Notes under the pieces: generated by a model | What the model was told of the DNA's origin: nothing | What the model saw: only the letters and a program-made list of their open reading frames with translations | The model's database searches: none | NCBI RefSeq assembly: GCF_964204645.1 | Contig: NC_134032.1 | Coordinates: forward strand, 7,931,175 to 7,995,174 | DNA length: 64,000 nucleotides | Source: Tubulanus polymorphus | Lineage: Eukaryota; Nemertea; Palaeonemertea; Tubulaniformes; Tubulanidae | Reading direction: 5' to 3' | Program-made: the position numbers and the translations under genes | In this document: piece after piece, positions 1 through 64,000 of the stretch | Position numbering within the stretch: position 1 is the stretch's first letter | Layout: each line of letters opens with the position of its first letter

Positions 1-472
1 TGCAAAATGTTTGTATCTGTCATCTATTATCAGTTATATAATCTATTGGGAAAATAAATTAGTTTCATTGCTAGAATAACATCCAGCACGTTGATTTAAT
101 GATTCAGCTAAATGAGACGGTTAGTGCTTTAGGTTGTTTATTTGAGGTACGAGCTTGCGAACGTGAATGTATTGTCGCATCATCGACATTAGTAACGACA
201 GCTCGTAAAGTCAAATAAACTAGTCAACCTTTAAAGTGGGCCTACTACCTGCCTCGTTGTATTTATTCTACCACAGGTTCACACGGTTCCTCTTTCGGCT
301 CTACGGTTGATTTGGCTATGATTAGTAATGAAAGACTTAATTGTAGAGCTGTTCACCTGTGATGCAGGTCACCCCTGCTGTAATTGTGAGATGTCCTGCT
401 TTTTAGTCTATCGGAGAATCCGAGTACGTACATACGTAAGCCCAGAGCTTTTTAAAAATAACGATTCTTATG
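1..472. other. No gene recognised
   Basis: No coding exon, RNA gene or clear repeat boundary is visible here. The sequence is ordinary AT-rich intergenic DNA. Confidence 0.5.
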
Positions 473-1227
473 TACAGTAGACTCCGCATACCTCGGAGTC
501 ATACACCTCGGAATATTGCTTAGCTCAGAACAAATCTAAAATATTTTTCTTAATGCAATTATTTCTTAAATGAAAATCTCCGAGTAGCTCGGAGTTGCAT
601 ACGTCGGAATATCGCATACCTCAGAATGATTTTTTTATAAATTGAGTCCTAAAATCGTGTACCTCGGAAATTCTGAACATCGTCCCGACAATATTTTTTC
701 AAAAACGCATCCCTAGCCTACTGCATAACAACTTGAAACAGATTAATCAATACCTGTTCTTGGACGCGACGTGAATCAACATCTGTACTGTGTTACCACG
801 TGTATTGCGATAGATATGCTGATGATCGTAAGAATTGGAAGCGTGCCAGTCGCGCTAGTTCTCGGCTGTCTTTAACACGAATAGTCAATTGAATGGATGT
901 AGGCGGAGCTATAGACTTGTCACTGCACATCAAACCCACGTGTTTTTAAATTCTTTCAACTGGGAAGGAGGCTTTACTTGGTGTACTACAGTACGATGTT
1001 TTTATATAAAAGATGACAAGTCAAATCTCCCGGGGGATATGAGGTTTTGATTGAAATAACAATAAAAACCTGTCAGATATGGTACATATACAATGTAATT
1101 TGAGCCCACGTGTCAGCAACAAATTTTTTTATGACAAAATTTGCGGACCATATATACCTCGGAAATCGCATACCTCAGAAAAAATTTTCCAGTCCCTAGA
1201 ATTCCGAGGTAAGCGGAGTCTACTGTA
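473..1227. mobile_element. Tigger/pogo-like non-autonomous element (MITE)
   Basis: The left end reads TACAGTAGACTCCGCATACC and the right end is its near-perfect reverse complement, ending in GGAGTCTACTGTA. Both ends are bounded by TA, the target of Tc1/mariner-pogo transposons. The interior carries further 'catacctcgga' motifs in both directions and no transposase reading frame. Isolated ends of similar elements appear near 31350, 37170 and 48245. Assignment to pogo/Tigger rests on TIR style and the TA target only. Confidence 0.6.
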
Positions 1228-2428
1228 TCTATTTCGCTCGTAATGATCGCAGCTTCAGCGCGTAATTAGTGATCGTATGCTTTCCTAAAAAAAAAATCAA
1301 TATAAATCGTTTGACGTCAACAACTATAACACTGATTGCGGTTAGGATTTCTAATTTCTCAGCATAAGTGCCCATTTGAGTGTGCTCTCGGATCGGGGAG
1401 TCAGACAATCGTTGAAATGTTATTTTGCTGACGGATTTTTTGATTCGGAGGTTTGATTAAACCGAACCAAACAGAAACTGTGTGCCGGGTGCGGTCTAAA
1501 ATGATATCTCAAGCAAATGCATCGGTTGACGCTCAATTTCTCGTCCTGTACGGATCAAACCTGACAGTCACCACTGAGAAGGCAGGGTTTAAACCACATC
1601 CGCGGTGTAAATTCATCCATGATGCTGATTACAAACCGGAACATTAATTGAGTCTATAGACTATTTGAAGCCCTCTTCACTAGGAAGGCAACTGAAGACA
1701 CACAAAATTATTCGCGATCGACTAGTCAGAAAATGGAACATTACCGTTTCACAAAACGCTGAGGTTATACAAAAGTGGGAACCGCGTGTGGCTTAATGAT
1801 TAAACATAAAGCTGCGATCACTCGAGTTTTTCGGCCCGGAGCAATGATTCGGGCCATCCTTACTGCTCATTTCTAGTAGAACATATTCGATGTATTTCGT
1901 ATTATAATTACATGGGCCTTCGTCTAAGGCAAATATTTAAAAAAAAGTAATCGTGTTCATATAAATGCAGAAAATTAGCATTTTGCTATAGAAATCGAAC
2001 GATATCTAAGTCAAGATGATAATATCTACAACTCAGACGACTTGTTGTATGCCATCCAATTTCTGTTAATACTGCCCAATCAAGCAATTTACCACGGAAA
2101 TTGGCATGAAATGCATAATTACGAGCAAACCAAACACATAAGTTATGTGCGCATGAACAATACAGAAAAAAGCAAACAACACTGTCTTTTTTACACTACT
2201 CTCAATGACACACTACAAGGGAGATTGCCTAAAACAGATCTGAGGTAGAATATATATGACCTGGATCCAGTTGCACAGTTCTAAGTTAAGATTTGACTAG
2301 GCTTATTTCGTTTAAAATGAAGTTATTTCGTTTACTGAGTTACTATTGGCAATGGACTAATTTCAAATAACAACTGTGAAATGGGCCAAGTTTCACAGTT
2401 TTGAGTATAGATTTAACTCATCAATTAC
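1228..2428. other. Intergenic, nothing assignable
   Basis: Only short unsupported reading frames occur here. Around 2265-2420 there is a motif (gttgcacagttctaagttaa and a related copy) also seen near 49810-49890 and 52145-52250. This suggests a degenerate dispersed repeat. Confidence 0.4.
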
Positions 2429-2429
2429 C

Positions 2430-2491
2430 AGTAAAATCCCACAATAAATGAATTTGTCGTGGATTACCCTCATTTATTGTGGGATTTTACT
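2430..2491. repeat. Short perfect hairpin
   Basis: The arm AGTAAAATCCCACAATAAAT (starting at 2430) is followed about 20 bases later by its exact reverse complement ending at 2491. It is probably the ends of a small foldback element. Nothing suggests a transcript terminator in this eukaryotic context. Confidence 0.6.
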
Positions 2492-2698
2492 CGTACTCAT
2501 TGCACAGCCCCTCGATCCTAATACTAATATTAGCTCAGTCAGTTTTGGTATTACATACCTGATAGAAGTCTTATTGGAAACAGAATGCATTGGCAGCTGA
2601 CCTAATTATCGTTTTTTAATCCACTTTAAACTGTATTGAAGGATATCCAAAAAATCATGCATTGAGAGGGGTTCCTGAGAGAAAAGAGACTTAGAATT

Positions 2699-2972
2699 AG
2701 CCACTTTATATGAGGGTAATCCACGCAAACACCCAGCCTCTCGATCCCAGCCACATTATATAAGGGTAATCCACGCAACCCCTCGATCCAAGCCACTTTA
2801 TACGAGGGTAATCGGCGGGTAATCCACCCAGCCCCTCGATCCTAGCCACATTATATAAGGGTAATCCATGCACCACCCAGCCCCTCGATCCCAGCCAATT
2901 TATACAAGGGTAATCCAGATACATACCCAGCCCCTCGATCCCAGCCACTTTATATAAGTGTAATCCACGCAC
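2699..2972. repeat. Minisatellite, about five imperfect units
   Basis: Units contain 'cccctcgatcccagccac(t/a)ttatat(a/g)agggtaatcca', with unit length varying from about 45 to 65 bases because the spacer after 'ccacgca' differs. Spurious reading frames on the minus strand (repeated WLGSRGWV-type peptides) come from this array and are not a gene. Confidence 0.7.
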
Positions 2973-2975
2973 GGA

Positions 2976-3076
2976 TTTGTCGGTTTGTCGGTATGTCGGT
3001 TCGGCGGTTTGTCTGTCCATCGGTTTGTCGGTATGTCGGTTTGTCGGTTCGTCGGTATGTCGGTTTGTCGGTATGT
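2976..3076. repeat. 8-bp tandem repeat (TTTGTCGG / TATGTCGG)
   Basis: About 12 units of an 8-base motif alternate mainly between ttTGTCGG and taTGTCGG, with a few substitutions. The array starts immediately after the minisatellite. Units are far too short and lack spacers, so this is not a CRISPR-type array. Confidence 0.75.
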
Positions 3077-3479
3077 TCGCACGTCCCTATGGCGTATTGT
3101 CGTAAGATTCAAACAGACCAATATTGGCGGATTAATTCCAAATAACAGTCCAATGTGATAAGTCTCTGCTGGAACTATTTAATGCTATAATGGACTTGAG
3201 CCCCTATGGCATCAGGAGAGCTCGTTCCTCAACTATAGAAGCAATGAAGTTGCAGACTAGCTTACAGGCAAAAGTGAATGAAGTCGTCGCAAGTTATCAA
3301 ATATTGACAATTTTAAAAAAATACTGAAACCAGTACTATACAGTCGAAGATCGCCTGTATCACCTACCAAATCGCCAAATCTCATAATTCCCCAAATTTC
3401 TTTAAACTTCGATTTCAAATTAGCAATTCCACATTAGCTTATCCCAAAAATTCTACATATTTTTCGCAGGCGTCAAATA

Positions 3480-4318
3480 ATTTATCAAAATTAATTTTCT
3501 TGTTCCTTAATGTTTACACATACATCGTTCTTTTTTGTTTTAAAAGTGCAATAACTACGTATCACATTTTACGTCTGCTGACGAAAGCGGATAATATGTT
3601 TCTATCGGGTACGGCCATTGCAAAGTCTGGAAGATATGCCGACGGCATGCTTAAGTACGGTCAGAACGTCTATTACTTCTAAAATGACTAGGAATCTACT
3701 TATAATGCTGATCAGTTTAGACCGACTAATTTTCGTGTTCTTTCCACTTAAATCTAGGATTATCTGCACTAGAACGACGTTCAACATTTGTTTTGATAGT
3801 TATTTTGAGTCTGGCTACTCAAGTCTGGCAGTATTTTACTAGAGATGTTGGAAAGGTCAGTGTTCTTTGCCCATTTAGAGGACAACTTTGGGCTGCGTTG
3901 CCTCGCCCTCCCCGAACTCAAAAGACGGGTAACGTGATACACATATTAGAGGTATTCATACCATTTTTTGGAATAGCTCTTGCAAATATAATTGTAATAT
4001 TTTCACTGTACATACATAGCGTCTAGTAGACGCTCCAAAATGAGCAGTCAAAAACTAAATTATAACCAGGCTGTTCTACTAGCCATTTCAGTTGTAATAA
4101 GTTTTGCGTTACTCGAAATGCCAATGGCTTTGCACAAAATGCTTATCAAATTTTTCAAGTTCAAAGGTTTTATCCCATATCTTAACATCTACTTTGTAGC
4201 GTCTCTGTTCAGCTTGATTCCTCGGTAAATCTGTTCGTATACAGTTTGTCTAGTAAAAATTCCAGTCACTCGCTTTCAAAGGTTGCCCGCGACGAGGATG
4301 AGCAGACGCCTGAATCAA
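3480..4318 (+). pseudogene. Rhodopsin-type GPCR pseudogene, frameshifted
   Basis: Pieces of a class A seven-helix receptor lie in order but in different frames. A TM2-like stretch with ADNMFLSGTAIAKSGRYADG lies around 3580-3650. TM3 ends with a DR(L) motif in LISLDRLIFVFFPL around 3705-3750. A TM4-like LIVILSLATQVW follows at about 3793. A TM5-like VFIPFFGIALANIIVIFSLY lies at 3952-4011. A TM6-like AVLLAISVVISFALLEMP lies at about 4070-4120. TM7 has an NLFVY sequence (NPxxY-like) in SSVNLFVYSLSSKNS around 4222-4264. At least four frame changes or stops separate these pieces, so it cannot encode a working receptor as read. The pattern resembles orphan FMRFamide-receptor-like families; the exact subfamily is not determinable. 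The tail is cut by the antisense LINE at about 4319. Confidence 0.6.
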
Positions 4319-6000
4319 ATTTATTTATTTATCTATTTCAGAAATAAATTGCAACAATATGTACAATGTTATTGTTAATACATAATGTTGTAATATAAAA
4401 CTGGGGTTTCAGAAAAAGCAAGGCTTGTATAAACTGAAACCCTGAAAAGGAATGTTAAATATATAAAATGTAGTAGTTGGCTAATAAACTGCTGTTTTAA
4501 ATTAACTGCGATAAATACAGAGATTTACGAGAAAATACACTAGTATGCTCAATAAATATAAAGCAGCTTAAGAAGGATCAGCAAAAGAGGACAATCAATT
4601 AATAAGTGGATATATAATGGCGTTTCATATTTGATTTGAAAATATTCAAACTTTTACTGGTTTTTATTGACTGACTAATTTGATTCCAAAGTTTTGGACC
4701 CTTTACTCTCAATGAAAACTTTTAAACATTAGTATGGTAATGACTCAAACGAAGGTTAGTCCTCGATCTGGTATGATGATTATGAATTGATGCATTTAAC
4801 TCAAAAAGATCAGCGAACGTGCGAGGTAGAAGGTTGTGGGAATGACAATACACAAACTGCCCAACAAGAAGAAACCAATCTACAAGTTTAGCTAATTCCG
4901 TGTTTACAATGAGTTCAAGATGGCTCGGATTTGGGTGGCTTTTGAAAATATTGGAATCATCAGCAAACAACACATACTGGAAAATTGGAGAAGCATTAAC
5001 GCAATCATTTATGTATAGTAGAAATAGAATTGGGCCTAAGACAGAACCTTGTGGCACTCCAAGACTAATTGGACTAAGAGAAGAAGTATGTTTATCAATA
5101 ACAACTGCCTGTTTTCTGTCCGACAAGTAACTTTTAAACAACAAAAGAGGTAAGCCTCTGATACCATAGTGATCCAATTTGTTAAAAAATATTTTGTGAT
5201 CTATAGTATCAAAGGCTTTTGACAAGTCTAGAAATATTCCAACTGTAGTCTCACCTTTATCCATACTTTCAGTAATTTTATCAGAAATAGTTGCAACTGC
5301 TAGGGACGTAGAATAGTATTTTCTGAAACCAAACTGATACTCACTGAGAATTCCATATTTGTCTAGAAAACTAGATAAACGAGTAAATATTATTTTTTCT
5401 AGAATTTTGCTAAAGCACGTGAGTAGTGAAATAGGCCTATAATTACTGAAAATATCGTCATCTCCCGATTTGTACAAAGGTTTTACCCTGGCAATTTTTA
5501 AAGCATTAGGAACAACACCCGTAACCATACTGCGATTAGATACATGAGCTAACGGAACAGAAATCAGATCAATGACTTGTTTGATGACACGTTGGCTTAT
5601 GTCATCATGATCACAACTATCTTTGAGTTTGAAAGCTTTGGCAATATTTTGGATTTCGAGACTGTTAGTCGGTAAAAAGAATACATTTTCGGCAAGAGGA
5701 TGTCCAAGATAGAAGCTGGGATCATGTTGGGAGGGTGGTATGTCTTGAGCAAGTGACTTGCCAATATTTGTATAATAGTTGTTAAATCCGTTACTAATAT
5801 CTGCAGGGCTACTAAGCGTGGTTGAATTTGTTTTAAAGACTGAGGGGTATGAAGCTCTATTACAAGTGGTTTGATTGTTAGAAATTAGCCCACCAATAAT
5901 TTTCCAGGTATCTTAAAACAACTGATCTCGTGTGCTAGACATCTGCTGCCTGGGGTTATTCCCTTTATACAATGTAACATCGTCGCTCCAAAATACGACA
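4319..6000 (-). mobile_element. Degenerate non-LTR retrotransposon (Jockey/CR1-like), RT part
   Basis: The minus strand carries reverse-transcriptase coding sequence. It starts around 5990 (VFWSDDVTLYKG) and runs through the linker (TTLSSPADISNGFNNYYTNI), palm motifs NYRPISLL, FLDLSKAFDTIDH, GVPQGSVLGPILFLLYIND and the catalytic FADD box. It ends with the typical tail VKGPKLWNQISQSIKTSKS and a stop at 4601-4599. The 3' UTR ends in a TAAA-type repeat at about 4321-4345. Damage includes a stop after RDQLF at about 5913, a stop after HTNV at about 4722, and an internal deletion fusing WFLLVGQ directly to the C-terminal YCHSHNLLPRTF segment. The endonuclease domain is missing. It is an immobile 5'-truncated copy. 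Confidence 0.85.
4722..5528 (-). pseudogene. Reverse transcriptase fragment of the LINE
   Basis: This is the longest open stretch inside the LINE, about 268 codons. It contains RT fingers and palm with the two catalytic aspartates of FADD and the upstream DLSKAFD aspartate. Thumb and connection sequence is lost between WFLLVGQ and FVYCHS. The frame is open upstream of the first methionine to about 5911, so the methionine is not the natural start. Confidence 0.85.
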
Positions 6001-9000
6001 ATTTTCTAATGTAATAATTGTGTTGATGTAAGAAGAAAATACGGTACTTGCATGAATATATTTTGTAGATAAACTTTGTCCGAATAAATTTCTGTGAATG
6101 GCCCCAGAAAATATTTCATATCATTTTGCTTTAATAAATCTTCCTTAGACTGATATCATCCAAGATAGACACTTCCAAGATGGTTGCCACATCAGATGAC
6201 CCAAACCTATCTAGAAAGATGACTGGCTACATAAGTATCCCAGCCAATATCCCTATGAAATCATCAAAATACCCCCATTGACCCACCTTGGAGATGCAAT
6301 TTCCGAATGATTGTCAAATTTTCAGGTTTTTAACGATCTTTATCCTTACGAAAAAGAGCCACGGCACCTTTATGAGAAGGCAGGGCTCCAACCCCGAGAC
6401 CACCCCGAGTCCGCTCCGTCTGGTGTAGTTTCAGCTATTTACCTTGCAAGGACCCTGGAGTAACAGTTTTCCGTTCACCTTCACATAATTCGTAATTCAT
6501 GGTAAAATTTACCCAGAGATGTGCAGATTGAATTGATTTGGCTGCAAAAATGACACCGTGTTTTTCATTTCAGCTAAAGCTTTTAAGTTGACTCACAGTC
6601 GGCCGCCAATGTATGCCGTAAATAACTTGGTCGAACTTCGTTATACATTAACGATTTATCAGATATAGCATTTCCCAAGTAAGGCAATCTAATCATTTTC
6701 ATACTGGAACTATCGGTTATCGAACATATCGCTGGTCCCGTGAAATTCGTTGTCACGAGGTTCCACTGTATCACCTTTAGCCTTATGCATGTATACCATG
6801 TAGTTTTTTTCATTGTCTGGTCACTTGAAATTCGGAACATTTCAGCGGAAATATAAGCTTTATCTCATATTCGGTATTTAATCAGATAAGACTGAAAATT
6901 GGACGAGGGTTTTAAAAGTAATAGACTAAAACTTCCATTTTTATCAAACGAACAATGTTTTGGTCTTTATATCCCAAATCAAATTAAAGTCACACAGTAA
7001 CAGTGGAGCTGAGTAAAAAAAACTAATACACAGATTTGAAATTCAAATATATATTATTATTGGAATATTTTACTTTTCATCCATAATTCATGATTCATAA
7101 ATTTCATAATTCAATACACATTCAAAACAAACCAGCCAAATATATTATTTTTAGTTCATATACTATAGTACAGGTATCAATCTGCTTCCCCCTTCAAACA
7201 TTCACCATTTGCTGAGTGAAGACTGAATTACCACTTTTTTATGTCTGGTATTTCATTTCCTATAAAAACGGCTCGGCTAAAGTGTGCACAATCAACTTTC
7301 GAAAGTGTGCTGATAAAAATTTATAATGTCTGTTAGCTCGTAAATACGAATCTTGAGGGCAAAAGTGAAATTGTTGTATTAAACCGGTTTCAAAGTTTGA
7401 TTGCTATAAATATCTTAGCTGGGACATGCAGGAAATCATCGCAATAAACGGGTTTCGTCTTGAACAGCAGTGGCGGATCCAGGGTCCTATATCTTGTGTT
7501 TTAAATTGTATAAGGGCACCCAATATTATGGGCTTCCGTTTCATGCCTCGTAAGCGCTGCAGGCGCAAAGGCATTAAAGGGGATCCGGGGGATCCTCTAG
7601 AAATCTAAAAAATTTAGACAATTTTGGGCCTTTCTGGTGGGTTTTGAAACCATAAAAGCTGATTTTAAAGCAGGACATTGATGCAAAGTTCTAACGAAAG
7701 ACTGAGAAAAAGTTGACATGTTTCCACGCGATACTAAAATGAGTTTTAATATTTCGTTGATACGACAAAAAGTAAGTTTTATATATTCAACTTGATGTGC
7801 ATGTAATGCAAAACTAAAACGAACAAATGAATTGACATCCTCTCAACTGTTTATAGAATAAAATCTTTAATTCAATGCTGGCTGTGATCATTTATTGCCC
7901 ACACTGCGTGGCCATAACTATGTATGTTACAGGTACATGAGGTGCATATCACAGGGGCACGTGGATTGAGGGGCATCTCCAAGGGACACGGACAAGGCTT
8001 GACAGTATTGTCGGACAGTATTACGGAACCCTCGGACCCCCAGGATCTGCCCACAAAACAGAATCATAGGTTCAACTGTTAATTCTCAAGCAAATGTACT
8101 GAGCACATGCAGTCTGGGCAATCACAAATTGTATGCAAGAGGGTGCTGAGTCAAGGTTGCCGATTGCCGGGACCAATCAACAAAAATATAATAAGACAGG
8201 GGTCTAAAGGAAGAGGAAGGGCAGCGACTACGCATGCCAAAAGCGGGTTTCCCACTTATCAGGTTATAGCATCCTCGCTTGCCAGGTTTTGATTGCGAGT
8301 TCGAGCGGGCTGCAATCAAACCCTGACAAGCGAGGATGGGTTATAGATGCTATCTTCGTTTTAAGAATCTCCGGCTTGACAAATAGTGCATCCTCAATGG
8401 ATGGAAGACAGGGGTCCAGACCCCGAAAATACCAACCAGACCCGCACCTAGAACGATACCTGTACATATTTTAACGGGAGATGCTTATGCGCGATACATC
8501 AATAAACATTCATAATTAACATAACGTATGTATTAGAAAATATTATTTTTATAACTACAATTGACGGTAAATTCTTTTTATAAATATAGATGTGATCAAT
8601 CTATTAGATACATGTTAAAATTATTAAATTATCCTCATATTATCAGATTATCCTCATAAATCTTCATGGCGGTTGGCGGTTGAGCAAGGCGAGACCACAC
8701 TTCGCGAAAACCTAAAACAAGCAGATACGAATCTAAACAGAAATTCTTATTTTTAAATGTTCAATAACTTACGCCGGAAGGGCCTCATCGTATAACGAAC
8801 TTCGAAATGTGAAAAAATCGGATTTTGTCGGAAATACAAATAATTTCACACTGGTTTGAATGAACGTAGGTTTAGAACTAATAGATTTTTACCCGTGGTA
8901 CATCAATACCTCGCTGAAAGAGCTAAAAAGCTGAAAGAAGTCCCCAACCAGAAAAATTGATTTTCATTAAAGATTTACTTATTTCATGAAAATGGAACTT

Positions 9001-10017
9001 TTTTCTCGAAAGTGGAAATTTTTGTATGGTACCCGTGCCAACGTCAAGTCGTGGAAGTACTTGCACAGACATTTTTTTGAAACGAGATGCAGAGAAGCAA
9101 TTTCAAAAATGTGGGGGTGGGGGCAGGAATTTACGTCTTCTTCCAACAACTTGGCCTCAAATCAACTAACTTTGGAAGCAAGCATACTTTGAACGAAAAT
9201 AAATGAGAAAGTGCTACCAATGAATACATCTTAAGAAATTGATGCTCAAATCTTCTTAAGGTCAGCATCGAGCGGAACTAAATTGTTGTTACACTGACTA
9301 TATATTATGTAATAACTATTATGCCATGTTATAATCTCTGTACCAATTATTTATGCAAAATAAATCAAATCAAATGAAATCAAACTTTGTCAACGGCTGG
9401 GGTTTGTTCGAACCTCCCCCCCCCCTAAATATTGGCCCCGTACTGGATATGACAAACCGATTTCTTTCTTGGACCCGAAGTTCGTTCCGTGTATTTCAAG
9501 ACTTTAAAGAATTCACTTGAGAATACGAAACGTGTAATCATATATTGCCTATGATAGAAATGAAAGTCGGAAGAATCTTCGCCAGTGAACAACTTATATT
9601 CTTTATACGTTTTCTCGCTCACTGGCTGTTTTCTCTCTCCAGTCTCGTCTTACGGTGTCTATCTAGATTTCGGGGACCCTCATATATTATGAAATTGGCG
9701 ACTCAAAAATGAAGGTTGTATCGACTTTAGTTAATTATGATTCTAGTCAGGGTTCAACCATTGTTCTAAATAATCTATAGGCTAGCTGCTGTTACACATA
9801 AATCATTGCTTGTTCAATGCGATTATCATTTACCTAACACGTGGAAAGTTTTATGATATGGAATCCATGCACAATGTATAAAAAATGCTAAAATTCTAAA
9901 ATTCAAAAATGCAACGTTTGATTTATTTTTTGAATTGCAAGTTTTTGCATAAACCACGTGCAGATAATTCGATGTGACATCTGGCTTATGGCAGAGCTTA
10001 TGTGGCAGTCTTATTAG
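6001..10017. other. Intergenic region with repeat debris
   Basis: No coding exon is recognised. Visible content: a Tigger-like fragment at about 6590-6775 ending near ACGAGGTTCCACTGTAT; a truncated CAGTGGCGGATCCAG element at about 7468-7600; a foldback element at 8270-8337; and AT-rich filler. A (C)n run occurs at about 9415-9425. Confidence 0.5.
8270..8337. repeat. Foldback repeat
   Basis: The left arm CATCCTCGCTTGCCAGGTTT is mirrored by a right arm that reads AACCCTGACAAGCGAGGATG, with about 10 unpaired central bases. A related single end (GCATCCTCGCTTGCCAGGGG) starts near 32350, so this is a family of small palindromic elements. Confidence 0.6.
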
Positions 10018-10478
10018 TGGCCGTGCATAAAGTACGTACGCACATAGGCAGGGTTTCAGAAATCCGTATACAAAAGCTGCTTACAGGGGGAGGGAGGGGT
10101 AAGCTCAAAGCGTACATACTTTACCAAGGGCGAGAGTTAATATTTATAGTACGTACATTGTGCACGGAACACAATGTAATTTCTACAAATATCACCTATA
10201 TATTTGTCGGTATTTCCCGGGAATTCCCCATTCTCGGTCTTTCACTTCGTCAATACGTACATCGCCGTCGGAGCTCTAATGAATGCTGGTGAATTTTGCC
10301 TTATTTAAACCACGGATCCTGAAAAAATCCCTTTTACAGGGAAAGGGGGGTCAATCATAAAAGTATGTACGCAAGGGGGTATTAAAAAAAAAAAAATTCA
10401 GAGAGCATACATGGGGGAGGGGGGGGGGCGAGTTAAAAATACCCGGAAGTCAAGCGTACGTACTTTATGCACGGCCCC
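10018..10478. mobile_element. MITE with GGCCGTGCATAAAGTACGTA termini
   Basis: The left end (from 10019) GGCCGTGCATAAAGTACGTA is exactly inverted at the right end, TACGTACTTTATGCACGGCC, which ends at about 10476. A second nested inverted pair (gtacatactttacc and aaaagtatgtacgc) lies inside, with G-rich runs. No transposase coding region is visible. Confidence 0.65.
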
Positions 10479-12809
10479 TTATGAATCGTTAGTAGAAATA
10501 TTCATATCGCATGTGTTTCATTCAGCATAAATACTTCCCTTCCTATACGACATATATACGCGCTACGCATGTACCGCATTGCATAAGCCTAGCCTGGATT
10601 TAGCCGGTCCCAGCTGATACGGATATAAGCATAGCCGACCGCGCATCTATTAACTGAGTACGTGCAGTGGTTCTCGACCCCGTGACCGACCTGCTCAAAA
10701 CTTATGCGTTTACTCCGATCGTGTTTAGATCATCACCGCGAACTTGCATTGTGTCCGCACTCGGCCGATCGTGCGCCTGCCAGACGGGCTCGCCGATGAA
10801 AAAACGCTTGGCACGAATGAAATTCTGAAAGCGAAATCGTATGAAAGCTGAATTAAGATATCGCGAGCATAGTTAAAGCATTTGGTGAGAGAGCTAAAAA
10901 GCCCCGGTTCCAAAAGTTAAGAAGTTGAAATTTTAATTCAAGTAGCTGAAATCTGAGAGTTTATAGAAGAGTGACATATTCTAACATTCGTGGAACCGAG
11001 TCCTGTGACAAACCAGTAAAATTTAACCCGAAATTGGTATTGAATCCTGGGTACGAGTTTGACAAATACAGTAAACCTAGCCCTATCGTGTTGTCTGTAC
11101 ACGCACCACGTTCGTCCAGGCATCATGATATGGTAAGGCCACGCCAAAAGAAAACCCTGTTTCTCGGGCCTGACCAGCCCGATATTTCGTCGTTTCAAAT
11201 AATCATTTTCAAATTAAAATATAAATTGCCTATCGAACCTTTTTCAAAATCTTGGGTGAAATAATTTTTTCCAAAAATATCTATGTGGCCGACTGACTAC
11301 CAAACTCTCGGTTCGCATAAATATTCTTTCCTTTTTAATCAAATCGTGATGTTGGCACTAAGATCAACATCATAAAACTATTCTATCACATCGGATTTCA
11401 CATTCTGGAAATGATACAGCCATGCTCAGACAACTAATCAGACATTGATGGCGACCTTGGATTGTAAAATTCCAGGAATTCCGTTAAATATTTTCAAAAT
11501 ATTGTTTTTATATAGGTAATTGTACAAACACCTCAATTTCCTTTTATTATTGTGGTCTTCTAGCTGTACAGTTAATCATATTCCTGACTAAAAATTTTGT
11601 CCAGTAATAAGTATTGACGGCGACCTACCCCATTTTCAAAAGTATATCCAAAATGTATTTTTCTATATAAGGAAAAAAATTCCCTACCTACCGATTTTCG
11701 AGCTTGCCCTGCCTGAGAAACAGAATTTTCTTTTGGTGTGGCCTAACCTGGACATTTTTCTTTGAAAATGAATTAAACTGCCACCATATCTGAACCATCA
11801 GGTTTAGGCAGACATTCATAATTAATTTGTGAAAAATGAGTTCGTCCGGACTTCGCCCTTGAAAAGGTGATGGTCTAAGTGAAAAGGGTGCAGACAGCAG
11901 ATTCACTCGGACACAGCCAACTACGACCTTTGACTAGAACAAATATTTTTTTTCGGACTTATGTATTTTCCGATCATGAACTCTGGACTTAGGCTTAAAA
12001 CCAATTTTGCTGGTTGCAGTTATTTTCTGGGTTAGGCAACATTTACTCTACAATTTAAACAAAATTTCTAACTCTGTACACGCCGAGTTAAGAGCTTTTG
12101 AAATGCGCAGTACACTCCATCTCTTATGGCATGCTCAGTAAAGTTGAAAGCGGCATAATTCTACCCCGAGCGATGAAATGTTGGGTAGCATTCATTGTAT
12201 AATATAGTACATGTAATACAAAATGCATCAGATTTTTGCATAGGCCATAAGCATATATTTAGATAAATGTGACATCTTGCTTTGAGCTGCAGTTTTTAAT
12301 TGAAGCGCTTATTGAAAATGCTAAGTACAAGTAAAAGCCAAGTGACAATCCGAAGTCTAAATTTCCATCCCTACAACTCCTTCCTCCAGGTCACTGACCT
12401 TCTCTGGCGGCCCATAACTGGTTAACTCGAATGTTTTTTTCCAGCAAGCTAAGTCTCCACCTAGCAGGGGTGTAGCCAGGGTTTTTAAGTTATAGGCATG
12501 AAAACATGAAATACATACATGTATTTCGCAATCATCGCTTTTAAACACAAAGTTTTTCTATGTCTTAAATTCTGTCTCCTTAACTTCTCCAGCAATATAG
12601 TTTTGAACAAATGACAACTCGGGCCAAAAATATAGGTACATAGGCTACTACTGGCACCACCCCTGCCCAGTCAAACCATCCTTCAACTCACCTATTTCAA
12701 GATCTAATTATATATCTCAATAAGGCAGGGGACAAGCAGTGCTATAAGCGCTTAATTAAAAGTACAAGACAACGTATTTACATTTTTTTCTTATCTAAAT
12801 ATCCCACCA
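10479..12809. other. Intergenic region downstream of ADI1
   Basis: No exon is recognised. Two inverted copies of one sequence (gccacgccaaaagaaaaccc at about 11140 and its counterpart at about 11720-11745) suggest a dispersed or foldback repeat. At 12470-12668 a possible MITE starts AGCAGGGGTGTAGCCAGG and ends near CACCACCCCTGCC. Confidence 0.4.
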
Positions 12810-15800
12810 TTACGATGAAGTAATTCCGTCTATATACTGTTTTCTAGCCGGGTGGTCATCGGCCGGGCGGTTAATAGGGGTCCAAACTGGCTCCCCAATG
12901 AAAAATCGCCGTGCCTTTATGTAATCCTAATAAAGTGTAAAAAATATCAACGTGAAGCATGTGGTTCACCTGCACGTATGGGTTTTATGCAACAAATTTT
13001 GTCCATCCAGAGTTTGTCTTTTAGATGGACAATAAACAAGGTCCGTGTGAAAAAAAAAATTTTCAAACTCATAAATCTTAATTCAACGTTAACTGATTAG
13101 CACTCACGACTTTCACCATGTAGCCTCTATTACTCCTATTACTACAATTTCAGGGAAAATCTACATTTATCATAATACAGAATTGAATAGCTCATTTCCA
13201 GATGATTTTCATGTTTAACAAGTTTGTGTTAATCTTGTTGCAAATAGTCAAGGCTTTCATATGAAATAAGATTTGATAATGGCCTACCGAAATCGTGACG
13301 TTTTGCCCACTGAAATTCATCCAGACTTACATAGATAAATGCCTAGTAAATAAGTGAGCACTCATAATATCACTCGCGTTCATATCCCAAATACTCGAGA
13401 ATTTCAAATAGGAAGATGTCGATTTCTGTAAGGAATTTTTTCGTCTTGGTGGGTTCAAATCCAATTATGAACGTTTTTGTGTAGTGGACCAAAAAAGAGT
13501 CAGTGCAAATGCGGGCGGCTTGACGAGTAATAGGTGGCAGGGAGGATACGGGTGGCTCGAATGCTAAATAAGTTCACGAAATCATGATTTTTTTCTCACG
13601 AACCGGAGGATTATCGTCGTCTTTTTACCTTGGAATCAAGGGTGAATCGGTGATAGATTCCCGGCGGTAGGATCAGCATGTCGCCGCGGATAACCTCGAT
13701 TCGAATCCAGCGGTCGTCGTTGTTACGAACGTCGAAATATCCGCTGCCGTCCACGACGTAGCGTATCTCTTCATCCGAATGTAAGTGTTCGGTAAAAAAC
13801 GACTTTAACTGAAAAAAAAAGAATTTGAAATAAATTTGATCGATTCAATTAGTTCAAACTATCTTTCATTGATAACGTTTAGAACAACGTTAAGAAACTA
13901 GGGGTCCAGGAACACCACGCTGCCCACTTGGTGAATTAATGCAGTACCCGGTAATCAATGAGCTTGAAACTCATCACAATCATAGAGCGTGTCAAGAGCA
14001 ATGATGTAGCAATTTATATCGGTAACAAAATATTCCTACATAGAGGCCTAATTGAAGTACCGTGCTACGAATGGCCATAATGGCAAATTATACGATTGAT
14101 TGCAGTTACAACATAGGTATGCATGTATTGCCGATATAGATAGAAAATTTTATCTGAGGCCTATACTACACATCTTCACATGAGGACTGACAAGGCTAAG
14201 ATGGCCACCAATTGGGCTTACGTAAAACTGATCATAAAACCCGTGGCCGTTTGATGTGTAAGAGATCCCTTCCCCAAAAGTATTTCAACAGAAACATCAA
14301 GGGTATTGATCAAAGCAGCTTCAAGACTTGGCTTCAAAACTTCAAACATTGGTAAAAGGAGGTGATCGGTGAACAACAATTGCTGCCAGTCGCTATCTTG
14401 AATCTGATCGCACCAGTTTTTGGGCTGTAGATGTGTCAAGGGTAGTTCCATACATAAACCCAATTTCAAGAAAAACCATTGAACTTTCCAAATTTCCAGA
14501 CTGATGAAAGGATGGACGGATGGATGAACGCATTAGACTCCTGAGTGGGCTAAAAATGATTTCCAAGAATGTTCCCTTTTCTTTACCTTTCTTATCGACC
14601 ATAGGAAGAATAATGTCATAAACTTTCGATAGGAGTTTTTCAAATGATACGCGAAGCTTAACAACATACACGGAAAACGTTTTGTAATCAAAACTGATAC
14701 TGGTAGTCATTGGCCTATATATTTGTCAGAAAATGTTTCGAACCAATCTAATCATCGCACTACTTGCAAATACCTTTTCTTCGTAATTTGGCAGCTTTTC
14801 GGGGGTGGCCTCGATTTCGTCTTCGTAATTATAGCCGCGATCGGCGCGAATTACATTTAATTCCGGTTCGTAGTTGTCTCCGTCCAACTTTAAAAAAAAG
14901 ATACAAAAACACTTCGTTTTAAATTTGACAAGTTCAAATTGAAAAATCAACTGAAAACTAAACAAAGAAAACATTTTCTTTTAGTAACGTTATTCTCTTT
15001 AAATTTCGGTGTCTTATTTATATTCAATAATCCGTATCTAAAGTGGTTCTACTTGGGGCCTATTCCACAAACAAATACGCGGTCCACTTGTCCGGGCATG
15101 TGTATCCATTTTAGCTGTTGGGAACAAATTTCTAGTGAGTAAACCTAACTATTGACACCGTCAGTTTTATGTGCCTAATAGATTGTCTAGTAGATTTTTT
15201 TCTGTCTACAATTTTCGAATTTAACAGACAAACTACTTCCCATAACCCATTAAACAATGCATTCAATTTTCAATTAATAATGTATCAGTCACAGCATGAT
15301 TTTTTCGCAGAAAATTAATTGCTTTTATTGGCCTATTATAATATGTGATCAAAAATTTTTGCTCACAGGAGTCAATTTTCTATGCGCTCGATAATTATTC
15401 AAAATTTTCTATGCGTTCTAATTATTCCAATTTATCAATATATTTTGCGTGATTTCTGTTAGGCCTATGTTTCACGCCAAAAACACACCGCCAGGCACAC
15501 CACAGACCGTGCCTTTTTTGTTTTTGTAAAATCATGTAAAATTATTACTGCGTTGAAGAGTACTTATTTATGAAAACTAAGATCTTGACGGTATGGGACT
15601 TTCTGGCTGTGCGATTGAGTTTGGTGCGGTATCGCGCATCCACTAAAATCACCACTTTTCTATCCTCCGTTCAATTGAAGCGACTCTTAATACATAATTA
15701 TTACAATCGTCAAAATTAGCGAATCTTCAAAGATGAAACAGCGATTCTAACATTTCTAAGACCTGTTAAGTTTGGACTTTACAATTATAGCGATTGTATC

Positions 15801-17633
15801 AATTCTACGATTCCACGTGGCAATTCTAACAATTCTATATCTATTTAAATTTCGATTGTAGCGATTTGAACAACACTTTACCCTATAAACAATAACATTC
15901 TAAACCCTAAACCTAAAAACACACAACCCTCTAGTCTAAACCCAAATCCTAAAAAAAACACTTACACTTAAACATATAAGCACTAAACCCATATTAAACC
16001 CTCACCCTCTCAACTCAATCCCCCTAAACACTTAAGCCTTTATAAGCCCTAACCCTATAACAACTAACCTGCTAAACACTAACCCTGATAAACACTAACC
16101 CTATAGACCCTATAATGTTAGTATATTAATGAAAGTCTCAATTGAAATGTAAATTGATTAGGAATTATATCTTTTCATTTAAAAGCTTAGGATAGTAGAA
16201 TCGCTACAACCGCTTCAACAGCATAGTAAGAGGATCGTAGAATCGTTATATAGAATCATAGAAATGATGAGAAATGCGATTATAATAATAACATAGTTTT
16301 AGGATAGTCAAATCGCTATCGCTACAATCACGGATTGCAGAATCGTTATACAGAATGGTAGAATTGATGAAAAATGCGATTGTAATGAATTGTTTTCGAA
16401 CACAGGGACTAGACACAAAAGGATTTTGACCCCAACTATCCTCGGTACTATTAAAAAGACTTTTATAAGCGCACAGCGAGGCGCGAGCCGGAAGCTCCTT
16501 AAGTTAATCATGCGTATGAGGCAAATTCAAATTTTCTATATTTCTCCATACCGTCCTTCTCAAAAAGTTTCGTCGAAACTTGCGGGCCCATCGCGCGGGT
16601 AGGCCTAGTTTAAATACGTGAATGATGGATTACAAAATAATTTTGTGTAATTTTCAGAATATTTACAAAGAATATTCACAAAATATTGTCAAAAAATGTT
16701 ATTTTTAGTTCGTATTTCTCCGTAGAAACTGATTGGAAGACTGGATTCGAATCCCACAAAAAGCACAGTCCCTTAGCAACGGGTCGAATTTTTCAGAACA
16801 AGCGCACCGGTTTCACAGCATCGCTAAGGGTCGAGTCCCGAAGAATAACGCGCGCGCGGTCCGCGTGTTACATAATGACCGTCCCGCAACACACAAGTAC
16901 TGAATGATTAACTCAAAATTTTGCCAATCCCTGGGAGTAAAATGCCGTGCGTTTTTTAACATATCGTATCTTTATTAGTCTTTTACTCCCGTTTTTCAAA
17001 CGTTATTCCCCTATTCCGTTTCGAGTAAAATTCGTATACGCTATAATCCGTATTTAAAATACCGTTGTTCCATTAATTCCGTACCCATGCAACCCGTTGA
17101 TATACTTAGGAACAAATCTTTAGCCGAACACAGGTGCCCCGCAAAACCAATGTTTTTTTTACAATGTAGAATTCTATATGAGTTGGGAAGGGCACTCGCC
17201 TCTATTTATTCATTAAAACTTAAGACTGGCTGTGCGCTTCACCAAGTTTCGACTTTGACATATTATATTGTACCAAGGGTTCAAAATCCTTTTGTGTCAA
17301 GTCTCTGTGTGTGGCATAGAAGAATTGATGAAATTGCGATTGTACTAATAAGTAAGAATCAAAGAAAATAGTCCTTCAATTGTGTGTCACTAACAATTGT
17401 AGCATAAATTCGATACCAAATACACCAAATTTGACATAAGGCCTACAAGAGCAGGCTGTTGATTTGTATTGACCTTATCATATGCAAATCATCAGACAAA
17501 AAAGGGGTACACATACTTTCCAATATAGCAGTCCCAGTTTTTTCAAGTCTTCTAGCGCGACGAATTGAGGAGGGTCTGTCATATGCAGTTCCCTCTGATC
17601 CGCATCGATCGTGTCCATAAACCAAGCCCTCAT
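12810..17633 (-). CDS. ADI1: Acireductone dioxygenase (ADI1), 4 exons
   Basis: This cupin enzyme of the methionine salvage pathway oxidises acireductone to 2-keto-4-methylthiobutyrate and formate with Fe(II), in cytosol and nucleus. Coding exons on the minus strand are 17517-17633, 14774-14887, 13629-13808 and 12810-12926. All four introns-exon junctions are phase 0 with GT/AG, giving 175 aa against 179 in human. Seen: start [22 protein letters not shown]; metal ligands in [11 protein letters not shown] (His85, His87, Glu91) and in PGIYHRF (His130); DGSGYFDVR; and the C-terminal [18 protein letters not shown]. All catalytic residues are present, so it should be active. The start was chosen because it matches the family N terminus (MRAWYMD-type), although an in-frame ATG lies further upstream. 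The gene lies head-to-head with the C8orf34 homologue. Confidence 0.95.
13110..13570 (+). repeat. Dispersed repeat R1, copy in ADI1 intron 3
   Basis: The segment is clearly homologous, without break for about 400 bases, to 31700-32110 and, inverted, to 28385-28790. Shared landmarks include GAGAATTTCAAATAGGAAGA and 'gattttcatgt', and a TTCAAATCC / TTCGAATCC motif like a pol III B box. It is possibly SINE-related, but no complete tRNA head is visible. Confidence 0.6.
14160..14545 (-). repeat. Dispersed repeat R2 fragment in ADI1 intron 2
   Basis: Read on the minus strand, this matches the body of the larger element at 25253-26500: 'aagttttgaag..gctttgatcaa', 'cagattcaagatagcgactggcagc', and the CCGTCC-rich start. 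It is a truncated, diverged copy. Confidence 0.6.
15660..16385. repeat. Foldback repeat with telomere-like core, ADI1 intron 1
   Basis: Left-side motifs AGCGATTCTAACA and GTATCAATTCTACGATTCC are mirrored on the right by 'tagaatcgctaca' and 'gatcgtagaatcgttat'. Between the arms, at about 15885-16110, lies some 225 bases of degenerate CCCTAAAC / AACCCTATA repeats resembling an eroded telomeric tract. Confidence 0.5.
16402..17313. mobile_element. Candidate DNA element with CACAGGGACT termini
   Basis: The left end CACAGGGACTAGACACAAAAGG..TTTTGACCCCA..GGTACT is mirrored by the right end GTACCAAGGGTTCAAAATCC..GTCAAGTCTCTGTG. The interior of about 800 bases has no long reading frame. A compact palindromic relative made of nothing but the two ends lies at 17746-17854. 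The flanking sequence GAATTGATGAAA..TGCGATTGTA appears on both sides (about 16365 and 17320). Confidence 0.45.
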
Positions 17634-18218
17634 GTTGACATGCGATGTGTGATCTGTCAGCGCTGGAACTGTGAATAAGCAAAATGGTGACATACGAGAT
17701 AATCATTTCACGTGATCACAGGTCGCTGAAATCGGGCGGATTTTGACACAGGGACTTGAGACCGATTTTGACCCCAGTGTCCTAGGTACTATATATAAAA
17801 AGACTTTGTACCTAGGATACTGGGGTCAAAATCCTTTTGTATCAGGTCCCTGTGAATTTTGAGTGAAATTCGACTTGTAGAAATTCGAGTTACTGCCGTT
17901 GAATTTCGAGATAATAAATCTACGACTGAAACACTGGCCGAAGGACTTCGACATAATCAACTCGAAATTCGACATGAAAAGAAATTTCGACATCATTAAC
18001 TCGAAATTCGACTTATGATAAGTCGCGAAATTGTGAAAAAAGTAACTCGTATGTCACCTAGGGGCTTCCGTAGAAATCGGATCAAAATCGAATCGAGAGG
18101 CGCTGCGGTCATTGTTTGGTTAGAAACGTCAAATTTCCAATTTCTGATTAGCATCAACCCGATCCGGCTTCATATATCGAGTTTCCCGTCGCCAAATTCG
18201 CGGAGACGACGCTGAGAA
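17634..18218. promoter_or_regulatory. Probable bidirectional promoter, ADI1 / C8orf34 homologue
   Basis: These 585 bases separate the start codons of two divergently oriented genes. No TATA box at a convincing position was found for either side. About 109 bases (17746-17854) are occupied by a foldback MITE. 'aactcgaaattcgac' motifs recur at about 17957-18012. The promoter role is inferred from geometry alone; 5' UTR extents are unknown. Confidence 0.5.
17746..17854. mobile_element. Palindromic MITE in the shared promoter region
   Basis: The arm CACAGGGACTTGAGACCGAT..TTTTGACCCCAGTGTCCTAGGTAC pairs with GTACCTAGGATACTGGGGTC..CAGGTCCCTGTG, leaving a loop of about 15 bases. It shares ends with 16402-17313 and with a fragment at about 50205-50245. 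Confidence 0.65.
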
Positions 18219-21200
18219 ATGACGTCCCAAATCAGAGTTCAAAGTTACCTCGAAAAACATCAAATAAGCGCCTTATTTGAGGTATGAATTTTACTAAAAA
18301 TTTTATGCCCGAAAATGCTACACACACACACAGTCACAGGTATGATAAATTCAATTCAAATCAACAATGATATTTTTCCTTTGATTGTGAGATCTTGGAT
18401 GTCAAAGTCGAAACTGCATGGACTCTATCTAAAACCTTGGTGAAGAGGTGAAACCCCCTAAACTCTCTTCGAGTGTTGATAAACTCCAAATGATCTAATT
18501 TTGCAAGGCCTAACTCCTGTCGACACAGGACGGACCGCTTCCTTCACTTCAGCTCAGCCCCTTCAGCTTTGGTTTCAGGATAAGGTAGCACACGCTCGTT
18601 CAATTTCATGAAAAACCCTTTCCTAGATTTTATGAGTTTCTCCAAATGACCCCTTTTCGGAGAAAATCTTGGGTGATTTCATTGAAACAGCCCCTTTTTT
18701 GCAAAAAGAAGGGAGGTTAAACTATGAAGCATTATAATGAAAAGAATAGCTTTATTTGCATCCTACCGTTCACACATGATCAAAATGAACGACTTTCCTA
18801 TATATGGATAGTTGTAAAAACAACAAAAATTCATCAAAATGTTGAAAATATAACCGTGTTTGTTTACTTCGGGTTTCTCCACGTCTTGAAATTGTAATAA
18901 CCACCGAAAACATGACACAGCCGCAAAAGTTGTATTCTTTGCTGGGCCTTATCAGCAATAAAGACCTAATATATCATTCAAAATGATACACCTGTGGCGT
19001 AACATTGGGCAGCCACATCATTAGGCGCATCGGACAAAACCACTCTCGGAAAGGTGAGCTGGAGACTCTGGGCAACTCTGGGCACAGCTCACGACCGAGT
19101 CGATCAGCCATTTTTACGGTGAAGAAGATACGTGTCAAGTCAAGTTTGAAAGTTAAAAGATGGGTTTAAAAGACACGGTTCGAATCCCGAAACTTCCTCA
19201 TACTGATCCCGAAATCTGATAGGCCTAATTAAAAATTGTCGACATTTTGATTTTTGTCACATATTAGAAATTTATACACCCTTATTTTCATTTTCACGGA
19301 AATTTTCTTATAAAGAACCCCTTTTTTTCAATTATCTCGGGGATTTCTACCCGTGATTGGAATCAATTCTATAACCCATTTCCCGTGCATCCCATATGTT
19401 GAAGAAGTGGTCCGCCCGGGCAATCTACTGTCGAATAACAATTTATGTCGGAAACGTAACGTCTAATGTCGGTTTATTTTAGTCTGACATCAAGGTTTTG
19501 GGATATTGCTCTTAAAATTTTGAACAAATACAGTACCTCAAATTGGTGTTAATACGACCAGTGAAACTGTACTTTGCAATCTAGAAAAATCCATTGTTTT
19601 TATATCCTATATATCGGTACACTGTTTTGAAGCATTGCTAAAACCTCTTCTTTAACTCATTTGAATCAAAGAAAAGAGACTCCGTTTCACGAACTAAATC
19701 AATTTTAACGATATGTTTCCACGCCTTCTATTTGAAATTATTTTCGAATCATAAAAAATCATGGTTCGTATGCATGGCAACTCAGGAAACATGTTGTTAG
19801 AATTTCAAAAATGGCTGATCTTTTCTCATTTCAACAACAGAAATGCAATGCTTCAATACAGTATAAAATGGATATGAAAACAATGGTTTATCTAGATTCA
19901 CAGTTTCACTGGTCGTATTAAGACGAAAATAATTGAGGTAGGCTATATAGGCCTATGTGTTAGAAAAATTAAGCAAAATATCCCAAAAAATTGATGTCAC
20001 ACGAAAATAAATAGACATTAGAATAATACCATATCGGCAAAATTAAGCGGTTTCCTATATTTTCAATGATTTTTTGTTTTGATATAAATTTCCATTTTTT
20101 TTCCCAGGAGTTGATGGCTAAGATTATTCATACGCAACCGGATGATCCGTTGATATATTTATCGGCTGTGATTGAGAGAAAAATCGAAAGAAAGCGCGGC
20201 TCCGTAAGTTTTGGAAGAGATTTAGGCTCTCGAGTTAGGGAAACTAGCCTGGAACTAGCATGGTCCCTGATCTTATAATCCCTTACGCCCCTACCTACCC
20301 TTAATTACCTCTTAAGCCCTGGCCCGACCCTCTAAGACATAGACCTTGCGTAAAAGTCTTCTTCCCCTAAACCCTACCTATTGTGAAGCTTGAATCTCGT
20401 TTTGTTGTACCCTTCCACACCCTGTGCTCACACTGAACCTACTGTTTCTTTATTCTAGACCTTAACCAACCCCTAAATGTAAGGGGGGTCATCCCGATGT
20501 TTGCCGCTACCGATGTTTCCCGCCACCGATGTTAGTACTATAAGCGATGCCCAGATTATTTAAACCTTTTTATGTAATCAATATCAATAGAGAGTGAAAT
20601 GTTTGTTTTGAAATTGATGCAGAAAAGGTTATACGAAATAACAAAAATTAGTTGTCGTTATTGTCGGAAAAATCATCCCGATTCCCCCAGACTATTAATG
20701 AATTCCAGAATCCAATTTCCCAGCCTAAGAAAATGGCCAATCCTTTGTCAAGCAGAAACCCTTGCTATCCTATTCATTCGAATGCAACCTTCTTTATTTT
20801 CTAAATGTATATCAACCCTTTATCAGATCAGGGATTTGTAACAGATTGACAACGATAGTGTGATAGGGTGATAAGATAATCCAGAATTACACGATATAAG
20901 CGGTCCGATGAATAGACAAATATATTAGGCCCCTACACGGTGCACAATTTTTCTAATAAATGATTTTGAAAATTGAAATCATTTATTGGAAAAATTGTGT
21001 ACTCTGAAATATGTCTATTCATCAGACCGCTTATCGCTGATGGCTTTGGATCAGTACAGGGAAACATCGGTACCGGGAAATATCGGTACCGGGAAACATC
21101 GGTACCGGGGAACTTCGGTACGCACCCAACGTAAGGCATACTCTATAACAAATTCGCTGCCACTAATGCAGTAGTGCCTTTCATTGCCACTACTAATTGG

Positions 21201-24200
21201 TACTGGAGCCATAACATTGTCAGCCTTTGCTCGAAATAGACCAATGAGCATTGAGAATGAAGCTGACTTTTTTCACATTGCTAGCCAGTGGGAAACTGTG
21301 TCATTCCCGTGTGCCAGAGTGCAAATATAACAGTGAATAAGAAGGATCAGCCATGGCAATTGTGAAAGAACCATATAGATTCGTAGCCGGCACAAACGTT
21401 TCAACCCTTGCCCTAAATCTATCAGTACCTGATCCTAAACCCTTTGATTATATTCACAGCAAAATTCTCTACAGTTTTAATAAATGTGGCCTTGATTTGT
21501 AGGCGTCTGCAAATCGACGAAGCACCGGTGACCTTCGAGGTGAACGACCTTCAACTGTAGCCTGGGCCAGCGTGGGTAAGATGTTATGATTATTGGTTTT
21601 GCAAAAATATTTCAAAGTTCGAATTTAACGGAGTAATGAGTGAAACCTAATTGGCATAATTTCCATCAATAATGATAACAAATTACTTATTTAAGGGATA
21701 ATTTGATTCAATTATAACAAAAATGTAGAAGAATTGAATGCGGAGGACCACCACTCCATCGAAACATGATCCCCAAAGTGTTGAGGTTTCGCTCTAAAAT
21801 TTCATTAATAATCAGTTTATCTGTGTTTATTAACCCTTTTAAGTTCATGCTCGACCCTAGCTCGAGACCGAAAAACATTGGCTTCACGTTCATGCTCAAC
21901 CGTAGGTAGTGCCCCGGCGTGCGCTGTGAAAAGTGTAAATTATCGTTGTTTCACCTACAGGTTTTCATCATAGCACATCATTAGTTGTTAGATGGCGTTT
22001 CTGTTGATTATTCGCCGTAAAAATTTTTGATGGTTGCAATTCATCGTTTTTGAGCAATTTTGAGTCAAAATTTGTCATTTTTTCGAAATAAATAAGGTAA
22101 AATCATGAATATAGATCAAGTTGATTATAAATCTTTGCTTATGATGAGTTTTTAGACTTTTCAAGGCCAAGTCCTGGCCCCGCCTCTGATGAATCTGACA
22201 AATACTGACCAATGCTATGTTACTAAAATACTCAAACCTGGTATCATATGAAAGGTCATAATATTGTCTACAAACTTTTTTTTCGCTACTAAGCTATAGG
22301 ACTGATAGTTTTTGAACTTTATAGCTTCAAATATGAGTTTTCGAAAAGCGCAACAATGGCTGAAAATAATTCAATTTCTAGGGTAGTCGCAGTGTAAAAA
22401 ACTTGAACTTAAAAGGGTTAAACATCTCTCAGTTTGCTCAGTACAGATCTTGCATTCCAAAAATTTGCATAAACTGGTTTTTGGCTTCATCTATTGATGA
22501 TGGTTTGCCGAGAATAATACGTTCGCTTATTGCTGAAAAATAGCTTCGACGGCCCGTGGTGTGGTGCCTCCTACTGTGTTTTTTTATGCCAATGAATCTG
22601 ATGATAACGTCGGCAATGTTTCTGGGTGTCCACTGAGTAATGAATCGCTGATGTATGAAAACAAAAACAACTTAACCCTTAACCTGCCAGCAGCTTTAGT
22701 GTTAAGTCCTGTGTGTGTCAGATGATTTGCATGTTATTGAAATTTACTCATTAAATCCTCATAACTTCCAAACTAGGCTATTGTATATAGGGCATTGAAA
22801 CTTCACAAAGTAATAGTTTATTGTCATAGCCACGGAATATTGCTGAAAGATTATACATCCGATTTTTGAAAGGGGGGTCCACTTGATGGGGTCATTTTTG
22901 GGGGTCCAGCACAAAAAGACCCCCTTAAAAGTCAGAATACTCACAATTTTGTGTTACATTGTCGATATTCATAAATAAAGACACCGTAGATTACTGAATC
23001 CATCGTTAAAACCTTTATTATGCTTCTCATTAATATTTGAATAATCATCGAAATCCCGAAATATCAAATAAACGGGGCGTTTTTGAGGTAAAAAATCTTC
23101 TAAATATCAAAAGTGGAAATTACTTTCGGGTTTGGATTCTCGAGTATCGGCAGTCGGGGTGCGTTAAGAACTACGGCGAGGCACTTGTGACATAAACAAA
23201 CTTTAAACGCGAGATAGGTCAGGCTGTCGACTACAGTTGCCTACGGCAGTTCCCCAGTGTGTCGACTACTGTCGCCTGCCGCAAGTTAAGGGTTAAGGAG
23301 AAATTGTTATTTCTAAATGCAAAATACTGAACACATTTGATGATAATGGTACATATAATACATATCAAAAAAATTACGGAACGAAACGCCACATGTCATG
23401 TGTGACAGACAGTAGCAAACCTGGTGGATCCTTACTCGTCCGAACAAGCAAGGACACACCAAGTTCGCTAGTAATGATAGGTGGAATCCTCTCAATTTCT
23501 GTAGTAGTGTCGGAAGTTCCACTATCGCTAGTACTGTTTCATGCCGTGATTTATTTATTTGTCCTCTTTGTTGTAGATGGAGGTGTCACCGGGGCTAAAG
23601 ATCGCGGCAACTACGAGAAACCGTGGCAGACGAACAGCAGACGCAAACCACAAACTAAACATTCCCCTCCGGAACTGACTAAACCACGTAAGCGTTATCC
23701 CCATATGACATCATCACATTTCCGCCGCGTACACCTTTTCAGAATTGATTGCTCCGACCGTAAATCCCCCTATGACAGCAAATAACCCCTAAAGGCCTTT
23801 CCAGGAAAGATGACTGTCTACTCTGTCATAGTACTACTATGACATAGTAGACAGTCATCTTTCCTGGAAAGGTCTTTAGGGGTTATGTCATGATGAGGGG
23901 CCATGATGGCAGACAAAGCTATAGACCTTTCCAAAGAAGATGGCTGCCTTCATAAATCCCTTAATGACCTCATATTGTCTATTCAAACAGATACAGTTAA
24001 ATCTCGGCCATCGTGGAATGCCGATAATAAAGTTCCATCTGCCGACTTCGATGAACTGTGGAATATTCGCACAGATGGCACCACGGGCAAAACTCGCCAA
24101 ATGACTAGAGACAGGTCAAGGTCGCGAGAAAGGGCTGCGGTAAATGTCTGTTTGATATCTGTTTGATATACAAGACGAAATGATAAAGTATGAAAAGTTG

Positions 24201-27200
24201 ATTCGTTTGGTTATTTCAGGATGATCCGAACGCTTTGACGTTTCAGAGTTCCGGTTATTACGGTCCGGTACGACCCCATTACGGAGATCCACTCTCTGAT
24301 GAGTTACCAATCCAGCGTACAAGCAAACAGAACCAAAGCGACAGAAAATCAGTCGTGTAAGTTACATCAATTTTTATATTTATTTCACGGAAAAGCAAAA
24401 CGATAAAATCAAGGAGAAAAATATTTCAAAAAGAAGGGAAAAAAATTACAAAGATTTGGAGCACGTTTTCCAATGTTGACCACCCATGCAAAGCCATTAA
24501 AGGATGCTAGAGTAGGCGCCCACTGAAAGAGAGAGAATATGGAGAGAAATGAGAAACCTTCACCATTCCAACACAATTTGGAAAATGGGAATAGTGTACA
24601 GGGATGAAAATTTCCCGCTTTTTGGCGGTGTCCCGCTTTTTTGTGATGAGAAATTTAAAAAAACCGAGCTTTCCAAATCGTCCCAGATCCTTCGAGAAAT
24701 TGAGGGCTGGAAGGTTTGCTGTGTCTGGCATTATGTTTCGGCTCACAAAACTGAGTATTTTAGCATGCTTGAAGGTACTTCGCCCAAAGATTTTCGTTTA
24801 TGCTGCCATCTGGTATTGCCAATATAAACTACTGTAAAAAAATAACCACTTCGTGCTGCCATCTAAAGAGTTGAAACAAGGCTGTTGAGGAAATCGTGCT
24901 GGGTACCCCCACTTACTTTGAGCTTAGTGCCTATGTTGCAGTGTAGCTGCAATTTCAGTAATTTACAGAAATTTTCATCAAAAGTCCCGCTTTTTTCATA
25001 ATCCCTGGTTTTCATCCCTGGTTTAGCTTTTTGACTTAATTGTATGTCGATGAAGTCTTCATAATGACTATGGACACCCGTCCGGAAATAACATGTTCAC
25101 AAAATTCCGTGCGTCAAAACTCATATTTTGTAACGTCCGCTTTCGTTGTGCAATTAGTGCCATTTAAAACGTTACCGATCAAAGATGAAACAGTGAGAAT
25201 ATGAAAAATTCCAATTACAAAGTAATTAGCATTGAAAGTTTGGTATTTTTAGCCCACTTGGGACTTTAGTCCCAGCGGGCTATTGCGTTCACTTTTCGTC
25301 CGTCGTCCGTCCGTCCGTAGACGGAATCCAGTTATTTTGGGAAGTTTTGAAGACGCTTCAAGGTAACGTCTTGATATTTGGGTTACACATGCTTCTACCC
25401 TAGACACATCTTCAGCCCAACTCGCCCTGTCAGAATCAAGATGGCCGACTGGCAGCCATTGTTGTTCGTCAAAATCAGCACTTTTTACACATTTTTGAAC
25501 TTTTTGAGGGAAATTTTGAAGACGCTTTGATCAATTTACCTTGATCTTTCGGATATATGTGAATCCCCCCAGGGCCCATCAACATAACAAAAATTGGGTC
25601 CGTCGGATTCAAGATGGCCGTCCTATGACCTTTTTAGTGCCCAAAAATGTTAATTTTGGCCCGAATTCTGAGTCCTGTAGCTTCCTACTGGTTTGCCATT
25701 TCTCATTACAATTTGTGATGGGTATTCTTTGGAAAGGGATATTTTATACCTGAGACAGGTATTTTTCATCAGCCAATTATGACGCAATTGGCGGCCATCT
25801 TGGTGTCACCAGTACTCATTCGTAAGTTGGAAAAAGTTTTTCCACATTATATTGATACCTAAGCGTATTTTGCTACCACAATCAATTAGAAAGTTGTAGC
25901 TCATAACGTGTTCTATGATTGTGGTGAGTTTCAAGGTAATTGGATTTCGTATATGGCCACCAGGGGGCGTTGAATAATACAATATCTTAGCATTTCTTTA
26001 TTATATACGTACCTATGCATATTTTGTAACCACAATCAATTGGCAAGTTGTAGCTCATGACATCATCTATGATTGTTGCGAGTTTTAAGGACATTAGTTT
26101 TTCTATATGGTCACCAGGAGGCGTTGAATAGTAGAATAACTTAGTATTTCCTTATTATATTGGTACCTAGGCATATTTTGTTACCATGATCAATTGCAAA
26201 GTTGTAGTTCATGACATGTTCTATGATTGTGGTGAGTTTCGAGGTCATTGGGTTTTGAATATGGTCACCAGGGGGCGTTGAATAGTAAAATGAGTATTTC
26301 CATATTAAATTGGTAACGAGGCATATTTTGTTATCACAATCAATGACAAAATCGTAGCTGTTGACATGTTCTATGATTGTGGTGAGTTTCAAGGTCATTG
26401 GTTTTTGTAAATGGTCACCAGGGGGCGTTGAATGTTGAAATTGTTAGATTGTTGAGCATTTGAAACCACTTCCCAAGTGGGCATGGTGTCCCTGGACCCC
26501 TAGTTTCACAAAAAAATATGTTCCATCCAAAAATGCTATTATTGCTGTTCCTTACATGGTTACGATGTAGCGTAAACGGACGAGTGGATTGGACATTTTT
26601 GTACCAGTCTTTTTGTCTAACTTCAATCTTGTACAGCTTACTGGCCAACTTTTTGCCAGTTACTGCTATTATTAGCAGTTTGGACTTATGCTGTTAAATC
26701 AGTGAGTCAACCAGCATTGATATGTGTCCTGCCTGAATAACATGGTTTCACTAGGATTCAAATCCCACAACCTCGCGGTTGTGAGTCAAACCCATTATCC
26801 ACCATGCCACAGGACAGGACAAGTGGACATGGTGTCATTAATAGGATACAGGAGTCGTACTTATTTGCTGTACTTTCCGTACAATTTTTGGATGTTCTGT
26901 TCTGAGAAATGATTCGGCTGAAGACATGGTTGAATTCCTATATTTTTCATAGGCCCTTTTGCAGGCCTGAATATTAACACTGACACAATGCGCGCGTACG
27001 ACGTGTGAGTCACGCGTGCGTGAAGTGCGCCGCTGGGCTGCGAACTGATGAAAGGAGTGAAATAGAATGTAGTTGCAAAATAGATTGGTTGTAAATAATG
27101 ATCTCAAATTAATCGATGGACTGCTCAATTCTTGGTTTTGACAACCATTTGGGGGCATAAGAGTGAAACTGTCGGGAAGTGATTTTTTTAGGTCATATCC

Positions 27201-30200
27201 ATTAAGCAAATCATGAAATTTTTGGTTAACGATTTAAGGTAAGGTAATAGAATCAGTTTGCCCGAAAAATAGGTTATTAATACTGCGAACTGGTGATTAG
27301 GATGGAGTAGTACACAAATAACTTCTTATATCGTTGGCGTATTGGAAGGGATTTACATCCCGCACTGATTGGAAGGGATTAACATCCCGCACTGAAGGAC
27401 AACTAAAATATTGGTTTTTTTGCACGTTTTGTGTGTTCCTTTGCGGTACTATGTTCAGAGTAGGCATAGAATGGTATTGCATTTAATGGATTATTCGAAT
27501 ATGATTATCTCAAATTTCAAAATTGTTTCTGGATTCTTATGTGCCCGGTATTGTTAAGCATAACTGTAGTATTTTTGATAGATTCTGAATTCATGAAAAA
27601 GCAAGACAATTGTACAAACTGAAGCTACATTGACCGCCGCCGGTCCTTGTATATTTTCCCAGATTGTCTGGAACTTTTAATTTTCTCGACGAAGTGTCAA
27701 GGTCCACGAACCTCTTATTGAATTGTAAGATTCCTGGTCGGGTTTTTCTTTCAAAGTTTTTCCTTTTCCATTTTGTCAACAAAGATAATTGATGCATTTC
27801 AGTGCGATAGTGCCCCTAATATTGCCTTTGTGGACATGAAAGTACAGGTTTGGGATGTGATAACTTCTTCAAAACTGGCCCGTGAGTGCACGAATACACA
27901 TAATATTGCATTTTTGGATATGAAAGTGCCCTTTTGGGATACGACAAGTTCTTCAAAATAGGCCTCTGGATCGGTCCCTACCACTAGCCATACATTCTTC
28001 TTCGTACGCGTAGGCCTATTCGTTTCCCGCTGAATATTTCCTGATTTTCCTATTCAGAAGCAGCAAATTAAAAGGTCAGAAGAATCAAGCGAACCGCCAC
28101 CGGTCGCAGTTGAAGGATTTAGTCGCCAAGCAGACGGCCGCCGATTCCGGAATCGAAGACGATTCCCGACCGGATTACGACGTCGATTACGCGGTCGACG
28201 TGATGGGTACGTTTGATTTACGAGAACCTTTAATAACCGGTGATAGTTTCAATTTGAAATATTTTCACACGGTCTGAAAATTTCATTTTATCATAGAAAG
28301 CGCTGACGACTTGCGAAATGAAGGGGTTCGCAATGTGAAGTCCACAGGAGTCCGATTGGCTAAGGTAAAAGATTTTCCTCGCATTCATTCGTCTTTAATG
28401 ATATGGATTACCCTATTAGCACTCAAACATTCACCCTGCCTTATACTCCTCAAGGCGCCCGAATCTGCCCTGGCTCTTCTTACGTCTGCTACACAAAAAC
28501 AGTTACAGTGGGATTCGAACCCAATAGCTTATGATAAACTAGACTCCCAAGACATCGGTACTCCGTACAGAAATCAACATGTTCCTACCGGTATTACAAA
28601 TTCTGGAGTATTTGGAATAATGAACATGACAGATCGGCTTGCTCACCTATATGTGCTCACTTATTTCCGAAAAAGTCTGGATGAATTTCGGGGGGCATAA
28701 AAGGTCACAATTTTGGTGGCCCACCTCATCAAATCTTATATCATGTAAAAGCCTTCACTATTTACTACAAGATAATAAATGTGGATGGATTTTCCCCTGA
28801 ATTTTGTGAGGAGTGATAGACACTACATAGTGAAATCCGTTTTTATGGGTTAATCAGGTTTTACAGCATCTTCAAAATCTCGTAAACCTTGATTGGAATA
28901 TGATCGGGATTTACTATACGGATCAAACACGTTTTACTCTACGTACCTCAGATTTCTAATAACGAATGAATTTCATCCGTCCCGCATGATCCCGATCACT
29001 GAACCTCAGATTTATGATTTCATTGTTCCGAAATTCATTGAATAAGCGAGGCTGGTACTTCAGGGTGGCGACTGACCTGGAAAACTCAAGGAATAAGGAA
29101 AAATCAGGGAAAACTCAGGGAATTTGACAGATTTTGCGGAAAAAATCCAGGAAAACTCATGGAATTTTGTGTTAAGGCCTTTAACATGGATAAATCAGAG
29201 AAAACTCAGGCAATTTGTAAATTGGAGGAAAGTGGCCACCCTGTGCTTCATTGATTAATAAATGGAATAATTGATTAATTGCAGAAGCCTGCTCTTCAAA
29301 AGAAGGTTCGTTGTGATTTAAGTAGAAAACTTATCATATTTTTTTAACACCCACTTGCGATTTGACCATTTTTTGCACCATGGCTTTTTTATGACTAATA
29401 ACAAAGTTGAAATTTGATTTTTTAACACTTCACTGGAGTTGCATTTCGATTCATTATTTCGTAGTATTTCCATTGTAGTATTTTCAAGGTAATTTTCTCG
29501 TTTTTTTAATCGTGTTTCTTAAAGAAAATGCGCATTAATACTTTTGATTGTAGTCTGCAGGTTTAATAGACTCCAGACTCTATTCTCTTACCCAAACCTA
29601 GATGGGCCTATGGGCAATGGAAATTATTAATTGCTTCAAGAAGACCTTCGGGAATATATTTTGTCATCTATGTTCTCTTTTGAAATGAAAATTGAACTAA
29701 CCCTGGGTTTATGTCAATACCAGTCTATAAAACTGGCTGACCCCTAGAATTTCTGCCCCCACTACTTCACAAAAACCAAGATATTAGTTGGCTATGAGTT
29801 GTTTTGTATATTTTTGGTAAGGCCTTTTTAAGATCTGACTTTTTCAGCCAAACCAGGCTGGAGAAAAATTCATGGAATTAATTTCTCAAAGTTCAGACAA
29901 AATTTAGATCTTTCATAGAATAATCACTAATGCATTGAAGTATTTACACTTTTAGTATTTCTGGCACTTTTGATTAAATTTACGTTCATTTTAACCATTA
30001 GATAATCATTTCTTCGTATACCTAGGAACTAATTGATAATTTGTTCACAATATTTTTTTGCCAAAGATAGTTTTGAAATTTATGTTTTGTTTTTGCAGAC
30101 GTTCAGCGCCGATCCAGAGCCGTTAGTGAGAGTCAGCATCTGTTCACGTTGCGCTCGCGTGGTTACCGGTAGCGACCCGGTTACCAATAACCAACCTGAA

Positions 30201-33200
30201 AACAATGGAGGTGAATGTCGTCAATATCATGGTTGCCACCTAATATCACCCTACGATGTCATCAAATTACCCATAGACACCGGCCACCTTCATAAATCTC
30301 CCTCAGCGACACTATATAGACACTAACAACAAGGACCCCCTTAAACATCACCCGATGCCATTGTCAATTTACTCCTATTGATATTTCAAGAAAAGATGGC
30401 TGCACCCATACATCGCCCTATGACATCATCAGATTGTCCCAGACACAGAAATGGTGGCTGCCGTCATAAATCCTCCCATGATATCTTTGAATTACCTCTA
30501 TAGACAATTCCCGAAAAGTTGGCTGCATCTGAGCATTCTATGACAATGACATCATCAAATTATCCTTGTAGATGCTCTGTCATTCGATCAAACCTGAAGC
30601 CACAAAATCCTGCCCCAGTGAGCATACTTGCTGGGGAGGATGTCTAGATGCTAACAGAAAACATGTCTGCCTACGTAAATCGCGCTATGAAATTGCTTAC
30701 CTCTAGTCTGGACGGAAATGTTTCTAGAAAAGATGACCGCCTCCATGTATTCGCCCTATGACATCATCGAACTAAGCCCTATTTTCCTGACTTATTCTGA
30801 TATTTCCAGGTGAGACTTCGAGGTCATCAGCAGTACGGTTTACTCCTACTCCGGTCAGTGACGATGAATTTGAAAGTGTCTCGCAGGTGTCTGGACCGGT
30901 ATGCATAGAGTATTGAATAACTCAGGGGGGGGGGCTGGGGGAGTAGACTCAATAAATGGGGGAAAATGATCTTGCTTTATTATCGGGTGGCCACATACCT
31001 GCAAATCAAGCAAATCAGAGAAAAAAGTCTGTGAATTTTCTTTTCATTGAAAATGGTATGTTCAGATAAAATCAAACAATTGCCATGTACATATATATCT
31101 CACGTATTTGTGTGTTTATTAATCGGATTCTTAGCAAATCAAGTCGGGGAAAACAGGGATGTCAGGAATAGTCGAGGATAAGGCTCGTCAAATAAATGTG
31201 GCCACCCTGAATCAGACTCCGTTTACTGTGGAGTCGATTGCCTAGGATCATCGCGTGCCAATTTTCTGATTCTAATAAAGACCCATCTCTGCTCCAACTA
31301 ACCCACAATTTAGGTGCCTCAGGGAGAAAAATTGATCCCGCGAGATCCGAGGCAAGCAGAGTCTACTAACGTGTATGAAATTATCTCAGTTGACTCATTC
31401 AGCTGTTTCCTCTCCCGATAAGCTGATTATTTTATTTATACATGTTTTAGCGTCGACCGGTCTGGCAAGGCGACACCGATGGTATGTAGATATGAATTTA
31501 GATTTGAATCAGAAAATTATCTTATTATCTTGAATTTTGAATCTATTTTCTTACGAACATATATTTTAGCCGAAAGTCAAGCGCTGTCTCCGAGGAAGGG
31601 TTTACCCATGTACGAGTCGTCCGGTGTGCCCCATAAAGGTCGCCCTATGTATAAGTAAGTATCGACTCATTTCGGAGAACTCGTTTGTACTCAGGAATTT
31701 CGCTATGTGTGGTGTCTATTACTCCTCAGAAAATTCAAGGGGAAAATACACATTTATTACGATATACAGAATAGCTTATTTCCGGTTGATTTTCATGTAC
31801 TACGAGTTTGTGTCATTTTGTTGCAAATGCACTATGCTTTCATATGATATGAGATTTCACGAGGTTGGCCACCAAAATCGTGTCATTTTTTCCCCGAAAT
31901 TCATCCAGATTCACTTGCATCAGTGAGTGCGCGGATCTGTCATGTTCATACTCCAATTACTCGAGAATTTCAAATAGGAAGATATTGATTTTTGTACGGA
32001 ATTTTGACGTTTTGGGTGTCTAGTTTATTTTTGTTCTAAACTAATGGGTTTGAATCCCATTTGAACCGTTTTTTGTGTAGCAGACAAAAAGAGTCAGGGC
32101 GGATTCGGATGGCTTAACCCTTTCAGTGTGTCTACACCGCAGTGCGGTGTACGAATCAGTGATGGGTTTTGCTAGTACACCGCACTGCGGTGTATTGAAT
32201 TGTGTATTGTATTTAATTAGTAATTACTAATTATCTCTCTTGAAAGATGGCAGCACCTGTCAAACATAGTGAAATATTAGTAACTAACGATATACTGCGC
32301 CAGGATGTAGACGCACTACAGTGGTATTCCCGTTATTCAACACACTAGGGCATCCTCGCTTGCCAGGGGTCCGGTATCGCTCCCGAACTGGCTTCCACCA
32401 GCCCCCTGGCCTCACAACTCGCGATTTCATTACTGGCGCTTTTGCGCATGACGTCATATATCAACACGCGACAATACTTCCGCGTTCGCTGATTGGTCCA
32501 TTTACCGGGAAATTCCATAGATGCCTAATGTCGTTTGTAACAAGCGCTGTGATTGGCCCGACCTGATTCTGGTCGGCTAGTAACGACTCCAACGACTCGT
32601 GAGGTCAAGGGGTTCGGGGAACGGCTTTAGCAGAGTGGGTTCGAATCCCTTGACGGGTGAAGATGACACTAGGGTCGAATTTATCAGAATTTTCAAATTA
32701 TCTTCAGCACCATAGGGTATTAATTAGCCAGCACTGAAAGGGGTTAAGGAGTAATAGGCGGTGCAGATGCGGGTGGCTTCAGGGCTGACGGGTTAACTAT
32801 TAGTTCTTTCAGTTGGTTTGTATTCTTTCTGTTTACGCATAGTTATTTTATTTTTCTAATTTCCAGGCAGACATCTCGCGATGAAAGCGTAGTTTCACTT
32901 CCGGTGAATGCGTCCACTCCAACAGCACCGGCTGCTGACAGTGTTGTTGCCACTGGGAGTATCGTCGCTGGTCTGCCTCCGGTTGCCCCGGATACCAGTC
33001 GCACAGACGACACGTCTCTACCTACCGCGAAACCCGTTTGGTCTCGTAAAGATTCCGTCGACGTAAGTTTTGAACTTCCAGATAAGATTGCTGCTTCAGT
33101 GAACAGAGCTGCCAACTCCACCTGACTATCTGTATTCGTTACTTATGTGTAACGAGAAATATTGATTTGATTTGTTTGATGCATACAGTAATATCAAAGA

Positions 33201-36200
33201 TGTTCCCGAAGGTCTTCTTGTTGATTACTGATTCATTTGAACATTTTTTTCCATACTTCAATGAAATGTTACTGGAAAAAATTGAATTTGTTACTGATAG
33301 CACTTTTCAAAGTTTCTCAGCCCTGCGTAAATCTTTCCAGCGTCGAATTACCTCCAAACTAAAGTATAGACCCATTGCAGCCATGTGCTTTTATCACATG
33401 ACAATCGATACGATATGAGGTTAACTGAGTTACAGATCCCCAAAATTTGTGTATAACCATGGTATCTTTTGTTTTTTGTACAAGAAAAAAAAAACAAAAC
33501 AACGAACATGACCCTTGCATGGCCCTTCCAAAAAAAAAAGAAAACAAAAAACGTGACCCTCACGTGGTTGACCATTCCAATTCTATGATGGTCCTAGATC
33601 CAACCTTAGAAACAAAGATGTTTGATATATCCGAAGCGCTCATTCCAAAAACCGTATTTCTCATTTCTTGTTAATGTACACAACACAGAGAAATGCTTGG
33701 ACACGTGTTTCCCTCTTCAGTTTCTATATTTCCCTGTGTCATATGCGTTGGGCTTTGAAAACAGTTACGTGTAGTTTTATAGTTGACCCTTAACAGCCCT
33801 TGAATTTTGGTGATTATACTCTCAAAGCCCATCAAATATCCCTCAAATTTGAAAATGGTGCCACTGTAGGAACCCTGGAAAGTCTCCAACACTGACTGGA
33901 AAACATCAATCATCGTTTCATATATTGATTACTCCGAAACAATTGGCTGTATACCTTCTAATTCCCCAAATGATATCATCAATTATTTTATTCCTTCATC
34001 CTCCAGAAAATAATGCCCCCTATGACATCAATTATTCCTATAGACTACATCCAGAAAGTACTGGCTACCTCTACAAATCTCCCTATGACATCATCAATTA
34101 TTCTATAGAAACCACCAGAAAATAATGCCTGCATATGACATCATCAAATTAGCCCTATAGACTGTTGGGAAAAGATACCATAATAGATATCGAGTATGTT
34201 GATTACATGAAATTGATTGATTTGTTCTATAATTACAGTTTGAGGAGAGGAATGTCGATTCTCCTGATGTTCTTGCTAGTAAGGGTCGTTCGTGGGCGAT
34301 TCCCGATGATTCTGAGGTCAGCGATATCGATTGGGAAAATTATCGAGGTTAGTAGTTCAAACATCATCCTTCCTCGCCAGGGATTTGAACCTGATGGCAT
34401 CGCTAGACTCAGTCACGGCACGAAACTATGCCTCACTAGACCAGGTGTGCTTGAATCCCCATCAGGAGAGTATGGTCAAACGTGCGCATGTTTGCGTGTG
34501 AGGAACAGGCATATATTATTTTTAACTAAAATGTACACTAATACTACATGTCTACGCATGTTATTTACTTATAGCATGTCATACATGAAGGGCAAAACTT
34601 GGAATTTGAATTTGGCTTTTCTTCAATTATATGCTTTGAAGTACATGTATTCAGAAGTGAATATTTTCTATTTTTGCAGCGACAAAGACGAAATTCAAAT
34701 CTCACAAATCGAAGACATATACAGGTATTGAAAATTGCCAAACTAAAACTTAGCAGTGAAATATTCATTTCTGAAAATCACTGTTTTCGTGAAGTTGAGG
34801 ACCATCCAATGAATCTTTACTATGGTAGAAAGATAAAGGAGGAATTCAATTAAACATGAACTCCTGTAAATTTTCGCATTTCTGCATTAGATAATTTTGA
34901 AAATAACTGCTTTCGCCAACTAATTTCTGTGTTGTAAATATTGTCACTTGTAATTTCGCCGTAGGGCTAGTTGCAGGTTATGGGTATTGACCATAGCATA
35001 AATTTCACATGTCACTACAATCAAACCCGCTTAATTCAGATCGGCTCAATCGGGATTTGGTCTAATCCGGGCAATTTGCAATCCATTTGGTTCATTTACG
35101 TACTAGAAAATGATGTTAAATCCAGATTTTCGCTAAACAGCAGGGGCGGATCCAGACCGTATTAGCCGTATTGCCCAATACGGTCTAGAATTTTTAAGTG
35201 CCCTTCGAAATTTCACCGGCAATATTTTTGACGGCATTATCTCAACAACCGCTAATTCCGTGTCCGTAATCCGGGCATAATTATAAATTAATCGGTATAT
35301 ACTGCTGCCAAGAAAGTGAGGAGAGATAATCATATTTGTAAAGCCTTTAATCATGATAAATTAAAAAGGGCACTTTCCTTTTGCAAGGGGCACTCATGCT
35401 TTAGATGAGGGCACCTTGTCCTTCCTTGCCTTTTCAGGGAGGGCTTAAGGGGCACTCGTACTATAGAAGAGGGCACTATACGCGGAAATTGTTGAAGAAA
35501 AGGGCACTTTTTTGCCTAATTTTTAAAATTTTAGGGGCACTTTTGGTTTGGAAGATGGCACACGACATAAGGATAAATGTGAAGACGAGGCAATTTTTGC
35601 CGATTGTTAACAATGAAGGGGCACTTAGCCGTATTCTGTATAATTGTTAAGGGGCACTTTTAAAGATTATAGGGGCACTAGGCGAAGTTGGCGACAACCA
35701 TTCTTTCATGGGTTCGCCAGCTTCATTTTTTATCCGCACGTGTTGAAATCTTGTCTCGAATTCGTTTATTCTGGATTGCTCTCCTAGCCTCTAGAAGCCC
35801 TCTAAAAGCCTTTAAATGGTACCATATTTTCAAAATTTTATGGGGGTGGGCCCCCAGAACCCCTCTAAGGACTTCGCGCCTTCGGCGCTCGCATTGACCT
35901 GGATACTGGGTTGCCCTAAGATCAGAAAGGTGCCCTTAAATTTCCTTCCAATACTGTCTACCCATCCCCCTGGATCCGCCCCTGAACAGGATGAATTTTT
36001 TTATCCTAAATGATCCGAATTAAGCAGATTCTAGTGTATAATAAAGAAATAGAAGTTGAATTCATATCTCAGACTGCAGAACTGGGCCATTCCTCCACAA
36101 ATGTTGTTAGGTATACATACATACTAATGTGCCTCTCTATTAAATTTCTCGCCGCTGATTATCTCAGAGCTCCTATTCTATTTTTCGAATTCATAAATCT

Positions 36201-36261
36201 GACTGCAGGTCATTGCTACACATTTATTTTTGTTTTGTTCGTTACAGGAGGTCAATATTAA
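18219..36261 (+). CDS. C8orf34 / vestibule-1 homologue, 16 exons
   Basis: Coding exons: 18219-18281, 20108-20203, 21503-21575, 23577-23687, 23991-24139, 24220-24356, 28058-28206, 28297-28364, 30099-30210, 30810-30898, 31451-31481, 31570-31654, 32867-33062, 34239-34347, 34680-34724, 36248-36261. Phases agree at every junction and the sum is 1527 bases, 508 aa (human C8orf34 about 538). Residues 7-45 (SYLEKHQISALFEELMAKII, then PDDPLIYL) form an RIIa-like dimerisation/docking helix pair, as in PKA regulatory subunits. Downstream blocks match the human protein in order as I recall it: YEKPWQTNS (90-98), SADFDEL (131-137), ALTFQSSG, SADDLRNEGV, ICSRCARV (296-303) and DEFESVSQVSGP. The rest is low-complexity and probably disordered. 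The molecular function is not established. No signal peptide or membrane helix is seen. Exon 11 is only 31 bases and exon 16 encodes three residues. The least certain exons are 15 and 16. Confidence 0.88.
20896..21034. repeat. Long imperfect palindrome (intron 2)
   Basis: Left arm ATAAGCGGTCCGATGAATAG..CACAATTTTTCTAATAAATGA pairs with right arm TCATTTATTGGAAAAATTGTG..CTATTCATCAGACCGCTTAT. It is followed at about 21055-21120 by a short tandem GGTACCGGGAA(A/C)ATC array (four units). It is probably a foldback transposon. Confidence 0.65.
21175..21345 (+). repeat. Dispersed repeat R3, copy 1
   Basis: Segments such as CCAATGAGCATTGAGAATGA, 'agctgactttttt' and 'tgggaaactgtgtcattcccgtgtgcc' recur inverted at about 48565-48725, in the transporter's intron 1. 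This marks a repeat family of at least 160 bases. Confidence 0.5.
21830..22421. mobile_element. TTAA-flanked MITE (piggyBac-like), intron 3
   Basis: The left end TTAACCCTTTTAAGTTCATG is mirrored by the right end ending in TGAACTTAAAAGGGTTAA. TTAA is the duplicated target of piggyBac transposons, and terminal CCC is typical of them. There is no transposase frame. Confidence 0.6.
22672..23296. mobile_element. TTAA-flanked MITE, second copy type, intron 3
   Basis: The left end TTAACCCTTAACCTGCCAGC and the right end (reverse complement) TTAACCCTTAACTTGCGGCA bound 625 bases without coding potential. Near-copies of 'gtcgactac.gt(t/c)gcctac' occur close to the right end. Confidence 0.6.
23782..23886. 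repeat. Near-perfect palindrome, 52-base arms (intron 4)
   Basis: Left arm ATAACCCCTAAAGGCCTTTC..GATGACTGTCTACTCTGTCATAGTA pairs with its reverse complement at 23835-23886 with only a few mismatches and practically no loop. It sits 105 bases upstream of exon 5 and would form a strong RNA hairpin in the intron. Confidence 0.75.
25253..26500 (+). mobile_element. Dispersed element R2, most complete copy (intron 6)
   Basis: It starts near TAGCCCACTTGGGACTTTAG and ends near CCCAAGTGGGCATGGTG, giving a partial terminal inverted match (GCCCACTTGGGA). The interior has a CCGTCCGTCCGT run, a non-repeated body of about 550 bases, and then four tandem units of about 150 bases. No long reading frame. Fragments occur at 14160-14545 (-), 45350-46110 (-) and 49890-50130 (+). 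Superfamily unknown. Confidence 0.6.
25840..26440 (+). repeat. Four tandem ~150-bp units
   Basis: Each unit contains 'gtacctaggcatattttgttaccacaatcaatt', 'gttctatgattgtggtgagttt' and ends in GGTCACCAGGGGGCGTTGAA. The CAG of this last motif falls at about 25961, 26115, 26269 and 26419, giving spacings of 154, 154 and 150 bases. A single inverted unit is present at about 45390-45515. Confidence 0.75.
26745..26826 (-). repeat. tRNA-like sequence, probable SINE head
   Basis: On the minus strand, GTGGCATGGTGGATAATGGG resembles a tRNA D-arm/A box and TTGTGGGATTTGAATCCTAG resembles a T-arm/B box, about 30 bases apart, with CACAACC..GGTTGTG pairing. The arms are imperfect and no aminoacyl stem closes, so this is not called a functional tRNA gene. 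Confidence 0.4.
28385..28790 (-). repeat. Dispersed repeat R1, inverted copy (intron 8)
   Basis: The minus strand of this segment matches 13110-13570 and 31700-32110, including GATCTGTCATGTTCAT and GGGTTCGAATCCCA. It begins just after exon 8. Confidence 0.55.
29061..29243. mobile_element. Small MITE with CAGGGTGGC termini
   Basis: The left end CAGGGTGGCGACTGACCTGG and the right end GTGGCCACCCTG bound 183 bases of 'aaaactcagggaatt' repeats. A second degenerate copy lies at about 30985-31210. The termini resemble a widespread hAT-type MITE style; a clear target duplication was not seen. Confidence 0.5.
30230..30800 (+). repeat. Tandem/dispersed ~75-100 bp repeat R4 (intron 9)
   Basis: Repeated units of the form AGAAAAGATGGCTGC..CATAAATC..CCCTATGACATCATCAAATTA..CCTATAGAC follow one another through this intron. 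Related blocks occur at 23690-23980, 33920-34165 and 61080-61430, always in introns here. Confidence 0.6.
31700..32110 (+). repeat. Dispersed repeat R1, copy in intron 12
   Basis: Homologous to 13110-13570 in the same orientation (TATTACTCC..TTTCATATGA, CGAGAATTTCAAATAGGAAG, GGGTTTGAATCCCATTTGAA). It ends immediately before the TTAA element at 32114. Confidence 0.6.
32114..32747. mobile_element. TTAA-flanked MITE, CCCTTTCAGTG ends (intron 12)
   Basis: Left TTAACCCTTTCAGTGTGTCT and right CACTGAAAGGGGTTAA form short TIRs with TTAA on both sides. Next to the left end is the palindrome ACACCGCAGTGCGGTGTA, seen twice (about 32130 and 32175). The interior includes another inverted structure at about 32348-32660 with a GGGTTCGAATCCC motif. 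Confidence 0.65.
33920..34165 (+). repeat. Repeat R4 copies (intron 13)
   Basis: About three units with CCCTATGACATCATCAATTA and 'ctatagac..cagaaa' lie just upstream of exon 14. Confidence 0.5.
35141..35984. mobile_element. Non-autonomous element with CAGGGGCGGATCCAG termini (intron 15)
   Basis: CAGGGGCGGATCCAG at 35141-35155 is exactly inverted at 35970-35984. The flanking AACAG is repeated on both sides (5-base target duplication). The interior holds eight or more 'GGGGCACT' motifs. 40257-40590 is a shorter family member. hAT-like by terminal style; no transposase seen. Confidence 0.6.
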
Positions 36262-39200
36262 ACGGTTTGAATCAAGCGAGAAACATGTCAGTAGCAGGTT
36301 AGGAGCATGAAAACGAAAGAAAATAGAAATTATTGAAATTGTTTATTTTTCGAACCCAACAATATGAAGATATGGACCCTTTAAAGGGTTTCAATGTATT
36401 TGTACGCCTAATACATTCATTCTCTAAAGGTTTAAGACATATATAGCTGCGTTCAAACTAGGATTTCAGTACGGTACTAAGCATTCACACTTGGAAATTA
36501 TTCGAGGCCTATCCGCGGCTTAGGCCTACTCAGTTCCATACCAGTACGCGGCCTATTAAGCGCGAAATGTATTTCCTGTCCTGTGAACGCAGATTCAGCG
36601 CGTAGCTAGCCACGTATTTACATCCGCGTAGCACAATGTACTCAACATTTATTACACTCCCCTCTATCCGCACACCGGGTGACTACCATACTGGGCTTAC
36701 TTACCGTATTGCCGACTCGTAACTGTCTGTGAAAGCGCGGTATTTTGGTGAATCCGGCACCAGCGACGTACGGTACGTCGTAAGCGCTGAATCTAGTGTG
36801 AATGCGGAATGATTTTGTTACCACGTACACGTGGTGGTGCTCTCAAAGTTTATCGTAGTAGAAAATCTATATCTACTACAGCGGAACCTCGTCACAACAC
36901 AATATCACAACTCGCATAAAAGTACGCATAAAATTTGAATTTTTCTTGGTCGAAGGTTCTTCTCTGGTCTCGAACCCCATTGGGAAAAACAAACATCGAA
37001 CCCGCTTATAAATGCCCTGCGTGGCGCTTAGCGGGTTGAGGGTGTTGAAAAAAAAAAATTTGTTTAACTTTTATGTATATTTGTTGTTGAAGTAACATCC
37101 AACTCGAATATCGCACAAGGCAGAAAAAGTTTAAACAATCCCAAAAAATCTGACTTGAGCAGGGATTCTACTGTATCACACAGGCCTAGTTTACACAAAA
37201 TGGATTGAATCGATTCAAACTCAAAGATGAGGTGCAGTTGAAACTGTGAAATAAATTCATCCAGTACTCCCTTATTAAGGTCATGAAAAATTACTTAATT
37301 CAGTTCTATCCGATGAATTGTTGTCTCTTGAGTTCGTAAGTTACAAGGTCCGCTGTATGTGAGAAAATTATGGCACAATTCTTATATAATGATCACTATA
37401 TAGAAAATGATATTTGCGCTCTGGGGGTCATCCTTATTATGTATAGAGCTAGGCCCTACCTGATGGTGAAAATAGCCATTTATACTTGCCATTTCTGGGT
37501 GGGCGTAACTGATGACGAAGCATAAGCGTTTTAGGGAATCATAGAGGTATCCATCATTTCTTTTCAATATTATAATCAGGGACCAAGAAGATTTGTCTGC
37601 GCGCTTTCAGTGCTTGTGATCCCTGAGCCCCTTTCAGTCCTCGTACTCAACAATTAAACCCCCTTCCTCCAAATCTCGAGGTCACTAAGCGGCCCCCTGA
37701 TATGCCATCCGATCCTGTATGGATAACATTGTACATAGCCCAGGCCTGCCTCCCCTGGGTGTAAATAAATGGATGACCCTCCTGAATTAGCCGACAAAAT
37801 TATGTATTGTAGCTGTTTTCATAGATTATTTATAGTTTATCGAACAAACATTTCGATGAATATTATTATTTTTTCATTCATTGCGTCCATATTGAAAGAA
37901 TATTGCTTTTTTCATTATTGATATAGAAACTTTTTATGACAGAAATATAGCGCTATTTATATGAAAACTGAAAAACGTGTATTTTCGATGACTGTTTGAT
38001 CAACATTCAGGATAACATACCGGTACGTACAAACTTAAGGAGTTCGAGTCAAGCGGTTTATTAACAAAACTTGAGGCCACAATCATCTCCCCTAGCTGCT
38101 GGAGAATCAAGAATCTGGACAGGGCGGATGCAAGGGAACCAGGATACTTTGATGAGAATGCAAGGGCGTTATACGCAAGGTTTACTGTATTTGTGCTTTT
38201 GTTTTACATTAAGTGCCCTTTTTATCGAGGAACTTTTTCAACACCCTTTTCCACGTATGAAGTGATGAAATAAATGGGGTGTTCGGTTTCTGCCGCAACA
38301 TTTTTCCTCTAAAAATCACAAACAAATTGAATTAGACTTAACTAAAAAAGACATTTAAAGTTATATTTTCTTTTACAATAATTCCTACCACATACATGCA
38401 GTAAAAATAATTCATACATGTAAACAAAGAAATCACAGACCGAGTAGAATTAACACTTACCCCCTTCCCATTCCCCTTTCATAAATCAATAAATACATAA
38501 TTTACATAATAGAGATAGAAAATGTACAAATATTAGACATAGATAAATAAATTGTAAAAATTTTTCGTAGATTTTAAATTATATCAAATATTACGTAAAA
38601 TTAATTAAAGTATGTAGATTTTTATGGAGGTTTCATCAATCGGCAGCTGGGATCCTAGTTTACGCTGCACCCATTCAGACATTGATACTTTTTACCGTTC
38701 TTCTAATAAAGATTGTCCACACTTCATGTGTTCAGTACTTCAGTACCCGAGATATCTTTTCATCGAAAATGAACTACAAATCCCGCGCGGATATTTTATC
38801 AGCACGCTCGAAAAGTGATCGTCTAGACTAGATATATGTGAGTGTTGAAAAAATGGGCATAGAAAATTTTTGAACAATTATTCTGAATGGTGAAAGGTGA
38901 GAAAGTTGACCTATTAAACAGGTAGTAGCAGATAAGATACAATATACCCAGGACTCTGGGGTTCACGGCCTTACAAATATGTTCCCATTACTTATCTTAT
39001 AGCTTAATAGACACCTAAATGCAATAAATTAATAATTCATTTTGAATTCATTAAACACTTGTTATACTGCGCTGTTGCAAACTTCTTTATGTTCATTTCA
39101 CCCAACCTGAGCTAGGCCTGGCGTTTGACCTCGTAAGGGGCTACCCCCCTTGGAGGAAAGATTTCAATTAATACTTGTATGTATTTCCGATATCAGCAGT

Positions 39201-40793
39201 CTACACCCTCATACGCCATCCATCCAAATTGGCTGTCATTAACATTGGAGCTGACTTGCTACTTCAGAATCAGAAGCTGATTTGCTACTACATAGAACAA
39301 ATCAAATTTTCGATTTGAGTTCTAAAGTCTATCCCAGTGGTTATGACCGCGGCATTTCACTCTCAAAGAGCCAGTATCAACAACAATTTAATTGATACTG
39401 ACAGGTTTAAGTGGTCAAACTCACCATGAGCATCGCTGACTCGCTGGACCCCAGCTGCTTGTTACTATGGTTACAGGCAAGAGTGAATAAAGAGCAAAAC
39501 TTTTCCACACTTAATCCAAGAAAATGAAGTAATAAGCAATGAAAATTCAGTTTTGAAGTCTTGTTGCATTCAAGAGTGAATATTTTCGCTGGATGCTGAA
39601 GTCGGTGTTTACATTATGAAGTGTCAAAACCAATTTCCAAGTTGAAAGATTATATTTAGACGGTGTTTCAAGCAAAACAACAGCACTCGACTCATGAGAT
39701 GATTCCAGATTATATATGCTCACACTCTGAAGAGTTTATAGATGTACAAAATCAATCAATCAGATTGAATTTGCCACATGACATGATTATTCCCAAAATG
39801 AAACTAAAAAATTCAAGAAAGGATTTTGTAAAATTATAAAAATTGGAATTTTATATCCTTTAATGAATGGCCAGGATGGTATATTATTCACTCTTGAATG
39901 CAGTAGTCGCTTGACCTCAATTACTCGTAAGGCTGAGTGATAGAAACCACAGGGATCCCGATATGTTAGTGTAACAACTCTTTGATGCACCGCAATCATA
40001 ACTACTGGGATAGACTTTAGGGTTATTGTAAGTACATAAATGCAGTTACAAATCGCTGAGCTATTCTCGCAACGGTGTATGCTCTCTAAGATGTATGTAC
40101 CGTTGGAGAGCATACATTGTCGCAGGGAACGCTCTCCAGCATCGGTCTTTTATCCGCTTCGGCACAAATAATGATTAAACTTAACGGAAATGAAAATTAA
40201 ACCGAGAATACACTTGAACCAAAAGGTTGCTTCTCGAACCGACAACAACTACCAGTCAGCGGCGGATCCAGGGGCATGTTGTTACCATGTCGACCAGTAA
40301 AAATGGCATATTATTCCCAATTCAGGGCGGAAAGGCGCATCAGCAAAATTGAGCGCCGAGGGCATGAAATGCGAGAGCCATTTTTGAAATTTAACTCTGA
40401 TTTTAGTTTTCTGAGCATCTCTGAAAGGAATTTAGTCAAGAAACATAGATGATATATATTTAGGAAAATATCTAGTGTTTCTCGGGTGGTAACAACGGCA
40501 AATTTTGATACTGAGAGAAAAATAAAAAGGGCACTTTAAAATTCCGACCGTGTTGGGCGACACGGTTGACACGGTCTAAATCCGCCCCTGCCAGTACAAA
40601 CAACAGATTATCGGAATACGTTTCTGGTCAAAAAGTGGTCATCCACACCACACACGTGTTCAGGATTTTAAATCGAAGAAAATCAACAGCGAACGATGGC
40701 AATGTCTGAAGGGGTGGTTCCGGGCTGCGCAATGATATCAGCATTGACCAGCAAAAATTTTATGAACCGTATCCGAGGAAAGCAATTTCACGA
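36262..40793. other. Intergenic, between convergent genes
   Basis: No exon is recognised. Content: Tigger-like ends at about 36885 and 37170; a possible foldback at 39320-40030 (AAAGTCTATCCCAGT and its mirror; ATTCAAGAGTGAATA and its mirror); and a MITE at 40257-40590. The rest is AT-rich. Confidence 0.45.
40257..40590. mobile_element. CAGCGGCGGATCCAG-family MITE
   Basis: The left end CAGCGGCGGATCCAGGGGCA and the right end TAAATCCGCCCCTG are flanked on both sides by CCAGT (5-base target duplication). The last 60 bases match, inverted, the first 60 of 35141-35984, so the two are one family. Confidence 0.6.
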
Positions 40794-40799
40794 TTTAAT
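40794..40799 (-). promoter_or_regulatory. Possible poly(A) signal ATTAAA of the transporter gene
   Basis: The minus strand has ATTAAA about 72 bases beyond the stop codon. It is the only plausible hexamer close to the end; its use is inferred. Confidence 0.35.
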
Positions 40800-40870
40800 A
40801 CATATCTAATACTTTTTCTGATAATAAAGAAAATATATAATAATGTATACACAAATATATCACAGAGTAT

Positions 40871-43800
40871 TTAGCATTTCGATAACAAAGGATCACTCTC
40901 ATGATTATGTCTGTCTACTGACGGTGACGTAGGTTTAACAGCTGCACCGATGCGACCGTACTTATATTCGTAAATGTACAATCCTAATAGTAGAACACCC
41001 TGAAAATATAATTAAATGACCTTAATCAAAAGTTTCGAATGCATTGTTGTTATAACATCCTCCTTCAGCAGGGATTCAAACCTGATGAGATCGCTAAGCC
41101 GAGCCTGACACAAAATTCTGCTACGGGATCATTCATTTATTAGGCTAAAAAAAATTGATACCTTGTTTCTCCGCTCTGCTGAGCTTAAATGTTGACCCGG
41201 CCAGCCGCCTATCTACCCTATACATTACTTTTTTAAAAATCGTGATCAATTTTACCATAACAGACCCGGCCGCTATAGAAATGAACTGTTTATAAATTTT
41301 ATCATATTTTACAAAAATGACCCGGCCGCTGCGGAGAAACAAGGTATCATTTTTGTTTAGCCTTACGTACGCATTAGGGGAGGTAAACTAAGACTGGAAA
41401 AAGCCAGGCTAGAATAAAACGTAATTTCTGATTGGCTCATAATGACATCATCTAAGCTGTGCATGTACATAGCTGCCCACACGGGCTTGTGACAGGGTTT
41501 TGTACCATGGCGAGTCTCGAAGCAATCAGGTTCGACTCCCTACCACGGGAGGATTTTTAGAAAATTTTCAAATTTTTAGAAAATTCCATTAATTTCTAGC
41601 CAGATATAGCTATCTATCAGTTATAGCATTATCATGCTATCATATATATCATTATCAAAGTCCCGAGAAAAGAAGTGAAGGCTGACTTGCTTAATGCAGC
41701 AAATCTATCAACATTTTGCTAGCCTAGATTGTAGGCTAAAAAATTGAAAAACAATTTTCAAAATTAACCGTCCAATTAGGAGAAACAAGGTATCATTTTC
41801 TTTTTAGCCTTATGGTAAAGCCCATCCATCTACACCCCAATCTTGCTTCAATTAGACCCTGGAAGTTGATTTCACTGGATGAGACAAATTATCGCCTAGA
41901 AAGTGAACAGATTTTCTAGTGCTCCGAAGTTCATGATTAGGAGGTTCCACTGTAAAAGAACCATAAGTTATACCAAGAATAGTTTTTTTACCGTAACAAA
42001 AGAAGCAATGGCAGCATAGGTCATCGCCCAATCAAATCCGACGTGGTCCAGTAATATTCCACCGAGTGCGGGGCCTAAAAAATCCCTGAAAAATATTCAA
42101 ACTTAATGTACACTGGTACTCACTCATACTGCATGTGATACTGGAAATGAAGGATAAATGTACACTCACCCTAAAGCATAAACTGTACCCCATAAAGATG
42201 CAACACTAGCATAAGTTGCAAAATTTTCTTCGAAACCAGCCAATCTGGAAATGAAAATCAAAGTTAAAGGATCAACCCTTTCGCTGCGTGCACTGCCAGT
42301 GCAAACTGCATTTTCCAAGAAAAATTTTGAATTTTTGATTTTATTTGATACAAAAATTGTCTCACATGTGTTTCTTTAATATTTGCATCATGCGAATTCA
42401 AGCTCAAAATCAATAGGTGCATGACGTTTGAAAACGTCATACGCACACAAGGTGCCACTCGCATGAGTTTTTCAAGGTCATGCGCAGCAAAAGGGTTAAA
42501 CCTCTAAAACAAATCTATAAAACTAGTCCCAGGGGTCATAGTTCAACCTGATATTTAAAATCGGCCACAGGGGCTGAAGTTAAAAAAGGTAATTAAAACC
42601 AGCCCAGAATTTATAAATTCAACTGGTATACGAGACCAACCACCACGGGTTTAAAAGCCGATTGAAACCAGGCCAGGGGAACCTAGGGGAGAGAAGATAT
42701 TCTATCGTACTTACTCAGCCGAGTCAAGAATGCTTTCAAACGACGGGACGAGAGCTAAACCGGCGGTTACTCCCAGAACCCCCAATGTTAGTATTATCAA
42801 CCATAACTCACTGAAACAAGAAAAAGAAATCCACATAATTAACAATTGAATATTAAGAGAAATATTATGACGGTCTATATCATTCGGTCTAGCTCGGAAT
42901 GCAGTGTTCGGAAAACACAACTTACTCTGTTTGTATAAAACTGAAGACAGGAGCAGGTCCCAGGAATGATAACGTGATGGCAGTGGCGAAAAATCCGACA
43001 GTTAATAGGATTTTACTGTCTTTCTGTAGATAATGAGATAAGATCATAATATATACAAGTCGTTAACTAATAAGTTAATGTCAAGAGCAAAGAAAGGGAG
43101 AAAGAGGAGAGAGGAGGGAGTTCGGGAAGAGAGAGGAAACAGAGAAGAGAATAAAGATAAAATGAGTTCATGATTTGTTCTCGTATTAACTAACACGAAA
43201 TCTTGGTGCACTGCATAGTATTTAAGCGTGTTCAACTTACATGATATACTGGATTCACTGGATTCTAGGAAAATTCCCCCGGACAATTGCCCCCCCGCCC
43301 GAAGTAAATTTTAACCCTAAAGTAGCACATATACTAACTTCTGATAACCCTAAAGTAGCACATATACTGACTTCTGATAAATTAGACTAACTAACTTAGA
43401 ACTAACTAAATTTTGACTAGCTAACTAACTTTAGCTAAACTTTATTAAACACTAAAACTCATTCCAATAAATTAGTCACTAATAAGTGGACTAACTAAGT
43501 TTCCTTTGATTTGGTAAGTGGATTATAATTACTTGAGGATGGATTTTAAAGGTTTTGATCTGCTAAAGTAGCACTATAACTAATTCAGATAAATTTATTG
43601 ATATATGTATTTAGGTGGTGTTAATCCAGGTTGTCCTGATAGGGATATACGGATACATGGTAATTGGGTTTTCCCTATGACTCACTAGCACATGTCAGTA
43701 CAGTCAATACTCCTAAATAATACTTTTATATATGTATGTTCTTGATAATGACATCACTGGGATAGCCCTTCAGTATCCAACATTGACCTTGGATACTGAA

Positions 43801-46800
43801 TGGCTTTCCCAGTGATGTCATTATCAAGAAACAAGGTCAAGCAACAATTAGTAGAATGGGAAAAAAAATCATTGAAATTTTGCTAATTTTCTCCCAGTAC
43901 GTGTACTTCAAAATGGACGAAAATGTCCATTTCCCACCTAATGACAAAACATCAGGTGCATACATATATACCCAGTGGTTACAATTTGTATCAACAAGAG
44001 CTGATAAAAACGGATCAACTCATCCTGATAAGGGGGAAAGTGAGAGGGGGATCGTGAACAAGAATGGATAGGGAGTGTGCAAGGGTGAAGGAAAAGGGAA
44101 TGTAGAGGTGGGAGCAGGAGAAAAGAGAAGACGAAGCCAAGGGCTGAATTTTTTCGAGATTCGTAGATTACCGTTTTCTCGGCGAGCCATCCCCATAACG
44201 GCGACGATATCGCGTAACTAGCCGATGTCAACAGAAACAATAACCCGACTACGCTGACGCTGAGGTTAAACTAAAATAAAATAAGATATAGCTATATAAA
44301 TATTTAGATAGTTCCGATAAACTAGACGATCAAATTCAAATAATTGCTTAGACTTACCGATCTGACGTGTGGTTCGAGCATCGGGTCCAACATCGCCCAA
44401 ACGGCGCTGATTATAGTTATCGAAAATAATACTACGAATATCGATGGGATTTTCAGCAGATTCACCATCGGCAAACTGACCATATTGCGGTCCTCTACAA
44501 AGTATTAGTCGTTAAGAGATTAACTACCACCGTAAACCTGTGCGTCGGTTCGAATCGGAACTGGTTAGGGATCAGTTGTACTAAGAATAAGGAACAGTTA
44601 ATCATATGATAACTGAGATAGTGCCAAATGAAACTTAATTGTTAATATGTCAGTTAGCCATGGGTTAACATCAACCTTTAAGGAACTGAGCCTAGCAGGG
44701 GCGGATCCAGCGAAAGAAGAAAAGGCATTCTTGAAAATCAGCTGCGACAAAGGCCACGTGGGGGGGGGCACCCTCCATGTTAAATATTCTTGAAAAATAC
44801 ATCCGTAAAGAAGCAATTTCTGAGAAGATTAATGTCAAATTTTCAGTGACATTGACATTAGATTGGCTCTCAGGTTAAAACTGGTCTATCAAACCAGCAC
44901 CTGGATGGTAATTCAAATTCTCATTTTGAAATCGATTTCGTTTAACACAAAAATTTCGAGAAAGATATTCCGCGGATATTCCAAGGAATCGTAAAAAGAA
45001 TCTTACCTACAAAATCGGGAATTAGAAAATGATTCAAAATAACGACTAAAATCATGAATCCTCCGATAACGGCGAATGGCAAATAAAAGCCACCAAGCTG
45101 AAAAATTCAATTCTATAATCTAGAGATCTGATGAGTTAAAAAGAGTCAACACAAAAATTGGCAATCGACTTACATACCCCGTAAAATAGGCCACCGACGG
45201 TAGGTCCTACCATCAGCCCTATACCTACACATGTTTCTGTGATACCCTAAAAATATCATCAGACAGAAAATTGAATGAATATGGTTAGGTGGTCTCTGAA
45301 CTCGATTTGTTAGGTTCAAGATGAACTCCATCCACGAAATCCCTCGCTGTGATATCAAAATCATGGAAATTCCAACTAGAGTCCCAGGGAGACAATGCCC
45401 ACTTGGAATGTGGTTTAAAATGCTCAACACTCATAGAACAGGTCATAAGCTACAACTTTGCAGTCGATTGCGGATACAAAATATGCATAGGTACCAATAT
45501 AAATAGACAAATTGTATATGAATCGTTGATCAAAAATATCACGACTATCAACTACAAACTGTTTCCTCATAAAACCACGAATGAGGACTGATGACACTCA
45601 GATGGCTGCCAATTACGTGATTATTCACTAATCGCAAAACCCGTCTGATATGCTAAAGATCCCTGCCCAAAGAATACCCTCACAAATTTCAAGGAAAAAA
45701 TAAATCATTAGGAAGCTACAGGTCTTGGAATTCTTGACCTTTTGGGTACAGAAAGGTCACAATACGGACATCTTCAGTCCCATCGACCTAGTTTTTCTAA
45801 TGTCGACGGACCCAAGGGGGATGTGAAACATCAAGATAATTGATCGAAGCGTCTTCAAAGATTCCCTGAAAAACTTCACAGACAAACAACTTCAATGGCC
45901 ACCAGTCAGCCATGTTGATTCATGCCGAGCCAATTTTTGGGCTGAAGATGTGTCCAGGGTAGATACCCGTAGCAACAAAATATCAATCCCTTGTAGCGAG
46001 TTCAAAACTTCCCTGAATAACTGGATTCCATCTGCGGACAAAAGTGATTGCATTAGCCTGCTGGGGCTTAAAACGATCAAATGATGGCTCCGTACGAGGG
46101 ATCGGTTTTGGTATCAGCTAAGAATCAGCTCGATCACGCATGAAAACATCGTAGATATACAAAAGTACTTACAAAAACGAACGAAATATTGTCCGGATAT
46201 AAACTGGCCGTCAATACGAAGCTAGCTGTTGTTTGAGCCGTGCAACCGATCGCTAGAAATATACGCACGATAAAACACATCACGGCGAATATAACGCCTC
46301 CGTCGTCGGAGGGAAGATCGGCGAGAAATCTGAAAAAAAAAATCACATTCGTAAATCAAATTTAGAAAATACCGGTATACATCGGGGATCGGTTTTCGTG
46401 GTATCCCGAGGGTGGAAGATTTTTAGTCCAGATACAAAAAACTGATGTGAAACCATCCCAACTGGATACAATAAATATCCGATTTTACCAATAGGAGATT
46501 GTTATTTTAATCCTTTCCTATGTTTTCTTGACTAGAAACTCAAATCAAGGCAAACTGGAAAACCTTGTTGTCGTGATTATGATACAGCTTGGAAGTAATA
46601 TTTCCGACAGAGCGATTACTCCAAGGTCGAATAATGTCCAGTTCACCAACCCTGAGTCTGATTCTGAAGTCAAATCATAATTTAACCTAGCCTTCCTCAT
46701 ATCTGAGTCCGCGCCGTGGAACTAGAGAGTTGGAAAGGGGATTGATTTGAATAAGAGGGTTTAATTTTTAACGTACCCGAAACAAATCGTGCAAACTCCA

Positions 46801-48850
46801 CCTAACAGTAATCCGCCTTGATAGAGAAATCTCGATCCGGTATAGTGTATCTAAATTGTTAAACCACGAATTGAAGTACAAGCTAGAATAAAATCCTTCG
46901 AATCCTTGGATAGATCCGACGACGAAATCAGGCATTAAATCAAAACTGGATTCAAATTCTTACCAGTTTTCCGAACAACGGGGTGGTTAGACATTGCACT
47001 AGAGCGAAGACTCCGAAAATCCAGCCGGTGATCGAGTTCGTTAAACCTTTGTCATTAGCCTGAAAAATAAACATCAACATTGTAGATCGAAAATCAACTG
47101 CATTCTTAAAATTGGCTTTCCCGAACCAATCAATCACATTAATGATGTGACTTGACAGTTGGTTTTTGCGCTAGTTGAAATCAGTTCATTTTCAATATTT
47201 GAACAGGATTCTAGACTCGTGAATTGATATCCTACAGAGCACCAATGACACCCGGTGGATCCTCACTTGCCACAGGTGGATCCTCACTTGCCACAGGTGG
47301 ATCAATGATACTAGTAACACGCGGAGGATCTTCACTTGCCACAAGCCGAATCCTCGCTTACATCAGTCGCACAGAGAAAAAGCCCATTAATTTCTCAAAA
47401 TCCAAACGAGCTTCGAATTAATATCGAAAACATCGATTACCTCGCGTGGAAAGAACGGTCCGAGCACCGACAAACAGATGTAACTTATGAAGTCGCTGAG
47501 GCCTAAACTCAACATGACGCGGCGTTGCGTCGAAGTCAGACGCCTGAACGAAAACGGTTTGTATTCGTCGTCCGTATCACGCGACGATCCGGCAACATTC
47601 TCCGACGACCCGGCGGCGGTAACCCCCAACAACTCGGCATCGTTGTCCTGGTACCCGCTATCGATTGTCTGGTAATCGTTAGACTCGGTAAAGTCGTTGA
47701 ATATGACGCACGTTCGACCGGCGCGATGATTTTTACTCGAGAATTCCTCGTTGTCATCGCGTGGTCCATTTATTGACCGTGCGACCGAGCCGTAGTAGTT
47801 ATCGCTAAAATATGGCGCCGACTTCGACACCTGTTTATTTCTGTCGTCCGTTCCATTGATTGTGTTTTTGCTGTTGCGAATAGCGTAACCCCGTTCAACC
47901 GGATCTGAAAAGATGTTTTTAAAATTAGATCGTAAGAGCCAATTCTGGAAAATTAATATGAAATAGATATAGTCAACCAGCGATATACTGCCCTCCTAAA
48001 TACCGCCACCCCTGCCTACCACAGGTGACAAATTTTTGATCCAGTTCCTTTCCAAAATTGGAGATTACGCGTAGCCTATATGAATTTCGAGTGTAAATTA
48101 GTTTATTTCCTATAGTATAATACCAAAAATACATGAATTTTTGATAATACGCAATGAAAGAACTGCGAGACTGTATCAGGTTCCTTACAGATCGGTCATT
48201 CCTGAATATAAGGAATCCATATTACTTTCATATCCCAATTACAGTAGACTCCTCCTAAATCGGTACTGTTTATCTCGTTAAACCATTCGTTCAGTGGTTT
48301 TGTAAGCAAATTTTTATCCTTCACAACTAAACTTAATTCTTATTTGGTAACTGCTGAATTAGTATTGTACCGAATTGTACCGATTAAGGAATAAGTTTTC
48401 TGTACTTTATTGTACTATATAGTTTTCTGTACTATTCTGTTCTAACTAGACAAACGTTTATGTACAACTATATATAACGCCAATCAATTTCCGTTTTATA
48501 CGTAGACGAAACGGAAAGTAAACGTTACCGACGTTAAGCTGATTCTAAGCTGTACCCGTAGCTGATTCTTCCTATTTACAGCAAAATATTTTCACTCCGG
48601 CACACGGGAATGACACAGATCCTGATTGGCTGGCAAATTGTGAACAAACTCAGCTTCATTCTCAACGCTCATTAGTCAATTTTAAACAAAGGCCGACTAT
48701 GTAACAGCCCCAGTGGCAAGAATATATCCATAGCAGCACTTGGGGGTAGCACCGTATTATCGAGCCAGCAGTGGACCCGTTAAAAATCTAAAATGACAAA
48801 GTGTAATAAGTTCCTTGTAGGCTTACCCACCATTCTTTAATGAAGACATT
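40871..48850 (-). CDS. SLC18B1: SLC18B1-like MFS transporter, 14 exons
   Basis: This is a twelve-helix major-facilitator protein related to vertebrate SLC18B1, a vesicular polyamine transporter; the substrate here is inferred by homology. Exons (minus): 48832-48850, 47441-47904, 46964-47059, 46777-46850, 46173-46329, 45178-45246, 45007-45097, 44358-44494, 44172-44270, 42926-43023, 42715-42810, 42170-42244, 41992-42074, 40871-40999; about 561 aa. Seen in order: a hydrophilic N tail of about 130 residues; SDFISYICLSVLGPFFP (TM1); GWIFGVFALVQCLTTPLFGK; GIGLMVGPTVGGLFYG; SYAISSPLWGWLAEK; LGPAPVFSF; LGVLGVTAGLALVPSF; PALGGILLDHVGFDW; and an acidic C tail ending DPLLSKC. The tail is like vesicular dileucine (D/E-xxLL) sorting signals. 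Exon 1 (MSSLKN) is chosen on phase and is less certain. Joining exons 12 and 13 by canonical sites leaves one extra base. Confidence 0.88.
41057..41554. mobile_element. Long-TIR element, MULE-like family, with nested insertion
   Basis: The left end ATCCTCCTTCAGCAGGGATTC and the inverted right end GGTTCGACTCCCTACCACGG..AGGAT match the ends of 54828-55164. The middle is split by the palindromic MITE at 41140-41365. It lies in the last intron of the transporter. No target duplication was found for this copy. Confidence 0.45.
41140..41365. mobile_element. Nested MITE with AGGCTAAAA..TGATACCTTGTTTCTCC ends
   Basis: Left TAGGCTAAAAAAAATTGATA..CCTTGTTTCTCCG and right CGGAGAAACAAGGTATCATT..TTTAGCCTTA are inverted. 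The interior has several 'gacccggccgc' motifs. A truncated relative lies at 41732-41812. Confidence 0.6.
42272..42499. mobile_element. TTAA-type MITE, CCCTTTCGCTGCG ends (transporter intron)
   Basis: Left TCAACCCTTTCGCTGCGTGC and right GCGCAGCAAAAGGGTTAA form TIRs. The left target reads TCAA instead of TTAA, probably one mutation. 228 bases, no coding content. Confidence 0.55.
43737..43832. repeat. Near-perfect palindrome, 43-base arms
   Basis: GTTTCTTGATAATGACATCA..GGGATAGCCCTTCAGTATCCA is mirrored by TGGATACTGAATGGCTTTCC..TGATGTCATTATCAAGAAAC around a 10-base centre. It lies in the transporter intron between exons 9 and 10. Confidence 0.75.
45350..46110 (-). repeat. Dispersed element R2, inverted copy (transporter intron)
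   Basis: The minus strand matches parts of 25253-26500 in the same order: the body ('gacggaatccag', 'agtcctgtagcttcct'-like sequence, 'gttttatgaggaaac') and one ~150-base unit ending near 45360. It fills the intron between exons 5 and 6. Confidence 0.55.
48565..48725 (-). repeat. Dispersed repeat R3, copy 2 (transporter intron 1)
   Basis: Inverted and diverged relative of 21175-21345 (shared 'gctgag/attctcaacgctcatt' and 'cggcacacgggaatgacacag'). Confidence 0.5.
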
Positions 48851-50759
48851 TTCCGATTATGTTGAGGTCTTAGACAGCTTCATTTTTGCAGGTCTAGCTC
48901 AATGTCGATTTTCATGCACTAAAATTGTCACAACAATCAGTACTGAAAAAAATGAGTTAAGTTATAGACCTAACAAGAAAAATGAAAAAATTGGAAACAA
49001 TGATAAAGCTTTGAATTAGGGGTTTTCTGCCATAGGCCTATTGTCAGAAGCCAAACTTAAAGAAATTAAGCCAAGAATCTATATACCATAGCTATACCAA
49101 CCGAACGAGAGTTCATGATTAGATCAAACACGCAGGAATATTTTATCACGACTGACGGTGACACTCACTTTAGCTAGACGTAGGTCAAGTGATCAGAGAG
49201 TGACAAACTTTTATCTATAAAAAACCCATGACTTGAAAAACAACAGATCATAATCACCTGGGTCTTTTAGTCTATTCAACTTTACGCGCAAGTCCTTTTT
49301 CACGGATCTGATCGGTATCTTGCGGGAAGCCCTAAGCCATGTGCGAGGAAGTGGGTAGGATTTTAAAGAAAATACATAGTATACATTGTAATTTCCACAA
49401 AAAAATATTCAATAAAAATAATTTCAATACGAGATCGTAATTCTTTAAAACAATTCTTAGGCCCTAATTTATCTATCAGCGTTTCAATGCTTGGAGAACT
49501 TCTTAAGGAGTCTGTGCTGTTTTGCCATATCATTGGTACATTTTTTGTAAAGATCTATTGTATAAACTAGTGTTATGTGTTATGTGTATGTTATGCCTAA
49601 GCCTATTCTGGGCTGGTTTCTTTGACGGGTGGTGTTTAGAGTAAAATAATTTCCATTAAATATATCTAAGACCGGCGCAGGTAATTCGGATTTACTGAAG
49701 TTATATGCAGTTTTTAACATTTCAAGGTTGATTAGATCACTTAGCTTTAATATTTTTAGTCACTCGAATACGACTGGGATGATGGAGAGTAAGCTGCTGA
49801 ATTATTGATACAAAACACAGGACCCGGTTCCGTAGTTGTGATTTAGAGTTAACTCTGAGTTGAATATTAACTCGGAACTGTGGAACTGGATCCTGCACTT
49901 GGGACTATAGTCCCGTGAGGGCAATTGCATTCACTTTTCGTCCGTCGTCCATTCGTTCGTCCATCTGAAGGCGGAATCCAGTTATCTTGGTTATTGTAGA
50001 ATTACCCGATTCAAAATGGCGTCCAATTAAAAAACAGAAGGATTTCAGGCCAAAGAATTGCCTATAAAACAACTTTCCGATAGTCAAATCATAAAATAAA
50101 GTGGGCAATTGGATTCCACGGAGGATTTTCTGTCTAGAAAGATACCTCCCAAATAGATAGAGTGCATCATTTCGGTAGGTGCGGATCGCACTTTTACCGA
50201 AACTTTTTGCGTCAGGTCCCTGTGGTGTGGGTACCTAGGATACTAGTTCAAATCTGTTGATTTTGGACCACCAGCTATCGTGACAAGCCCCTGTGCCAAC
50301 GATTAGGTAAAACTAACAAACTAAAATAGTTAGTAGGTATTCAGTAACCTGCCTGTGCTATAGTTTAGTTTTTTTAGTATAGTCTGACGTAGTAACCTTT
50401 CTGTGGTTAAGTTTCACGATCGTTGGTTCCGATTCCACTTAAGCAAGTTGTTCACCAAATTTCTGCTGATGTGCCTAATTGTAAGCCGGCATCCAGCTTG
50501 AAAACTGAGACAGTGTATTCGGTGGATCACCTTAAATAAGAAGTGCATATAGTATCCGTGAGATCATTGAATATTTATCCCCTAAGGTATCTGGCTATGC
50601 CTACATGCAGAAACTATTATGTAAACTTGATCTTGCTAGTGTCTGGGGAAACCATGGTAGGCCTACTAATTCCCGTGCAAGGACGGTCTGCAGGCTTCAG
50701 GGTTAAAAAGGCACTCGAAGATGCTTACTCTAAAAGCTAGCAAGATACAAGCTCTAAAC

Positions 50760-51040
50760 TTAGAACTTACAAAATTTTCAAAGAATCTTTCAGCTTAAAG
50801 AATTATCTTCTTTTTGATGCCTCTACTCTGTACGGAAAACTAACCAAGCTACGAGTCAGTTACCATAAACTTAGAATTGAAACAGACCGTCACGCTAGAC
50901 CATGCGTTCCTCAAAACATGTGATTTGAGCATATCCGTCGCAAATGAGGATTATTTCCTTCTTCATTGCCAAATGTATAATATCAGGCAATCTAAATTAT
51001 ACATTGACCTTGCCAGATTTTCCACATTTGATTAGAATCA
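50760..51040 (+). pseudogene. Degenerate LINE ORF C-terminal fragment
   Basis: Translation gives YKIFKESFSLKNYL, then LTKLRVSYHKLRIETDRH. After a frame change comes NEDYFLLHCQMYNIRQSKLY. This is the order and spacing of the zinc-binding tail found after the reverse transcriptase in Jockey-like elements (LRxSxHxLxIExGR, then C..EDExHFLxxCxxY). Two stops and at least one frameshift are present. No RT domain is left nearby. Confidence 0.5.
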
Positions 51041-52571
51041 TAACTGTAATAAGGACAAGATAGCCTTTCTATTGGGCAGTAATGACAGTGAAATGATGAA
51101 GTATGTTCAACAGTTTATTTCTGACTATTTCTGTATTAGGAACTTGAGATTGTTTGGTGTACTACCGAAATAATAGGCCTACCATAATTTCTCGTTATCA
51201 CTGTATTAAGATGTACAGATGCTGATTTGGAAGTCCCGACGTCTTTCATACGCTTTCAGAAGATATTGCTGACGAATAGGCCATCTAGAGTTGTATTGAA
51301 ATTGTAACACCCAGCCGCTGATTGCTATTTTCGTTCAATGTTATATTAGTGAAATACACTGGAGGATATGTGTTAAACCGACGTAGCCTACTTATTTCAA
51401 ATTGATAAAGTGTGTTTTTTATTTCGTTCAAACACCATAATGTTTTGTTCTCACTTCTGACTGCGTTTCGTGTTTTGAGTTATGCGTTTACCTTCCTTCA
51501 GTAAATGCATATGTGTAGTGCCGACCTGACGACGCTAATATGACATAAACAAAGACGATTTACGCAATTGACTTTGCGCAAGGGGCACTATTTCGACGTA
51601 TATCGGACTTGGGCCTAACTAATTCAGTAGGCCTACTACTACTTCACCCAGCACTGGCAGTGGTTGTCTCCACCAGTGAATGTTTGAGGTTTGTAAAGAG
51701 TAAAGAGAGTTTATTTTTCACAATCGGTTTGGTGAAACTGGATTTATGGTGGTTTAAAGTCACAGTGATTTAAGAGTATTGAGAAAATGTCGTTCGCATC
51801 TTATTGTCTGTGGTACATCAGACACTAAGATTCTTGGTGAAACTACTACCTGACTTTACTACCACAACCTGACAACACACTACGACACAGGACGGGACCC
51901 CGTGTTCAAACCTGAAATTTATCATTTTCTCCACGATGTCAGTTTGTATGGATTAAATTCAATGCTAGGTCTTACCAGGATATAACCGATCTAACCTCTT
52001 TTGAAGGTTGCACTCAGTTTGATGATGTTTGATTACATATTTTCCCGTAGGCCTCATACGCGTACCTGTCAAATAAAACTTTATTGAAATTGGCTGTCAC
52101 ATGAAACCACAGAGGGCAGCACGGTACGGTTTGTAAATTAGCGGGTTCCAGTTCCACAGTGGAGTTAAGATTTGAGTTAACTCATTGAAAATGAACCAGC
52201 TTTAAATTCAGAGTTGACTCTAACCGTGGAACCGGGTACTGGTTTTTAAAAAGTGTATCATTTTCTGAATATTTATTACATTGAGGTTCAAATCACGAAA
52301 GGCGTCATCTAAAGAGGCAAAATCAAATCGATTTACCAAAGGCGAATTTATCACCAAATTAAATTTGATTTTGAGTAAAATCGTTTTTATCCTGACATGA
52401 TCAAATTTGATTTGGTCTAATTTTTTAATTTAACACGGTATCAAATTCAAATCGATAAATCATCTATAATCACCTCCAGAGGTAATTTGATATGATTTGA
52501 AGATGGTGTGATCGACTCACATATTTTTTTCGAAAAACTGATATAAATTGATGAAAACTTAAAGAGAAAAC

Positions 52572-52806
52572 AATTCTGAATAAGAAACAACTTATTCAGA
52601 TTTTCGTCTTCACCGGTTCAATTTTCGTAACTTATTGAGAATTCATCTCCCAATAAGAAACAAGTAACTTGTTACGTGTTCCTTGCTTATTGGGAGATGA
52701 ATTCTCAATAAGTAACGGATGAACCGGTGACGAAGTTGAACCAGCAAAGACGAATATCTGAATAAGGAACAAGTTACTTGTTCCTTATTGGGAGATGAAT
52801 TCTCAA
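52572..52806. repeat. Complex foldback repeat
   Basis: The block CTGAATAAG..CACCGGTTCA..GAGAATTCATCTCCCAATAAG (52577-52658) is mirrored by CTTATTGGGAGATGAATTCTC..GAACCGGTG..CTGAATAAG (52685-52765). A third partial arm (TTGGGAGATGAATTCTCAAT) follows at about 52787. It contains several AACAAGTTACTTGTT palindromes. Confidence 0.7.
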
Positions 52807-54827
52807 TCACAAAATGGTTGAATCTATATACAAAGAGAGAAAGAGGTATCACTATAAATAGTGATAGGTATCACAAATAAACATCCAGGTGATAGGTGTC
52901 GTCAAGCCTAAACGGGCGGTCAGAATGGAGTTTTCAACTTCTTAAACTTTCAAAAGGGTTCCAGGGACGGATTTAGAGTTGGTCGAGGGTCCGACGTATC
53001 TCTGCCTTCATAATGTTGTTGATTTTTACCGGTATTGGAAGAAATTAATTCAACTTCGTTCGATACAGAGATATACCAACCATTTGTTAGAGCCCTATAT
53101 ACAATTAAATTGTAAAGATTCATTTTAAGCATCCAATTGAAGACTGATCTCAGACCAGAAATATCTGACGACATGGTTGAATCTATATCCACAGAGTGGT
53201 CAGACCTCCCGGCCTTTTCTGAATCGGTTTCTTTCCAGCAGAACTTCCTAAATCTCAGGGCTGAGCAAAGGCAGACCTAAGCGGCCCGCAGGCCCCCTAT
53301 TTTTGTCAAGAAAAAATTTTCACCAACTGGCTAATGGATTTTATTGTGCCGGTCATTACGAAATGGCACATGTTGGAAAGGTCGGTTTGATGTTGCAATA
53401 AACCGCTCGGCGAACGGTTTATAGTCGGTTTACGCAAACCGTTTAGGTTTACGCCTAAACGAAGACGTCGGCTTATGACCAAAGATGATTGCAATCCGAT
53501 TTTCAAACAAATACGCCTGTTTCGTAAAAAACAATTCAAATTAATTTAATGTGTCCTTCGTTGCTCCGTAATGATAAAAATGATTAGACCAAAGAGAGCC
53601 AAAAAGAACACAAGAAAAAATACAATTTTACATCGATGTAACAATGTAGAAATTTACATTCATCATCAGTTAACATCCCTAGTGTTATTATACCGGTTCT
53701 AATGGATTTAATAAAGTTTTTGTTTCTAGATTCTAACCGACATTTCTTTCGAAATATAAAGCCGTGTTGTAAGGCATAACAGGCGATAATATTTTTTTAG
53801 GTGCACAGAAAAAAAACGGAACATGCGTGGTTTGTAAATAAGCTTGTAAAAGTAATAATAATTCAAGGCGCTGACAGTGGAAGGAACCAAATTGAAAAAA
53901 ATATTTACATGAATCGTCGCCGCTTGTTTACCATGCCGCATGACAATGCCGAATATCATACCAGATTTAAATAATGATACCACGGTCGTTTTCAGTACTT
54001 GCGTATGATTTCAATAGATTTATTGATATATTTAAATTCAAGCGGGAAAATCATGTTGCTGTTGCGCCAATCGAGCATGGCTAATTTGCCGTTTGAATCG
54101 AGAGCGTCGAGGGCGGGGCGATTTCCCAATTTCGCACGAATCTACTTAACAAGATTCCGATGCAGTTTCAGATCCTTTTGATGCGAAGTACATTCATTAC
54201 TTTCTTACTACTCGGTGTGTTGGATATAACCGGTCTCGCCTCTCAATGGTTATCATAACAACATTTAGAATACGCCATAATTCGCTCAACTATTTAACGT
54301 AGGATCGGTTTGTGTGGGCATGCACGGCAAATCTGTTCTTTTTCTACAAGTCAAAAATATTTTCCATTAGGCTTAATTTGTAATTGAACGCACGTACATT
54401 CATCGACTTTTGATTACGTTGGCCGAGAGTTAAAACATTTCTAGCAGAATCAAATCGTGTCTTGCAGTTTTATTCGCATGAAAAAATACCCCAATTTATT
54501 CTGCTAATGGTAAGTAATGGATGCGAGACCTGGATCAATTATTACTAAAAGTTTTGCCAAGACGTGAATTCTGGGTTCCGAAATAATCATGAATGTAACT
54601 TGAGTGTTTATTGGCTCAATACAGTTGTTTTGCAACCGCGTAGCAAATTTCCTTGAACAAACAACACAACGAACAGATGTAATTTCACGAATTAGCAGCA
54701 GAAAATCATCCTTACCTGATAAAAATACATTTCATTGATGTAAGAATTATGATTATCGTAACAGAGTTACTGTTTGATTTTGAATGCTGCTTCGAAGGCT
54801 TGAAAAGCAATGAATCCGATCTTCCCC

Positions 54828-55164
54828 ATCCTCTCTCGGCAGGGATTCGAACCTGATGGCATCGCTACACTCAATCACCGCACGACGAACCCCAGCTTCA
54901 GTAGACCGGGTGCGCAGGTACATGGGCAGCTTTGCCGCGCGAAAACTTCTGGCACCAATCAGATTGCTCGTTGTACAATCTCGCTGAGGCAAATTTTACG
55001 GAAGAACTATAGATGAGAAAACACGGGCTAAATTAAACAAAACGGGATTTCTGATTGACAAATAACGACATCACCTAAGCTGCGCACTCGGTCTATAGTG
55101 TGGCAGGGTTTCGTGTCGTGGCAATCGCGATGCCACCAGGTTCGAATTCCTGCCGGCGGAGGAT
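54828..55164. mobile_element. Mutator-like MITE with 10-bp target duplication
   Basis: The element starts ATCCTCTCTCGGCAGGGATT and ends CCTGCCGGCGGAGGAT, with inverted homology extending about 80 bases inward. The decamer GATCTTCCCC stands directly outside both ends (54818-54827 and 55165-55174). Long TIRs with 9-10 bp duplications are typical of MULEs. The ends carry GATTCGAACC / GGTTCGAATTCC, resembling a pol III B box. Related single ends at about 34372 and 41057. Confidence 0.6.
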
Positions 55165-55174
55165 GATCTTCCCC

Positions 55175-56709
55175 TAGGCCCTCCCTTAACTGGACCGGCA
55201 TCAAGCTTTCTAGCTCAAAGCTCCTAGTCTAACTTTTTTTAAATAGAACAATGCTTTAAATTGACTTTTTTATAGAGCTCACATAAATGTACCACACATC
55301 GCACAACGACGACACCAAGATTAATGTTTTCCATTGTTCAGCCTGGTCCTAAATCCTCAACGACGACAACGATGCACGGTTCCAATACGCTCATTTATTC
55401 ACAATCTGAGTACCATAATGCTTAAACGAGTAAGCGAATGAGTAAGCGAATAAGGTTTGCTACAAAGGTAAAAAATACTACATTTAGACAACAACGATCA
55501 AAAACAGGCCAAACTTTAGTTTGAAATTCAGCAAATCTAAATCGATGTAAATACTTACAATAGCTGTGCCGTACAAGGGGGTACATAGAACCAGACTGAC
55601 GCCTAGCCTAGAATTCACAGGTTTAAATACAGTGCTGGTCATAAGCGCGAAAAAATGTTTAAGTTCGCGTAATAAATAACAATTGCAGGATTTAATACGC
55701 TTCGAATACAGTAAAATCTCACTACAGAGCGTTGAATACATGATACAAATAGCTAAAGAAATACAATAAATCGACATATCTATATGAAATACACTAGTTT
55801 CCAACATCCATTTGTTTCAAATTGAAACGTACGTGCACTCATTTGAAGAAGAATTAGATCCGAGCTTGATGTCGCGAAGAAATCAGCTTATAAAAAGTGG
55901 AACACATGTTCACCATTATATAAGACACTTCATCCGTGACAATAATATATAGAGAATCCCACAATAATAACGAAAAAAATACAGCGAAGCAGCGATGATG
56001 GGTTTTCTGACAAGGCATGCGGCCAAAATTAAAGGAATTATAGAAAATAGAAATATATTTGTGGGATATGAACTTGATGTGGCAACTTCAGAAATGAAAA
56101 TAAATTGCCGGGGATTCGAACCAGATATAACTGAAGAAAATGAAAAAGTGTCACTGAAGTAAACGGATATAAAAGGAGATAAAATTCAAGTGACGAAAAA
56201 AATATGGAAAATATGTAATGATAATAATCAACAAAATTACAAAAGGGTTTTCGACGAGAGTCAGAAAACCATAATTAAGTCCGAAAATTCCTCGCAAAGG
56301 TATGCAACGGACTTAATCATTACGCGATTCGCTTTATATTGTTGAATACATACTGTGTACATAAACTTTGAAGCCGAATGATCGAAAACATATGGCGATT
56401 CATCTCTGACACCGAGGCAATTTTTTGCGCAGTTCGATTTTTGCAATTTTTATTGAATGGTAACTGCAATCAATGGTCATGTATCAATTACTATAAAAAA
56501 TGAGGAGCGAATGATTTTGTTCATAGCGTTAAGTCTTCGGGCACGTGCGAGTGCATATAAACGGTTTAACTTTTTTGACATTGTATAACATACACTACTA
56601 TGATTTACAGTGTATTTGTATCCTACAAGTAGATCATAATCTGCGCTATTTTACTAGAACCATATAAGCCACGTCCAAAGTATGTGATTTCTGTTAGCTA
56701 ATAATTGAA

Positions 56710-56713
<4 letters not shown>
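55175..56713. other. Intergenic, nothing recognised
   Basis: AT-rich sequence without supported exon, RNA gene or delimited repeat. Confidence 0.45.

Positions 56714-56783
<70 letters not shown>
56714..56783. repeat. (TA)n microsatellite, about 35 units
   Basis: Uninterrupted AT dinucleotide run of about 70 bases, 0.65 kb upstream of the bHLH start codon. Confidence 0.9.
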
Positions 56784-56786
<3 letters not shown>

Positions 56787-57341
56787 TCAAAGTGAATCAC
56801 GTAGTGCTATGAGTTCTGAAGGAATTTCGTAATAGACGCTGATCGTGATGGTTCAATATATTTGTGCACGATCAGCATCTCTGATATGGAATTAAGTAAC
56901 TGCAAGAGTCTTGCGTCACCGTCGTATTGTTTACTTTGATTATTTCGGTTTCATTCCGTATTTACATTATAAGTAAATGATCGTTTCTGTAATTAAATCA
57001 TCGCCCCGATTGAGCTACGTTATTAAGCGTACGTACATAATATTGATCATATTTATACACGTCATGACACAAACATGAAATCAAAACCCGAACCTAATCA
57101 AACGTCCGAGTTAATTTCTGTCAGGAGTGTAAATGATATAGGTGTATATCACACGTGATCCAATTGCCAATAACATACGATTGTTGAGAACTAAAGAAAA
57201 AGGAAATTATTTCGATATCTGCATTCTCGTATGGAGGCTAGGTTTTTCTCTACTTTCATTTATCACTACCGCACCTGGCATTTGTTATTCTATCATTAGA
57301 AAGTGTTTCAAGTAATTATCATTTGGTTGATATCCTTGGGA

Positions 57342-57349
57342 TATTTAAG
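57342..57349 (+). promoter_or_regulatory. Possible TATA-like box of the bHLH gene
   Basis: TATTTAAG lies 90 bases before the chosen ATG, a workable distance with a short 5' UTR. E-box type hexamers CACCTG (57272) and CACGTG (57152) lie upstream. All are inferred from sequence alone. Confidence 0.3.
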
Positions 57350-57438
57350 CGAAATTTAGTTTATAGACAATACAGTCTTGCGGCAGCTCTGCATAATTGG
57401 ATTTATACCATAACTTAGTAAGTTCCTTAGACAATAAC

Positions 57439-58817
57439 ATGACGAAGCGAAAGCGATTAACCGAACGTTTGCCTATGAGAAAATCAAAATGTGACGAACA
57501 GAACGAAGTTCACGATATCGCGGGTGTTGATGATAATGAATCTCCATTCGTCCGCAATGCCGCCAATGCACGAGAACGAGCCCGAATGCGAGTCTTGAGT
57601 AGAGCTTTCGCGAAGTTGAAGACTGCTTTACCATGGGTTCCTCCGGATACGAAATTATCTAAGCTGGATACACTGAGACTGGCGTCATATTACATCGCGC
57701 ATCTGAAAGGTTTACTCGATAATGGACGTTGTGAAGTTATCCATTCCTCTGGACTTAATTCTATCCATGTACAGCTGATGAAATTGGTGAGTTTTAAAAG
57801 AAAAAAAAAATTTCTTCATTAAATCGTGTACAAAAAAAAACATGTAGTATTTTTACAGATTGCTGACACCATGATAACCAGTGGCTAACAGCTGAGTCTG
57901 CATTTTGTTGATATCCATCCCCATCTCTTTTTGGTTTAATCGATATTTACTGTATATTCAATACGTCAATATCTCCTCAATCCGATAATTGGGAAAGAAG
58001 GAGTGCCCGATGGTCGTACTAATAGAACTGACTGATTCTATAGCCTTCGTTTCAATCATCGGATTAGCACCATCCGTATAATGAAACAGATCATGCTTCT
58101 ACAACAGGGTGCACTGTCAATAAATATTTCGTGAACGGATTGTTTAGGTCCAAGCGAACTGAATTGCCATTTTGTGACGCATATGAGTTTCCGTGCAGAA
58201 TTTAGTAGAATAAGATTCAAATGTGAAGGTCATTATATGCAGTTTTTTTATTGTAGTTTGGTATATACAGTTTAATGAAAATATCCGTTTATTTGCAATG
58301 TTAGATTTGCAATGTGAAACGATGCATCATTTTAAGCGTCAATCAGGGGCTACAGAAAAATCTCGAGAGCTTTATTCTATCTGTTATGGAGCAAATAACT
58401 TCACAACCTCATTTTTAGAAATTGGTTCCCAAATGACGACACCCTCCCCCACCCCAGAGGGGGGGGGGTAAATTTGCTCTTATCGGTTTGCGTACTTGAT
58501 GATCTTGGAAAATCTGAACGAGCGAGCTGCAACAAATTCTGTATACCGATCAGCAAGCAGAGCGTTATTAACTTCGAACAAGTCAAGCACCAATTAATCG
58601 AATGAATATGATTAAAATGTACCTTGGCCAGATCTGAAAAATAAAGAAATAATTTTCGCTGTCATTGGTTGGTTCACTTATTGCGCTCACCAATATTCAC
58701 TTTGCTCTATTTCAGAATTGGCCGTTTTCATGTGGACCAAATCTACGACAAACTCCAAAAAGCAGATCAACGTTGCAGAATAAATCGCAAACGGCTAAAG
58801 TAAAGAAAACTGATTAA
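57439..58817 (+). CDS. bHLH transcription factor, TCF21/musculin type, 2 exons
   Basis: A nuclear DNA-binding factor of the capsulin/musculin (TCF21/MSC) class II bHLH group, which bind E-boxes with E-proteins and act in mesoderm and muscle. Exons 57439-57786 and 58716-58817, phase 0, 149 aa. The basic region and helices are [39 protein letters not shown] and [15 protein letters not shown] (residues 39-93), nearly identical to vertebrate TCF21. Residue Glu46 and the following arginines are the E-box contacts. TKRKRL at 2-7 is a possible nuclear signal. The C-terminal NWPFSCGP in exon 2 corresponds to the family's NLTWPF motif, supporting the splice. ATG 57439 was chosen; the frame upstream is open to a TTG only. 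The vertebrate TCF21/MSC split cannot be applied: it is likely the single pro-orthologue. Confidence 0.93.
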
Positions 58818-59025
58818 ACATCATGAAAACTATACAGCTGTAATATCAATATTTTGCACAAACCGAATCCTGGGTGATGGCAGATAGATGTGAAGAAGAT
58901 TGTGAACAATTCTCTCAGTGCAAAGCGATTAGATCAGTGCGCTACTGGCACTCTCGACACCTGTACTGACAAACTTCTACCTACACCGTCCACAAGATTT
59001 AACTGATCTATATAGGGGTTTTGGC

Positions 59026-59031
59026 AATAAA
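59026..59031 (+). promoter_or_regulatory. Poly(A) signal AATAAA of the bHLH gene
   Basis: The sequence ggcAATAAAgt lies about 210 bases after the stop codon on the plus strand, and is the first canonical hexamer there. A downstream GT-rich stretch (gtcagttgtagag) follows. Confidence 0.55.
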
Positions 59032-59559
59032 GTCAGTTGTAGAGTAAAGTTTCGATATCAAGATCGTGACTTCGTGGGCTCTTCTCAAGCTTCATTTCTG
59101 GGTCTAACATTCATCACTTGTACTCTAACATTCGCCAGTTGTTGTATTATTTATCGAAGAGAGCCCCCCTGGCGGTCATGTTGGACAGTGAATTATCAAA
59201 CGGTTTTAAAGGGGTCATTTTACTTCTCTAAAAGCAGTCAGATCTGTAGGCTCCACACCTAGATACGATGACCCAACCGGGTTAATAATCAGATAATCAT
59301 AATCATATATTCGATCAGAGTCGATAAACACAATTTAGTTTAGGCTAAAAAATAACATCGCATAGTACGATGTTCCCTAATGAGTTCCCGCTTTTTAAGT
59401 TGAACTCGTCCCCTACTTCCATCGTCTCTATGGGGTGTCTGTTAAAATACTAGGGTAATCATTGTTGGTGCAACCACTTTTAAGGAATCTTAAGCCAAGC
59501 AAACCTAAGAACGATACATTCAAAATAAACGTAAGTTTTCAAATGTGTCAATTCAGACT

Positions 59560-59565
59560 TTTTAT
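59560..59565 (-). promoter_or_regulatory. AATAAA overlapping the stop codon of the EGF gene
   Basis: The last codons read caa taa aa on the minus strand, so the hexamer AATAAA spans the stop. If used, the 3' UTR would be only about 10-30 bases. No other AATAAA was noticed in the next 100 bases. Confidence 0.4.
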
Positions 59566-62500
59566 TGCAAACCAGATCCATAATTGAAACTGTTCTCCCC
59601 GGCTATGATAGGCGGTGAGTTCAAACGACAAGTAGTGCCGAGACATTTACATTCGGTCGGCACGGTCAAACTCAGCACTCTGTCTTCCACGTATTCAGAA
59701 TGCTTATAACAACGCAACGTCGCCGTGATACTCTTCGTTTTCGACGCGTAGCAGCCGTAACCAAGCGACGTCGTCGATCGCCGTGCGACGTCGAGAACCG
59801 TCGTCGAGAAACAGAACCCGACGCATCGTGTCAGGCCCGATACCGGTTCCTTGTTGTAGCATTCCACGTCCGCTTGTTTTCCCTCTTCGATACGCAGACG
59901 ACCGATCGTGTCGAAATCGCTCAGAAACATCGGCTCCACTTTGCACAATCCGAGAGCTGAAAATTCATAGATGTATTAGTAAAATATTTCTAGCAATTTA
60001 ACGACTTAAGATAAAAACCCTGTGTAAAAATTAAAAGAATTTTAAAATCGGGAATTTATTCATTCAAACAATCTGAAATATAAATTACACAACATTTCGC
60101 GATCTCATCCTAGAGATCATCGCCCAAAACGTCGTGTTTTTTCATATCGTTTAGATTGTTTGAATAAATAAATTCTCTGGACCTAAAATTCTTTTCGTTT
60201 GTACGTACATGGTGGGTTTTTATCTTATTATCCGTTCACCACGTTTGTGGTTATCATACTATAAGGACTTAATGCTCACGCCAACTGACTATTCCTTCCC
60301 TCTACGTCCACTCGATCCCTCCTGCCCTCCTCTGCCACTCAAAATCTCTACTGTACTGACTCCCTTCGTTCACCCCTGGTAAGATCTCCGATCTGTTTCC
60401 CTCTCTCCCTGTCTCTCAATGGCTTTCAGTGTCTCCCTTCTCTTACACCTCACTCCCTTCTAAAACACTCTACGATATTTTTCTGCCATCCGCTCTCCCT
60501 TTTTTTCTGGCTGATATTTATCGGATCAAGAAACTTAACCACAGTCTGGTTACTAGCTAGACCTACTCCCCCCGTTCAGTTAACCCTATCCCTTCGCCCC
60601 TTTTCCCTACCGTGTTACTGTGTTTCCCCTTTTCCGAACCCCTGTCATTCGTCTGTCCTCCCCTACTTCCACCCCATGTAACCGCTCGTTTTTGTCACCC
60701 AATCGACTTCCTTCCTGACTGCAGTTTGTGTTTGAACCCAAACAACAGACTTCGGTATACAGGTCATTCATATCCACATTTCCACATCGTATTCCACCTC
60801 AAACACTATGACATGAAAATGCAATATCTCCCATGAAATTTGCTTCTGACTTCACATTACGTATCATTTCGATCTTTTGGGCTGATTTAGAAAGATTCTC
60901 AAGTATATACTTCGAAAAGAGTCGGAGGTCGCGATTTTATGTCAACTTACGTATTGTGCAGTATTTTCCTCCCCAACCCGGTTCACATACACACCGATAG
61001 CTTCCGACATCGTTCACGCAACGTCCGTGAGTCTGACACGGATTACGTTTCTCACATTCGTTCACATCTGAAAGCATAAAATCTACATGGAATGATGGTT
61101 GCTTCCACGAATACTGATGACGTCATCGAATTACTCTCTAGAAAAGATGACTTCCTCTTGATTTTCAACCCAAAACTACTCAGGTCTCCAGAAATCCTTT
61201 AAAACCAAATTTCCCTTAGTACACCAGCTCAGCAGAACATATGCCTTCATCAATCTCTGACTTAATCAAATAATCCTTGTAGGCCCACTCAGAAAAGATG
61301 GCCGCCTTTGCATTCAATAGATTCCCCAATGATCATCGAATGCTCCTAAATACTCTATAGCCTACTCAGAAAAGACAACTACATTGCATAAATCACTATA
61401 TGACATGATCAATTTACCCCACAATCGAGTACATTGCTGATTCGTGTTAATCAAAGCGTCTCCACATCTTGAAAAAACGTTTCGATTTATTTCCAGTGAT
61501 GTTGATTATATAGGAGGTGGGACGTATGAACCTTATCGATGTTAAGTTAAATTTTAGGCTTTTTGTTCATCATATAATTGAGGTAACAGGATACTTGTCA
61601 ACGAAACAGATTCAAAGAAAACATGTTTAATGATTATCAGGGGAATAACAATAGGGGTCTCTGCGATGAATCCTAATCAACAAAAGAAAAAAAAATAAAG
61701 CTAAAAAATCATAAACGTGAGAAATCGTTGGCTAATAGTCTTTAGTCGAAACGTTGCGCTAATATATACTCTTCTATTCAAGTTTCTCACTTAAGCTGTA
61801 TTTATTGTGGGATTTCTCGCGTTTATTCATCATACACGGATATTGTGTTTTCTTCTCGACTCAAAAATATCATATTTACAGGTAATAGAATTTCGAGTGA
61901 GCTCGAAACCGATTTGTCTGAAATTTATCAAGTCTAATTTGATACGTATTGACATCATTCGCTACGTTTACAACGTATTCGCGTCATCAAAAATCTGGAT
62001 ACATACCGGTCATTCTTTTGTATGATACGAACCTTGGTCACAGTCTTCTCCTGCCCAACCTTTATTACACGAGCAGCTGTAACTACCCGGATGATTGATG
62101 CACTGTCCGTGCGCGCACGCGTGCTTTTTACGCGCACATTCGTTGATATCTGGAGACGAGCGAAAAATGAATAAACGTTTATATAATAGGTTAAGGCATG
62201 TATTCTGTATCGTTTTTCATTCTTACCTTTGTCACATTGCGGACCTTCCCACCCGTTGTGGCAAACGCAAATATATCCACCAACGGTATTCGTGCAAAGT
62301 CCATTTCTACAATTACTCCGACTTGAGCACTCATCTATGTCTGAAAAAACAAAGCTGCGGCATTCACCACGGGGTTCAAAATCTTTTCAATAGATTTAGG
62401 TAAAGTAGCCTTGGATGCGGAGGGTTCACGTCAGAAAACACATTAGGTGAAATAGCAACTTAGAGAATCGAGAAGGATCAGTTCCTAGTGCTGTTCCTAG

Positions 62501-63150
62501 TGCTTGCATGTACCAAGCAAGGAAAATCAAAGCTGGCTATATTTTAGTCTTGAGTGTTCTTTGACTGCGTAACTGCTCCTGGGTGCACCCATGGACGTAT
62601 CTAGATTTTACTTCCATAATTTGTTTAGTTATAGGCCTGTTACCTATATTACAGTGGTCACCGTGCCAGCCCTTGTTACAAACGCATCTAAACCCGTTTG
62701 ACTTCTGCTTGAAACATGTGCCGCTGTTACACGGGTTTGGGTCGCAAACGTCACCGGTCACCCTTTGAAAAAAGGAACTGAACACGTTATAACACATAAC
62801 AAAAATAAACAGTTGCTAGGTAAATATCTCAAAAGGACTGTCAAGTATGGACTCCATATAATAGAAAAAGGTCACTTCTTGCCGAAAAATGGGCGGCAAA
62901 AGGGCTGCAAACTTCGCCGGCGGCCCTTCAAAAACGAAAAATTTTTGACAAATTAAAAAACAGATAAGTATCTTTATTTATTCGCTATTCGATAAATCAA
63001 TTATTTTTCGTTTTATCACTATTCGCGCTTATCAATCAGGTCAAATTCACGAAAGATACTCCTTTCGCAGTACACGTACCGGTAAATAATATTGATTAAC
63101 AGCAAACAGACAACCAGCGTCTCAGCGATTCGTACAACATTTCCGTTCAT
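59562..63150 (-). CDS. Secreted EGF x4 / cystine-knot protein, 6 exons
   Basis: Exons (minus): 63080-63150, 62644-62762, 62227-62340, 62033-62149, 60951-61067, 59562-59956. All phases agree and the total is 933 bases, 310 aa. Residues 1-24 form a signal peptide ([20 protein letters not shown]). EGF1 (about 28-62, [11 protein letters not shown]) is fibropellin/Notch-like. EGF2-4 (64-101, 102-140, 141-179) each start D-(I/V)-(D/N)-E-C and are calcium-binding type, one per exon with phase 1 borders. The last exon encodes 130 residues with nine cysteines: C212-x11-C224-VGF-C228, C248, C262, C282-K-C284-x4-C289. The CxGxC and final CxC resemble a CTCK cystine knot, as at the end of Slit. It is presumably an extracellular ligand or matrix protein. 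No named family is recognised. The convergent neighbour is the bHLH gene. Confidence 0.8.
60035..60190. repeat. Inverted repeat in EGF gene intron 5
   Basis: GAATTTATTCATTCAAACAA..TCTGAA is mirrored by TAGATTGTTTGAATAAATAA..ATTC near 60150-60175. The rest of the intron to about 60730 is strikingly pyrimidine-rich (CCCTCTCTCCCTGTCTCTC). Confidence 0.55.
61080..61430 (+). repeat. Repeat R4 copies (EGF gene intron 4)
   Basis: About three units with 'ctagaaaagatgac', 'agaaaagatggccgcctttgcat' and 'ctatatgacatgatcaatttaccc', the same family as in the C8orf34 homologue's introns. Confidence 0.5.
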
Positions 63151-64000
63151 CTGGATATATTCATCATATGCAAATGAGAATTATTACGAAATAGAATAAT
63201 GTATTGGTAATAGCCCATAAACATGACATCACCAATAGGGTCACCTTATAAAAAATTGGTTTTCTGCTACTTTCGCAAAAACCTTTGATTTAGTTTGTGT
63301 TTAACGTTTTTTGAAAACGGAAAAACCGTTAAAATGATGTTTATATACATTGATACCTAGCACCCTTATAAGGGGCTCTGTGTGAGTCGATGTGCACTAC
63401 GTCATCAACATTGGCGTTTCAAAATAACCCATCTATGGTCATGTGTCAACGTGGTAAGCACTGATTCCAAGGTTCACCGGGTTCGCTTGTTATGGTTGGT
63501 TGCTTCCACTACTCGGGTACAAATCGATTTTTCTCATTAGTAAATCATATATCAAATCTGTGCTTGGAATTTCAGTATCATATCTATTCGATGACTCGTT
63601 TGATAACCATAGGACTTGGAAAAGTGAACAAATTTCGACTGATGATCGTGTTGGCGCGCTCTCTCTCTCTCTCTCTCTCTCATGTGCACAGGTACAAGGG
63701 CAACAATAAAGAAGTTTCCAGTTTCTAGGCGCCATTTTGTGGCGGTCCCTCGAGGTCCCCATTGTTGCGATAATTTGCGCTTATCTTTAAAACATAAGTT
63801 TAGATTGAATATCATGCAGTCCCTCGCTCGACGAAATCAATTTACACACCATTTTAAAGGAAATGAAATGCAGATATTTGCTGGCGATTCTTGGAATTTT
63901 TGAACGCAACAATTGAGAACACTGACGATGTGAAACCAAGGACCGCATATCTTAACCGCGCGTAAAGAAATCACAATATTTATTAATTCTAAAATATCTA
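63151..64000. other. Region upstream of the EGF gene
   Basis: No exon is recognised. A (CT)n microsatellite lies at 63659-63681. Promoter elements for the EGF gene were not identified. Confidence 0.45.
63659..63681. repeat. (CT)n microsatellite
   Basis: Eleven uninterrupted CT units. Confidence 0.85.

Follow-up and report, generated by a model that had tools for sequence, protein, structure and literature searches.

Linkage of C8orf34, SLC18B1 and TCF21/MSC homologues in Tubulanus polymorphus on a contig that carries further families of a human paralogon

In the genome of Tubulanus polymorphus, a C8orf34 homologue on the forward strand, an SLC18B1 orthologue on the reverse strand and a two-exon TCF21/MSC gene on the forward strand follow one another within 41 kb, each at the position where the original prediction, made from the letters of the same DNA, had placed it. 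In human, C8orf34 and MSC are presumably both on 8q13, megabases apart, and SLC18B1 and TCF21 both on 6q23 with RPS12 and EYA4 between them. The contig that holds the three genes (NC_134032.1, hereafter C8) carries further families of the human 1p/6q/8q/20q paralogon, and for this reason it very probably descends in large part from the chromosome behind that paralogon. Common ancestry of human 8q13 and 6q23 through one chromosome is well supported; the origin of both regions from one ancestor by duplication had been proposed from the window, and the additional families on C8 now support the shared chromosome ancestry on which that proposal depends.

Identification of the three genes

The window, which is the whole stretch of 64,000 nucleotides analysed, corresponds to C8:7931175-7995174 in an assembly of 267.8 Mb and 77 contigs, and contains no run of N. 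The gene features are listed in Table 1.

Table 1. Coordinates of the three genes in the window (position 1 is its first letter)
Feature	Position	Strand	Basis
C8orf34 (DUF5586) homologue	18219..33124	+	8 exon pieces; open frames and splice signals, PF17824, human C8orf34
SLC18B1 orthologue (MFS transporter)	41992..47995	-	twelve exon pieces; MFS_1, PDB, genome search
TCF21/MSC exon 1 with bHLH domain (57553-57708)	57433..57786	+	PF00010, E 5.8e-17; GT donor after 57786
TCF21/MSC exon 2 (NWPFSC... to stop)	58716..58817	+	in phase; acceptor CTATTTCAG before 58716; stop 58817

The C8orf34 homologue starts with an ATG at 18219, and its first exon (18219-18281, MTSQIRVQSYLEKHQISALFE) is followed by a GT donor and, in phase, by exon 2 (20108-20203). 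The later pieces, at about 23.58-23.69, 23.99-24.14, 28.06-28.21, 28.30-28.36, 30.10-30.21 and 32.87-33.12 kb, come from a by-eye reading of open frames and splice signals up to approximately 33.1 kb, and the last of them was outside the model used for searching. Exon 3 is out of phase with exon 2, and therefore the model is incomplete and at least one exon is probably missing. When the joined pieces were compared with Pfam, they matched PF17824 (DUF5586), which we take to be the C8orf34 family, at E 1.1e-17 and 64.7 bits, above the curated cut-off of 26.6. The pieces also aligned with human C8orf34 in two co-linear segments of 66 and 41 bits (46/140 and 22/64 identities), and the motif ICSRCAR lies within the alignment. 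Because searches of the genome match single exons, some genes may go unnoticed, as happened in the genome-wide search with the PF17824 profile, which returned zero matches and missed even the C8orf34 gene of the window.

The transporter matched MFS_1 at E 1.6e-38; the coordinate 47995 marks the limit of its first open frame and not an assigned start codon. Against solved structures, the joined pieces scored best with an SLC18B1 construct (9d7u, 249.9 bits), the next being VMAT2 with 58.4 bits. In the genome search, 12 of the 14 matches belonged to the window locus and the other two reached 25.8 bits and 29% identity (these counts are lower bounds), and among the matches found the window locus is the only close SLC18B1 copy. 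Assignment of the transporter or of the bHLH gene to some other paralogue had been named beforehand as evidence that would speak against the proposal. For the transporter, another paralogue was rejected because of the 249.9 bits for SLC18B1 versus 58.4 for VMAT2 and because the genome search found no second close copy, and its orthology to SLC18B1 was upheld by the structure scores and the genome search alike.

The second exon of the bHLH gene carries a WPF motif, and a C-terminal WPF is presumably typical of the TCF21/MSC subfamily. Since this exon is in phase and stops at 58817, the end coordinate given earlier for the linked region was correct. The HLH domain of the window is identical in 46/52 residues to human TCF21 and likewise to human MSC, and the best of the other human domains compared was TCF23 (32/46). 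Of the 54 HLH matches found in the genome, 40 were fetched, and among the 39 other than the window domain the next best had 27/51 identities to it; TCF21/MSC or TCF23/24 appeared among the two best references of only one of these 39, a partial piece on C7, at a chance-level score. A tree was built from 52 rows, namely 16 human domains and those 36 pieces that remained of the 40 after four incomplete sequences had been set aside. With few columns and modest support, it grouped the window domain with TCF21, MSC and TCF23/24 (80/97) and paired it with MSC (86/75). Taken together, identity and tree place the gene nearer to TCF21/MSC than to TCF23/24, TCF15, HAND or TWIST. On the 46/52 identities and the tree, the assignment to a wrong paralogue was rejected and orthology with TCF21/MSC was sustained.

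Closeness of the three genes

Between the three genes, no further cellular gene was recognised among open frames of at least 70 residues, a reading which genes with short exons could escape. The flanks were inspected over 38 kb on each side, the inner 8 kb as open frames of at least 60 residues and the outer 30 kb through a composition filter, and no gene of 8q13 or 6q23 was recognised in them by either reading. The composition filter kept 31 frames across fifteen stretches of C2 and C8, and 8 of these were searched against Pfam; the 3 C8 frames among these 8 gave no family match.

C8 accounts for 16.7 of the 267.8 Mb, or 6.2% of the genome. For two specified genes to lie no more than 41 kb from a third has a probability of 9e-8 over the whole genome and of 2.4e-5 when all three are given to be on C8, both values being uncorrected for the fact that the triple was picked after the window had been read. 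The closeness on a common contig, of about 2e-5 by chance, and the stretch between the genes in which no other cellular gene was recognised among frames of at least 70 residues would be expected if the cluster were an ancestral micro-block kept together by shared cis-regulation, for example by TCF21 enhancers located in introns of SLC18B1 or C8orf34. We regard such a block as unlikely, because in human C8orf34 and MSC are far apart and SLC18B1 and TCF21 have other genes between them, because the triple was chosen post hoc on a contig rich in paralogon genes, and because short-exon genes lying in between could have escaped the reading. Given this post hoc choice and the many paralogon genes on C8, the adjacency need carry no extra meaning; it may be plain macrosynteny that reflects nothing beyond common chromosome ancestry, and it probably has no functional reason.

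Further paralogon families on the same contig

C8orf34, MSC, TCF21, SLC18B1, SULF, STAU, TPD52 and HEY are, we assume, located in the same human paralogon arms. PMC6585022 gives the human positions of NKAIN, KCNQ and NCOA in its Table 1 and mentions EYA in its Results.

Eight families of the human 1p/6q/8q/20q paralogon, with markers of our own choosing, were searched in the assembly. The best match was on C8 for Staufen (STAU, 0.23 Mb), SULF (6.35 Mb, a single match of 31 bits), TPD52 (9.06 Mb), NKAIN (10.14 Mb) and KCNQ (15.35 Mb, with a second, weaker match on C1), and in the same list of markers the window is placed at 7.95-7.99 Mb. The number on C8, 5 of the 8 families searched, compares with an expected 0.50 and corresponds to a binomial tail of 4.5e-5. 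Since genes are reshuffled along a chromosome over periods of this length, and since the window had been read before the triple was chosen, the three genes could be considered unrelated neighbours whose human homologues fall in two regions by coincidence. However, the presence of additional paralogon families on the same contig, at the tail just given, makes such a coincidence very improbable, and chance neighbours were rejected on these grounds.

Among the HLH matches, 3 of 54 were on C8, which is an ordinary number (3.4 expected), and all 3 are from paralogon families. They include NCOA at 5.70 Mb (35/49 to human NCOA2) and HEY at 16.26 Mb (25/26 to human HEY1). When HEY and NCOA are added to the markers together with BHLHE22 and MYC, which are on C2 and count as misses, 7 of 12 are on C8 with a tail of 2.2e-6; this value is indicative only, as the four bHLH markers were recognised with their positions already known and 40 of the 54 HLH matches were read. 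A single locus was found for each of EYA, SULF, TPD52, NKAIN, Staufen and SLC18B1 (the last with its two weak matches in addition), and one locus per family is what is expected of a genome without the vertebrate duplications. These single loci speak against a vertebrate and the presence of TBPL1 speaks for a bilaterian; a COX1 search of the assembly found no match.

EYA and its companions are on other contigs

The six EYA matches, the best of 62.6 bits, are all within 5.7 kb at C2:26.94 Mb, and all are below the whole-domain cut-off since the exons match singly. A search for EYA on the scaffold of the window had been proposed as a check; EYA is on C2 instead, with TBPL1 and HBS1L, and the profile search of the genome found no EYA match on C8, leaving a small chance of a missed second EYA. 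TBPL1 had been included as a marker for C8, and in the genome search its best locus was at C2:27.28 Mb, 0.33 Mb from EYA by our figure. This gene shares 99 of 151 residues with human TBPL1 and 67 of 147 with TBP. An HBS1L exon lies about 8 kb beyond TBPL1, 0.34 Mb from EYA (91 bits with HBS1L in the PDB, 62 for the next match), WDR55 (438.6 bits in Pfam) and an ITPA-like gene adjoin TBPL1, and a CDKAL1-like and an MRI1-like gene, both named by recognition, are near EYA. Dispersed TBP-like genes were also observed inside an apparent Maverick/Polinton-like element.

Farther along C2 are BHLHE22 at 28.23 Mb (50/51 identity), 1.29 Mb from EYA, and MYC at 29.09 Mb (33/52 identity), 2.14 Mb from EYA; BHLHE22 has two more close relatives in the genome, one on C6 and one on C1, both of them OLIG-like. 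For MYB, likewise a marker for C8, the best match was at C11:5.78 Mb, with 68% identity over two exons. The counterpart of human 6q23 thus consists here of a C8 part with SLC18B1 and TCF21 and a C2 part with EYA, TBPL1 and HBS1L. Relative to the present genome, the human neighbourhood is composite, with EYA, TBPL1, HBS1L, BHLHE22 and MYC on C2 and MYB on C11. The window had been described as a direct snapshot of the state before duplication, and this description is too strong, since EYA and its companions TBPL1 and HBS1L are on C2 and MYB is on C11, away from C8.

Origin of the human 8q13 and 6q23 neighbourhoods

We infer both the direction of change and the history of duplication, and with considerable confidence favor the explanation that the linkage of the three genes reflects macrosynteny deeply conserved among animals. 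The ancestral chromosome behind C8 would have been duplicated twice in the vertebrate line and would have given rise to the human 1p/6q/8q/20q paralogon. Genes seldom pass from one chromosome to another but are freely shuffled inside each, so that C8orf34, SLC18B1 and TCF21/MSC would have stayed linked here. After the duplications, alternative loss in the line leading to human would have kept the pair C8orf34 and MSC at 8q13 and the pair SLC18B1 and TCF21 at 6q23.

The location of EYA and its companions can be explained in either of two ways, between which one genome cannot decide: two ancestral chromosomes were mixed before duplication, or a segment left C8 in the present lineage. The second has close to an even chance in our estimation. 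According to it, EYA, TBPL1, HBS1L, BHLHE22 and MYC were ancestrally together with TCF21, and it was in the present lineage that the segment passed from C8 to C2. The C2 genes are all within 2.1 Mb, as would be the case for one transferred segment, no vertebrate fusion is required, and the full picture originally drawn would survive for the ancestor. On the other hand, the block is not a clean one, since CDKAL1-like, MRI1-like, WDR55 and ITPA-like genes are among the neighbours, and we take CDKAL1, MRI1, WDR55 and ITPA to be outside the gene set of 8q13 and 6q23.

The other explanation, to which we give a little less than an even chance, is that a C8-like chromosome (C8orf34, SLC18B1, TCF21/MSC, SULF, TPD52, NKAIN, STAU, NCOA, HEY and KCNQ) and a C2-like segment (EYA, TBPL1, HBS1L, BHLHE22 and MYC) were mixed before the first vertebrate duplication, that human 6q23 and 8q inherit the mixture, and that the two are unmixed in the present genome. 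It is consistent with the clustering on C2, where EYA, TBPL1 and HBS1L are found within 0.34 Mb and BHLHE22 and MYC at the distances stated above, and with the human locations, which are 6q23 for EYA4, TBPL1 and HBS1L, as for TCF21, 8q12 for BHLHE22 and 8q24 for MYC. The enrichment itself is weak, in that 4 of 12 markers are on C2, which makes up 11.9% of the genome (tail 0.045, or 0.08 for 3 of 9). All four human EYA copies are, on our understanding, inside the paralogon; therefore, if EYA was ancestrally apart from TCF21, the join must predate the first duplication. PMC7269912 infers fusions of linkage units, with one pair possibly joined before the first duplication, which favors this mixing. 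However, most of the fusions in that paper are dated between the two duplications, and for a fusion of that age EYA would be expected in only two of the four copies.

A reading that joins early mixing with the micro-block, in which 6q23 and 8q13 are a mosaic of two ancestral bilaterian chromosomes (C8orf34-SLC18B1-TCF21/MSC, SULF, TPD52, NKAIN, NCOA, HEY and STAU versus EYA-TBPL1-HBS1L, BHLHE22 and MYC) that came together ahead of the first duplication and are unmixed here, with the 41-kb triple as an ancestral micro-block, seems improbable to us.

Whichever account holds for EYA, conserved macrosynteny remains our preferred explanation for C8 itself, and with this contig a well-studied paralogon of vertebrates gains a reference that has not undergone duplication. 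The question also becomes sharper, namely whether EYA, TBPL1 and HBS1L were neighbours of TCF21 and SLC18B1 before the duplications or were united with them in the vertebrate stem. If the join is common to all four human copies, it would mean that a chromosome fusion is older than the first duplication.

Comparison with known systems

No report of linkage of C8orf34, SLC18B1 and TCF21 was found in the open-access papers searched, judged by titles and the beginnings of abstracts. Genomic regulatory blocks, a form of conserved metazoan microsynteny, likewise have a developmental transcription factor beside unrelated bystander genes; the triple of the window differs in being known from one species and from gene positions alone.

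The paralogon itself is already published (PMC6585022). The human tetra-paralogon (chromosomes 1, 8, 20 and 6 or 2) has families in common with C8, including NKAIN, KCNQ and NCOA, whereas C8 is a single unduplicated chromosome without EYA. In PMC6585022, which deals with the overlapping 1/2/8/20 paralogon, segmental duplications are favored over whole-genome duplication. PMC7269912 describes conserved bilaterian linkage units that are mixed in vertebrates. Descent of 8q13 and 6q23 from one source agrees with both papers, PMC6585022 dissenting on how the paralogon arose. C8 also resembles the chordate and bilaterian linkage groups of PMC7269912, in which genes whose orthologues form a fourfold paralogon in vertebrates are found on one invertebrate chromosome.

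Genes flanking the C8orf34, SLC18B1 and TCF21/MSC homologues

Receptor-like sequences were found on both sides of the triple formed by the C8orf34, SLC18B1 and TCF21/MSC homologues, and the downstream one is read in an uninterrupted frame. The EGF-repeat pieces probably belong to one gene, and at their 3′ end a weak match to the cystine-knot/DAN domain, below the cut-off, was observed. For the ADI1-like gene, the piece at 13614-13844 of the window matched ARD with an E-value of 9.3e-30, and the remaining exons were assigned by recognition. Near EYA on contig C2, the fetched stretch L049 contains an MRI1-like gene (IF-2B, E 5.4e-46), which shares the methionine salvage pathway with the ADI1-like gene of the window.

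Features in the window and elsewhere in the assembly
Feature	Position	Strand	Evidence or remark
GPCR-like piece	window 3582-4225	+	Srsx, E 1.9e-5; upstream of the triple
Reverse transcriptase-like frame, 396 residues	window 4722-5912	-	LINE-type by recognition
ADI1-like acireductone dioxygenase gene	window about 10700-14980	-	ARD match for one piece; other exons by recognition
EGF-repeat pieces	window 59565-62815	-	adjoin TCF21
Rhodopsin-type GPCR frame	L045:700-1743	+	7tm_1, E 1.9e-17; downstream of the triple
TBP gene	within L044 (C4:19900900-19905200)		E 1.6e-33
MYOD-like bHLH genes	C1:1052581-1060111		neighbouring pair
TWIST-like bHLH genes	C10:5547988-5558430		neighbouring pair

TBP genes in a putative mobile element

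A profile search of the whole assembly gave 41 matches to TBP. Near-complete matches to the first repeat numbered 12, lying in uninterrupted frames of 177-221 residues and distributed over eight contigs (C1, C3, C4, C5, C6, C7, C8 and C12), and several TBP matches on different contigs had identical scores. In the stretch fetched from C4 (L044), the TBP gene is adjoined by an integrase with a chromodomain and by a weak P-loop ATPase-like gene. A second stretch, on C8 (L043, C8:7784200-7788700), contains open frames resembling those of L044 in the same order, as judged from the open frames only. The TBP-bearing loci look like a Maverick/Polinton-like mobile element that carries its own TBP gene.
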